Source: Paramecium tetraurelia (Eukaryota > Ciliophora > Oligohymenophorea > Peniculida > Parameciidae). From it: 64,000 nt of DNA. Each line of letters starts with the position of its first letter. The stretch's first letter is position 1. A program made the translations under genes and the position numbers. The stretch lies in the NCBI RefSeq assembly GCF_000165425.1, contig NW_001799289.1:187342-251341 (forward strand), in the 5' to 3' direction. Below the pieces are notes generated by a model. That model ran no database searches and was not told where the DNA came from. It worked only from the letters and a program-made list of their open reading frames with translations. This document shows positions 1 to 64,000 of this stretch, piece by piece.

Positions 1-142
1 CGAATACATTGAAAGATGGTTTGTTTATTGCGATGTATTTCTTTAATTCTTCAAATCCATCACATTCACCTATGACCTTTTACATGATGTGGATGAATTC
101 TTCATCATAAAACACATCCTCTTCTTCGGCATTCTACTACAT
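1..142 (-). CDS. 5' part of an unknown gene, running off the window
   Basis: Read on the minus strand with TAA/TAG as Gln, an ATG at 142-140 opens 47 codons without TGA to the window edge. The start is rich in Glu and Asp, with a run of acidic residues around positions 5-14. No domain is recognisable in this fragment. The upstream sequence (143-263) is AT-rich and shows no coding character, which supports the chosen start. Only the N-terminus is visible, so the function cannot be stated. Confidence 0.5.
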
Positions 143-263
143 TGAATTAATTCTTTTTTAAAATAATAATAAATAAAACTGATTATGTTATGTAAAGTCT
201 GAATAGAGAATATAATACAATTTGAAATTGTTTTAGATCTAAGTTTAGTGAATATAACTAAAT

Positions 264-1223
264 TCATTTTTATTTAGAGAATGTTGTGTTGATGGTAGAA
301 AATAATAATCTACTGAGATTGGATATATTATTTTAGATTGTACCTACTATGTTGTATATCAATTCAACAGTTGTTATCAAACTCTGATAGAGATTGGTTA
401 TTACAGCTATTACGATGGCTAAAGCATACATATACAATTGCAGCAATAGAATCACCCTGTAGCATTTGTTGTCATATGACCATGCATATTTTACATATAA
501 ACTATTGTAAGTGTAAATCCTTAAGAATAAATCTGAAATTAAAATAAAGGGCAACAACATTAAACTTATTAACATTGCTAAAAATAATCCAAACATCAAT
601 TTTAATACTGAGATGCAAATCTTTTTAACTCGATTCTCTTATTAATTAAATTTGCTATTACCACTTTCTTATATGGTTGTTTGAGTCTAATGTTTTATCT
701 GATTTTTGTGATTCAAGTTCTTCTCCAGTCTTACCACAAACAAAATTATAATGAGATTGATTTTCCATCTATTCATCGCCTCTGACTTCCAATTTAATAT
801 CTTCTTTTGTCTCACCTTAAACTCATAAGTCGGATTTCTGAATTTGATTCTTTTTTTTTGATATTCCACAGTCTCCAAACCCAACATGCCCTTCAAGGAC
901 TTTACAGGGTCTTCCTTCTCAACATGATCAGTAGTTGTTATTTCTATGAGCTTGTCGGAGTCCGTTATATTTTAGATAATAAGTCTGGGAGCCTTGAGTT
1001 CTCTCTAAGTATCAGTTTTCAACTCTTTTTTCTCGCAATTACTGTTAGAGGGCGAGAAAATATTTGGTTCCTAGTATTTATTGTATTCATTGAACGTTTG
1101 TTTTATAGAATTTTCGACATAGGTATGACTGTTGTCGTCATTGATTTGGACCAACTTGGTGTTGTTAGGATCTCCGTCATCCCCTTTTAAGTTAGAGTAC
1201 TCTCTATAAATAGGCTTATTCAT
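264..1223 (-). CDS. Multi-pass membrane protein of unknown function, 319 aa
   Basis: A single uninterrupted minus-strand frame of 320 codons, closed by TGA at 266-264, contains many TAA/TAG codons read as Gln. The N-terminal 150 residues are polar and charged. Hydrophobic segments follow around residues 160-168 (INLIIILFVV), 208-230 (MFGLFLAMLISLMLLPFILI) and about 260-285. The protein is therefore probably a membrane protein with a cytosolic N-terminal domain. It lies 45 bp downstream of the small coiled-coil gene on the same strand. No family was recognised. The existence of the gene is fairly secure because the frame stays open through several standard-code stops; the function is unknown. 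Confidence 0.6.
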
Positions 1224-1268
1224 TTTTAATATTTTTTGAAATAATTAGAATGCAGTAAAATCAATAAC

Positions 1269-1680
1269 TCATTATTTTTTTGGATTGCTTTATTATCTTC
1301 TTTATGTTTTAGATTTATTTCCATTTTTTCTTTATTCCCCATTAACCTTACTAATTTGATCCTCTCTTTATTTTAACACATTTTGGAGTTCCTAAATTTT
1401 AGTGTCTTTTTCAACAATCTTATTCTACAATTCACCAATTCTGTAATTTAGCTCCTAATTATTTACCTGCAAGGCTTGTAGAGCTTTCTCTTTTGATTAA
1501 CCTACGGCTTTCTCTTACTCTAGTAGATCGTTTATAGTTTCAACTTCATCTTGCAATTCGGCATTTCTTGCTTCCAGATCAGATACTCGTAATCTTAACT
1601 AAAATATTGATTCGTAATACCTAATCGTTCTCTTAAAAAGAGATTTCCTGGATGTATTTGCATTGCTGATGAGGATCCAT
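1269..1680 (-). CDS. Short coiled-coil protein, 129 aa
   Basis: Two exons are separated by a 22-nt intron at 1620-1599 (GTATTACGAA...TTTTAG). Without removing it the frame meets TGA at once; with it removed the frame runs to TGA at 1271-1269. From about residue 22 the product is a continuous charged heptad-like stretch rich in Leu, Glu, Gln and Lys (for example LEARNAELQDEVETINDLLE), ending in a basic tail. It is probably a dimeric coiled coil acting as a scaffold, but the sequence gives no partner or location. The next gene starts 45 bp downstream on the same strand. Confidence 0.6.
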
Positions 1681-1857
1681 TAAGGAGAAAATTAAAATTA
1701 AATAACAAAATAGTCCTTGCTGAATTGTTATTTTAATTGATTGCAATAAAAAGTATTTAAATGTTTATCACAAACAAATACAATTAAATTAATCAATAAT
1801 TTTATTGTCTATAATAAATTAAGTGAAAACTAATAATCAAAAAAGTCTTAAACAAAA

Positions 1858-4080
1858 TCATAAATACTACTACACAATTCTATTTAGATCTTATAATTGA
1901 ATAGGCTTGGTTATATAATCCTTCATTCCCGCATTGAGGCATTCCTATTTTTGTTCCAAACTTTCATATGCAGAACATCCAATTATTTTAACATCGATTC
2001 CATACTTTTGAGACAATTCCAAGATCTTTTTGGTTGTCTAAATTCCATTTATTGTTGGCATCTCCAAATCCATAAATATCAACTTATAATAATCCTAATT
2101 GGCTTGCCATTTCTTTGAGCATTTCTCAATAGCTAAATACCCATTTGTGGCTGAATCAATATGATCTTATCCTCTTATAATAATTATCTTATATTACATT
2201 TATGCTAATCTCCTTTTCAGCATATCAATATTCATACAAACATCATCAACTATCATAATCTAAGTAGTCATTATGGCTTTCGTTGATCGTTTAAAAATTG
2301 AAGCTTAATTATTCACATAAACTTTGTGAATGGATTCCTCCTGTTATTATTGCATTATGATTGATTCCTCACTATCTTAATTTCGCTCTTCCATGCTATT
2401 CAATGATTTGATCTCATTTATGTCCTAATATTGAATCTGAAAATAAAATGTAGAGCCTAATTTCAAAATACTAACATTTAAATACCTTTTTTATATTAAG
2501 ATTTGAATTTTAATCCGTTTTGTAAGTCTTAATTCAAATTCTGTAAAATTTAATTACTAATCAATAATCCTAATCCCACACCTGATTTATTCATTTTTTT
2601 ATGTTCTTCACTATTCCCCTTTCCAAACGCTTAGAATATTCTTAATTAATCTTCTTCTGTCATCCCAATGCCAGTATCAACAACTGATATTTCCAATCTC
2701 AAATTCACTTAAGCCACCTTTATTGTCACTGAACCATCCTCAGTAAATTTAAAAGCATTCCCCAATAAATTTATCATAATTTATTTTAACCGACTAGGAT
2801 CAGAACAGATGTATCTTGGAGCTTTGCTTTCATAATTGATATATAGTTTGATCTATTTCCTTTCTGCCATGACTTGAAATAAATCTACACAAGTTTCTAA
2901 TAATTGATTAAAATTGAATTTGGCTTTGTTAATCTTGAATTTTCCAACCTTAATTTATGCCAAATCCAATAGATCATCACTTAAATTTTATAAATATTTT
3001 GCGTGATCTAATGCAATTTTAATTTGTTTGGCCATTTTAATAGGATTATTCTATTTTGTAGATCTACGTATATCTTTTTCCATAATCATAGTTTGGGATG
3101 AATATTTCTGATCATCATCCACTTCTTGTTCAAGCATATCGATTATGCAATTCAAAGGAGTTCTGTATTCATGACTAACAAAAGATAAGGTCTTTGATTT
3201 CTATTTACTATAGTCACGTAACTGATGAATGTAATCTCTATGAGTTATGTCCCTTATGAGCATCAAAATATAGGGGACATCCACGATTAAAGCATTATAC
3301 AATTTGACTTCAATAGTTCTGTTCTTTTTTCCATCTTGTCCTTTTTAATAGCCCAAAATTACTACATGTTCTTAAATCAATTAGTTTTGATTTTTCATAT
3401 AGTTTTAAAAGTCTACTTTTCTCATTTAAGAGGAGATTAATCTCAGTTCCTATTCCAAAATCTAAATAAATAACTTACATTACCGATTCTTCCAGAGTAT
3501 CACATTTCCTCAAGATAACACCCTTGTATTCAATGTTGCTTAGTGCAGAATTTTATCGAAATAATTCCAACTTATGAGAACTCTATAACTTATTCGTTTA
3601 AGATCTCTTTTCATTTCGAGAGGCTTTGCTTATTAAATTACAAGGAATTGGAGTTTATTAAAAAGTAGAAAATGAGCTCATGGAATTCTTATAGTCATTT
3701 TATTGCTTCTGTTGATCCTCCTGTATAGACTGTTGCTCTAAACAAAACAAAGAGGATAGAATTTAATCAGATTATTCGGCCATTGATAATTTTAACAAAT
3801 TTTCATTATGATACTCCAACTCTATCTTCTTGTCTGTTATTTTGATCAGCCCAATCCCTTAAGGAAATATGCTCAAGATTTCTAACCTATTGTCTCGCTC
3901 AATTGTTGGACTCTCATTATGACTGGGCTTCTCTTTAAATTTTAAACGGGAATGATTCTAAGTGTTGCCTACACTGTCAATCATAATCTTATCATTTATT
4001 TCTTATTATGTAGAGCTAATGGTGTGCTTTGTCACTAGCTTAGCTTTAGAAATATGAAATAAAATTAACCAATGAACCAT
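1858..4080 (-). CDS. Soluble hybrid histidine kinase with receiver domain, 723 aa
   Basis: Two introns are removed: 3483-3462 (22 nt) and 2485-2457 (29 nt). The order is an N-terminal linker, a PAS-like region, a HisKA H-box with SHEYRTP (phospho-acceptor His296), a HATPase with N-box (NLLGNAFKFT), G1 box (DTGIGM) and G2 box (SGVGLGL), and a C-terminal receiver. In the receiver, the acidic pair, MDLEMP (Asp about 654) and TKP (Lys about 708) are visible. The protein should autophosphorylate on His and relay to its own receiver Asp. Unlike the two kinases at 21-26 kb it has no membrane segments, so it is probably cytosolic. The input signal is unknown. Confidence 0.9.
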
Positions 4081-4312
4081 GATAGTTGTGGCTGATAAAT
4101 ACACTTAATTATAGTCTTCCAATAAGATTATTATAAATAGAAGGAGGTCAGATCCAATTTAATGGATTATTTAATATTTGTTAAGTGAAGGCAACTATGT
4201 ATTTATTTTACATATAAAGAACTCCTTTAAACTACATAATGCTAATATTGACATTGCATTAGATTTTGAGCTGATATATAAAGCAAACAGTAATGTCCAT
4301 TGCTAAAACATT

Positions 4313-4618
4313 TCAAAATGGATTGAGTATTTCTAAGTTTGGGAAATGAAACCCATCATTACACATAAAATCTAAATTCCTAGGATAATAATCGTTATAA
4401 TAAGGGATCCATCTCCGAATATACTTTAAAACATTATCAAAAGTGTAATTATTATCATGATCCAAGATTCCTTGAACACCCTTTCGTATTGATTCATACA
4501 AAATAATAAATAAATATATATTCAATAAATATTCACTGTAGTCCTCAAGCTTTAGTAAAACCATCTCCTTAATTCGTTGATACAAAAACAATACCATGTT
4601 ATAATCTTCATCCTCCAT
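4313..4618 (-). CDS. Small hypothetical protein, 101 aa
   Basis: A single-exon minus-strand frame runs from ATG at 4618-4616 to TGA at 4315-4313. The composition is protein-like: acidic start, many Tyr, Leu and Ile, and a C-terminal half with Trp, Cys and Phe. It uses no TAA or TAG codon in 101 residues, which is unusual for this window and lowers confidence. No domain was recognised. It could be a real small gene or a chance open frame. Confidence 0.35.
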   Translation of the reverse strand: MEDEDYNMVLFLYQRIKEMVLLKLEDYSEYLLNIYLFIILYESIRKGVQGILDHDNNYTFDNVLKYIRRWIPYYNDYYPRNLDFMCNDGFHFPNLEILNPF

Positions 4619-5181
4619 TAATGAGATTAAAATATATTATTCTTCTCTTATATTAATAAACATAAATTTCAGTTTTTTCGTTGTCTTCTAATATTTGACA
4701 TTGATGATCATTTATTGACAATTAATCAAATTTCAACGTCAATAATGATTAAAAGATCCAAATTGAATGATTATTGTCTATAGCAAATTTTACTATCCTT
4801 TACTTACCATATGATATACTAGAATAAATAAATAATATTAATGGCTAAATTAGTTGAATTAAAAATTGTTTGACTTTTAAAAAATAATTATCAAAACCAT
4901 ATTTATTTATTATTTAATACTCATTTTACTAAAAATACAGGCTCATCGCTAATTCTGAAACATCTTCCCATCATTCTGCTTTATTAGAATAAAATTTAAA
5001 GTAAATCTGAATTTATAACCTGCTCTTAAATTTATGATCCCCTTGAGTGGCAATTAATTTTATAAAAAAAATATATAGAAAATAATTCTTCCTTCTCTTT
5101 GAACATCTTAAAGAATTAAGAATTATCTCAAAAATTATAAATTAAATTTTAGAATAGCAAAATAAATCGATTAAAATTGTG
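4619..5181. other. Intergenic, AT-rich, no gene seen
   Basis: About 560 bases of very AT-rich sequence between the divergent 4313-4618 and 5182-5973 genes. No coding-like frame longer than a few dozen codons and no structured RNA were visible. The promoters of both neighbours presumably lie here. Confidence 0.6.
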
Positions 5182-5973
5182 ATGGATAAGAGATTCAAAC
5201 ATACCCTTGTGGCATTTAAAATATGTCCTTATTGTATGAAGGTACTTACAATAATGTGCCATAAAAATGTTAAATTTGAAATAAAGTTTATTGAAATGCA
5301 TAATAAACCTGATTGGTTTACTAAAATTAGTCCTCTCGAAAAAGTACCTATTTTAATCATAGGTGAAGAAGGTATTTTAAATTTTCATATTTAAAGTTGT
5401 TTTATTTGAGTCAGCTGCTATAATGGAATATATCGACGAGATTACACCACCAAAACTAATGTCAGATGATCCAATACAAAAGGCTTTAGACAGAGCTAAG
5501 TTTGAGTATTCAAATGAGATCATTAAAAGCCTTTACTAATTCATCTTTTGTACAGAATAGGAAGTAAGTTCTTATTTAAATAAATAGAAATTTGTCAAAC
5601 TCAAAGAATGGATTATAAATAGACTCAAGCAAATGGAGGAATGGCTTAAAGATAAGAAATACCTAAATGGAAGCGAAATTTCTTTAGTTGATTTTAATTT
5701 TGTACCAGTGTTCGTAGTATTAAACATGCTGAAGCCCATTTTGCCTTGTGATATGTTGAAGGATTACAAGAGAGTATGAATGAGAAATAAAAATAGGTAT
5801 AAAATTATGGGGATTCCTTAACATCCTTGCAATGTACAAAAACAGGTCGAGTTCCAGACTATGAATTTTTGATGATCGACGGAATAAAAAATTAAAACAC
5901 AGTATTATTTAGATCTAACCCATGTTATTTTAATGGTCCTAAGCCCTCACGTTGTTGTTTCTTTAGCAAATGA
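5182..5973 (+). CDS. Glutathione S-transferase-like protein (CPYC type), 239 aa
   Basis: Three introns are removed: 5372-5396 (25 nt, ends AAAG), 5564-5587 (24 nt) and 5774-5796 (23 nt). The spliced length of 239 aa is typical of GSTs. The N-terminal thioredoxin fold has a CPYC motif at about residues 14-17, as in omega-class GSTs, CLIC proteins and glutaredoxins. It is followed by a cis-Pro motif (LEKVPIL) and the substrate-binding ESAAIMEYID. The C-terminal helical domain carries the usual LNGSEISLVDF helix-cap region. It is likely a glutathione-dependent transferase or thiol reductase in the cytosol. The first intron is needed to join the Pro loop to ESAA and has the rare AAG acceptor. Confidence 0.75.
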
Positions 5974-6128
5974 TAAATTTATTTTATTTTTTTCTTTTTA
6001 ATTTTGTCAAGTTTAGAGATAAATTAATGGATATGATGATGTAATTAAAAATTTGAGCATTTCTTAATTGTTTCTAATTAAAGAATGAAATAAAATAGTA
6101 AATAGTATTTGAATAATTTTATTTAATA

Positions 6129-6941
6129 ATGAAAAATAAAATAAAGTTTTTCTTTTCTCAATTGAAATTCAACCCAAACAAGAACTATTATCAAATTTTG
6201 AACTTAACAAATAAATCTACTTAGGAAGAAATCAAAACTGCTTATTATACCTTAGCAAAACTATATCATCCAGATAAAAATCCTGATCAAATTGACAAAT
6301 TTAAAGCCATAAATGAAGCATATGAGGTTTTAAAAAATCCATCAACTAAAAAAGATTATGATGAATCATAAGTTAATCCTCAATAATTTTAGAAAAAACA
6401 ATATGATCGATAATATCATTAACACTCAAGTATTAAATATTTCTAAATCAGCATATAGTTATTAATAGAGCGTAAATCATGAATAATTCAGAAGGATGTA
6501 TGAGGAATACAAAAGATAGCAAACTCATTATGAATATTAATATCATTCAAAAGCATCTTACGACAAAGATGATCCATTTAAGTAATACAAGAAATATACC
6601 TAAGAAGAATAATTTGTAAATATCCACAATTAAATTTATTTTAGGAACTTTATTCAGGTAGAGCAGCTACCATGAGATATTTAATGATTTTTATGTTGGG
6701 GATGGCTGGATATGTTTTTTTTGAGTTGTTTGGTTTGATAATGGAAAACAGATAAATTGTTGTTGTGGATCAGAACACTGGTCAATAATATGTAACTACG
6801 AAAGATGATTTCAGGAGAATATAATAAAAAACAAGAGAATAGATGGATTATGAGAGGAGAAGGGCAATTCTAAAATAAATTTAAGATGAGGAATTAAGAA
6901 TGATGAGACAAAACTAATAGCAGACTGAATTCAAAAAATGA
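6129..6941 (+). CDS. DnaJ-domain protein with one membrane segment, 253 aa
   Basis: Introns are at 6430-6451 (22 nt, CAG acceptor) and 6616-6644 (29 nt). A J domain occupies about residues 19-80 and has the diagnostic HPD in YHPDKN, preceded by the Ala/Tyr/Leu helix II pattern. A Gln-rich, Tyr-rich linker follows, then one hydrophobic segment around residues 150-170 ([17 protein letters not shown]) and a basic, Gln-rich C-terminal tail. It should recruit and stimulate an Hsp70 at a membrane. Another J protein with similar layout is at 18828-19808. The Cys-rich and C-terminal domains of classical DnaJ are absent. Confidence 0.85.
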
Positions 6942-6988
6942 TTGTTGTTTTTATCAACTCTATTATATATACAGTAAATTCTATTGAA

Positions 6989-8886
6989 TCAAGCTTTTTC
7001 CTCTTGATGAATGCAACTCATATGTCTGCTTCTTAAGAATTTTCCTAATTCATCATCTATTTGTTTAGTCAACTTAAAATTGATTGTCTTTTAACAGATT
7101 AAACTACTTTCATTATTCTCCATCTCATCTATGACTGTTCTATATGCCTTTTATAATATCCATTTAATTTACCTCCTAAAGCGAAGTAAATAACTCTTCA
7201 TTCGGAGTTTCTTCCTTATTTCTTATATAAGATTAGCGATTCTAATAGTCGAGTTCAATTCTTGAAGGTACATTATTCTCTTAACTTAGAGTAATGATTG
7301 GCTTTGGAGTGAAATTAAAGAGAATTTATTGTGGTTTTTATAGTAAAACGGATTTCAATTTTGAAATTTCTTATAATTGGTGAAGAATATTATGCAAATC
7401 CAATTCATTATTAATCTTCATCCTTTAAAATAGATGTATATAAAGTACATGGCTTTTGTAAAAAAGGATGAGTTAGTATTGTTGAAGAAATATCCACAAC
7501 TCAATTCATTTATTAGAATCTTCAAATTTAATTTGATAGGTTGTGATCTTTCCACCAATTTGTGAATGAATTATTTCCACTCTACTTTTTACAAGTCAGG
7601 ATTAGGTTGATTATTTAAGATAATGTTCATTTCATCTGGCGGAGTTGTTATTACTCCTAGATTTTAATCAAACGCCCCTTTTCTAACATAGGATCGATTC
7701 GTGACTTCTTTAAAATCGTATAATCTATTTGATAACTCTATTAACATAGATGTTCTATTATAAAATGCAATAAAGAATCCAAATATGACTTTAAAAATTT
7801 ACATGAAACCTCCTAAATATGATAAGAGATCACCAAGCTTTTCATAATTTCTATCTATAATTTCAGTAAAAGGACTTCTTCTCAAATAAATTGTTGCATA
7901 TATACTATCAGTGTTTCTTCCTAATTCAGTTAGATCTCTAAAATCTTCGGCTTTCCTCACAATTATTTCTTCCTTTTGAATATCTCTAATCATAAAGTTA
8001 ATTAATTACTCATAAGGTAATAGACTCAAATCATTATTAATCACATATGATCTATAATACACATTGGCTAGTCTTGATAGCTGATTTGGTACAAAGGAAA
8101 AGTACATATCACTATCTAAATACATAGTTTTATGGTCTTTAGCCTTTTACGGATTTACCATTGTATTTATTTGAAAAACTTAAAGCTTAAATTACCCATT
8201 TGCTTATAAATATTGCGATTTTGCAGTTTCATTAGCGCAAATCGGATTCCAATAGGTGGAATTAGAGTTATTTTGGCAATCTGACACAATAATTTTAATA
8301 AATTTAAAGGTTTCACTAGAGTAAGTTCCTTACAACTCCAAAGAATAGTTGACCCTAAATATATAATTCTTATACTTTGGACATAACCATTAATCCATGC
8401 CTAAGTAGTTAAAGGAATCATTAAAATTAGTATCAAAACCCTGATATTCAACGACATTATTAAATCTATTCAAAGTACAAGGTTCTAGAGGTATCTGCGT
8501 TGTAGATTTTTTAATAGTTCCATCCAAAGACCTTTCATATATTCTAGATCAATAAATTCTTACCTCTATTCCATGGTTATATTAAAAAATGGAAAATTGG
8601 TGTAATTGTTCTAATCTATTGATAAAGCAAACATTGCATTTTCATCACTCATTTTCATATAATTAGGATCATTTGAAAATGCTGTCTATGAATTGTAATA
8701 GACATTTGCTTTTGTAAAAAAGTCAGCAATGTTGGAATAGAAGATTAAACTCAACAAACAAATAATCATAATTGAAGAACATCCGCCAAATGAAGTTGTA
8801 TAATAAGCATTCTTATTCATATTAAGAGTGATAGTTTGGCCAAATATATCTATTCTTTACAGTCCTTTTTGAATGGAATAGAGCAT
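6989..8886 (-). CDS. Large two-membrane-segment protein, family copy A, 608 aa
   Basis: Three introns are removed: 8563-8544 (20 nt), 7448-7423 (26 nt) and 7172-7148 (25 nt); the last two end AAAG. One membrane helix lies near residues 28-52 (after the motif DIFGQ) and another around residues 340-365 (LLSYLGGFM then FGFFIAFYN). Between them is a domain of about 290 residues with conserved Cys. The C-terminal 240 residues are polar, with a conserved motif around INNELDLH. Helix, large loop, helix resembles the layout of P2X and ENaC/ASIC channels, but no sequence motif of those families was seen, so function is unknown. Copies B (9217-11162) and C (26586-28865) align throughout. Confidence 0.75.
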
Positions 8887-9216
8887 CTTTATTTAATTAT
8901 ATTATTATTTAACATAATAATCTAGGAAAAATCCTAAATCGAAATTTTCTAAAAGTGCAAAAAAGATATTTCATACTCTTTGATTAGATCATCTTTCAAA
9001 TATAGGATGATATATCGAATTTGATAGTTAAATTTAAGACTCTTTGTTAGGAAATATAAAAATTCTAAGACTACTAAATAAATTATTCAAATTTTATTTT
9101 GAATAATTTGGAGTTGAATAAAAAGTGTTGAATGAATATCATTAATGATATATTATAATTATACATTATATATCAAGACAAAAATTCTCATTAAATAGAG
9201 TCTTTAATATGTTTTT
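8887..9216. other. Intergenic between family copies A and B
   Basis: 330 bases of AT-rich sequence between two same-strand paralogues. No open frame with coding character and no repeat of note was seen. It should hold the 3' end signals of copy B's neighbour and the promoter of copy A. Confidence 0.5.
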
Positions 9217-11162
9217 TCATAATTCTGTTTCTTGATTTAAATTTGAATCTAATAATTTGAAAGCATTTCTTCTTTGTTGGAACGGTTGGATTAATTTCAT
9301 AATATCCTATCCAATGAGCTGAGTTAACTTTAGATTTATATTCGTTTAACATAAGTTGGTAGGATTCTGGTTTATTTCGTTTAAGATATCTTTGTAAGCC
9401 TAGATATTGGAAATTGATTACTTATTATAACTTAGAAAACAGTTCTTCATTTATATATTCCTCTTCAGATTTCTAAATGTGAGATATTCTCTTGCTATCC
9501 TTAATACTGAGCCTGGAAGGAATAACCTAATCAATGCCTAAAGTGATGATAGGTTTAGGAGAAAAGTTAAATAAAATTACCTAGGATTTTCTTAATAAAA
9601 CTTGTTTTAGTTTACTTATTTCATGTAATTAATAAAATATCGTGTGCAGATCCAATTCATTGTTTATCTTTTCACTAAATTAATAAAATCAATAAATTTA
9701 CATAGCTTTTTCTAAAAATTGAGAATTTTTATCTTTAAAACAAAATCCAAATGTTAATTGATTAATTAATAACTTAAAATTGAATTTAATAGGATCAGAT
9801 TTTTAAACCAATTTACCTAAATAATCCTTCCACTCAATATTTGAGAGATCTTGATTTTGGTTTTATTAATTTCCATTTATTTAAAATACGTCAACAGGAG
9901 ATGAGATATGTTCTATATATTAGAGAGTGTTAATCGTCTTTAATTTTTTGACATCCTTTTCATCTTTAAAATCATATAATTTGTTTGCCAACTCTATAAG
10001 CATTGAGGTTCTATTATAAAAGGCTATCAAAAACCCAAATAGAACTTTCATAATTTACATAAATCCACCCAAGTAAGAAAGTAGTTCTCCTATCTTTTAG
10101 AACCTTCTACTTACTATTTCTGTAAAAGGACTTCTTCTTAAATATACAATTGCATAATTATCATCTGTGTCTCTTCCTAATTCAGTTAAATCACGATAGT
10201 CTTCTGCTTTCCTCACTATAATTTCTTCTTTATCTATTTTTCTAGGCATATTATAAATTGTATTTACTCTAATGGTAATAAACTATTATCATTATTTATT
10301 ATGACATTTCTATAAAATATATTAGCCAATCTAGCCAATTTATGGGGAACAAAGGGAAAATACATGTCGCTATCAATAAAAATTGTTTTGTAATTTTCAG
10401 AATTTTACGGATTTATTACAGTATTAATTTAAATTATTTACAATTTAAATTGACTGTTTTCATTTAAGTAATTTTATCTATCCAAGTCAGAAGCACAAGT
10501 AGGATTCCACGAAATATTATTATTGATTATTTCAGAACTCTTACAGCTTTTTACAACGATTTTTAAAAATTTAAAGACTTCGCTCGAATATGTTCCTTCA
10601 AGATGATAAGTAAAGTTTTCTCTTAAACCTTATAATTCTATGCAATTACATTGGGCATAACATATTTCCAATTCCCTAGAAATTGAATTAAGTTGTGAAA
10701 TCTATTCCTTCATCTGAAAAAATATTATTAAAACGATCTAATGTACATGGTTGTAAAGGAATTTCTATAGTTTATTTGTCTATTGTACCGTTTAAATTTC
10801 TAACATATATTCTAAGTATGCTTATTAAAATCTGATTACCTTTGTTCTAACGAAATATCAAAGTATGGAGTTATAGTAAAATTAGTTTAATCTATTGAAA
10901 TCGCAATCATTGAATTCCTTTCATTCATTTCAATAAGTCCAGGATCATTTGAAAAAACAACTTCGCTTCCATGGTAGATATTTTGTTTTTAAAAGAATGA
11001 TATGATATTAGAAGAAAATATTAGACTTAAAAGGCATATTATTAGAATAGAAGAAATTCCTCCAAAAGATGTTGTATAAAGGTCATTTCTATTCATATTT
11101 AGGGTTATTGTTTGGCCAAATAGATCTAACTTTTATAAACCTTTTTTTAATGCAATTAACAT
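9217..11162 (-). CDS. Two-membrane-segment protein, family copy B, about 614 codons with one frameshift
   Basis: Introns fitted by alignment with copy A are 10839-10812 (28 nt), 10267-10242 (26 nt), 9701-9675 (27 nt) and 9421-9400 (22 nt). The DIFGQ-like start, the first membrane helix, the LLSYLGGFM second helix and the INNELDLH motif are all conserved. Around 10650-10660, just after LCPM, the frame must shift by one base to stay aligned with copy A (resuming around CIELQGLREN). The spliced length is 3n+1, as expected for a single extra base. No intron solves this. It is either a recent pseudogenising insertion or a sequence error. The remainder of the gene is intact, so I list it as a gene. 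Confidence 0.7.
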
Positions 11163-11699
11163 ATAATATAAATTATTTATGATAATCTACATATTAGAAT
11201 TCATTTCTCTATTTTAGGATAAAATATATGCTTTACAGCTTTTATTTTAGATGAACCTTAAATGAGTGATAAGCATGAGCAAATTCAAATTAAAAATAAT
11301 ATTAAGGTCATTTTTAGTCACTAGTTTTTAGAATAAAATGCATAACAAAATAGAGAAAGACTATTCATAGAAATTGTTTAATTTATCAAAGACAAATATC
11401 CCCAATATTAAAAAAATTTGAAAAAACAGAGCCTTTGTTTTAGTTAATTTTTAGTTCTAATTCTATTAGAATATATTAATATGTGATAAATTTAAAAATT
11501 TAAATGTTAGTTAAAAGGAATGGATTAATTATTGATTGAGAACTATTCTTAAATCAAAAGTTGCTCAAGATTAATGGGCAATTTCATTCGTTATTATAAA
11601 ACTTGAACTAATAGTTCTAGTAGCTGATTAGATGCAATCATTAAATTATAATATAATTATTATTATTATTAAAAACAATAATAGAATTGTAGAAAAAGC
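11163..11699. other. Intergenic between divergent genes
   Basis: About 540 bases, extremely AT-rich, between copy B (minus) and the kinase gene (plus). I found no coding-like frame or structured RNA. A short run of TTA/ATT repeats occurs near 11656-11672. Confidence 0.5.
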
Positions 11700-13128
11700 A
11701 TGTAGGATAGTCAAAACCTTTTCGCCACAGATTCCACAATGGCTTGTGAATCGACCAAAATATAACAGAATTACTCTCTATTTGGAATTATTCCTTCCAC
11801 AATAACCTTAGAAAACAATAATTTATAAATGGTATATTTTAAATCCCTTTTGCCAATGAGAATAAAATTTTTAATTCGATATATGACATGCCTAAGTTTA
11901 TGTAATTTTTAAATATATGAATAGAATTAACGGAAATTGCGAATAGAGAAATCCCAATCCAAGAAATTAATTTAAATACTTTAAAAACTGAACCAATTGA
12001 GAATTATTCTTATATATTTTTTTTATCAGAGTCTCCTCATCAGCAGCAAGATTTGAAAAACTAATTTATAAACTTATGTATCTTGTTAATTTAATTTTAG
12101 TAAAATAGCTGGGCTTTAATGTTAATATTTATAGATATGCAAACAGCTTTTAAGATATCACTTTCAATCTTATTAGAGAGGGTAAAGCTAAGTTCTAAGA
12201 ATAAAAGAATTATGAAATTAATAATTATTTCAATCAGTTTCAAAATACTTTAAATTACTTAAAATAAGAAATAGATATCAACTTTTTATAATCCAAAAAT
12301 ACTAAATGTATTCTGTATCCAAAAAATAGTAGTTTGTTTCAAAATTCTTAAGTAAGCTTAATTACAAAGCCTTCTTATATAAATGGTTAAGACAATGAAA
12401 TTGTGGTAAAATTATCCTAGATTAGATTGGATAATAATGATGATCATATAAGGGTAATTGAAATCTTGGAGAGTTTTTAGAAGGATATTAATTTATATTA
12501 CTTTGGTTATTTTCAATTTTTCTCACTAAATATTTCTTTTTATAAATATTACAAGAAAACCTTTGAATAATTTTAACAGAAACTAAGAGCTGACTTTACT
12601 GATGTTTAATTAATTAAACCCATTGTTAAAAGGGCATTTTTTAGCATAATCCATTAAATAAGGTTACTTCACGATAAATATTCTATTATCCATAGAGATC
12701 TTAAGCCATAAAATATTATGATTGATTTAAAAAGAGATTAAAATGAATGGCAAGATTATCAAGATGTTAACTATATAATCATAGATTTTGATTGCTCAAT
12801 CTAGATTGTAAATCATAAACATTAGGTTTTTGAAACTTATGGAGGAGGAACAGGCCATTATATTCCTCCTGAACGCAGAGATAATCAATATAGCAAATAA
12901 TCTGATACATATTAATTAGGAGTTATCATTTTGGAAACCCTGTTTGAACTTGATTAATCAATTTAGAATGACGACTTTTGGAAAATGAAAAATGAATTAA
13001 TTAAAAAAAAGAGCATATTTAATATAACTGAAAATCTTTAAATAAAACTCATTGATATGATAGCTGAATTACCCTAAGATAGACCAAGTTTGGAAGTTAT
13101 TTAATAATTATTAGAATAGGAATTTTGA
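11700..13128 (+). CDS. Protein kinase with altered DFG motif, 460 aa
   Basis: Two 23-nt introns (11902-11924 and 12078-12100) are removed. The C-lobe is clear: a catalytic loop HRDLKPQN with its Asp and Asn, then IIDFDCS where DFG is expected, then an activation-loop end GTGHYIPPER and the helix F region SDTYQLGVIIL. The N-lobe is weak: IVVKL probably holds the ATP-anchoring Lys, but no clear glycine loop precedes it. The metal-binding Asp of DFG is kept while Gly is replaced by Asp, so activity is possible but uncertain. The first 150 residues match nothing I know. The start at 11700 is the most upstream in-frame ATG; 11739 is an alternative. Confidence 0.75.
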
Positions 13129-13209
13129 CTTATAATAACTTTATTTCATTATTTAAATTGTGATTTAAATTCCTCTTAAAATTATAATATAAATCATCAT
13201 TAGTTTTAA

Positions 13210-14957
13210 TCAACTTGATTCAACTCTAAAACTAAAGGTTCTTCTCTAAAAATTTTTTCTTGGATTGCTTGTCTACTATTCATAATAGTTATCCAAAATT
13301 TTGTCTTCCTTCAGAATTTGGTGGATGTCTAATGCATGATGAACACTTTATCGAGGGTATTTAAATTATTGAAGTATTTAACATTAAGGATTAATGTTCT
13401 TTCTTTATGCTAGAACTCTATCGAACAAGGTATCAAACTATGCTTTGAATTGCATGAGCACATTACCTACATAAAATATTGTTAAATTATACTGTTATCT
13501 ATAGAATTCTTTTTAAGACGACTTTATTTTTTCATAATTTCTTGAAATTTGTTTAGTTCTTTTAATAAATTCTATTCCCCAAAAAATTTTGGCTTTTCTT
13601 ATTTTTTCAGAAAGAAAAACGATTATCGAATTATCTAGTACATGGGTAAAAAGATTACATAGATCAAAATGACTTACAATAAAATTAGTCCAAAAGAGAC
13701 TGCAAGAGTGAGATATATCATATTTTGGAAATCATTATTAAAGGTTTGTAAGAGAAAATCGATTTTAGATTCAATTTCTTATTCAATTTAAAGATCATAA
13801 AAAAGTATAAGGAAATAGTTGATATTCTTTAACTTCACAATTTTAATTACAACATCTTTATTATAAATGCTATTAAACCTACATAGAATATCTAAGTTTT
13901 GATATTTGCAAGTAGAATTCAACTTTTTATTATAGTAATAATTCAAAATAGAATTCCAATCATCATTTGTAAATCCTGTGATTTCTTCATCATCAATCCT
14001 TGTTAATATTGACGAATTTGTAACAGCAATATTTTTATAATTAGTCAATATTAAAGTTCCATTTAAGTTTACAATCATAATATTGATATTTAACTTTGGG
14101 ATAAAGCTATTTTTGAAAATCAAGTCTGAACAAAATATTCCTTCTACTTCCTTATTCAGGTTCAACATTGATTGAGTCATAGTCATTGAATATATCGGTT
14201 GAATATCAAAATACTTATAAATATCAGTTAATTAAGTATTATTATTTTTATCTTTTTCTAAGTTTTTGAAGTGTGATTAATACCATGCTCTCTCTTTTGG
14301 ATTGAAATTTGGTTATAAAACAACTTAAGGATATAAAAAACCATATTACACTGAATTTATGGATGAGACAAAATAAATTTAATTTGGTAAATACTCATCG
14401 TTTAATCTCATTATACTCAAAATTGTTGAGCTCACTAAATTAGTTATACCTTAAAGAGGTTGGTTTATATCTCCATTTAAATCAGGAGTCTATTCATTGT
14501 ATTCTAATCCAAATCTTACAAAGCAAATGATGGAAAATTTATTTTCTAAGGGTGTATGTTTGTGAATATAATCACATGTTCGAGAAAGTTACTAATTTGT
14601 GACTATATCATTATTTAATTACAGCCAATACAGTTAATTAAGGTTAGTCAAGGTTATCTATGCTAAAATTTATAGTAGGATTTTACATCTTATAAAGACT
14701 GAGTTCAGTTGATGATTCATTGCCAATGAAGCACTACTTAAATGCTTCGACATTTCATAAATTGAATTTCTTTTTAATGCATCATTAAGAATTTGTTATA
14801 CATATTGCATATTTATAGTCTGTGCTATTAAAAGGCAAGGTATAATTATAGCTAAAATAATGCCATTTATAATTAAAATTTGTGTTCTCATTTTAAATCT
14901 TCCTAATTTGCTGTTTAAATAAGCACTTAAGAACCACTTTTCATAGGGTTTGTTCAT
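13210..14957 (-). CDS. Membrane receptor with extracellular Cache-like domain, 572 aa
   Basis: One intron (13466-13438, 29 nt) is removed. A first membrane helix lies at about residues 25-46 and a second after residue 400 (LAVSFGLILLQVILIYVIF). The intervening 350 residues include NPKERAWYQSHF, closely resembling the (F/N)DPRxRPWY signature of dCache ligand-binding domains. The intracellular tail of about 140 residues is Gln/Lys-rich and has no recognisable kinase, cyclase or PAS domain. This suggests a small-molecule sensor that signals through a partner. A 30-base stretch inside exon 1 beginning GTAAGATTTGG is intron-like but in frame without TGA, so it is left as exon. Confidence 0.7.
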
Positions 14958-15537
14958 TTTTAATGTAAACTTTATTATTATAATAATTGAAGCTTAAAAC
15001 CTTAGATATTTAATTTCTAATTGAAATTAGATGCTCAAGAAATTGAAACAGAATGTTTAAATAAATTGATCTCATACTCATATTTATTTTTTTCATAACT
15101 GACATCATTATTTGTCCTTATGATTTTGGTTATAAATCATTTCCTATAAATTGTTAAATATTATAAATTGAATCAAACGAATAACTTCTAATTATTTGAA
15201 AATTTGTAAAGATTAAAGAAAAATTGAATAAAAATATTTCAGAAAATAATTTATTGTCATTTAATTTAAGAATCGAGTAGAATTTTCTAATAGTAAAATA
15301 AAATTGAAGCTTTTTTTGAGATACAAGAGAACCCTTGTTTTGCAACAATAAATTAAAATTATATACACAAACCTTTGAAATAAATTAGCAATAGGCATTT
15401 TAAGATTAGCAAACCTTTAATGATTTGAAATTATTACTTAGAACCTTATTAAACCAATACTACAATTAACTATGTTGTACTCTTAAAATGCTGATTTTAG
15501 TATATACTACTGAATAAACATCAAACGATATTTAATA
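14958..15537. other. Intergenic, no gene seen
   Basis: 580 bases of very AT-rich sequence upstream of the Cache-domain gene (which points left) and the decayed frame at 15538. A 64-codon minus-strand frame at 15154-15348 exists in the standard code but has biased, low-complexity composition and no recognisable features, so it is not called. Confidence 0.5.
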
Positions 15538-16044
15538 ATGTACTCTTAGATACCAGAAAAATTTTGGTAAGATGATTCTTAAAATTCTTTTTTTGATCTT
15601 GAGATTATCAAAATAATAAATTTTTTAGATATTTATTAGGAGCTTTCCAATTAAACTATTTGTGATTTATGGTCTAATTGATTCAAGTAGTTTAAATCAT
15701 AGATGAAATTTGAAGCTATTTAAGATAATCTAATCACTCATAAAAATTATGATAAGTCTACTAGTATCATAATTGATTTATTATATGTAAATATTTATCT
15801 CTATTGTGATACAGATAGTAACTTTAGACATTTAAATAACGATTTCCATTATTAAATTATTTTTAGAATATAATAAATGTAAGTTTTTATTGAACCTAAA
15901 TTGCTATTGTGTCGGATTTAAATTATAATACTTGAATCTAAGATAATAATAATAATATAATGCCATCTCATAGTTTTCAATAAGTAATATTATAGTAGAA
16001 ATAATAAAACCTAATTCTGCTTTATAAAAATTAAATTTTGTTGA
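15538..16044 (+). pseudogene. Probable decayed gene of unknown family
   Basis: From ATG at 15538 a frame of 169 codons shows convincing protein-like composition (start MYSQIPEKFWQDDSQNSFFD) and uses TAA/TAG as Gln. It is interrupted by a TGA near residue 48 (following DLWSN) that no plausible short intron removes. After that TGA the same frame stays open to 16044. The most economical reading is a gene remnant, or a real gene with one substitution from TGG to TGA. No domain was recognised. It precedes the degenerate sensor gene at 16388 on the same strand and might once have belonged to a related locus. Confidence 0.4.
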
Positions 16045-16387
16045 TTCTGTAGTTTAGATTATCAAATGTATCGATTTCACTTTTGAATAATAATAATTAG
16101 TTGGCCATTGAGTCAATATTAAGACTACTGAAATGAATTTTAATATTTAATATGTAAGAATCTAAACAATGATATTATTTATCATTATTAATAATCAATT
16201 TTTATTATATATATATATTGTATTATAATAGGAAAAGTCATCGTTAGAATCTTCTTCTAAATTCACTAATATTTTTTCTATTTATGAGTTTTGATCTTCC
16301 CTAATATTTTATTTATGCTTAATTTCTAACTTTCTTATGTAATTACAATATAAAATCGATATTATTTTTTATATTGTAATACAATTT

Positions 16388-17878
16388 ATGCTGAACAAGT
16401 TTACTCTTTAATTTAAGGACTAACTTCTTGAAGAAAAATATTAGGACTACTAATTAATATCAAATCGATTACCGCTTTTTAAGCATTTAACCCTTGGTCT
16501 TACTTTAGCAGGGATTGTGCGTTTATGCTAGATATTAATTTATGGTGGCTCGGTTATATGGCTTATACCTGTTCTATTTGTAGTTGGCGTTATATCTTTA
16601 GGATCATTTATTATAATGAAAAAGAAATATCTGCGTATAGCATTAATATTCATTAATCATTTGCTGATAGTAAGTTCTTTGGAAGTAGACAACTAATGTT
16701 CCCCACATTATTACTATTTAAGAGGAGCAAGCATGATGTGTATTCATCTTGTAATTTTATTACAAAGCGAATTTGTAGATGCCTTTTTTTCACTCATCAT
16801 TATAACAACAATTAGATTGCTTACGATTTTCCTTTAGGATTCAATATTTCCTTACCCATCAATAATGGCAGCAATCCTTTTGATATTTTACCTATTATAC
16901 GTAATCTACAAAAATAATCTCGCCTTTAGATCCCAATTTCAATTATCCTGTTTGGACAACTAATGGGATTAAGCAATTACAACTCTAATTGATGACCCTT
17001 ATCTGCTAATTGATTTCAATCAAAACAATTTAAGTTTTAAGTACAAGAAATCTAATAAGTTTTAATTTAATTGCCAAAATGAGCTTGATTTAAAATTATT
17101 TTTAAGAAACACTAAATTAATTGAGGGGAAAATTAGTTTAGAATAATTCTTATATAGAAGCATTCATAATTGTATTTTTGAAGATACTAATCAATAGTTA
17201 AAAAAATAAATATAAATAGTTCATGACAAAAAAGAATTTACTCTTTAATACTCTATTTTTCTGGGATTTCAACCTTTAATCTTAATTTAAATTTTAAAAT
17301 TTTCTAAGATCCAAATGGCTGAGGATAAATAATTCACAAAACTAGAAAGCTCATATTAATTCAAATATAAAAAATTATTAAATATTGTTTATCACAGACT
17401 AGATAAAGTGATTAAAAAAAAATGTTCTTTTGTAATTATACATTCAATGTATAAGCAAATATTGTATTTCTATCTAATGGAACTAACTGAATAAAATTCT
17501 CAGTAAATTATTTACACTTTCAAACTACAAAGCGTATTAAAGAAAATCAAGATGATTTACAAATATAAATCTATTTAAATATAGAAGTCAATATCATCAA
17601 ATATAATGGGTAATAAATCAGTTTTATGTTTGATTCTCATAGATATAATTGAGTAATTAACAACCAATTCTATAAAAATCACATGTTCTTAATTAAATCA
17701 AAATGAATACTAAATATAAATAGATGGTATAGTAAATGAGAAAGCTTAGAATTTCATATTCAAAAGACTTAAACTGTAAGAATGGTTTTTCAAATAATTC
17801 ACTATTGATTAGTCATGTAATATTTATTTAGTTAAGTTTTATAGGTATCAAATTAATTTTTTGGATTGGCCTACCTGA
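16388..17878 (+). CDS. Membrane sensor related to histidine kinases but degenerate, 496 aa
   Basis: A single intron-less frame from ATG 16388 to TGA 17876-17878. The N-terminal 160 residues carry about five hydrophobic helices, as in the membrane histidine kinases at 21374 and 23872. The soluble remainder keeps the rough layout of a kinase core: a helical dimerisation-like stretch, and a segment (LILIDIIEQLTTNSIKITC) echoing the HATPase N-box. The H-box His, the G1 and G2 glycines and the receiver domain are absent. It therefore looks like a kinase-derived protein without catalysis, either a regulatory pseudokinase or a gene on the way out. The relationship is inferred from layout and one motif. 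Confidence 0.6.
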
Positions 17879-18092
17879 CATTTAAGTTTAAGGAATAACA
17901 AAATGAATAATCTCAACTACCTATTCTGTATTAATCTAACTTGAATTTAGATTTAGATATTAATTATTATTAGTATTAATAATGAATCAATAATTCTTTG
18001 GTAATTCAAGGTTGGCAATTCAAAGAGCCTAATAACTCCACTAATTCTTCACTTAATCAGTGATTTATGATCAATTCAAATACACTGCCAAA

Positions 18093-18795
18093 ATGCCATA
18101 ATATCCAAAAATTGTATTTTTGTAATCAAATCAATTTTTCAGAAATCTTGTTGAAAAGTATTTCGATTATTCTATAGTAGATAATTCCTTTAATATTCAA
18201 TAATAGATGCTCAAAAATCAAGCGGAGAAGTAAAGTTATTAATTTATCAAAAGGACGGTTTAGCTAGGTTGGCAGAATAAGTATAATTGCAATCTACATA
18301 AACTAATGGTGCTTTATTATTTGGATTCCCAAATACAGCATTTGAAGCAGAAAGGTACTTGAAAACAGAATAAAAATAATTTTAGACTTGATCGATTATT
18401 GGATGGAGTAAATTTAGCTGTTAGATTCAGGTTATCGGAATCATTAGCTAAGAAGATAGCAGGTTCATTTCTTTCATGTTAATCATGTGGTAAGGTTTTC
18501 AATACTAGCCTACCCTTCATTACTCCTACTCATCCAGGATACTAAAATAATGTATAATTTTGGCAAATTTTTAGTGTTAAACACCAAGTAAATGTGCTTT
18601 AGAATCTAGTTCAGCTCCAACTGATTAAGTCAATGCTGAGGTTGTTGATTACTATCAATAGAAAGTATAAATTAGATGGATGATTGATAGGGTGCTTATC
18701 TAGAATACGAAATCAATGAAGAGCATTTATTATATGATTCATAAGAATTCTTCGAAAAATTAGATAATGCAGTAGCAACACATATTAAAGTCTGA
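18093..18795 (+). CDS. Adenylate-kinase-like protein lacking the P-loop, 200 aa
   Basis: Four introns are removed: 18158-18177, 18355-18385, 18552-18574 and 18665-18690 (20, 31, 23 and 26 nt). The middle matches nucleoside monophosphate kinases: GALLFGFPNTAFEAERLDRL corresponds to the G-[FY]-[IL]-x-D-G-[FY]-P-R-T signature, with Asp and Arg changed. It is followed by a LID-like region with CQSC and a later C-x5-C, suggesting a zinc-binding LID. The end VVDYYQQKGAYLEYEI corresponds to the usual YY..KG.L motif. The N-terminus has no GxPGxGKGT loop. Length equals a short adenylate kinase. Loss of P-loop, Asp and Arg implies a non-catalytic structural role; organelle complexes are one possibility, but this is inference. 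Confidence 0.55.
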
Positions 18796-18827
18796 TATTT
18801 TTAAGAAATAATAATAATAAAATATGA

Positions 18828-19808
18828 TCACATATAGCCTTATTCTAAATGTTCTATGCTTATATTGATAGTTTGATTTTGCTCTTTTGGAGTGGATTTA
18901 TTGATATTCAATTTGTTTTGTTTAGCAAATCCTTGTAAAGTTAAATCTCCTTATTTAGTTTTTAACTCTGTTTTTTTAGGATTGGAATCTTTTCGTTTGA
19001 GAATCTTGGAGTCTCCCTTAATAACTTTTTCATATTGTTCCACTTGAATTTTAAATTGCTTTTATTTCATCTCCTCATTCATCATCTTTCTTCTTTATTC
19101 GATGATAAATGGAGAATCATTCAAATTCTATCCTTAATAAATGACATTCTATCTTCTCAGTTCAGTCTAATCTTCCTCCAATTAATGAGTATAATACCTT
19201 TGCATCTTTTTACTGTCAGTTTATTCAATTGAATCATAAATTTATTTGAGTTCTGCATAAGAAGTTGGATTATCACTAATTTTAGTTTATGGAGCAATGG
19301 CTTTAGTTATTTTTGGTTTTTCAGAATAATCATCATCTGAAATGATTGACCAAAACACTATGGATATTCCACCTAGAGCCAAATATCCATAGATCTAATT
19401 GGAATTACTCTTAGATTGAGTATATTAATAAGTTCTCTCCTGATATGTATTTTTCTGCCTATTATTTTCATGCCATTATTTTTATTATTCTCCATATTAC
19501 TACCATCCAGGATTGTTGTAGTATTGTTTTTCTTGATTGGAATCTTCATTTGATGAATTACTATGTCTTTATTAGGCATCTATTGATTAATCATATAGTT
19601 TCCTTTTAATTGGGTCTTTTAAAATGTTGTAGGCATTTGTAATGTCCTTAAACTCCTGTTCTTTCTAAGACAGATTGACATCAGGATGATATAGTTTAGC
19701 CAACTTAATGTAGGCAGACTTAATAGAATCAATAGAATCGTTAGGCTGCACTCCGAGTTTTTAATAGAGAGTTGTGCAAAAGGAGAAAGTTTTATATTTT
19801 TTTAGCAT
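18828..19808 (-). CDS. DnaJ-domain protein, 326 aa
   Basis: A single intron-less frame from ATG 19808 to TGA 18830-18828. A J domain at about residues 12-75 has the HPD triad in YHPDVN and the usual flanking helices. After it comes a Gln/Asn/Tyr-rich linker, a short hydrophobic stretch near residues 142-158 (IYGYLALGGISIVFWSII) and a long charged, helical C-terminal region. The arrangement J domain, Q-rich linker, single hydrophobic helix matches the gene at 6129-6941, so the two may be distant paralogues. The likely role is an Hsp70 co-chaperone tethered to a membrane, possibly mitochondrial. It converges with the adenylate-kinase-like gene with 32 bp between stops. Confidence 0.8.
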
Positions 19809-20165
19809 TTTAAATAGTTTTATATATTAATTGTATTATAATTCTTTATTATTATTGATTCTCTTGAGGATTATTTCGATACTTCTTTTGTGAATCATCA
19901 TCATTATTGCAAACAAATTATAAACTTATTAAATTATATAAAGGGAAATATCCCTTAATTTTATGTGACAATAGATGAAATTTTTGGTTTTACATAATTT
20001 ATTATTGAGGTGTAATTACAATAAGCGATTCTCTAGCTTGATAATAGTTTAGTGTAATTATAGTAAATAGATAGCTTAATTAGAATATATGGAAGAAAAG
20101 TAAATATTAATTAGTTTTAGCATTAGGAAATCTTTAATATTTTTTATTCACATTTAAAGAGATTA
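19809..20165. other. Intergenic between divergent genes
   Basis: 357 bases between the DnaJ gene (minus) and the WD40 gene (plus). Very AT-rich, with no coding-like frame. It presumably contains both promoters; no specific element could be recognised. Confidence 0.5.
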
Positions 20166-21285
20166 ATGAATTAAAGACCAAAATTCTAATTAGAAAACTC
20201 TTTCCTCACCCATCCTCTTCCCCTTTCTTGTTGTATCCTAAATAAATTTGAAACTCAGTAATGCATTTCATGATTAACATTTAGAATCATTACTGCAGGT
20301 TACGATTAAACATGCAGGATATTCAATATTGAAAGTGGAGCCAAATTAAACGAAATGTAAGGACATAGTAATGTAATCCAATGTATTGAAATCGATTAGA
20401 GCAAAGAGTATCTAATTTTTAACATCATAGTGATCTAATGGCAACAGGCTCGTTTGATCACACCATCAAATTATGGAGACCCAAATCAGGAATTTGTGTT
20501 GAAACACTCAAAGGACATGATGCTGAAGTCATGTGTTTATCATTTGGCCACAATAATAAATTGGCTTCTGGTTCAATGGATTCAACTTGCAATGTCTATG
20601 ATATAGAAAAATTCAAAATTTTACATACAATCAAAGATCACAAGATTTCAATTGTTGGTGTCAAGTTTCATGATTCTAATGTGTACACTGCTTCCTTTGA
20701 TGGATAAATTTCAGTATGATACCTTCAATAATAATAATAATAGGTAAATGATACCAAAACATTTAAGCAAATTATTAAATTACAAGATGACAGCAAAGAG
20801 ATATTCTAAATGACTATAGATCCTTAAGGAAAGTATCTTGGAACTATTAGTGGGAATAAATAATGCAAAATCTGGGATCTTAAGCACCTGAATAAGCCTT
20901 TATATACATTGACAGGACACACTTAAGATTTGACAACATTTACATTTGATTAATAGGGAACTAGAGTTTTGACAGGATCATAAGATTCAACTGTAATTTT
21001 ATATGAAGCTTCTACTGGTAAGATGAGTTAAAGGTTTTATGGTCACACAGATGAAATAGTCAAAATTGTTTATACTTAGAAACACGAGGTTCTTACAGCT
21101 AGCACTGACAAGACTGCTAGATTATAGTATTAGTTTCAAAATTATACAATAGCACAATAGATGGTGTTTGCTAATAGATTTTTGAGGGATAAGAGGACGG
21201 ACTTATGACTCTTTTAGTAGATTCAAAAGGAAAGATAGTAATCACTGTAGGAAAAGATTCAACATGTCAAGTGTGGAGATTATGA
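20166..21285 (+). CDS. WD40 protein, divergent relative of DAW1/ODA16, 339 aa
   Basis: Four introns are removed: 20258-20284, 20408-20430, 20714-20743 and 21133-21152. The product is a seven-bladed beta-propeller made almost entirely of WD40 repeats. Blades show GH..D and TGSFDHTIKLW-type ends (for example MATGSFDHTIKLW and ASGSMDSTCNVYD). The first blade, FLTHPLPLSCCILN then ITAGYDQTCRIFN, resembles the entry blade of the dynein-arm adaptor DAW1 (ODA16), whose clear homologue is at 32046. The N-terminal helical domain of DAW1 is missing and several WD dipeptides are lost. It could be a specialised paralogue or a generic propeller scaffold. Confidence 0.75.
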
Positions 21286-21373
21286 TATATTTTATATATA
21301 AATGCTAATTTACACAAATTCAATATATCTGTAGTTTTCAATAAAAAATACAATTTTTCTGGTGGAAGTGGGA

Positions 21374-23852
21374 ATGAAGCAATAAACTTAGTTATAGTAT
21401 ATCATAATCAATTCATTTTCATTGTTAATAGCTATTTTATTATTTGGAATGGAATTATTTAAAAAATAGCCTATTTATGTTAATCGTGTGGGTGCCTTAA
21501 TATTATGCTTACTAAACATGGAATTAGTGTTTGAAGAGATTTCATCAATAAATACAATTTAGTTGGTAATATTCATTGTAATATTAATTACATAATTTGA
21601 AGATGAAGAAAAATGGCATAAAATCGTCAAACACTCTATTATATTTTACATATTTTTGAGGACGCTTTTACAATACAAAAACTTGTTTAGTATAACTTAG
21701 TTACTGACATATGTATTATGGCAGCCTATCAACCATTGGATGTTGTACTATAAGAATTAATTGAGAATAAATCAATTTAAGAAATAATCGCTTGATTTAA
21801 GTAAATGTCAGTCTGAATTAACTCCGTAATTGTGTAAAGAATCTTCAGAGTTAGAAGAATAATGCAGCAGCAACGTTTAGGGAAGTTCGAAGTTATCTCA
21901 AAATTTAAAGAAGTTGAAATAACTTTATATGAATAATCCATTTTCCCAGATGGCAGATTTCGATTAGAAAACCTTTTCTTAATTTTAAAAATAAACTTCA
22001 ACTTTGGATGTTCCATAAATCTGGAATTTGTTGCCTTTTGGCATTGCACTGATTACCAGTAAGTTTGAAATATTGACCTACAATTAAAAATTATTATATT
22101 TTTTAAAAGCGTCAGATAATGATGGAAGAAATATCATATTAAATTTGGATTTGTTATTAGAAAGGTATATCAATTAACATAATAAGTCCTGAATCTTGGG
22201 AGAGCAAATCCGTACATAATTATGGCTCACACTGTAGCAATCGTTAAAGCAGAAGATTTCAAACAAAAAGATAATTGTCCCTAATTTCCAAAAGTAATCA
22301 TGAGTAGAACTCAATAAATCCAGATGGTGGAACTCATTCTTAAATCAATGCAAACTTTGCCTTCATTCCAAATACTTCCAATTAGATTAGAGATGAGATT
22401 CTGACTACCAAATCAAGATATCGTAATCTAGATTAGTTGTTTAAGAAATTTGCCCTGAAATAATATTCATTAACCAATAATAATAATGGAGATTGCTCAT
22501 TATAATCTATAGGTCAAAATATTCAGATAATAAAAAAAGTATAGGACATAGATTCTAAGAAATACTATTTCAGAATCAAAGTATATGAAATAGACTCTAT
22601 TGGAAATAAACTCAATTACTTATTTGTGATAGAAAATATTACAAATAAAGAAGAATTACGCTAATTAAGTGTAAGATACAAATTTTAATAAGTTTTGCTA
22701 AATTCTTTATGTCATGAATTAAGAACTCCAATGAATAGCACCCTATCTCAACTGAATGCATTAACATCCTTAATTTCACCTTAAATTAGAGATAAGAATC
22801 TCACTCCTGCCATAATCTCTGCCAAAAAGTTGATGTTTCAATTAAATGATATTTTGGACTTTGCACAAATAGATTGTAAGAATTTTCATTTAGTGAATTC
22901 ATAATTTGAATTGAAGGAAATATTTGAATTATTAAGAGAACTTTTTGAATAAGAATGCAAAGAGAAAAACCTTTAATTTATTCTAAATTTCTACCATATT
23001 AAAGATGATTAAAATATCTATAGTGATAAGGAACGTATAGCAAGGATATTAGTAAATTTGGTGGACAATTCCATTAAATTTACAAATGAAGGTGGAACTA
23101 TTACAGTTACAGTCTAACAAGAAAATCATTATATTCTCTTTTGTGTTTTGGATGATGGAGTTGGTATTTCAGATAAAATCTTAACTAACATTAAAAGCAA
23201 TAAAGATTTCTAAATGTAGGATTAATATCATCAAAATGAAACTAAACTTGGTTTGGGTTTGAAAATTTCTTAATAAATTGCAAAATTTTTATGTGTTGAT
23301 AAAGAACTCAAAATTGAAAGCAAAGAAAAATAATTTACTAAAATTTCATTCAGAGTAGATTCTAATTATAAATATTTAAATCATTTAAAACTCCCCTTAT
23401 TTTAAGGTTGTAATTTTCATATTAATTGTGATTGTATATAAATCTTAAATGTTGATGATGTTAGATTTAACCACAGTGCAATTGAAGCTCTCTTGAGTCA
23501 ACACAAAATCAAGATGGAAAGTGCCTATAATGGAGAATAGGCTATTTAAATGATCAAGAAAAGATTAGACTAAAATTGCTGTAAGACTTATAAATTAATA
23601 TTCATGGATATTGAAATGCCAATCATAAATGGATATTAGGCTTCAAAAGAAGTAATTTTCATTATAACATTATAGATAACAACCATATTAAATAAATTTA
23701 ACTTAACAGACTAAACTGTTATAGTAATGTGTTCAGCTTATAATGGATATGAAAATAATAATTAAGCAAAGGCTTGCGGAATAAAGGAAGTGCTTCCAAA
23801 GCCTATTGAACAAAAATAACTCAAACAATTACTTGACAAATATTTATTATGA
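21374..23852 (+). CDS. Membrane hybrid histidine kinase 1, 810 aa
   Basis: Introns are at 22165-22186 (22 nt, AAG acceptor) and 23652-23675 (24 nt). About five hydrophobic helices fill residues 10-145. A PAS-like domain begins at [10 protein letters not shown]. The H-box is CHELRTPMN with His440. HATPase motifs follow: N-box ([14 protein letters not shown]), G1 (DDGVGIS) and G2 (KLGLGLK). A receiver closes the protein ([18 protein letters not shown]). This is a full phosphorelay sensor with its own receiver. It sits 19 bp upstream of histidine kinase 2 and shares its layout, so the pair is a tandem duplication. The ligand and the downstream phosphotransfer protein are unknown. Confidence 0.9.
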
Positions 23853-23871
23853 TTATATAATATAATAATAA

Positions 23872-26439
23872 ATGGAAATACTCATTAAATTATTGATATG
23901 CTAATTAATAATTCAGGACATCATTCAAATCAGTTTTATCTGGATGAATACCGAATGGTATTATGTTCTACTGAATGCCTTATCCCTATCAATATGCTTA
24001 CTACTTGTAATAATAGATTATTACAAAATCCAGCAGATCTATTTTAAGGTAGGTTTGTTAATATTATGCGTAATAAATTGCGAAACCTTGTTCTAACTAT
24101 CTATTAATATTGCTAGTGCTGTTTAACTATTTTATATATTGCTTATTCTGTTTAAGATTTATGAAAATACCATCCTAACTAAGATGATTGTACACTTAGT
24201 TTTAGTATACATGGTAATTAGAGCTATTATTGCCTATTCAGATTATAGAATCCAACATTTGCTATTGATAATATTCTAATAACCTTTAAATCATTATATA
24301 TTTTATTCACTGAGAAAAAAATCATTTTCACAGTAAACTCAAGCTTAATTAATAATTTAACAGAATTCATAAGAATAAGTGATTTGCTTATCTAATGATA
24401 GCAAGTAAGATAATTTAAAATGTGACTTGAATGAGAGTGTAATTGTTAATTAAATAGATTATGATTTTGAATCTCCTAGAATATAATAAGAACATAAATC
24501 AATAGGCACTAACAAAAATACTATTGAATAAAGAGTTATCATAAAAAAACCTATAAATGTGTGGAAAACAACTACAAACTCTTCAGATTCCCCTTAGCAA
24601 GAATCAATAAAGATAGAAAACAATATGGATTCTAAATATTCTGATTTAGTTGCAATTATGAGTAATCTTCCCTTTGGAATCATTTTTGTTGATTAGAACC
24701 TAACCATTTTAGAATATAATTAAAAAGTGTCTTAATTATTAGGAATCACAAATCCTAATAAAATAATTCCATTTCTAGACGAAGCTATTAAAAAGTAAAT
24801 AATATAAATGATTATTACAGAAGTGGAGAAATTTAAGAAGTACGTTCTGCAAAAAAAATTAAAAAGTCTTTGAGTAAATCACCAAAAAAATCATATTTTC
24901 ACTAACAACCTTCCATTAATCTATAAAAAAGATAAAATGATGATTAGATTTCAGATTTAGTTTCTCAATTTTATAACTGTGGGTCCCAATCTAGAATGGA
25001 TAATGAAAGCTAATAGGAAGGAAATTTAAGGTCTATATTTTAAAAGTTTTAGAAGATCCACTAAAGTTAATAAACAGCTGCTTCCAGAGAAACCTTTCAA
25101 TTCATAATAAGATTAGATTCAATGGATACTTCATATTGTAAATCTAAATATAAGAGTTTAAAACTTAAGATTTTTTAAATTGATGGGAATGGATTGTGGG
25201 AACAAAATGTATATTTATTTGTATTAGAAAACATTACAAAGAGAGAGGAACTCAAATTGCTTAATCATAAATATAAATTTCAATAAGCACTTTTAAATTC
25301 ATTATGTCATGAATTAAGAACTCCGATCAATGGTGTCATTTCTTAATTATATGCTCTAAAAGATGAATTGATGACTGACTTAATTCAATCACATTTAAAT
25401 CCTGCAATTGTATCAACTAAGAGATTATAATACTAATTAAATGACATATTGGACTATGCTTAGATTTAGTGCAAAGCCTTAACTCTTAATAAATCTTACT
25501 TTAAATTGGAGGAAATATATTAACAATTACAAGAGTTATTTAATTTCGAATGTATATAGAAGCAGATCTAATTAGTGATCGAGGATGATCATTAAATCAG
25601 ATTACATACAGATAAAGAGAGATTGCTGAGAATTTTCATTAATTTACTAGATAATTCGGTTAAGTTTACTAATAAGGGAGGGACAATAAAAGTATCATCA
25701 GAGATAGATAAAGATCAATTGAAATTCATTGTCTATGATAATGGATAAGGTATAAAGGATGAAATCATAGAAAAAATTGAAGAATAGGCAGAGATGTTAT
25801 TCAAAGACTCTGTTTAATACCATTCAAATAAATTAGGTTTGGGATTGAGAATCTCAATGTTGCTTTCAGATTACTTATATAAAGAGCAAAAGTTTCAGAT
25901 AGAATCTAAATTTAATTAATACACTAAAATAAGTTTTAGATTATCAAATTTAATAGAAAATTACTCTTCAGAATTTTAGATGGGTGCTTAATTATCTATA
26001 TTAGAAAAAAATTGTAATTGCAGTAAAATATTGATTGTTGATGATATAATTTGCAATCATTTTGCACTTTAGGTTTTATTGAAAAAATTTAAAGTGAAAA
26101 CTGACAGTGCTTACAATGGCAATTCGGCTATAGAGTTAGTAGAAGAGAGATTGAAATAATAATGTTGTCAAACTTATCGATTAATTTTTATGGATATAGA
26201 AATGCCATAGAAGAATGGATTTCAAGCATCTTCGGAAGTATTTTAAAATATCATCAATTTAGATATCTTAAAAATTAAGGTAAAATTCTCTCAATGAGGA
26301 ATGTATAATTACTATGTATTCAGCATATTCTGGTGACGATGATGTTCTGATTGCAAGTTAATGTGGAATGAAAGAAAGAATTTCAAAACCTACAGACATC
26401 TAAAAATTGGAGCACATTATTAGAAAGTATATACTTTGA
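23872..26439 (+). CDS. Membrane hybrid histidine kinase 2, 838 aa
   Basis: Introns are at 24795-24820 (26 nt, CAG acceptor) and 26238-26262 (25 nt). The layout copies the preceding gene: five hydrophobic helices in the first 150 residues, a long Asn/Ser-rich linker, a PAS-like domain (NLPFGIIFVDQNLTILEYNQ), H-box CHELRTPIN with His471, HATPase with N-box NLLDNSVKFTNKGG, G1 DNGQGI, G2 KLGLGL, and a receiver with VDD, MDIEMP and SKP. In the receiver the second intron occupies the same site as in kinase 1. It is presumably an active autokinase and relay. The 19-bp gap between the two genes is among the shortest same-strand spacings in the window. Confidence 0.9.
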
Positions 26440-26585
26440 TAAATATTTAATCTCAATATTTTTTAATTTTAATATACATACTTAAATTATAAGACTTAAA
26501 ACTAGTTAGAAGGTAAAGATAAACACATTAATATTTAAAGTAAATTCTATTTTTAGTATATTTTCGAATTATTAATCAAATCATT

Positions 26586-28865
26586 TCAAGTGCTATCATT
26601 TTATTTTTCAAGATCTTATTTAATTAAACTCCTTTTCTAAGAAAGGGACGATTTTAATTTTTGATGGTATTTGGCAAAAGGTCTGACATCTTAATCAATT
26701 TTTTGACAAACTTAGTAAATTAATTCTAATTCAGCCCCCAACATTGAAATAAGTTGCGAATTTAGAGTTTCAGAAGATGATCCAGGTTATCTTTTGACAA
26801 TTTCTTCATATGCCTAAATTATAGTTTCCAATGTTACATTATAGATTTATTAATACACATAATTATTAAGAGGTTATGGAATAAAACTAGATCTCTTCTT
26901 CTTTCTGATTGATTCATGATTCATTCCAATTTTATTTTATCTTTTTTATTTCATCATCATTCTTGCATAAACTAACATCTCTTCTTTGCTTGATATAATA
27001 AACAAACATTAATACTTATCTTTAGGTGTTTTGAGTTAGTTTTCCACCATGTTTCTATTGATTTTAAGATCCTCTTCTTCTAATGTAATTAAAGGCTTTG
27101 GAGTAAAATTAAACATGACCAATTACTTGGGTGTTAATAATACTTCTTTCAATTTATCAATTTCATTCAGCCTTGTCAACAATGAGTATATGTCTGATTG
27201 TTGAATAATTTAATCACTTAAAATTAATAAACTAAATACTATGCTTTATTCATTAATTAGACCTTTGGAATCTTACTAAATAACATGCCACATGTAATAA
27301 AATTAAAAAATATTTTTAGATCTAGATTTATTGGTTTCTTTTTCTAAAACATTTTTTGTAATTAATTTTAAAAATAATCTAATCCAGATGAGCAACATAA
27401 TTTAGTTGATAATTCTAAGGATATAATATTTAATAACTTTAGTCTTATTTAAGTGGTTATGTCTAACTGTCAGTTATTCTAATTTCATTATCTGCGATAA
27501 TAGCCTATTACATTTTTTGGTATATTTAGGAATCCTGGGCATTATTGTCATTAGCTTAAGTTTCAACCAGAATTTAGAGATTGTCTTGATATATTTTCTT
27601 TTGGTCTGAATCATCAATGCTAAAATCATATAGTTTATTTCCCAATTCTACCATATCTAGAGTCAAAAATAAGAAATACAATTGATTCTATTATATATAG
27701 TTACAAGTAGTCCAATAAAGAAGGAGAATATCTATAGAATACCTCCAATATTGGAAAGTAATTCATCTATTTTTTGATATTATCTCTAAAATTTAGTTTT
27801 GAAAGGCTTCTTGCGAAATAACAATTTAACAAAAGAGTCTTCAATAATCTCTGTGTAATCTTATTGTACATCTGTTGGGTCCAATACATAAAAAGATCTT
27901 TCTTCAAACATACTAAATTTAATAGTATAATCAATTAACCTTATAGGAAGTAAACTTTCGTCATTAAGAAAATCAAATTTAGTAATGAAAGCATTAATAG
28001 ATTTAGTAAAATTGATGTTGAAGGAAAAAGAAAATGAATCATCTATGAACGGTTGAACATAAGATTCTTTAGGTTTATAAGGGTTTATAATCTAGTCATA
28101 TGTGTGTTGATTACTTGATTGACTGTGAGTAATTTAATTTTGAATGTATGTTAGTCAGATTCACGACAATTTGGTTTCCATTGATTAGTCGAATTATTTT
28201 AGCATTCTGAAACTGACAGATCAATAAATTGAAACAAAGTGCCTAATAATTATTGTCAAACAAGATATTTACTTGATTAGGTCCCTCCAATTTGAATTTC
28301 TGAATTTATCCTAATATATATAACAATTATATCAATACGATGGGCACAGAAAGTTCTATAATTGAAGTTATTAAAATTATTAATGGAAATTGACATTGTT
28401 TTCAGCAAAAATTTAATTAAAACGATCCAGTGTACATGGAACTAATTCTATTGGTTCAGTCTTCTTTAAAAGATCTCCTTATTAACTACGAGAATAAACT
28501 CTATGATATAATAATAGGCTACTTTTGTTTCAAAGTTATATTAAAATACGGGTTTTCAATAAAATTATCTTATTCGATCTAAACAGCGAATAAGAAGTTA
28601 GAGTTATTAAAAGCAATTTGATCAACTTTATCATCGTACTCTGAAATTGTAATTACTTTCAACTATTCTTTCTATATAAAGGTAATAAAATTTGTGATGA
28701 AAATAGTCATCATAATCGCCATCACGCCAATGGATGCACAACCTCCTAAAACGGTCTTATAATAAGCTTGCTTATTTATCCTCAAGAACACCATTTATCC
28801 AAAAATGTCCAGTTTTGCAATACCTTTGATAATATATTAAAGTAACCTGCTAATACTGAAACCAT
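26586..28865 (-). CDS. Two-membrane-segment protein, family copy C, 694 aa
   Basis: Eight introns were fitted by frame and by alignment with copies A and B: 28846-28824, 28522-28501, 28338-28311, 28272-28243, 28114-28092, 27679-27657, 27437-27415 and 27239-27217. The first and last end in AAG. The family marks are present: a DIFGQ motif, a first membrane helix after it (GGCASIGVMAIMMTIF), Cys residues in the loop, a second helix (LLSNIGGILQIFSFFIG), and a region equivalent to the INNELDLH motif. The C-terminus is longer than in A and B and is Lys/Gln-rich. The start is inferred from the match of MVSVLAGIAKLDIFGQ with copy A. Function is unknown. Confidence 0.7.
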
Positions 28866-29834
28866 TACTAAATAATTATGTTATTTTTTATATTATTCTT
28901 TGCTTTAATTACGTAAGCAAAGGCACAATTAAAACAATGGATTATAAAATATTTTGACAATAAATGATATCTCCTCTTATAACATTCCTCCTAAAATAGA
29001 TTAATATAATGAAACAGAATACTTAAGTTGCGAAAATTAATAGAAATCATAAAATATGATTTTATCATAAGAAATAACATATATTAAACGAAATATGAAA
29101 TTAGATCCATGGTTGCCAGACTCCTCTATTAATATACTTATTTAAATAAAATAGATGATGATATTTAACATTACAATAAAGAATACTGATTGTAATGTAT
29201 ATATAAATGAGGGAATAAATTTAATAAAAGCATAAGAGATTAAAATATTCATATTATTTTGAATAAACATTTTTTTATTTTAATGGTCAATTCATTGATA
29301 ATAAGCTGGCATGCAGCAAATTGATTTATAGAACAAATGAGTTAATACAAATATGAATTATTTAAAAAAATTAACACTTTAATGATTTAGATAATATAAA
29401 TTAAAAGGTAAATAGAAAATGTAATAGAGCTAAATTTACTTAAAAAAGCACCAATAGAGCTAGGTTTTAATCTATAGTATGATAATACTGATAGCAGAAT
29501 AAAATTATGATAATTCTGCCAATAATACTTTTATTCAAAATAATCTATAAATTAGTTAATTAAAGAAATTTAGATATTGTTTTAAAAACCCTAAACATTC
29601 CTTTGGAATGTCTTAGACATTAATTCAAAACTCTGATATCCACAAGTTAGGAAGAATATACAAAAAAAATTATGATTTACATCTTATCATTAGTATCTAT
29701 TCTAAAAATAAATCAAGGAATCAAATATCTGTCTCTTTAGCATTTTTTATAAAACAAACATTTATAAAATATCTTCTTATCTATAAATATCTTTAAATAT
29801 TATAAGTTCAAAGGAAGAATAAAATCATAGCGTA
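28866..29834. other. Intergenic, nearly featureless AT-rich DNA
   Basis: About 970 bases, one of the longest gene-free stretches here. I looked on both strands with the ciliate code and saw only short, low-complexity frames. No repeats, RNA genes or promoters were recognised. Confidence 0.5.
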
Positions 29835-30367
29835 ATGACCAATAAATAATTAGAGAAATACGTTGCAGATAAAGTTTCTATAAATCAAAGAAATAAAATT
29901 AAAAGGTTTGAGATTTTTTATCCAAATTTATATGATATAATGAAATTGAACAAAGAAAGCCAAACTTTCTGAATCAATCTTATGAACCACTCAATAATTA
30001 TTATATTAAAAGTTTCAAAGAAAATCAGAAATTTTATACATTATATAATGAGCTAATTTAACAATGTATAAGTATAGGGTGAAAATGAAAATAGAATTTT
30101 GAATTAGTAAATATAATGGAAGTTGGAACAATTTCTATTCTAAAATAGTATCTACTTAATGATGTTGAGAAGCTTACGTGGTTTTTTGGAGAATTCAATT
30201 TTACTCATCAAATTAGTATCCTGAAATCTCAAATTGTAGATGATTATATTATAATAGATTATTAAAAAACTTAAACATTCATTATTTTAAATTTTTAATC
30301 TATAAGAAAGCGAAATACTTGGCATTTCATAATCAAAAATTCTTATAAGAGAATACTACTTCAATGA
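29835..30367 (+). pseudogene. Probable decayed gene of unknown family
   Basis: Three segments with convincing protein composition follow each other on the plus strand but not in one frame. From ATG 29835 a segment (MTNKQLEKYVADKVSINQRN onward) runs to about 29960; a second around LNQSYEPLNNYYIKSF needs a frame change that no ordinary short intron supplies. A third from about 30100 (NFELVNIMEVGTISILKQYL) runs to TGA at 30365-30367 and requires a 36- or 42-nt intron before it. A gene with one frameshift, or a gene with an unusual 50-nt intron, would explain it. No domain was recognised. Flanking sequence is non-coding. Confidence 0.4.
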
Positions 30368-30727
30368 ATATATTACAATAAAATAACGTGATTTTTGAGG
30401 ATTTCATTCTTAATTGTTTTATACAAGCTTTACAATATTTTAAGTATGACTACTTTGTCATATAAATATAATTGTGTATACAATACTTAAACACTATAAA
30501 TTGTTACTTAGTATAAAGCAAAATAGAAAAAGTTTAAATTTAATAGCGAAAGCGAAAAAAATTTAAAAAATGGATTCTTACTAAATTACCATTATTGGAT
30601 GAAATGATCTTTTGAAATAACATATATATTTTCGTTATTTAATGTGAATTATTAAAAAGAATTTCATTAATCCTCCATGGAAATATTAAAGAAACTTTAA
30701 TATAAATGTTAAAATTAAATAATAAAT

Positions 30728-31983
<1,256 letters not shown>

Positions 31984-32045
31984 ATTAATTAATATTATTT
32001 ATAGATGTGGTTAAAGGGGATTTGTTTATATAATTAAATTTAAAT

Positions 32046-33512
32046 ATGAAGCTGAAGAGGTTTCTCTTGAGATACTACCCTCCTGGCATCATTCTAGAGT
32101 ATATTCGCAGTAATGGAGAATAGGAGACTAAGTCTATTGATTTGTTAAATCTGAGCAATGAGTAAGGATGACAATTTATCAATAGCACTGATGTAGATCA
32201 GTTGGTTGATGAAATTGTGATGGAGGAACCTATCATTTCAGAAAATAGAAAGCCATAACTAGCAGCATTGATTCGCAGTATCAACTGATTTTATTTAGAA
32301 CTAATTGAAAAGATCGAATCAAAGAAGGAACAATCATTTGAGTTGTTCAAGACTCTCAAAGCACACATGTTACCTCTAACAAATTGCGCATTCAATAAGA
32401 ACGGGGACAAGTATTGATTCCACTATGTAGATTCATCACAGGTAGTTATGATAGAACATGTAAAGTATGGGACACTTTCACAGGAGAATAATTGGTCTCT
32501 TTGGAAGGTCATAAGAATGTCGTATATTGCATTGCATTCAACAATCCCTTTGGGTATTCTATAGTCGTTATTTCCATAGGGATCGCGTTGCGACAGGCTC
32601 TTTTGATAAAACTGCAAAAATTTGGGATGCCACTTCAGGAAAGTGTCTATAGACATTTGTTGGACATCAATATGAAATAGTTTGTATTTCCTTTGATCCC
32701 CATTCCTTACTTGTGGCAACAGGATCTATGGATAAAACTGCGAGATTATGGGATGTTGAGACAGGAAAATAAATAGCTAGATTGGATGGACATGATGGTG
32801 AAATTGTCAGTTTGCATTACAACTCTGATGGTGATAAATTGCTTACAGGTTCATTTGATAAAACTGCTATGGTAAGGCTTATTCATCACATCATAGATTT
32901 GGGATGTGAGATCTGGTGAATGTATACACATTTTAGATGAACACACAGGTGAGATTTCAAGTACTTAATTTGAATTTACAGGAGATTATTGTGCTACTGG
33001 TTCGATAGATAAGTAATCTTGCAAATATATGATATAGAACTTGTAAAATTTGGGATATTAAAACAGGAAAATGCATAGAAACACTTCGAGGACATTAAGA
33101 TGAAGTACAAGACATCTGCTTCAATTCCACAGGTTTCTATTTTCGTCTATCATCTCTAAGGAACCAGATTAGTCACAGTCTCAGCTGATGCAACTGGAAG
33201 ATTATACAATGTCAATTCTGGATAATGTATTGCCCAACTCTTAGGACACAAAGGGGAAATCTCTAAAGTTGCTTTCAATCCCTCAGGAAACAAAATCATT
33301 ACTGCAAGTGCAGATAATACAGCTAGAATTTTGTAAAATTCATCTTAATCTTTTTCAGTTCAGAAACTGGAGAATGTCTGTAAGTATTGGAAGGTCACAC
33401 TGATGAAATATTTAGTTGTGCATTCAATTATGAAGGAGATATCATCATCACAGGATCTAAAGATAACTCATGCAAAATTTGGAAAGAAGCTAATCTGTAG
33501 GTTAAAAAATGA
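32046..33512 (+). CDS. DAW1: DAW1/ODA16, outer dynein arm transport adaptor, 423 aa
   Basis: Eight introns are removed: 32162-32185, 32278-32298, 32411-32430, 32554-32579, 32872-32896, 33013-33037, 33133-33160 (AAG acceptor) and 33333-33358. The start [20 protein letters not shown] and the following KSIDLLNL match the DAW1/ODA16 N-terminal domain. Eight WD40 units follow, with DAW1-typical text such as [30 protein letters not shown] and [14 protein letters not shown]. Length fits the family (about 415-446 aa). The protein is known to link outer dynein arms to the IFT46 subunit of intraflagellar transport, so it acts in the cytosol and cilium. The divergent WD40 gene at 20166 may be a paralogue. 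Confidence 0.93.
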
Positions 33513-33736
33513 CTGTTTCCATATATATATCTATATATATTCATCAAATATTCTATGGATGCGATAGGAATGTCTAATCTATCGCATTTTCTCTATATTA
33601 AAAATAATGTTAACTCAATTAAAATAGTAACAGATATGTCTTTCATTTAATTCTAACGTTGTGTATGTTGGAAAAGATTCAATAAATTGCATGTTTTCTA
33701 ATAAATATTCAAGTAAATAAATTAATTACATTATAA

Positions 33737-35665
33737 ATGGATGACAATGTATAAGAGTCAGCTTACTTACTCAGCATTGCATATCTATTATTGGGTTTGA
33801 TTTTTATATTCCTGGCATTATATAGCATACCATGTTTATGGAAGGCTTGGAAATGTCGACAATTCTTCCCAAAGGTTTTTTATCTGTTTATATTGGCAAT
33901 CTGCAGTGATCAAGCCACGTACTAGTTACTCTATTTATATGAAGTATTTAGAACTTATTTCAAAGGTCATTACAGCAATAAAGAAAGAAAAAGATGATTA
34001 GTCATAAACAGAATCATTCCGCATTATTTTCTTTCAAACAATCTATGTTCCAGATGCTATATTTTTTGTGATTTACTTCTCATTATTTTGGCAGTTCTTA
34101 ATTATGATGCATCACGGTAGAATTAAAACTGGTAGCATTGATATTGGTAAAAAATACATTAATATCAGGAAAAAGGAACTGGAATCCAGAACAAGCAAAT
34201 TCCAAAGTGCGTCTAATATTATACTTATACATCATAGGCTAAGCTATTGTGATATGGTAATTCATGGCTTAAGAACTATCGCCGAAAGCTATAATGATAT
34301 GTGATATAGCTGTTAATGCTTCCGTTCCAATAATTGTGGTAATAATGGTTTTGTACCTAAATATTAAATTCTCAGGATCGCCTTTTGTTTCAAACAGGTA
34401 TGAAAAGAGTAACAATAAAATACAATAACTATTGTGGATATGGATTTTACTAAGAATTCCTTAATTGGCTGTTAATGTAATAGTTGTTGTCTACAATGAT
34501 GATTTAATAGCTTTAATGGGTGGAAAATTGGAAGTAACCTTTATTGAATAGCTTTTATTGATTTTGTTTATAGTTGGAGATATTATTATTGTTTAAATTA
34601 TTCCTGTTTTGATGGCAATGTCTAATAGTTTCTTGAGTGCATTACTGCTTGATCACTACAAAATAAATTAAATTATAAGTGTAGAAGCTTTTTCAGGTGA
34701 TATAGATCATTAATAGCAAGGATAGGGGATAGTTCCAACAAAAAATACAACAAGAGATTACTCTTTATTTATTAACCTAAAGTTAAAGGATTTAGAAATC
34801 AATGATAGATAATTCTTTAGAAAATATAATGGATTTGGGGAAATTAAAATTGCAACATTGCAAAAAGACTCAAAGTAATATGCACTAAGAGTTGTGCAAT
34901 TTAAAGAATTAAGTACTTTTTTAATTGATGAAACAAAATAAGAAATCTAAACAATCAATAACATTAGAAAGGGATATAAAATATTTTGGTTTGATTGTAA
35001 TGAATCTAGCATTTATCTTTTATCTAAATTTTATCCAAATTCAAATTTAAATAACTTTATTCATAAAAATACAGATAATGGAAATGAACAAATAAAAGTT
35101 ATTACTACCTCTTACACTAATAAATAATTATTAATTCGAGTGAATATTGCTACTGATCTTATTAAAGAAATCTAGAATTTGCATGATTAAAGTATCATTC
35201 ATGGACACCTAAATTCAAATAATATCTTATTTACAGATAAATTTAAAATAAAAATTGTTGATTATGGACTAAGAGCAATAAAAAAATATGCTAGTTTGGT
35301 TAATGGATATTGTAACAAGAATGGATTTACAGCACCTGAATGTTTAAATGATAGAGGAAGTGTAGTTTCGTAGATGGCCATAAAAGAATCAGATATATAT
35401 TCATTTGGAATGATTCTCTATCATTTATTCACAGAAACTGTACCCTTTTTTGTAAATATATATGTATATTCTTAATTAGAATATGCCACAAAAAGATATA
35501 GTTCAATTAGTTAAGGAATAGTAATCTAGGCCCAAAATTCCGGAATCATTTAATCCAAATATAGCAACTTTAATAAGATGCTGTTGGTAATAAGAACCAA
35601 TCAAAAGACCAAATTCAAGTTAGATTCTATAGACTTTAAAATAAATATCAGAAAGCTTAGAATGA
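33737..35665 (+). CDS. Seven-helix membrane protein fused to a pseudokinase, 618 aa
   Basis: Introns are at 33944-33965 (22 nt, AAG acceptor), 34147-34168 (22 nt, CAG) and 35452-35479 (28 nt). Seven hydrophobic helices fill about residues 10-300. A protein-kinase-like domain follows: glycine-loop remnant GFGEIKIATL, ALRVV in place of the VAIK Lys region, catalytic loop IIHGHLNSNNIL where HRD has become HGH, and VDYGLRA instead of DFG. Then come an APE-like APECL, SDIYSFGMILYHL and a TKL-style end CCWQQEPIKRPNSSQIL. The catalytic Asp is missing, so phosphotransfer is unlikely; ATP binding or scaffolding is more plausible. The fold combination resembles receptor-coupled kinase domains. Confidence 0.75.
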
Positions 35666-35977
35666 AAACTTATATATATATTTATTAATTCCATTACATT
35701 TATAATTCAATCTATCTTATCAAATTTGTTTATCAATCTTAAAAATCCTTATATTTATTTCATTTTCATAAAGCTCCATTTTTATAAAGTCATGAAGAAG
35801 ATGTTAATGCATCATTTTGAATTTTGGTTTAAACTACAAATATTCAACAACCTTAAGGTAAGCAACCTCAACAGAGAAATTCTACTTAATTATACTCATT
35901 TTATCTTTGTCTACAAAATTAAATTAACTATATTATACTATAATTTTTAGGGTAAATTAATAACATATTAAACTAAA
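35666..35977. other. Intergenic, no gene seen
   Basis: 312 bases of AT-rich sequence between two plus-strand genes. A 74-codon frame at 35726-35950 is biased towards Phe, Tyr, Ile and Asn with no recognisable features and is not called. The promoter of the transporter gene presumably lies here. Confidence 0.45.
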
Positions 35978-37349
35978 ATGAAATTCCTTTCAGAATTTTC
36001 TCTGCTGAATATCGGAAATCTTATATGTTGTCTTGGGCTATCATTAATAGCTCCCTTTTATCCAACATATGCAGAAAAATTTGATGTATCAGGATCCTTG
36101 TTGGGTCTCATTTTTGGAATTAATCCGATAGGAGGAATTTTGTCTTCCCTGATTGTTGGGAAAATTCTAAATAAAGTAAGATTTTGTAGTTATTCATACA
36201 AAGAACAACCAAGTTAATATTTTGTCCTTAGGAATGCTAATTCAATCTATTGGAATGTTTTGTTATCCACTTTTGACATTTACGACTAACAGAACAATAT
36301 TTATTACCATTTCCTTATTGGGAAGGTTTATAAGTGGATTTGTAAATATATTATAAAGATTATAGGGAGCATAAACATTTGTAACCCCACTTTATGCAAT
36401 TATAACATAAAAATATGCAGATTCAATCAACTAAAAAATGGCAACAACAGAATTTTTTTCCTCATTTGGTTATTTATGTGGTCCAGTAATAGGATCAATC
36501 TTATATACAATAGGAGGATTTTCATTTCCATTTCTACTTTTTGCTTGCTTTTCTGTTATCATAGCGATAATAATAAAATTACAATTCGAAAAATAGGAAG
36601 AAAAAGCAATTAATAAAATTCCCGAACCTGTCATCTCTGACATATACGACATCGAATGTCCATCAACAACATCATTTTATAATGAAACTGATATATCAAT
36701 TGGTTACTATGACCTTATCAAATATTTCCCAGTATCATCATCATTATTTGTAATTTTGGCATTATGTATAACTTTTACATTTTATTATCCAACTTATGCA
36801 ATATATTTTGAAGAGAATTTCAACATTCCCCCACAACATGTAGGCTTTTACATGGCTGCAGTTTCATTAGCCTATAGTGTTGGAGCTTTGACTGTATCAA
36901 GAATTAATGTCAATAAATCAAAAGCCATTTTTATAGGAATGGTTGTTGTATCAATATCATAATTTTTTATGGGTCCTGATCCACTAATGAATATCAGTCC
37001 CAAGATTTTCATAACTGTTAGTGCTTAAGCAACATTTGGATTTTTTTCTGCGCCACCTTTCATTATGGCTCTCCCTAAAATTACAGAGGAATTATAAGCA
37101 AAATTTAAAAAGTCTGATCATGAAAAATGTAACTCCTTAGCATCTGGTTTATTTAATGCGGTGATTTCAACTGGAGATTTTTTAGGTCCAGTATTTTCAG
37201 GAGTTTTGGCTGAGTTCTTTTCTTTTCAAAGATCATGCAGTTATTTAGGTTTGTATTTAGTTGCCACAACTTTACTATTTCTTCCAAATCTATTTACATC
37301 CAAGAAAGTTTAGTAAGTTTAAATAAAATCTTATAAAGAATATTTATGA
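35978..37349 (+). CDS. Major facilitator superfamily transporter, 447 aa
   Basis: One intron (36176-36203, 28 nt, AAG acceptor) is removed, giving 447 aa, a standard MFS length. About twelve hydrophobic helices are visible in two halves split by a charged loop near residues 205-240 (FEKQEEKAINKIPEP). After the second helix comes the loop region GLIFGINPIGGILSSLIVGK, close to the MFS motif A area, and helix 4-5 carries a Gly/Pro-rich GPVIGSILYTIGGF. This last pattern is typical of the SLC18/vesicular amine and drug:H+ antiporter groups. The substrate cannot be read from the sequence. The two adjacent genes are unrelated. Confidence 0.85.
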
Positions 37350-37933
37350 TGTTATAATTTCATTTGTTTATGATTTCTATATTAATCAATATAAATTGTT
37401 CTCAAATATAAGTAATTTCTAAAGAGATTAAAGAGACACAAATAGTAATATATTTATGATTGAATAAATAAACAGATAAACCTAAAACTTATTTTCTAGC
37501 TAATAGAATGAAATTGCAATAGTGGAAATGCAAAATTTGAAGAATCAAAATGAACAAAAGATAGAAATTTGTAGCAAATCTAGTATATCTAAATGATACA
37601 AAAGCTGATTAAGGAACAGGTTATACTGTATATGAAATTACAATGAGAAGTCATGGTTCTCGAATATTAAAACTATCTAACATTATTTAAGAATCATTAA
37701 TGGTTCTGAGTCACCAAACTTGAATGGAAGATCTTTAAAATAATTTTTTTCGTATTTGTATATATTTCGATCTAATTGCTGAAGAGTATATTTTTTCATT
37801 TTTTTCATTCTGATTCTTCATTATTTATATAACAAATATCATCAAAGGATATAATTTGAACACTAATAAGGAATAATTTCTTTGGTTATGATTGGAATTC
37901 AGCATGATAAATTAATTTATTATTAAATTTAAT
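37350..37933. other. Intergenic, no gene seen
   Basis: 584 bases between two plus-strand genes. Short frames occur around 37505-37700 but are broken by TGA every 10-40 codons in each frame. No RNA or repeat was recognised. Confidence 0.5.
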
Positions 37934-38240
37934 ATGAGTAAATAACCAGAGTATATACTTGACTCATATAAAGTGCCATATTATTTATAAGATTCATGCG
38001 TAGATGAATACGTGTACTACCAATAATGTCTAAGACACAATCCCAGATTTTTTGAAAATAAATTGATACATTCATTGCCATTTGCAAGTGCTTTGAGTAA
38101 TTGTGCAAAAAAGTAGCAAATATTTGTGAGAGTAAGTTAAGCTTTTAAAATTTAAGTGCCAAGAATACAGGGAAAGAGAAATGTTTGAAGAAATGCGAAA
38201 GATCTATGTAGAAAGTGTAAGAAAAGGAGAAGAAAGATGA
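37934..38240 (+). CDS. NDUFB7: Complex I subunit NDUFB7-like, twin CX9C protein, 93 aa
   Basis: One 25-nt intron (38132-38156, ending TTTAAG) is removed. The product has two CX9C motifs, CVDEYVYYQQC and CAKKQQIFVRC, then a charged helical tail with EYREREMFEEMRK. This is the NDUFB7 (B18) pattern: twin CX9C coiled-coil-helix protein of the mitochondrial complex I membrane arm, folded in the intermembrane space. The second Cys of motif two is encoded right after the intron, so the spacing of nine residues confirms the unusual AAG acceptor. A related CHCHD protein is the main alternative. Confidence 0.75.
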
Positions 38241-38275
38241 ATTAATGTATAATTATACAAAAAAAATAAAAAATT

Positions 38276-38356
38276 CGTCAGCTACAGGATTTGAACCTGT
38301 GCGGGTAAACCCAGCGGATTTCGAGTCCGCCTCCTTAACCACTCGGACAAACTGAC
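38276..38356 (-). tRNA. tRNA-Ser, anticodon CGA
   Basis: On the minus strand the sequence folds into a cloverleaf with a 7-bp acceptor stem (GTCAGTT with AGCTGAC), a D arm TCCGAGTGGTTAAGGA and an anticodon arm GCGGA-CTCGAAA-TCCGC. A long variable arm and a T arm ACAGG-TTCAAAT-CCTGT follow. The long variable arm plus anticodon CGA identify serine, reading UCG. There is no intron. The discriminator base is G at 38276. It lies just downstream of the NDUFB7-like gene. Confidence 0.95.
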
Positions 38357-39093
38357 AACTTCTAATTAATTATCCATACATTAATATATTTATATTACGA
38401 ATTATAATAAGAGGAGATTTCATAACCATTTCTAAGCTACTTTAATTGAGAACATGAACAATTCAAATGATCATAGGGATAACTGTATTATTATCATAAT
38501 TGTTTGATAAAAGATGTAAAATAATATGGAGGTAGGATTTGAATAATTATTGTTTAACTTTTATTAAGAGATGTTTAATATTGATTAAAATGTAATTGGT
38601 CATCAAGGGGTCAAGAAAGAAAAATTGTTGAATGATCAACAGAATACTTTGCTATTAAAATATTAAGAAAATTATCTGGAGGAAAAATATTTTTGATTTT
38701 ACAATAGAAATATTAATGGATATTCATAATAATTCATATAAATAATACAACAAATAAAATATATATAGAAAAATAATTGTCTAAATTAATTATTTTACTT
38801 TTGCAAGCAGGAGTATCAAAATTTCATATATAAATAATTGATAGTTGTATAGTTTTTATTACTAAGTATATATCTATCTAAAGAATAATTATAAATTAAT
38901 AATAAAACCCAACTGAAAAGATTATAAAATAATTAATTCAATATGATAATCAATATTTCAATTAAGAAAGATTGCATAAATGAAATGTAGTTTAACTTAA
39001 TAAAATTGAAAGTTTAATCTCTCTATTGATGTTTTAAATTGTAATACACGAATATTAAGAGACAAATGATTCATAAATGTAATTTATACTTAA
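38357..39093. other. Intergenic, no gene seen
   Basis: About 740 bases of very AT-rich sequence between the tRNA and the 3' end of the Dpy-30/GAF-like gene. No coding-like frame, repeat or structured RNA was visible on either strand. Confidence 0.5.
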
Positions 39094-41011
39094 TCATTCT
39101 TCATCAAAATCATTATCAACATCATCTGGCACATCTTCAGGTATTTTTGGTAAGGGATGCTCTTCATCATATTTAAGTTCCCATTCTTCTCTATTAGGTG
39201 GTTCTTGGTCTTCTTATTATTGGATAGAATTCTTATACTCTTCAAACTTTTATTCTTTTTCCTAAAAATGAATTGACAAATAAATTACTTCTTTAATTTT
39301 TGCAACTTACTCAGTTGTTTCCTAAATCAATTTTCTAAGATTGGCAATCTTCTCTCTTCTGATTTCAATATCTAGAACTCTTAATTTGATGATGTACTGC
39401 ATCCATTTCAAGATTTTAGCATAACAAACATTATACTCTTCCACTTATTCAACTGTGAATTTGCTAATTCTCTTTTAGATTCTATTCAATTTAGCATGTT
39501 TGGGCACTTCTTCAGTTCTAGCTCCTCTGTATTCATAATCAAGTATTTTTTAAATCAAGTCTTCACAAATGTAATGTTTAACTCCAGTCCAATCTAGTTG
39601 ATTAGTTCCTTTCTCAAGTAGATTCTCCTTATTATAATTTAGGAATAGCATTAAAGCCAATAATAGACCAGGATATTTAAGTACTCTGACTTGTTTCAAA
39701 GAAAACAATTCTTATTGCAATTGTTGAATTTATTAAGCAACAGTGTTAGCTCTGATAGATAGCAATGCAAATTAATGTTCCTTTTCTCTTTCCTTCAAAT
39801 CATCATACTGAGATTATTAAGACTCCACTGCCTACTCTTCTTAAACTGTCAATGCTTCTGATCTCTCCTTCACTCCTTACTCTTGATAAGCAATCATATG
39901 ATCGATGTCTTCTGACAGTAATTTGCTTTCCATTTGATTCCAACTTTATGCAAACAAATTCACATAATCCTCAAAGTATTATCTGTCTTTCTGACTGATT
40001 TCAACATCCTTACCCAAAGTATCAAAACATACAACGAATTATCGTTTTAAAGATTGGAATGGAGCTTCACTCTCATCTTACCAATTGGCTAAGTATTGAT
40101 CTAACTCTTCTTGAATGGGAGTTGGATCTTGTTCAGTCTCTGTAGCTTCTTTGAGTCTAGAATTGAATTCATTTATTTTATTTTCCTTCTCTAATTTCTT
40201 TTCCACATCTGCTTTTTTGAATCTCAATCTCTCTTCAATTCCAGCATCTAATGAAGCTGGAAGCAAACACGATTAATAAATAAGTGGAATTGCTAAGAAT
40301 GCTCCCAACTTTTTCCATTTAAAATAGATGAGTTTCTACTCTTTAGTTACATCTGGTATGTAAATTATGGGGGATTAAGGTTGTTGTCCTTCTTCTGGAG
40401 GTGGAATTTCTCTAAATACTTCACCAGTAATTCCTACTTCATTTAGAGGGAGGGTTTGACCAATCATGAAACTGTGATCATCGTTGGCTCCTATGTATTT
40501 AATCAATTTTGGTTATTCTGAATCAAGATGAGCATTTTCATCATCATCATTTTCATTAATTTATTTATTTGGGAAATCAACATATCCTACATAGACTCCT
40601 GTAAGACCCTTCTTTTGGAGATGATTACAAAAGTCTTTGATCAATAATTTTTAATGGAATTCATGGGTTTTGATTATATTTTGAAATTCCAATTCCCTCA
40701 GATTTTCTTCATCTTGTAACTGTTTCTCTCTGCGATCTTTCTCTTCTTAAACCTCTTATTCCTTCTTCTGTTGCTCTCTGAATTATTTCTATTAATTACA
40801 TTAATTCCTCCTTATGAGTAATGTGATCTTGCATGGATCCTCTATTGGACTCAGTTCGATTATGATTCAACAACCAATTTGCCAAATACTCAACTGGGAA
40901 TTGTGGTTTCACTCGATACAACTCAGCCAACCCTTTTGTAATGACCTTCCCTATGCGCTCAGACTTTAAATAAGCCATATCTATTTTATCTGTTTCAGGT
41001 ATCAAGTTCAT
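39094..41011 (-). CDS. Dpy-30/GAF-like coiled-coil protein, radial spoke RSP2-like, 622 aa
   Basis: Introns are at 40799-40778 (22 nt, CAG acceptor) and 39288-39262 (27 nt, no in-frame stop). Near residues 35-60 a Dpy-30 helix pair is visible (GLAELYRVKPQFPVEYLANW). Coiled coil follows, then about 150 residues with a GAF-like pattern (GVYVGYVDFPNK, a Pro-rich loop, FLAIPLIYQSCLLP). The rest is long coiled coil, with a very acidic C-terminus. Dpy-30 plus GAF is the architecture of Chlamydomonas radial spoke protein RSP2, which binds the AKAP spoke protein RSP3. The start chosen is ATG at 41011; an in-frame ATG at 41044 would overlap the MORN gene by 17 bp. Confidence 0.6.
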
Positions 41012-41027
41012 TAAATAATATAATAAA

Positions 41028-42044
41028 TCAAACAAAACATCCATAAATCCATTTCCCTTGTAATATTACATTCTCATCTTGAGACAACGAACCCACTCCA
41101 TGAAAGGCATCCAAAGCGAACCCTCCAACGAACTTAAACTCTTCTCCTCTACAGTTGAAAGTCATTACTCCTTGACCATGGAACTATCCATTTCTGAATT
41201 CTCCCTCGTAAGAAGTGAATTAATGTTAAACTAATTTAAACTACTTAAAGTTTAACAATTTGAATTCATCTTCTTAATAATCTTGATTCACAAATCTTCC
41301 TCTTCCTGAAAATTGATCACTCTACCATTAACCCTAATATACTATGTTCGAATAAAAGTCTTTCAAAGTTCCATTACCCTGTCTCATTCCATTAACCCAA
41401 TCACCCTCATAAACAAATCCATTTTCATATACTTTTCTACCTCTGCCATTCTAAACATCTTCTCTTATGGTAATGTTGGATTTCTTGAATTTCCCCACAG
41501 ATGGTGTTTTACTAGAAGTTCTATGATGACAAATCATCTTGTCTTGCAATCTCGAACTATCGATTGGAGAGTGGGTAGTGTGGATCGTATGTTTAACAGA
41601 ATTCATATAAGATTGCAATGTATGTTAACTTATACAATTTGATTACTTATTGGATCTTGAGGGTCCACTTAAGTAATATGAATATGATTCTACTGAGTCA
41701 GTTTCTGTCTTCTTAAGTTGAGATCTTAATTAGTCATTCTTTTCCATTATATGAGCTATCTTTTTTTCTAAAAAACTCAATTTGCTTATTGTTTCATCAA
41801 GCATGTCTTCTTACTTGCTCTTCTTTCTCTTAAAATAGGTAATTTATGAAGTTGGGGATTTAGGCATCGTAGATGGTGGTAAATTATGAATAACAGCTAT
41901 TTTATTATCAATGCATCTAAATGGACTTTGTGAGGTGCTTGGTGAATGAACTCGCAATAGACGAGTAGTTTGCAATCTGCTAGGTGTTTTACTAGCGATG
42001 TTAAGTTGATTTGGTCTTCTGTTCTCTTTTTAAAATTGTTTCAT
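41028..42044 (-). CDS. MORN-repeat protein, 338 aa
   Basis: A single intron-less frame from ATG 42044 to TGA 41030-41028. The N-terminal 200 residues are Ser/Thr-rich and include a short coiled coil (LDETISKLSFLEKKIAHIME). From about residue 205 come MORN-type repeats: GRGRKVYENGFVYEGDWVNG, then GQWQSDQFSGRGRF, then YEGEFRNGQFHGQGVMTF, then GKWIYG. MORN repeats typically bind membranes or build ciliary and cortical scaffolds such as radial spoke heads. It ends only 16 bp before the start of the Dpy-30/GAF-like gene on the same strand. The two could be parts of one ancestral gene, although each frame reads as complete. Confidence 0.8.
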
Positions 42045-42097
42045 CAGTTAATTTTTATATTATTGTCTACTTATAGAAAAAATGTATAATTAATTAA

Positions 42098-44748
42098 TCA
42101 ATTTTTAAGTCGAAGCATCATATGCCTTTTCACAGAGTAGAAGGATGGAGGCACATTCGGTTTAGGAGGTCTGGTCGATTTTTAAGACTCTATAATACTA
42201 TTAAAGTTTTTCGATAGATCTGTTATTAGTGGTTCTTCTGATTTCTTTGGAGCCAAGAAATGTTATGGTTTGACTTTCAATCCTAGTTGCTCCAAGTTCG
42301 TTTAAGTATTTAATTTATTCTTCACATTGATACCCATCTATTGCAATAAAGGAGGTGTTGTTTAATGGGATTTGGATTGCAACTTTTTTTGATCCTTAAG
42401 TTACTTGTTTATGGTAATGTTGCTTCGTAACCTTGTGTGTTATTTAAACACATTGTAATTTGATGTATTAAAGGATTGAATAGGGAATTAGATGTCTTCC
42501 TCTGTGACTTCCAAGTTTGCAGTGGATGGTCTCTATAAAGTGGTGTGCATCAACTATTGTAATGGTTGGAATTAATTAAGATTGTAATCCTCCTAAAACA
42601 CAAGGGTGGCTGAATTCTGTCCAGTAGCAAAGTTGGTGATATAATTAGTAATTTTGGTAGACTTCTTGGATTATGAATTAGATGAGACTTTTTTGATAAT
42701 TGAATTCTGGGCAGACCTTGAAGGATTATTAAACTTCTTTTCACTTTTTTATATGCTGAGCATGATGGATTGTTGTGAAGATTACTATTATTATTGTTAT
42801 ATTCTTGGACTAAATCTTTATTCTATTTTGGACTTTGAAACTGGTTGCATGATTGAAATCATTGGTTTTTCTTTATATCTAGATTTGGTTAGGTCTTCTG
42901 ATAATAATAATTATTATTTTAGGTCTTCCAAATAAGTTTCACTTCCATCATCATCAGAGGAATCAGACTCTTTCTCGGACACTGATATATTCATTTTATC
43001 AGCATCTTGTTTAAGTTCATCAAATAGATTAGCAAACTTTGTATTTTGAAATTATTAATAACATTAATCTTCTTAATAGCCAGTGAAACTTCTTTTTTTA
43101 TTGAATGACGAATTCTTTAGTTATCGATTTGATCTTTTGGTCTCATCATTTTTTTGATTGTATATGACATCCATCTCACTTTGCATCTCCACTAATTCAG
43201 TCAATGCCTCTCCTATTATCCATCCCATCTATATCCAGTGTTTGCATGTGAATTCAAAGGTCTAAGTTGAATTATAATAACTCCCATTGGATGATTCTAT
43301 TGTAAAACAATTCACTATGTCATACAAGTCTAAAAACACTCCTCTGGCTGTTGACTTCTTCGATTGACTGATTCTGAATATGGAAGAATAGTATCGAAAC
43401 ATCTCTGTCTTCTACCCCAATAACTTAGCCAACACTCTACACTTATAATAATTGTAATTCCACAATGGATATTCAGGACCATAAAGAAATACATTCTTTT
43501 TTACTTATATATTTGTTATTCTTACCAGAATGACCGTGCAGATCTATGAATCCAATGAGATTGTTCCCAAAAATACTGTGCTACTCTTTCACTAATCTTT
43601 TCATCGCCCATACTGTAGGAAACAGCATCTGATCAGTCAACTTAAATCTGCGATTCAAATCTTTACCAGCTATCCCTGTTCTATAATTCCCTAAAATCAC
43701 CCCATCAGGATTCATCATAGGTACAACCTTTATTACACACCTAAATCATAATCAATAATCAGTACTTCTTGATCAGTTTCAATCCCTACTGACTAGACAG
43801 GAACTCTAATAATCCTTACATAACCCAAGAACCATTCGATTCACCAGGGTGGATCCGAGCTTAAATTATCATACATTTTTGGTTCTAATTATTGTTCCCA
43901 TTGCTGAATGTGTAGAGAGGTAATTGTATTCCACTTAAAGATTCACAAAATACTGTTTTTTCAACATGGTTACAGTTTTTTTGCATGTTCAAACAAAATT
44001 CAAGCAATTATGTGTATGTGTATGGTACACAATAAGCAACCTTTATAAGCTCATTATCTCCATTGCAGACTAATTTAAAAGACAAGCAATTATAATGTTA
44101 ATGATAGTGAGTTTTATATTGCATTTATTCTCCTCCCTACTACCATTCAGGATTTGTTGATCTCCACAAATACGGTTTCATTCCTCTTTCATAAAGAGTA
44201 CGTGATTTGCGAAAATTACATACATTTAATTGAATAGTTTCAGCTTTCTTCATTCCTGTGACTTCAAAGTTGTACCATGAAGTATGTCCTTTAGTGTTAC
44301 CATCTACTCTCATATACAAATCGTATTCTGTTTCAGAACACTTGACTACAACATCCAAATTACCACTCTCAAAAGTTGAATTGAAGATGATTCTACTGCT
44401 TAGGTTGGGATTCATGCCTAGAAATGGTAATTGAGGTTTTCTTTGCAATATTTTAATTTATTTGAAAGGATAGGATGAGCCATTGGAGTATTATTTATGC
44501 ATCTGGCCAGTGTCTTATGGTCTGAATCCAAGATAGACTAATTGATTGTTGTGTAATGCCTTGGCAATAATTGAGTCGTTTAAGTGATTGGCAAAGTTGA
44601 GTGTGAGTAGTTTACTATAGTCAACTTTTGGAGCCCATCCAAGAAGCATGTCATTCTCCAGGCTGAAGCTATGATCTGTAAGAGTGATGGCCTTAGGAAT
44701 TTGATTAAGGAACGGTTGGATGTTCAAATCAACATCCTAATTTAACAT
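42098..44748 (-). CDS. Cytosolic carboxypeptidase (CCP/AGBL family), tubulin deglutamylase, 867 aa
   Basis: Introns are at 43765-43741 (25 nt) and 43525-43504 (22 nt, AAG acceptor). The N-terminal CCP domain shows SRIIFNSTFESGNLD, WYNFEVTGM and RSRTLYERGM-like text. The M14 catalytic core follows: HPGESNGSW (zinc His and Glu), NPDGV then YRTGIAGKDLNRRF, the second-half zinc His in DLHGHSVKKNVFLYG, and the general-base segment FTIESSNGSYY. Such enzymes remove Glu from tubulin side chains or C-termini and act on axonemes. After the domain there is a 380-residue Ser/Gln/Asn-rich tail with no domain. The tail ends near the start of the MORN gene; the two are 53 bp apart. Confidence 0.92.
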
Positions 44749-44791
44749 ACTATAATAAAAAGTATGAGGAACTGTCAAAATTTATTCAATC

Positions 44792-45196
44792 ATGAACTAG
44801 GGTAGATTATCAAATTTCAACAATTCAACATTAAAAAACATCTCACAAGTATGCAGGAACAAGAAATATAATAATATTTGGTGTACGGACAGAGGAGAGT
44901 ATTTATATGTGAAGTATGATCAAACATCCATGATACCTATTTTAATTCAAAGAAACCAAGATTTAAATAAGAATGAAGACTCTATTCGACTAATAAGTAT
45001 ATCTATTGAGTTCGATTGTTAGATGTCTAGATTTATCAAAATCTGGTTGGTAGGCAGATCCAACACAAAATCTTATTTTCAAAAAGAAATAATCTTAAAA
45101 GAATATGAGCTAAATTCGCTAAATTATTATGAAGTTAACTCCAAGACATAAATTATGACATTGACAAAGTTTAAAGAAATAAACTTTAAAATATGA
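44792..45196 (+). CDS. Hypothetical protein or gene remnant, 134 aa
   Basis: An open plus-strand frame from ATG 44792 to TGA 45194-45196, only 43 bp from the divergent start of the carboxypeptidase. The composition is protein-like over its whole length (start MNQGRLSNFNNSTLKNIS; later SRFIKIWLVGRS). Just beyond the stop another frame continues with coding character (CDYKFSHLIKMAGILISSN), hinting that the gene once continued and is now broken, or that an intron was missed. No domain was recognised. Confidence 0.35.
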
Positions 45197-45251
45197 AATT
45201 TGCGACTATAAGTTTTCTCACTTGATTAAGATGGCCGGAATTTTAATCTCA

Positions 45252-47813
45252 TCAAATTTATATTATGTTGAAATTAGGCACAAAAAAGGTATTGAAAATG
45301 GGCAGTATTTCTAAAGTTGAAATTAATATTAGGAAGAATTAAATATGTAAAACTATATGGAGATAATGTTATCTCATAGATTGAATCCAAATTAACACTA
45401 TTGAATAATATCCATTCTCACTTTATACCCATGGTAGTGATATATTTTGATCAAACTCAACAAAAGAACTTTCATAACAATTATCATAATTATTATAATT
45501 ATTTATTTTAAAATTATCAAATTTTTATTGATTATTAATTAGTTGCATTTATTTTTCAAATATCATATAAATATCAATGATTACAAAATAATCAAACGTT
45601 GGTTGATTTTTTAAATTACTCTTAGTTCTTTAAAAAGTGTTCAATCCTAAATTTATATAATTATATTACGTTTAATTACAAATTGGGCATCTCACTAATT
45701 TTGTATTAATTCTTACCCAATCTTCAAAACAATCTAAATGAAAAGTGTGTCCACAGAATATCTATATGATATCCTGTTTTATTTCATATTTCTCAATACA
45801 GAAAGGACACTTGTCTTCATCGTATTTTAGGATCTATTATGAAAATCTCTCCTTTACTATTACTTTGTCCTTAATCATCTACTCCATCACATTGTAGAGA
45901 CTTTCAGTATCCAAACTGTGCTGATTATTTTAAAGAGATAATTAAATTAAATAATTCATTCTTTTATTTGCTAAATAAATGATAGTTCCAAATAGAATTA
46001 TGGCTAAACAAAGCCAACCTATTAGTTTATAAATTCTATAAAGTTCTGAATCTATTAGAGAATCTTATGACTTAATTGTGACTGAAAGATCACTCACTTT
46101 TATATTCTCCAAAATTACGAAAGTGATTCTAAAGTAATAGCCTTTGAATCTAAAATCAGAGTTAAAATGATTAATCAATATTTCATCACATAATTATGAC
46201 AATTCATTTCCTAAGCATATACTCTGTTAAATGAAATTCATATTTGATTATTACTCTACTTATAAGTTGAAATCCAAATTAAATTCTTAAAAAGTAGTCG
46301 CATCATGAAATAATGTAAATACCGTACCTTTTGATACATTTCCATAATATGTTTAATTAAACTCGATCTCTTAGCCACACTTTAATATTTTATTAACAAA
46401 CCATTTTGAACTTTCCTTCACTTAATTTAAGTCTATTCCCTCATAATTCTATTAAGTCTAACATATATCGTCAATCCACTCACAACCAGTTTATTACATA
46501 CAAGCATAACAGCTATTAAATTTATTGCAACCATTTAAAAATTCATTATACAAAGATTCAAATATACATTCAGATTTATGTGGTATTAAGGAAATGTTCA
46601 AAGGTTCGTATATAAGATCGCAAGGTATCGAACAGTTTTCAGTTAATTTAACTTCATTTGGATATAATGAAATTTTTGTATGATATGATTATTAATACTT
46701 GATAGATTCCAAATTCATTTAAGGTAATTCTTCGATATCATATTAGCAAAATTAAAATTGATCCATTATTATATGATTAATATGGACTTATGCAGTTTCA
46801 AACTGATCATAAATTAATATTAACTCAGTTTCGTCTAAAAGAAATGCAATATTGGAATATTAAAAATCGATTTTTTGAATTAGTCTCACAGATTTTGATT
46901 AATATTAATATTGAATTTCTTCAATAATGAATATTTTAGTGTAGTTCATATTTTGTTACAATATGTATTTTGAATCTGTTCCATCAAAATTAGTTATCAT
47001 TTATAGAGGTTGCTAATCAAACCAATATATCTCTTAAATTTCATATAAAGTCTCTCCTATGCTATAGAGTACTTAGAATTGCTCATATGTGATGATTATG
47101 TACCCTGATTTCCACACTTTCCAATTTAATGGAACTTTATTTTCAGATAAAGGGTATGTTGATGCCTCTCTGAATTAGTTATCAAATAGAGAGTATTCAA
47201 TCAATTAGATCTGATTCTACTTCAATACAATTAACAATAGAGCATTTCTTATTTTGTTATAAGATTATGAAAATCCAAAAATGCTTCTATCATCATCTGA
47301 ATTGAATTTGTATGAAATATTTTAAAACTAATTCACATTTCCAGGATAGATTGGATGCATTTCGATCAAATAATCTTGTTTGCCTTATCTTTTTAATAGT
47401 GATACCATAGTACAGAGTGAATCTATTTATGTGAGATCATAAAACATTAGATTATTTTCCTTCTTAATCAAATTAGAATGTTAAGTATACAGAGTCCTTC
47501 TTATTTCTAAGGTTTTCTATCCTTCAGTTGTGATGATCTGACAAATTACATAGTTGCTTAACTAAATTTCACCATTTCTTTCAAAAGAATAAATGCCAAT
47601 CTATTATATAAACCATTTAATATCTACTTATTTTTATGCGAGTTCTAATTTTGGAACAAAAACATAATCCTATATACATTGAAATAGGTAGTGATCCGAA
47701 TTAGAACCAGAGTAAGAGCATTCTCTAAAAATTTGATTCTCCACACTACCGTTTGATCTCGTATATAGGTGAGAACCAAAGACTATCTCAATAAATAGTA
47801 TGTAGAAATGCAT
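45252..47813 (-). CDS. Membrane RING-H2 protein, putative E3 ubiquitin ligase, 853 aa
   Basis: A single frame of 854 codons without intron from ATG 47813 to TGA 45254-45252. The start is hydrophobic (MHFYILFIEIVFG), a likely signal sequence. About 570 residues with scattered Cys follow, probably lumenal or extracellular. One membrane helix lies at about residues 598-617 (GWLCLAIILFGTIIYLANK), then a linker, then a RING-H2 finger at about 669-712 (CPFC...CGHTFH...CPIC). Large lumenal domain, single helix, cytosolic RING is the usual layout of membrane E3 ligases. The last 140 residues are Asn-rich and may be read-through of AT-rich DNA up to the first TGA, though no earlier stop exists. Confidence 0.75.
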
Positions 47814-47951
47814 GCAAAAATTAATTGTTTTTGATTTAAAGTGAATTAAGAACTTAATAATAAACTAAATTAGTTGGTGTTCAAATTCCATATAATATCC
47901 TGATAAATATTTATAATTTTATAGAAAATAAATATAATAGTATAAAATTGA

Positions 47952-49705
47952 TCATTAACGAACTGTCATCTATTATTTCCACTATTTGAACTATGCTATA
48001 GGTGACTGATCTTCTTCGTCAGAGGATTCTCTGAATTTTACTTCCTTGTTGATTATATCTAAGTATGAAATTGATCTATCTCTATTTCCAAATGTATCGA
48101 GAGCATACTAATCCTTATTTTGAGGATTACTTTTCTTCACTTTCTATTAGAATTAAGCCTTATAAGAAGTATTTTATTGAGACTGTTGCTTCAATTAATT
48201 TATGCATTGATTAGATTTGGTATCTTTCTTCTCTTGATTTTCTTTATTTTACAGTACATTATCTTTGCTTTTATTTAATTGTCTACCTTATTTAATTTGT
48301 TTTTCTTTTTCATCCTATAAGGATTAATCAGTAATGGCACTTTAACAAGAAATATTGAATTGAGGTAACATATATTCTTGAGAATATCTCAGATCTTCTT
48401 ATTATTGAAATTCTGATTGTAATTATTTCACTTATTATTGCAATTCTTAATTTTACTATCTTAAAGTTTGCTTTTCTTATTTGAATTTTGTGATTTGCTT
48501 ATGTATGTCAGTTAGATGATTTTATAATTCTTCAATGAAGTTCTAATTTTCATTCAATTACTTCATCAAATTTGAGATTTCCTTCTAATGTTTTGATTCA
48601 AGTTCTTTCTCCTTGATATCACACTATTCTTCAAAATACTTTTACATTTCTTCAATTACAACTTATTCATTGTTTGTTTATAATTATTATTCCAATATAG
48701 TAATCTATTGATTTTGTTAAGCTAATTTCTTTTCCAATTCATTAAACTTAACCATTAAATCTTGGTTCTCCTTCTCCTTTTGCTAAATCAAACTATCCCT
48801 TTCGTTGAGTTATTCATCATAACTTTATTTGGTCATCTCTAATTAAGCTTAATTCTCATCTATTTATATTTCCAATTATTCTATCTAATTCTTTTATTAG
48901 TTAAGTATATTAGTCATCTAATTGTTCTAAGTATTAACAATATTCAATTATTTCTAGAACTCATTTCTAAAACTCAGATTTAATATATATACTTCTATTG
49001 ATTAAGACATTTCTCTATTGTACTCTTCTCTCTGGAGGATAGGTTGTTAGCTTCCGCAATCAAAATCTCATACTTTTCTGCTATCTGCACTTTCTCTCTT
49101 TCCAATTAATCAACTGTATGTTTCATCTTCTCTATTTGAGTAATCCTTTCTTATAAAATCTATTGATGGTCAAATAAATACTTAATTCAGTTTTGAATTC
49201 TCTCCTAATACTAAATTTATCTTCTGTTCATATTCCATAACTCTTTTCTCTTATAACTTTTCTTTTTCCATTCTTCTCGAAGATTCTAATTGATCATCCT
49301 TATGTAATAGTTTATTCTAATTATATGATAGTCATATACTTCAATCTCCAATTGTCTTAGTAATTTGTTTAAATTCATTATCTCATTATCCTTTTTATTA
49401 AGAATTTATGCAAACTTATCTTATTACTCTAAAAATTGGGACGATTTATCCACATCGCTAATCCGTTTATTCTTCTCTATTTCATCCATTAGCATTCTTT
49501 TCAATTCAATATTCTCAGCCAATTATTCTTCAAGTTAAGTTCTATAATCCTCAAGGTCATATTTGTTATCTCTATCACAAGCAAATGAAACCATTGAGGT
49601 TTTTAGAGAGGCCTCTGATCTGTTAGTAACATCTAATTATTTCAAGACCTCCCTATTTGATTATTAGAATTGCTTCTCTTCACTATCTATGTAGTATTTG
49701 TTCAT
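47952..49705 (-). CDS. Coiled-coil protein, 560 aa
   Basis: Three introns are removed: 49339-49317 (23 nt), 49181-49160 (22 nt) and 48992-48967 (26 nt). Almost the entire product is charged alpha-helical coiled coil rich in Gln, Glu, Lys and Leu, much of the Gln coming from TAA/TAG. A Ser/Thr-rich N-terminal section of about 50 residues and a polar C-terminal tail flank it. No family motif was recognised. Such proteins are common in ciliate cortex and basal bodies; a scaffold role is a guess. Confidence 0.7.
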
Positions 49706-50176
49706 AAGTTCTTTTAACGAATAAATATTTAATAATATGATGTATAAAAATTTAATGAATATTTTATAAAACATCAGTTGAAAATAAAGTTTTCAACCTT
49801 TATATATTAATTCTTAGGCTATTATATTAGTTAGCCCCATTTATATTACTAATATATATTTAAGAGTTTATTAATTAATTAGATGAATATAAGATTTATT
49901 TAATGATGAAATTAATATTCTTCTATTTTATTCATTACAAAACTCATAAATCTTAGATTCTCAGCTCTGATACAGATCTAGTTATAAAAAATTAAAAATC
50001 TAATTTTATTATATGCACAAACACTTTAACTTCTGGATTCATTTAGATTTTATAATAAATTAGGGTTAAAGATCTTCCAGGTTTAATTGTTTTTTTAAAG
50101 TTGCTTAATAATTAAATAAATAAGAAATAAACTAAAATATTAATAATTAAATATAATTTAAAATGGTGTGAATTAA
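49706..50176. other. Intergenic, no gene seen
   Basis: About 470 bases of AT-rich sequence between two minus-strand genes. Only short, low-complexity frames occur. Confidence 0.5.
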
Positions 50177-50695
50177 TCAATGACATCTGCTCTTCATCAA
50201 AGTTATTTACTCTTTTAAAATTTACTCAACTAACTTATATTCTTTTTATTTTTCATTCCTAAGTTCTTCCTCAAGCGCCTTTATATCCATTTATTAATGA
50301 GCACCAATCCTTTGAATTTGACTGTTTTGTAGGATAACCTACAATTAATGTCTAAGCTTTTATTTGAATTCTTTCGTTTTTGTTATTTGCTCACATTTGA
50401 TGCCTTCCTGAATTTAGGCAATTTATTTAAGCAAATCAATTTGTCTATCATAATCTAAAGTTTATTGAATAAATGTACCTTTATGAGGTTGCTTGATAAC
50501 CCCTTGTTTTCTGAATTTATTTAGTATAGCTTTTGCTGTTGAAAAGTTAATCTTACAAATTTAAGCAGAAGCTCTTATAGTTTTGTTATCACATAAAACA
50601 AGTTTGAGAAATTCGATTCTAGAGGCTAACTTTTTCTTTTTGTCTTTTGTACAATTCTTATTTTAGATATTCCTAAATTACTTGGCTTCCGACAT
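50177..50695 (-). CDS. Small helix-turn-helix protein, 172 aa
   Basis: A single intron-less frame from ATG 50695 to TGA 50179-50177. After a basic start (KDKKKKLASR) comes a homeodomain-like helix-turn-helix at about residues 27-75: FLKLVLCDNKTIRASAQICK then INFSTAKAILNKFRKQGVI. This resembles the DNA-binding heads of transposases and psq/paired-type regulators. The C-terminal half is coiled-coil-like and Gln-rich. There is no catalytic domain of a transposase next to it. It may be a small DNA-binding protein or a domesticated fragment; target unknown. Confidence 0.55.
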
Positions 50696-52267
50696 TGAGA
50701 TATTAAAAAATATTAATTTAGTATTTTGAAAGAAAAATCACTTATTAGGAATTAATTATAATCATCGAACAATCAAAACTTATATAATATATGTGGAGGT
50801 AGATATGACATAATGCCTTATCAATTTTTCAGTTTCTAACATTAATACTATATATAATTATATAATAGTTAATATATATTTTTCATTTTTGAAATTACTG
50901 GATAGAATTAAACTTATAGTATTCTAAGGAGGAAGATGCTTGAAATTCCTTGTAAAATGAATCAACACAATTTAAAAAGAACATTTACATAAATATTGAT
51001 TGAATATTACCCTTCAAATTTTGAAAGTAACATTCATGTTTTTTTAGAATTTCTTGTAAAATCATTACACCCTTTGTTCTTTATTACTCAACCGATTTTT
51101 CAATCTAAATAAATATAAAATTATAATACTACCTAGTCAAATTCGTGCATATTAAATTATCTAAATTTACGTCCTATATTTTTATTTAGAAATTCTATTT
51201 TTGATTTACCGTTAAAAGTTCTAAAAACATCATGTCTTTTTGTTATTTCACATAAATAAACCTTGAATCTCATTTATATTTGTCTAATTTTAGAATAAAT
51301 CTCATTACTTAATTAATTATCTCAATTAATGGAATTTACTAGTAAATTAAATTGAAACTTTTAATCATTAAGGCAATTATTAGACTTCGAAAACAAACTT
51401 TTATTCAAACCTGCATATCCTTAAATCATTACCTAACCTAATTTTTATAAAACGTTTTAGATTTCTATATTGTAAGATTACAGTTATGCTTTTATAATTG
51501 AACTTGCAACATTTTATAACGTAGCATCAACTTATTATAACGCTAAGTTGACTCTGTTAAATGTGAAATTTAATAAATTTTGTCATAGTTAAAGGAAGTC
51601 TTTTAAACTATTTTTAGGTAACCCAATCTTATAAGATTCTGAATTTAAGGTTTTATAGTACCTCCATTTTTAGTAATTTACCAGTTTATTTAGAATTATT
51701 GATACTATTATTTCTAAAGAAAATCTTTACTCTTGCGATAAATTAGAAGTTACCATTGATTTTCTTTCAAGAAGTTAATTAAATTATTTTTTTTATCTCA
51801 CAACTTTCCTTCAAGTTCTACTAATTTAGTCTTCTAAATCTTTTATTGAAGTATTAAAATTATCTGTATCTTGGTCCAAAATATGCTGTTAAAAAAATTA
51901 TTTATTATCTAATTTTACTTTTAATTCTAAATTTTTTAAGTTTCTTTTCTGCTATTTATGATTATAAAGTAGCGATTTCTTTAGACATTTTATTTTTCTA
52001 ATTTTGAGTTGGCATTACAATTACAATGGTAAAAAAAAATTATTAAATCCAGAGCTTACATTAATTTTATGAAGTAATTAAGAGAATCGTTTCTTTGTTT
52101 TGAATTAAGATAAATAACCTGACTTATTTAAGGTTTAAAGATTGCCCTAAAATTTATTTTCAAGGGGGTTTGTTTCTTTTTAAGGAGCAAATTTAATTTA
52201 ATTAATTTATATGAATTTGTTATTTTTTCATATTAAGTCTCAAAATGTCCAAAATCTGTCTTATACA
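50696..52267 (-). pseudogene. Degenerate coiled-coil sequence of unclear gene structure
   Basis: On the minus strand, from about 52020 to 51430, segments with coiled-coil and protein-like composition occur in successive different frames: around ATG 52012 (MSKEIATLQSQIAEKKL), then KNLELKVKLDNKQFF, then a longer one containing NLIRLGYLKIVQKTS. Several frame changes have no convincing short intron between them. The region directly follows the giant coiled-coil gene and may be its duplicated or decaying tail. The parts 50696-51050 and 52020-52267 look non-coding. I cannot give exon limits with confidence. Confidence 0.35.
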
Positions 52268-55200
52268 TCAAAATTAATTATGCTAAAGATTGAAATATAT
52301 TTACTAATGTAGATATTTTAATTTTTCTGTTTCAAAATGCTGTCCTATTTACAAATCTTTATTGTATAGTTTAGTTGGTTCTAAACTGATCTCTTCTTAT
52401 GAATTGGCTATTTATATTTTAGGATATTTATCCTCTAATACTATTGCTTAGGATTCTATGAAATTATAAAACTGGTCTTGATATTCAATTAATAAATTTA
52501 TTTATATATGAATCAATAATTTTGTATATCTTATTAAGTAAATTATTGTGATTGTAACTTTTTATGCTGTTAATTCTATAAATAATTGTAAGAATAGAAA
52601 TACTTTTATATGATTTAATCTAGAATTTTCACTGGCTAATAGAGCTAATTTGTTTTCCAATTCTATAATTTTCTTATCTTTCTCAAAATCATTGCTCATT
52701 CCATAACTGTGATTAGCACTACGAACAGAATTCTACTTGCCTGACTATTAAAGTTGTTCCTAAAGTTGATTATATTCAATATCCTATGATTTTATTTTTT
52801 CCACTAAGACTTGAATTTCTTCTAACATCTCTTAATTTTATTATTAAAGTTCAACAAATTATTGACTTCTTTAAGATGATCGATTGGGAATTGCATTAAG
52901 AATCAATAGATTAATCATTTATTCCAATGTTTAATCACCCTAATAACATAAATTAAAAGCATACATAAATAGGAAATTCTTTCAAAATCATTTATCGATA
53001 TTAATTTTCTATATCCTTTGATGGCAATTTTGAGTTTCTAAGATTTAATTCTAATTGTTTATTTTTCTAATTATTTCAATTATATATTTACTTATTATTC
53101 TTGCTTATAGTTTTCTATCATATCCGCTAAATCATTTTCTGAATCTTATAATTTTAAATTCAACTCATCTAATTGCGTAGTAAGTTTTTAGATTTTTAAT
53201 TCAAGTATTTTGTTTTCCTATTGAATATTGAGATTGTTAATTGTGATATTTGGATTTAATGATAAATTCTGATTTATTCTTAAGATTGCTAATTCATTTT
53301 AGTAGTTATCTGATTAATATTTCAATTTGCTATTCTCTTCCTCTAATAACTTAATTTCTTGATCTTAATCTTCATAGCCCTTTTATAAAATTTTAAATTA
53401 TTCTTCCAATGAATTTATTAATCTCTATTTTTCTTCAATTTCCTTATCGTAGAATTTAACCAAATTGCCTGATTGACCCTTTTCACTTAGACTATAATCT
53501 TTTTAAGAATTTGATAGTTACTATTAGAGCTCTATAATTTTATCTTTTAGAGCTCTCTTCTTCTACTTTTACTTTTACTGATATTCATTATTTTATAATA
53601 TATTAAGTTATCTTTGCAGATTTCTGTTTTATTCTTCTTAGTCTCTTAAACTTTTCTGCACTTATTGTAGGTTTGTTTATAATAATGTGATTTAATCCAT
53701 TTGCTTATTAGAAGGATTAGAAATTTCATTTCTTCCTTGTTTTAGTTGATTTTAAAGCTTTTCTATTTGTCTTCTATAGTTTTATATTTCATTCTAATTA
53801 GTGTTTTATTCTGAAGTTATTTATTATTTTAATATTATTATTTCTTACTTTTAAATTTCATTTTATTAAGTTAATTATCTGATTTATTATCTTAATTAAT
53901 TAGATTGATCAAATTTAAAATTCTATCCATCACTCTTTAATATCTCATTTTCATTAATCAATTAGTTGATAGTCTTTTTTAAATCAGCTATTTCATTTTA
54001 CTCTAGTGTTGAATCCTAATTTATATCATTAAGTTAATTCTACAACAATCTGATTTAATTTTAATAATTTCCTTATTAATCTTATAATTATTTAATCTAA
54101 GTTGATAATTTTCTTATTTCATCTTAATCTTATTGTCTGATGATATTCAATTGGCTAATCTATTTTAATAATTATTAATTCAATTGATTGGCTGATTCTA
54201 ACTTTTCATTTGCTTGTTAATTGTAGGTATTAATATCCTTTTATTAATTAAGTATTTATTATGATAATTATTAATTTTATTTTTAAAGTTTTTCATTTTA
54301 AACATTTTAATCTTAATATTATTAAGTTAATAGACCTAGTTTATTCTATAAATCTTTTATGTCCTTTTTTGACATGTTTAGTTAATCACTCAATTATTAT
54401 TGTCTTTAATTATGCTCCTCTGTTAATTTCTTAATTTCATTCTCTTGCCTAAATTATAAATATTTGACCTTTTCATCATATTCATTGAGTTATTTTTCTA
54501 ATAGAAAATGCTATGATGAAAACATTTAAACTTAACTAGTCAATTTAATATTTTATCCATGCAATTGTTAAACTTCTTCTGGCTAATGAAAAGTAACAGT
54601 AGATTCATAGTTTATAGATTCTTTTTCTTGCTATTATTTAATCTCATCTTCCAAATGAGTAATCCTATTTTACAAAGTCTTTGCTTATTTATCATACAAC
54701 ACTAATTGATGTTGTAACTCTTTATTCATTTAATTTGTTTTATTTTCTTTTTCCTGTATTGCTTCATACAAGTGTTTAAATTTCAATTCTTAAGAGGCTG
54801 TCAAATTCGTAACTGATTGATTGTCCTTGAATTTTACATTCTGTAATTCAATCTCCATTTAATGCAACTAACTTTTAAGTTAATTGTTTTCATTCACTAT
54901 AGCGACCTATAATTCTTAATAATAGTTTTATTATTGTAAAAAGTCTTACTATTGTCTCTAGATCTCATATTCTCGTTCTCTTAATTGTTAACTCAATTTA
55001 AGTATTTATTATTTATTCTCTTGGTTTTGTTTGTTCAATTGGTCCACTTAATCCAGCAGATCAACTGAATTATTATGAAATGTTGATATCTATCTTCTTA
55101 CACTATTTTGATAGTCTATCATCTTCTATTCATGTTCTAACTTCACCTATTCTTAATCATTTATCAATTAATCAATTTATTCATTTAGCTATTCATTGAT

Positions 55201-58200
55201 TAATTAGTACTGTGTAATCTTTTGTCTAAGATCATTCATCTCTCTAACATTATTCTATTATTATGATTCTAAGAAGTTTTTCCTATATGTTATTTCTTCA
55301 ATGATATTTGACTTTTCCTATAATTCTCTATCTAAATCATTTATCCTCTGAGTTGAAGAAAAGGTAGTTTATTATTATGATTATTTCTCAATTTATTTCT
55401 ATTATTGTTCGATCAGAACTTATAATTCTTACATTTAATTCTAAACAGGCATATACATTTATTGTAAAGATTATATTTATAAATTCAGACTTCTAATCTC
55501 GACATTCTATTGTTCAGTTTATAATTAGAGGTTTTTATTTTGAAGAATCTTTTCTTGCAATTTTGAATTTAAATCATTAATTTATTTATCAGCCACTAAT
55601 TAATTATTTTTAGAATCTTCCTCAGAACATTGTGATTTATTTAATCTTTGTAAGTTTTACAATGAAATATTTAACAATTTAACCTAAGATTGCAATTACT
55701 ATTTTTCTCTTTCTAAAAATACTATTGTTTTTCATGTTAAGCTTACTGTTCTTGTAGTTATTATTTCAACTATTAGTATGTCTTTTCTAATTAGTTGACC
55801 TTTATAGCATAATCTTCATTTCTTACTAATAGCTTGTTACTATCCATTATTATCCTATTTTATTCCTATTCCAGCTATCTTTTCTCATTTTCTAAATTAT
55901 CTATCTTATCAAGATATAAACTTAATTATTTCTATTATTCCTCATATTTCTTCTCTAATCCATTTTTCTTTTGCTACTAGTTTTCATAATTAGAAATTAA
56001 TTAATTTTACTCTTAAATTTTATTTTGTAATTCTACATTTTATTATTTTAATTGTTAATTCTCAAATGATACAATTTAAGAAGTTTAATCTTGCTTCAAT
56101 TAAAATACTCTAACTTCGGAATTTTATTTAACAGTTACCAACTATTCTTACTTTAACTTCATCTATAATTCTAAAATCTGTTATTCTTAAGTTTAATTTA
56201 ATTCATTTATTACAGTTATATTTTTTCTTAGTTCTCTATTTTAATCATTTAGTCTATCTATTTATTGATATAACTCAGAATGCTCTTATTATAATTGATT
56301 TATTAATTGCGTTTATTACGTTTTTGATGATTATAAATTTTCTAATTATTAGTTCATAGCCTTTACTTTTGAATTAATTTAATCATCAAATGATACAATA
56401 TTTATTTCTTTTTTCTTCTTTTAATTTATTTCTCTCTCTAATTTTTCCTAATTTTATTATGAAGATTCTAATGCCTTTTGAACGTATTAAAGTTTAAGAA
56501 TTAATTCACTATTTTCATTTTTAACTTAATTCAAACTCTGAATTGTTCTAGTTAAATCATTTTATAGACTTTATTTATCTTAATTAAGTAAATCTACCTA
56601 ATTTCTTAATCTAATATTAGTGTCAACTATTTCTGAATTCATTTTCTCAATGAGTTTATTATCAGTAAATGATTCCGAAGACTATTGATGAAAGCATGGC
56701 AATTTATTATTCCCATTTTCCATTAAAAACTGAGATTCTCCATTCCAATCAACTTCAGATTTTTCCTATCTGCTAGACTCTGATCTTTTGCTCATTCTGT
56801 GTATAGAACTTTTCATTGTTTATTAATGAGAAACAGCAATTTATTTAGGTTAGATATTCTTTTATTTATTTTACAATTCAATTTTTAATTATTTGATCAA
56901 TTACTATTAATCCTAGATTACAACCATGGATTACTCCTTCAAATCCAACTTTCCTTTAATTAATTTATTTTCTTATTTTAATTTAGCAATTTCCTCTTTT
57001 AAATATATTATAGAATTATCCTTTTCCTCATTAATCATTTAGAGATTGTCTGCCCTTTCTTAAAATTCATGTTGATCCATTAGTTGTACCTATAATTTTT
57101 CAAATTCACTTAATAGTTGTTAGGCATATTCTCTTTATTAATCAATAACACTGTCTTTCTCTAATAATTTTTATTGAGTTTAGGACTTTAATTAATTAAT
57201 TTCAGCATTCTTTTTTACTAATAAATCATTTAATGCTATGATTTAAACATTAAAATCCATGATTGGAAATTCTAGTTTTTAATTTAAATTTGATTATTTC
57301 ATATCCTCTAATTATTAAGTCAACACATCCATTTATTTATTATAATGATTTTATAACATCTAAATTTAAACATTTTTAACCATACTCTTTTATTTAGTAG
57401 CCTCCTCTGCATCCTCTTGCAATTGCTTATATTAATTAGTTACTATTTCGAATTATTGTTTTAAATTTTGCAATTCATTTATTAAACCTGAATTTTGTGA
57501 TGTCTATTATTGTAATCTCATCAATTATATAATTAAATCTTCATTCAATTTCTATTATTCTTTCAATCTTTCATTCCAAGTTTAAACTTCCATTTCTTAT
57601 GCTTCTGCTAATTCATCGCATCTTTCTCTTTCTTCCTAAATTTATCGTTTCTGAATAGTGATTCTTTGATTTAGATTTTCAATCTCTTTCTTTGCTTCTT
57701 AATCTTTTTATCCCAACTTTTTATTCGCATTTTATAATTATAATTCCAACTCATTAATTCTTTTCTATAATTATTGTAACTTCTGCTTCAATTCCAATAT
57801 ATAACTCTTCTAATTTCCAATTTCAATATCTTTCTCTTTTAATTAGAAATCATCAATCACTTGTAGATCATTTTTCTATTCATTAATGATTTTTAATTCT
57901 AAAACAACTTATTTATATAATGTTTCCACTCTTGATAATTCTGACTATAATTTTATGATCTCTGAATCTTTATCAGCTTGAGCATTTAATGATTCCTTGT
58001 TCTTCTAATGACTCAAATTATAGACTTACTATGCTTCAAGCTGAGATAGCTTCAATTATTCCTTGATTTATTTTCCTTCTCTTACAGAATTATCATACTG
58101 CTGTTACAATTAGTCAATTTTAGTTTATAAATTATAGATCTCCTTTTTATGGGCTAAATTTTATTAATTGATCACATTTAATAACTCTAAAAATCAAGAT

Positions 58201-60004
58201 AATTAATACCCTCTTTGCTATTTTTCAATGTTGCCATCTAATTCTACATTAATTCATCTTTTCTTTAATCTCTACTATTAAAATTTTATGTCTTATCTTA
58301 AAGTTCGTTTAACTTGACCTTCATCAAATCTAATTGAATAATAGAATTCTCTCTCTCCTTTTATAAATCTAAGATCTGTTTATTAAGCAATGATAATTAA
58401 ACATTAAATAATTCTTTCTAAGAATTTAAAAATTAATTATGATTCTACTCGATTACGTAAATCTTTTCCTTGTTAGTTTAATCCATCTATGCCAATTACA
58501 TCTGATATTATTAAGTTAATTGATAAATATCTTCTTTTGTCTATTTTGATAAATTATTGTATTTTTCAGTCCAAAATTAATCTACCTGTTTTATTTGTCG
58601 ATTTAATTCTTCATTTGATAAAGTTATAACCTTTTAGGATTACATCTTATTATTATTGTTTAATTAATCATTCTAGATTAATAGTTCTTTCTCTCTCTGA
58701 TCAAACTTCAATTTCATCTAGTCTATTTCTTAAACTTTCAAGACCTTCATCTCTAATAATTAGCTTTCTGCTTACTGAAGCTACTAATTTTTCAATTAAA
58801 TTTCCTTTTAAAATGAGGCAACTTATAAATTCAATTATTTGATTTAAGCATCTGATTCTGTTTATGATAAACAAAGGGATTTGTGTTTTTCACTCAGCTG
58901 TCTTTATAAATCCAAGTTTTGGTTCTTTAGTTGATTGATTTCATTATTCAATTTTTAAGTGTATTAATTGGAGGATTATTATTACATATTTAAATCTTTT
59001 TCTAGATTATCAATCTATACCTTTAGATCACCCTTTTTTCTATCATATTGAGTGTTCTCTGATTCAATTGCTAATTATAATTTCTGAACCTGAATCATCA
59101 TTTATTACAACTTCTTTTGATTCTAATTGTTAATCTATTCAAAATTTTAATTATTTTCCTTTATTTCTTATGCCTTTTTGGCCAGATCTTAATTGGCCTT
59201 TTCAATTATTGTATTTTTTTAGCCTATTTCCTATTCCATTTAAGTTATCTTCATTTATGCTTACAATTAAAATTATGCTAGCTTATCATTAAAGTCTTAT
59301 TAACATTTTTATTAGATTTATTATGCTTAAATCAATTACTAGGATTTTGTTGCATTTACAGCTTCATAGTTGGCAGTACTCTAGTAAAGTTCATTCTTTT
59401 TGATATTAATTTCCTTCATTAATTTATCCAATTGATCATTTTTTAAAGACAACTCAGAAGTCAATGATTCTATTTTACTTGTGGCTGACAATTACATTTT
59501 ACGAATTTATTCTTAGAGTTCTTCTATTACTTTTTTAGAATTGGTATCCAATTACGAGATTTGGTATGTTTTTTATTATTATAAACTGTCATTATTTCTC
59601 TGTAATTAAAGTATTTCATTCTTTAGCTTTTGGATATCTGTGTTGGCTCTTTCCAAATTCTGTTTACTTTAATCCTTTTCAATGTTATTAGTTTCTTAAA
59701 CTTGCTTCAGCTAATTTTTCAATTAATTATTTTGGTCAGTTAATTATTCAATTGCTTTCTTTTGATCTGTGTTGCCTTGGGAAATCTATTGAATTTGAAG
59801 TTGTAATGATTGATTTATTTGAATTTGCTGTTATAGTTAATTGACTTGACCCTTATAATCCATTTCTAATTATGATAATTATTGATTCTTGGTTTTCACT
59901 TCATTTTGCAAAGACTTTATCTCGAATTCTAATCTATTGTTTTTGTTCAATGAGTTTCGTAGCCACACTTCTTAATTTCGATTTTATTCTGGTGTTTGAG
60001 ACAT
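52268..60004 (-). CDS. Giant coiled-coil protein, about 2,535 codons
   Basis: From ATG 60004 nearly the whole 7.7 kb reads as uninterrupted coiled coil extremely rich in Gln, Asn, Lys, Glu and Leu. Introns fitted: 58209-58187 (23 nt), 53091-53067 (25 nt), 52964-52940 (25 nt), 52603-52576 (28 nt, less certain) and 52558-52530 (29 nt, AAG acceptor, less certain). Near 55715 the frame jumps by one base inside an A-rich run; the total coding length is accordingly one base short of a multiple of three, so one base may be missing there. A short non-helical stretch around 56690-56820 (Ser-rich, with CHQSSES-like text) separates two rods. It is probably a long fibrous scaffold of the cortex, basal body or Golgi; no specific homologue was recognised. 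Confidence 0.75.
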
Positions 60005-60477
60005 TAAATTAATTATATAATATTTGGAACATTTATAACATGATTCTATTGTTATTTTCATTAAACAAATACAATAATAAAAACAATACAATACCTAGCC
60101 TAATCTACTTAAAATTGAACAAAATTCTACTGATTTAAGATTAATCATTTAAAAAATGGAAAGTCATTAAGTAAATTTTTTAATTTACTGAAATCACTTT
60201 GCCATTCCAGACTACTTATAATTTGATTAAGAAAATGATATAGATTGAATATTTCAATTAACAATTTAATTTTAGAAATAATTTATAGAGTACATTAAAA
60301 ATAAATATTATTTATTTTAAGATTTCTTATCAGACTAAATTCCTAAGATAAAATAATTAGTTTATTTAAATTTTATTAGTTCCTGCTTATAGTGAATCAG
60401 AGATTATTAAACTATCTAAATAAAAGAATTAAAAATTAATTTATTAATTATGATAAAAAAATGTTTAATATTTTACA
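60005..60477. other. Intergenic, no gene seen
   Basis: 473 bases of AT-rich sequence between the trichocyst gene (3' end) and the giant coiled-coil gene (5' end), both minus-strand. No coding-like frame or RNA was visible. Confidence 0.5.
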
Positions 60478-61530
60478 TCATTATTATTCAGCAGCTCTTC
60501 TGGTAGCCAATCTTTCTAATTCATTGACTAAGACTAATTCTTATCTTCTTCCTGCAGTGACAGCTTCATATTCAACATCGAAACTGTGACATAAATCAGC
60601 AGCGTCATCCCATAAAGTTTAATTTCTCTATCTTTTGTTAGTAGCAGCTTAAGCAACTGCGGTTTAGGTTGAAATTGTTCCTTATAAGTTTTCAGCTTTG
60701 CTACTTAAATGAGTCTTGGCATCGTCAAGTCTAGCTTATGAACTAAGATAAAGATCTTTTTGTTATGCGAAAAGACCCAAAGCAGTAGTGTTATCTGCTG
60801 TGTATGATGCCCAAGCTTCTTCAACTGTATTTCTCAAGGTTTATAACAATTAGACGAGTCTTTCAGCTGCACCTTCTGAATCTTCTTCTTAAGTAATTTA
60901 AGCCAAAGCACCAATGGCTTACATGAATGTCTTGTTCATTTTGGTAGCAATAGCCGATTTCATTAATTTAGTTGTCATCTCAGCAACTTAAACCAATGAA
61001 GCTTTGCCCTTAGCTAGAGCAGTAGCAAGATCAATGGAATCATCAATGGCATTGATGGCATCGTTGAAGGAAACAGCTCCTCTGTTGTAGGATTGAGTGT
61101 CTTCCTTTCTGGCATCATTAATTAAACCAATGTGTAGAGAAACTGTATTCAAAATATTTTCGGTTTCTCCAAGAGTTGCTTAAGTTTTTTTCAAAAGGAT
61201 GGTGGCTGTCTTTAGAATACCATTGGCAATTTTGAGTTTGCCATTGGCATCTTCAACTTCAAGTTTTCTGTAAGAGATCTCACTATCGCATTCAGTTTTT
61301 TATGCGTTGTAGACATCGTCATGTCCACCTTGTTCTTATGCGACTGCTGATTTAAAGGAATTAAGGATTCCCTTGATTGAATCTAGTGGTGAATGGGTTT
61401 TAAGCTTATTTTCAACTTCAACCATGATGTTCATGATGCTTCTTTTACCACCATATTGTAGTGGGTACTTTTACATCAAGCTAGCATTGCTAATGGCTAA
61501 GACAACCAAGATTGTGAATGCAATTTTCAT
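60478..61530 (-). CDS. Trichocyst matrix protein, 350 aa
   Basis: A single intron-less frame from ATG 61530 to TGA 60480-60478. It begins with a clear signal peptide (MKIAFTILVVLAISNA). A helical protein with regular Ala, Lys, Glu and Asp follows, for example around KTATILLKKTQATLGETE and RLDDAKTHLSSKAENLQ. Its C-terminus has RNQTLWDDAADLCHSFDVEY, a hallmark-like block of Paramecium trichocyst matrix proteins. These are made as precursors, cleaved, and crystallise in the exocytotic trichocyst. Base composition is richer in G and C than in the neighbours, as expected for a highly expressed gene. Confidence 0.9.
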
Positions 61531-62379
61531 ATATTAATAATTGATTTTTTCTTATTTTCGAAAGTTCCTTATATACCACAAAATCTTCAGATTAAAAACG
61601 GATTGTGGCAAAAAAAAAAAATAATAATTTATTAAAAATTTGATTCTGTTTATAAAATTAAAAAATTAATTTTTTAATCCACGTATTTTGATTAATTAAT
61701 TTTTCGAATTATTTTCTTTAAAGAATTAATATTTATGAACTAATTTCTATTAACGGGAAATTTTTAGATATTTAAATAATAATAAATAATGGGAGAAATA
61801 AAATATTCATAATTAATTTCTATAACAGCAGTAAATAACCGTTAAGGATACAAACTATGATATATGCCGAAGAAATAGATGAACTCTTATTTGGAATGAA
61901 TTTTTAACGATTCATTAATTTTTTATTTGATTTGAGAAATTTCTACAAATTACAAATTATAAATTTATATAATATTCGGATCAATATGTTAAGAAAGAAG
62001 AATGATTATGTCATAAAAGCTGATATATATAAATTAAAGTTTGTATTTAGTTATTTCAGAAATAGAAGTCTATTATTGATTATTTATTAAATGCTTCATT
62101 CACTTCTCAATCTTTCAATATTTTATATTCATTCACATATGGAATTAGTATCTTTTCAATTTAAGATTTTTTACATTAATTATAATGTAGGTTGGTTATA
62201 TTTAATTTGATAGAAAGTTTAGCACCTTGATTATTGATAAATTATATTATTTAATCATGAAAAGAGCAACTGATGGGAACTATTGTAACTATATGAACTA
62301 TATTCTTAGATGAAAATGAATACATTGCTAATTAGGAGGATAAATTACTTGAGAAGATGAGAAAGAAACAGGTATGATA
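61531..62379. other. Intergenic between divergent genes
   Basis: About 850 bases, very AT-rich, between the trichocyst gene (minus) and the coiled-coil gene (plus). An A/T homopolymer tract (10 A) sits near 61611-61620. A short frame near 62260-62340 precedes the coiled-coil start but is broken by TGA and is not called. Confidence 0.5.
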
Positions 62380-63681
62380 ATGTCTAAAAGAGAGGAACGA
62401 GAATTGGAGCAATTAAAATTATATGAGTAATAGTAAAAAGAATAGGAAAGAAGAAAAGTCACTCTCTTAGAATCCACTCGTTCAAAATAACAATAAGTAG
62501 AGTTGGCCTTGAAGGAGAAGAGATAAATGGTGAGTATATATCATAATATAAATCTTCTAGATAGAATTGAAGAGAAAAGAAAAAGAGAAGGAAAAATTGC
62601 TTTAAGTGTAAAAGATGGAATAAGAAAAACTTAAAGAATTGACGGAAAGGGAAATCAGCAGAGATTTTGTTATATAAGAATTACATAGCAATAAACATAG
62701 TTAATAAGGAGTAATTCTAGATAAGATTAAACCATCTATTGTAAAAAAGTAATAGTATAATTTACGTAAGAATAGCTGAAGGAATAATAAATACATAATA
62801 AGAGGAAATATTAATAAAGAAAATTGAGTTGGACAAATTAAAGAAGGAATAAGAGGAATAGATATAAGATTTGAGAGAGAGAAAGGAATTGTTGTTGAAA
62901 GAATTGAAGTAAGCAAAAAGAAAACAATTAAAAAAAGTGAAACAAAGAAATGAAGCAGAATATTAAGCATAATATGAAGAGAAGAAACAAAAAATAGAGT
63001 AATATAAGAAAAAGTTAGATGATATTGAACTGAATTAATAAGTTAAAATTGAATTGATTGAATAAAAAAAAAGGGAGAAGATGGAGAAATTAAAAAAAGT
63101 GATGGTGTATTTATTATATTGATTTTTTAGGAAAATCAAAAAAAAATAATGGAAGAAAAGAAAGAAAAAGATAAATAAAAACTTTCACATTTAGATGAAA
63201 AGATTAATTAGATTTCTGAAAGAATGAAATCCACGGAAGATAAAATGGAGAAAATAGAAAAAGAAAAGGCAAGACATAGATAAAATGTATAATTCTATTA
63301 ATATTTAAGATTAAATCTAGAAATGGCAGTATTCAAAATAATAAATCATAAACATATAAAGATAAGATTAAATAAAAGGAACAAGAGCATTTAAAATCAA
63401 TTACAGAAACTTATTTAATTTCTAAACTCAAATAGTAATAAGAAAAACTAAAAAAAGAAGAACTCATTAGGGATCACAAAAAGAAGGCTGCGAAAATATT
63501 ATAAGAGATGGTAGAAATTAAGGATAAAAAGTTAAAAGAGAAATTAGAAAAAGCATAATAATTTAAGGATGAAAAAGAATAATTGTTTGTGCAATATCAA
63601 CAACTAGCTAAAGAAATTGAAAAAAGGAAAAACAAGCTACTTTTTAGCAGTCCTAAACATAATATTGTAGAAGATAAATGA
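62380..63681 (+). CDS. Highly charged coiled-coil protein, 397 aa
   Basis: Four introns are removed: 62530-62560 (31 nt), 62749-62770 (22 nt, AAG acceptor), 63099-63130 (32 nt) and 63287-63309 (23 nt, AAG acceptor). The spliced frame opens MSKREERELEQLKLYEQQQK and is nearly all Lys/Glu/Gln coiled coil with long single-helix-like stretches, ending LLFSSPKHNIVEDK. Both AAG-ending introns are needed to keep the frame. Composition resembles microtubule- or cilium-associated helical proteins, but no family motif was seen. Function unknown. Confidence 0.7.
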
Positions 63682-63811
63682 ATTATTAAATTAGTTGTAT
63701 TTATAGAGTCTATTAAATAATTAATATAATAATGTAATAATAATAATAATAGCCAAGATAATTGTAAAGGATAAAGGAGAGATTTGCAATTGCAATGAAT
63801 TTAGTTTAATT

Positions 63812-64000
63812 ATGGAGGTTTTGTCCATTCCATCATAAAGTAGATAAGTTCATTAAACTGAAACCAAAATCGTAGATGGCAGAACTGTTCAAATCACATT
63901 AGACTAGGCTGCATAATTAGTAGGCTTTCCATGAATAACATTAGAAGACTACTATTGTCTATTAAGTGATGCTGAAACTCTAGGTAGATTGCTTTAATTT
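63812..64000 (+). CDS. 5' part of an unknown gene with an in-frame TGA
   Basis: From ATG 63812 a frame with good protein composition (start MEVLSIPSQSRQVHQTETKI, then VDGRTVQITLDQAAQLVGFP) runs into TGA at about 63932. The same frame then continues with equally convincing sequence (ITLEDYYCLLSDAETLGRLL) to the window end. No ordinary intron joins the two halves in frame. It may be a broken gene, or an unrecognised intron may be present. The rest lies outside the window. Confidence 0.4.

Follow-up and report, generated by a model that had tools for sequence, protein, structure and literature searches.

The short AAG-ending segments in the window (the whole 64-kb stretch of Paramecium tetraurelia DNA analyzed here) are very probably major-class GT-AG spliceosomal introns of the ordinary kind, in a macronuclear genome of the Paramecium aurelia type where the base at position -3 is loosely fixed. 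Introns are found at the same junctions in paralogous genes, the base at -3 turns over among T, A, C, and G, and the AAG share is the same inside the window and outside it. The predicted junctions are presumably those that the spliceosome uses. Non-TAG acceptors are ordinary in this genome, and roughly every fifth or sixth intron ends in AAG.

Predicted AAG-ending introns in the window

The first-pass annotation had proposed that AAG acceptors recur among the tiny introns of this stretch and are needed to keep the reading frame, and it is clear that both proposals hold. Direct inspection of the sequence found GT...AAG at all 13 coordinate pairs, with lengths of 22-28 nt, none divisible by 3, and with a GTT donor in two (28824..28846 and 33133..33160). 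When all 13 were removed by means of a scoring bonus, each gene model was left with a single, terminal stop. An ab initio gene model that began with A and T weighted equally at -3 assigned posteriors of at least 0.861 to nine of the 13, which are given below together with their genomic paralogues (C6, C220, and so on).

5372..5396, + strand: AAG intron, GST-like gene (model 5182-5779); posterior 0.99; C6 and C220 paralogues TAG
7148..7172, - strand: AAG intron, gene 6989-8992; posterior 0.97; C220 paralogue TAG, exon identity 42/60
7423..7448, - strand: AAG intron, gene 6989-8992; posterior 1.0; C220 paralogue AAG
22165..22186, + strand: AAG intron, gene model 20166-23852; posterior 0.999; C6 and C220 AAG, C30 TAG
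27217..27239, - strand: AAG intron, gene 26586-28985; posterior 1.0; C220 paralogue TAG
28824..28846, - strand: AAG intron with GTT donor, gene 26586-28985; posterior 0.115; C220 24-nt GTT...TAG, exon identity 47/60
33133..33160, + strand: AAG intron with GTT donor, DAW1 gene (model 32046-33512); posterior 0.861; C41 and C66 23-nt TAG, C6 AAG
33944..33965, + strand: AAG intron, predicted membrane protein (model 33665-35665); posterior 0.042; C6 intron identical (22 nt), exon identity 55/60
36176..36203, + strand: AAG intron, MFS transporter (model 35978-37596); posterior 0.002; C6 25-nt AAG intron, 44/60
38132..38156, + strand: AAG intron, NDUFB7-like gene (model 37934-38240); posterior 0.001; frame and CX9C spacing only
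43504..43525, - strand: AAG intron, cytosolic carboxypeptidase-like gene (model 41028-44841); posterior 1.0; C220 and C30 TAG, C226 GAG
62749..62770, + strand: AAG intron, gene model 62257-63681; posterior 0.97; C6 AAG, C220 and C30 TAG
63287..63309, + strand: AAG intron, gene model 62257-63681; posterior 0.997; C6 GAG, C220 and C30 TAG

Several of these junctions lie within recognizable protein sequence. GST_N profiles cover that at 5372..5396, the MFS_1 match (12-252) extends across that at 36176..36203, and removal of 33944..33965 connects frame 0 with frame 1. The proposals that splicing joins NSTG to TRLVT in DAW1 (33133..33160) and restores HSVKKNVFLYG in the carboxypeptidase (43504..43525) were borne out by gap-free alignment to Dynein assembly factor with WDR repeat domains 1 (5mzh) and cytosolic carboxypeptidase-like protein 5 (8v3m), respectively. 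An agreement of gene copies A and C with a paralogue B had also been reported. Taking the in-window paralogues 6989-8992, 9188-11276, and 26586-28985 as A, B, and C, we found the common intron in one alignment column and the same phase, ending in AAG (7423..7448), TAG (9675-9701), and AAG (27217-27239).

The acceptor of the NDUFB7-like gene had been stated to set the CX9C spacing. A twin-CX9C protein is regained once 38132-38156 is removed, and its best solved relative is the NDUB7 chain 7tgh_B7 (E = 2.2e-5, mainly via residues 8-45); a Pfam search of the protein gave no family match. The paralogue junction search found no paralogue intron for this segment, and the gene model favors other introns nearby, namely 38097-38116 (0.695) and 38132-38163, likewise ending in AAG (0.173).

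All 13 sites on the earlier list are present, and the list is incomplete, as the gene model added two AAG introns; a third segment, 55709-55746, also scored as an AAG intron (0.85) and is doubtful at 38 nt. The window further holds a confidently predicted GAG intron.

2174..2197, - strand: AAG intron beyond the 13; posterior 0.84
10622..10649, - strand: AAG intron beyond the 13; posterior 0.94
62372..62394, + strand: GAG intron; posterior 0.985

The intron at 10622..10649 shares its column and phase with in-window paralogue introns at 8355-8375 and 28311-28338, both of which end in TAG. The GAG acceptor of 62372..62394 is retained across four paralogous copies (alignment with C6, C220, and C30), which is mildly unusual. 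A TAG lies two bases upstream of the GAG in the C6 copy of this intron and in the C226 copy of the carboxypeptidase intron.

Introns at the same junctions in paralogues

For the junction search, 88 gene-model introns were compared with 26 loci (2,288 comparisons) by matching exon sequence only, with neither GT nor AG required. Among the 55 matches, the best-scoring boundaries fell exactly on GT...AG in 51, two were intronless, and two had other ends, while a control with reversed flanks gave no match in 2,288 comparisons. A GT...AG intron was found in a genomic paralogue at the same junction for 12 of the 13 listed sites, so the independent support previously claimed for them is present for these 12, with 38132 resting on frame and CX9C only. 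A TAG acceptor occurs in one or more paralogues at 9 of the 12 junctions. After identical introns at a junction were collapsed and a single cross-family match was excluded, 48 paralogue introns remained, with T at -3 in 29, A in 13, and C and G in three each. Window introns that do not end in AAG were also compared: 22 of them have paralogues, and 7 of the 27 paralogue introns at these junctions are AAG. The paralogue loci were chosen around the listed sites, and the presence of 12 AAG junctions among 34 is therefore by design. Length also differs between window and paralogue introns at 33133 (28 versus 23 nt), 5372 (25 versus 24 nt), and 28824 (23 versus 24 nt).

These comparisons have practical implications. 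A heavy penalty on AAG is inadvisable in gene finding for genomes of this kind, because our model gave low scores to 28824, 33944, and 36176, three of the four low-posterior sites, although all three are backed by an intron in a paralogue. The pairs of paralogues that carry TAG and AAG at one junction also form a ready set for measuring the cost of the -3 base.

AAG share and alternative explanations

The AAG share had been thought higher than a simple TAG rule would predict, and the comparison with other sampled parts of the genome gives no support for a special standing of the window. The modeled DNA comprised 253 kb: the 64-kb window, 16 stretches of 10 kb, and four paralogue stretches (29 kb in total). 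The 16 stretches were hand-picked and non-random, and five lie on contigs matched by a TAG-ending motif search, so bias, if any, would be towards TAG. Of the confident introns, AAG ends 12 of the 69 inside the window and 34 of the 187 outside it (30 of 154 without the four paralogue stretches). The two shares do not differ significantly (Fisher p = 1), and a window-specific excess was rejected. The overall figure is 46 of 256 (18.0%, Wilson 13.8-23.1%), and AAG outnumbers CAG both in the window (12 versus 5) and in all 256 (46 versus 11); GAG accounts for six. T occupies -3 in 193 introns and another base in 63, which is not what a strict TAG rule predicts. Such a rule was also a poor expectation from the outset, as in the available text of PMC5663052 only 77.4% of NMD-invisible and 69.8% of NMD-visible P. 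tetraurelia introns match GTA..TAG, leaving 22.6% and 30.2%, respectively, outside it.

It is very unlikely that many AAG calls are artefacts, whether from coding sequence, from assembly frameshifts, or from picking the wrong one of several neighboring AGs, and decoy acceptors give a measure of this noise. In a run permitting both AG and AC endings, AAG was called 42 times and AAC six, and TAG 163 times and TAC six, from 5,320, 3,765, 3,933, and 2,887 candidates for AAG, AAC, TAG, and TAC, respectively. The AAC rate is thus about one-seventh of that for AAG, or about one-fifth after correction for candidate number; approximately 6-9 of the 42 AAG calls are attributable to noise, and the correction suggests an AAG share of ~16%. 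Across five runs with decoy endings permitted, confident AAG calls fell from 49 to 42, 39, 37, 36, and 28, and TAG calls from 180 to 133-163. The low posteriors at 4 of the 13 sites and the competing predictions at 38132 would also fit artefacts, as would the intron at 33944, which is identical in C6, its only paralogue, as coding sequence might be, and so carries no length evidence. Against this, for 12 of the 13 sites a paralogue carries an intron in the corresponding place, in several cases of another length or with another acceptor, and the protein alignments run without a gap through the DAW1 and carboxypeptidase junctions. That the segments are internal eliminated sequences remaining in the macronuclear assembly is extremely unlikely. 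A ciliate-like genome and the similar length that eliminated sequences can have would fit this idea, but eliminated sequences have TA...TA ends, whereas the segments are GT...AG and have GT...AG introns at the same places in paralogues.

Scarcely more probable is a special class of AAG introns, for instance regulated or inefficiently spliced, that is kept for a purpose. The lower GTA..TAG share of NMD-visible introns (PMC5663052, available text) ties weaker signals to retention caught by NMD, and AAG introns have fewer lengths that are multiples of three (3/46 versus 31/193 for TAG, p = 0.11) and slightly less upstream pyrimidine (0.54 versus 0.57, p = 0.09), neither difference being significant. 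A comparison of features such as length had been suggested as a check, and none of the eight tested in the 256 confident introns differs significantly between AAG and TAG introns, including mean length (25.0 versus 24.8 nt), the GTA donor (present in 43 of 46 AAG introns), the -4 base, and the flanking exon bases. Nor is AAG kept, given the TAG paralogues at 9 of 12 sites. We have therefore dropped the idea of a special sequence class in favor of ordinary introns with a loosely fixed -3 base.

Under this preferred reading, what is fixed at the 3' splice site would be the AG, with T at -3 weakly preferred. The introns are ~40% A and ~45% T, and AAG is the commonest minor acceptor because of this A content; a weak T preference would, with such a composition, make A the commonest alternative and give AAG in roughly 15-20% of introns. 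Point mutation would swap AAG and TAG in either direction with the intron retained, and turnover at -3 is probably close to neutral. Relative to positions -6 to -9, enrichment at -3 is 1.67 for T, 0.45 for A, 0.47 for C, and 0.42 for G, ratios that depend on the background, as position -4 gives approximately 1.3, 0.8, 0.5, and 0.3, respectively. We tentatively raise the possibility that the -3 readout is near "T or anything," with A, C, and G about equally tolerated after composition correction and with GAG a conserved acceptor that can beat a TAG two bases upstream. If true, the readout of a pyrimidine, which elsewhere places CAG and UAG above AAG and GAG, would here have shrunk to a preference for U with Prp18 still present. 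Prp18 (PF02840) matches occur at two places in the genome (C167 and C6), and Prp18 loss was rejected as a cause of the loose -3 base.

If AGs are counted from those ending at +18 onwards, the acceptor comes first in 236 of the 256 introns, as a raw count. Interior AG (71 versus 120 GA) shows no clear depletion in these introns against the control pair, AC and CA (117 versus 180), which is skewed nearly as much, and we draw no conclusion about a first-AG scanning rule. NAG begins the exon in 1 of the 256, a scarcity that is probably an artefact because NAGNAG pairs divide the posterior and fall under 0.8.

Comparison with known splice sites

In the portions available of the ciliate-intron literature covered (PMC12862383, PMC5663052, PMC5485702, PMC5014332, and PMC9505925), no separate AAG share for Paramecium was found; with Jaillon et al. 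2008 and Russell et al. 1994 outside the search, an earlier published figure is possible. As described in the available text of PMC5663052 and PMC5485702, short introns of P. tetraurelia are likewise ~25 nt with GT...AG ends and weak splice signals, and the published GTA..TAG shares compare with 72.3% among the introns modeled here. The human 3' splice-site order, CAG > UAG > AAG > GAG in the available part of PMC11802449, also includes AAG and GAG as lower-ranked yet existing acceptors, as here. Unlike the human order, UAG leads in this genome, and AAG is about four times as frequent as CAG. In yeast, according to the available part of PMC10711555, Prp18 polices a YAG consensus, AAG is the most used alternative acceptor, and GAG 2 nt beyond the normal site is among the acceptors activated without Prp18. 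In contrast to yeast, AAG and GAG serve here as main acceptors despite the PF02840 matches.

Abundance of AAG acceptors

The 13 putative tiny introns listed as AAG-ending in the first-pass annotation are indeed all GT...AAG segments, 22-28 nt long, and none has a length divisible by 3. Introns were modelled more broadly with a two-strand gene model that takes TGA as the stop and combines a codon-position Markov model with explicit introns; in the window, tiny introns are ~25 nt and reading frames are long if TGA is the sole stop. At -3, the base before the terminal AG, A and T began with equal weights, as did C and G. The training set for expectation-maximisation comprised the window, four paralogue stretches, and 16 stretches of 10 kb chosen by hand (253 kb modelled in total). 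Model-based intron calls are noisy, and the model is weak for short genes and membrane-protein genes; introns with a posterior >0.8 are termed confident. The posterior was at least 0.861 at nine of the 13 sites and low at 28824, 33944, 36176, and 38132 (named by lower coordinate).

Acceptor counts among predicted introns
Confident, window: TAG 51, AAG 12, CAG 5, GAG 1
Confident, elsewhere: TAG 142, AAG 34, CAG 6, GAG 5
Confident, elsewhere minus the four paralogue stretches: TAG 116, AAG 30, CAG 5, GAG 3
Confident, all 256: TAG 193, AAG 46, CAG 11, GAG 6
Composition-only -3 weights, 247 introns: TAG 180, AAG 49, CAG 11, GAG 7

When AC served as a decoy ending, AAG stood at 42 vs 6 for AAC, TAG at 163 vs 6 for TAC, CAG at 11 vs 1 for CAC, and GAG at 6 vs 0 for GAC; runs with TG, GG, AT, and CG+AA gave 14, 14, 8, and 16 confident decoys and 37, 39, 36, and 28 AAG introns, respectively. 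AAG therefore accounts for about 15-20% of predicted introns in the 253 kb. Relative to positions -6 to -9, the -3 ratios are T 1.67, A 0.45, C 0.47, and G 0.42; taking position -4 as the background shifts them to roughly T 1.3, A 0.8, C 0.5, and G 0.3. With either background, a mild preference for T acting on A-/T-rich introns suffices to make AAG the leading minor acceptor. As to features that AAG introns might share, neither the proportion of 3n lengths (p = 0.11) nor the pyrimidine content upstream (p = 0.09) set confident AAG introns significantly apart from TAG ones, and the same held for length, donor, the -4 base, and the adjoining exon base.

Acceptor exchange between paralogues

Searching the genome (69.07 Mb, 231 contigs; window at C167:187342-251341) revealed two layers of paralogous blocks, presumably linked to whole-genome duplications, one on contig C6 at 74-88% DNA identity and one on C220 and C30 at 64-74%; the search with window stretches found no C6 partner for 43000-45000. 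Together with the short introns and the long TGA-only reading frames, these blocks are consistent with a macronuclear genome of Paramecium aurelia type. The 88 introns of the window gene models, in which a scoring bonus favoured the 13 listed sites, were compared with 26 fetched loci using two 30-base exon flanks, with the gap position free and GT/AG not required. The best boundaries fell exactly on GT...AG in 51 of 55 junction matches; two weak matches (17928 and 32411, both 41/60) had no intron, and two had other intron ends (52283, 41/60; 62534, 47/60), the latter placing the predicted intron at 62534 in doubt. Reversed flanks gave no matches in 2,288 comparisons.

Once identical introns at the same junction were collapsed into one and a cross-family match (9675 to locus L039) was removed, 48 paralogue introns remained, with T at -3 in 29, A in 13, C in 3, and G in 3. 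They cover 34 window introns, including 12 of the listed sites by design, as loci were fetched around these. At least one TAG copy exists at nine of the 12 (5372, 7148, 22165, 27217, 28824, 33133, 43504, 62749, and 63287), an in-window paralogue supplies one for 7423, and the single copy seen has AAG at 33944 and 36176. Conversely, AAG occurs in 7 of 27 paralogue introns at 22 non-AAG window introns, and exchange has therefore run in both directions. The related in-window genes 6989-8992, 9188-11276, and 26586-28985, which we take to be copies A, B, and C of the first-pass annotation, have intron positions in common, with acceptors AAG/TAG/AAG at one and TAG/AAG/TAG at another. The 22-nt intron 33944-33965 is identical in its C6 copy (L035), and the flanking exons differ at several positions.

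Proteins across the junctions

Two proposed protein restorations were confirmed: DAW1 residues 2-416 align to 5mzh gap-free where NSTG joins TRLVT, and carboxypeptidase DLHGHSVKKNVFLYG aligns against DLHGHASKRGCFMYG of 8v3m. An MFS_1 profile spans the 36176 junction and GST_N profiles that at 5372. The NDUFB7-like protein, in which an AAG acceptor was proposed to set the CX9C spacing, matched NDUB7 chain 7tgh_B7 (E = 2.2e-5), which we take to be from Tetrahymena; the second CX9C depends on spacing, because that match covers residues 8-45, the NDUFB7 chain 9f5x, aligned over 7-74 and spanning the junction, is weaker (E = 0.0033), and no Pfam family matched, and at 38132 the model favoured other introns. 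Just beyond the modelled end of this gene (38240) lies a tRNA-Ser (anticodon CGA, 38275-38357, minus strand), and sequence resembling it turns up at many points in the genome. Gene model 20166-23852 joins what we read as WD-repeat-like and histidine-kinase-like sequence and has probably merged two separate genes.

GAG acceptors and comparison with known introns

The GAG end of predicted intron 62372-62394 is shared by its C6, C220, and C30 counterparts where the junctions align, giving four paralogous copies (window, L050, L028, and L051), and their lengths of 23, 21, 23, and 23 nt are incompatible with retention in every copy. The C220 and C30 copies contain no second AG; the C6 copy has a TAG two bases upstream of GAG that is not the in-frame site. 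The same TAGAG form ends the C226 copy (L025) of carboxypeptidase intron 43504-43525 (TTAGAG), where only the later, GAG splice preserves HSAKKNAFLYG and the protein frame. GTA..TAG makes up 72.3% of confident introns, between the values of 69.8% and 77.4% reported for P. tetraurelia introns of the two NMD classes. Yeast without Prp18 activates a GAG lying 2 nt beyond the usual site (PMC10711555); Prp18 matches are present in this genome.
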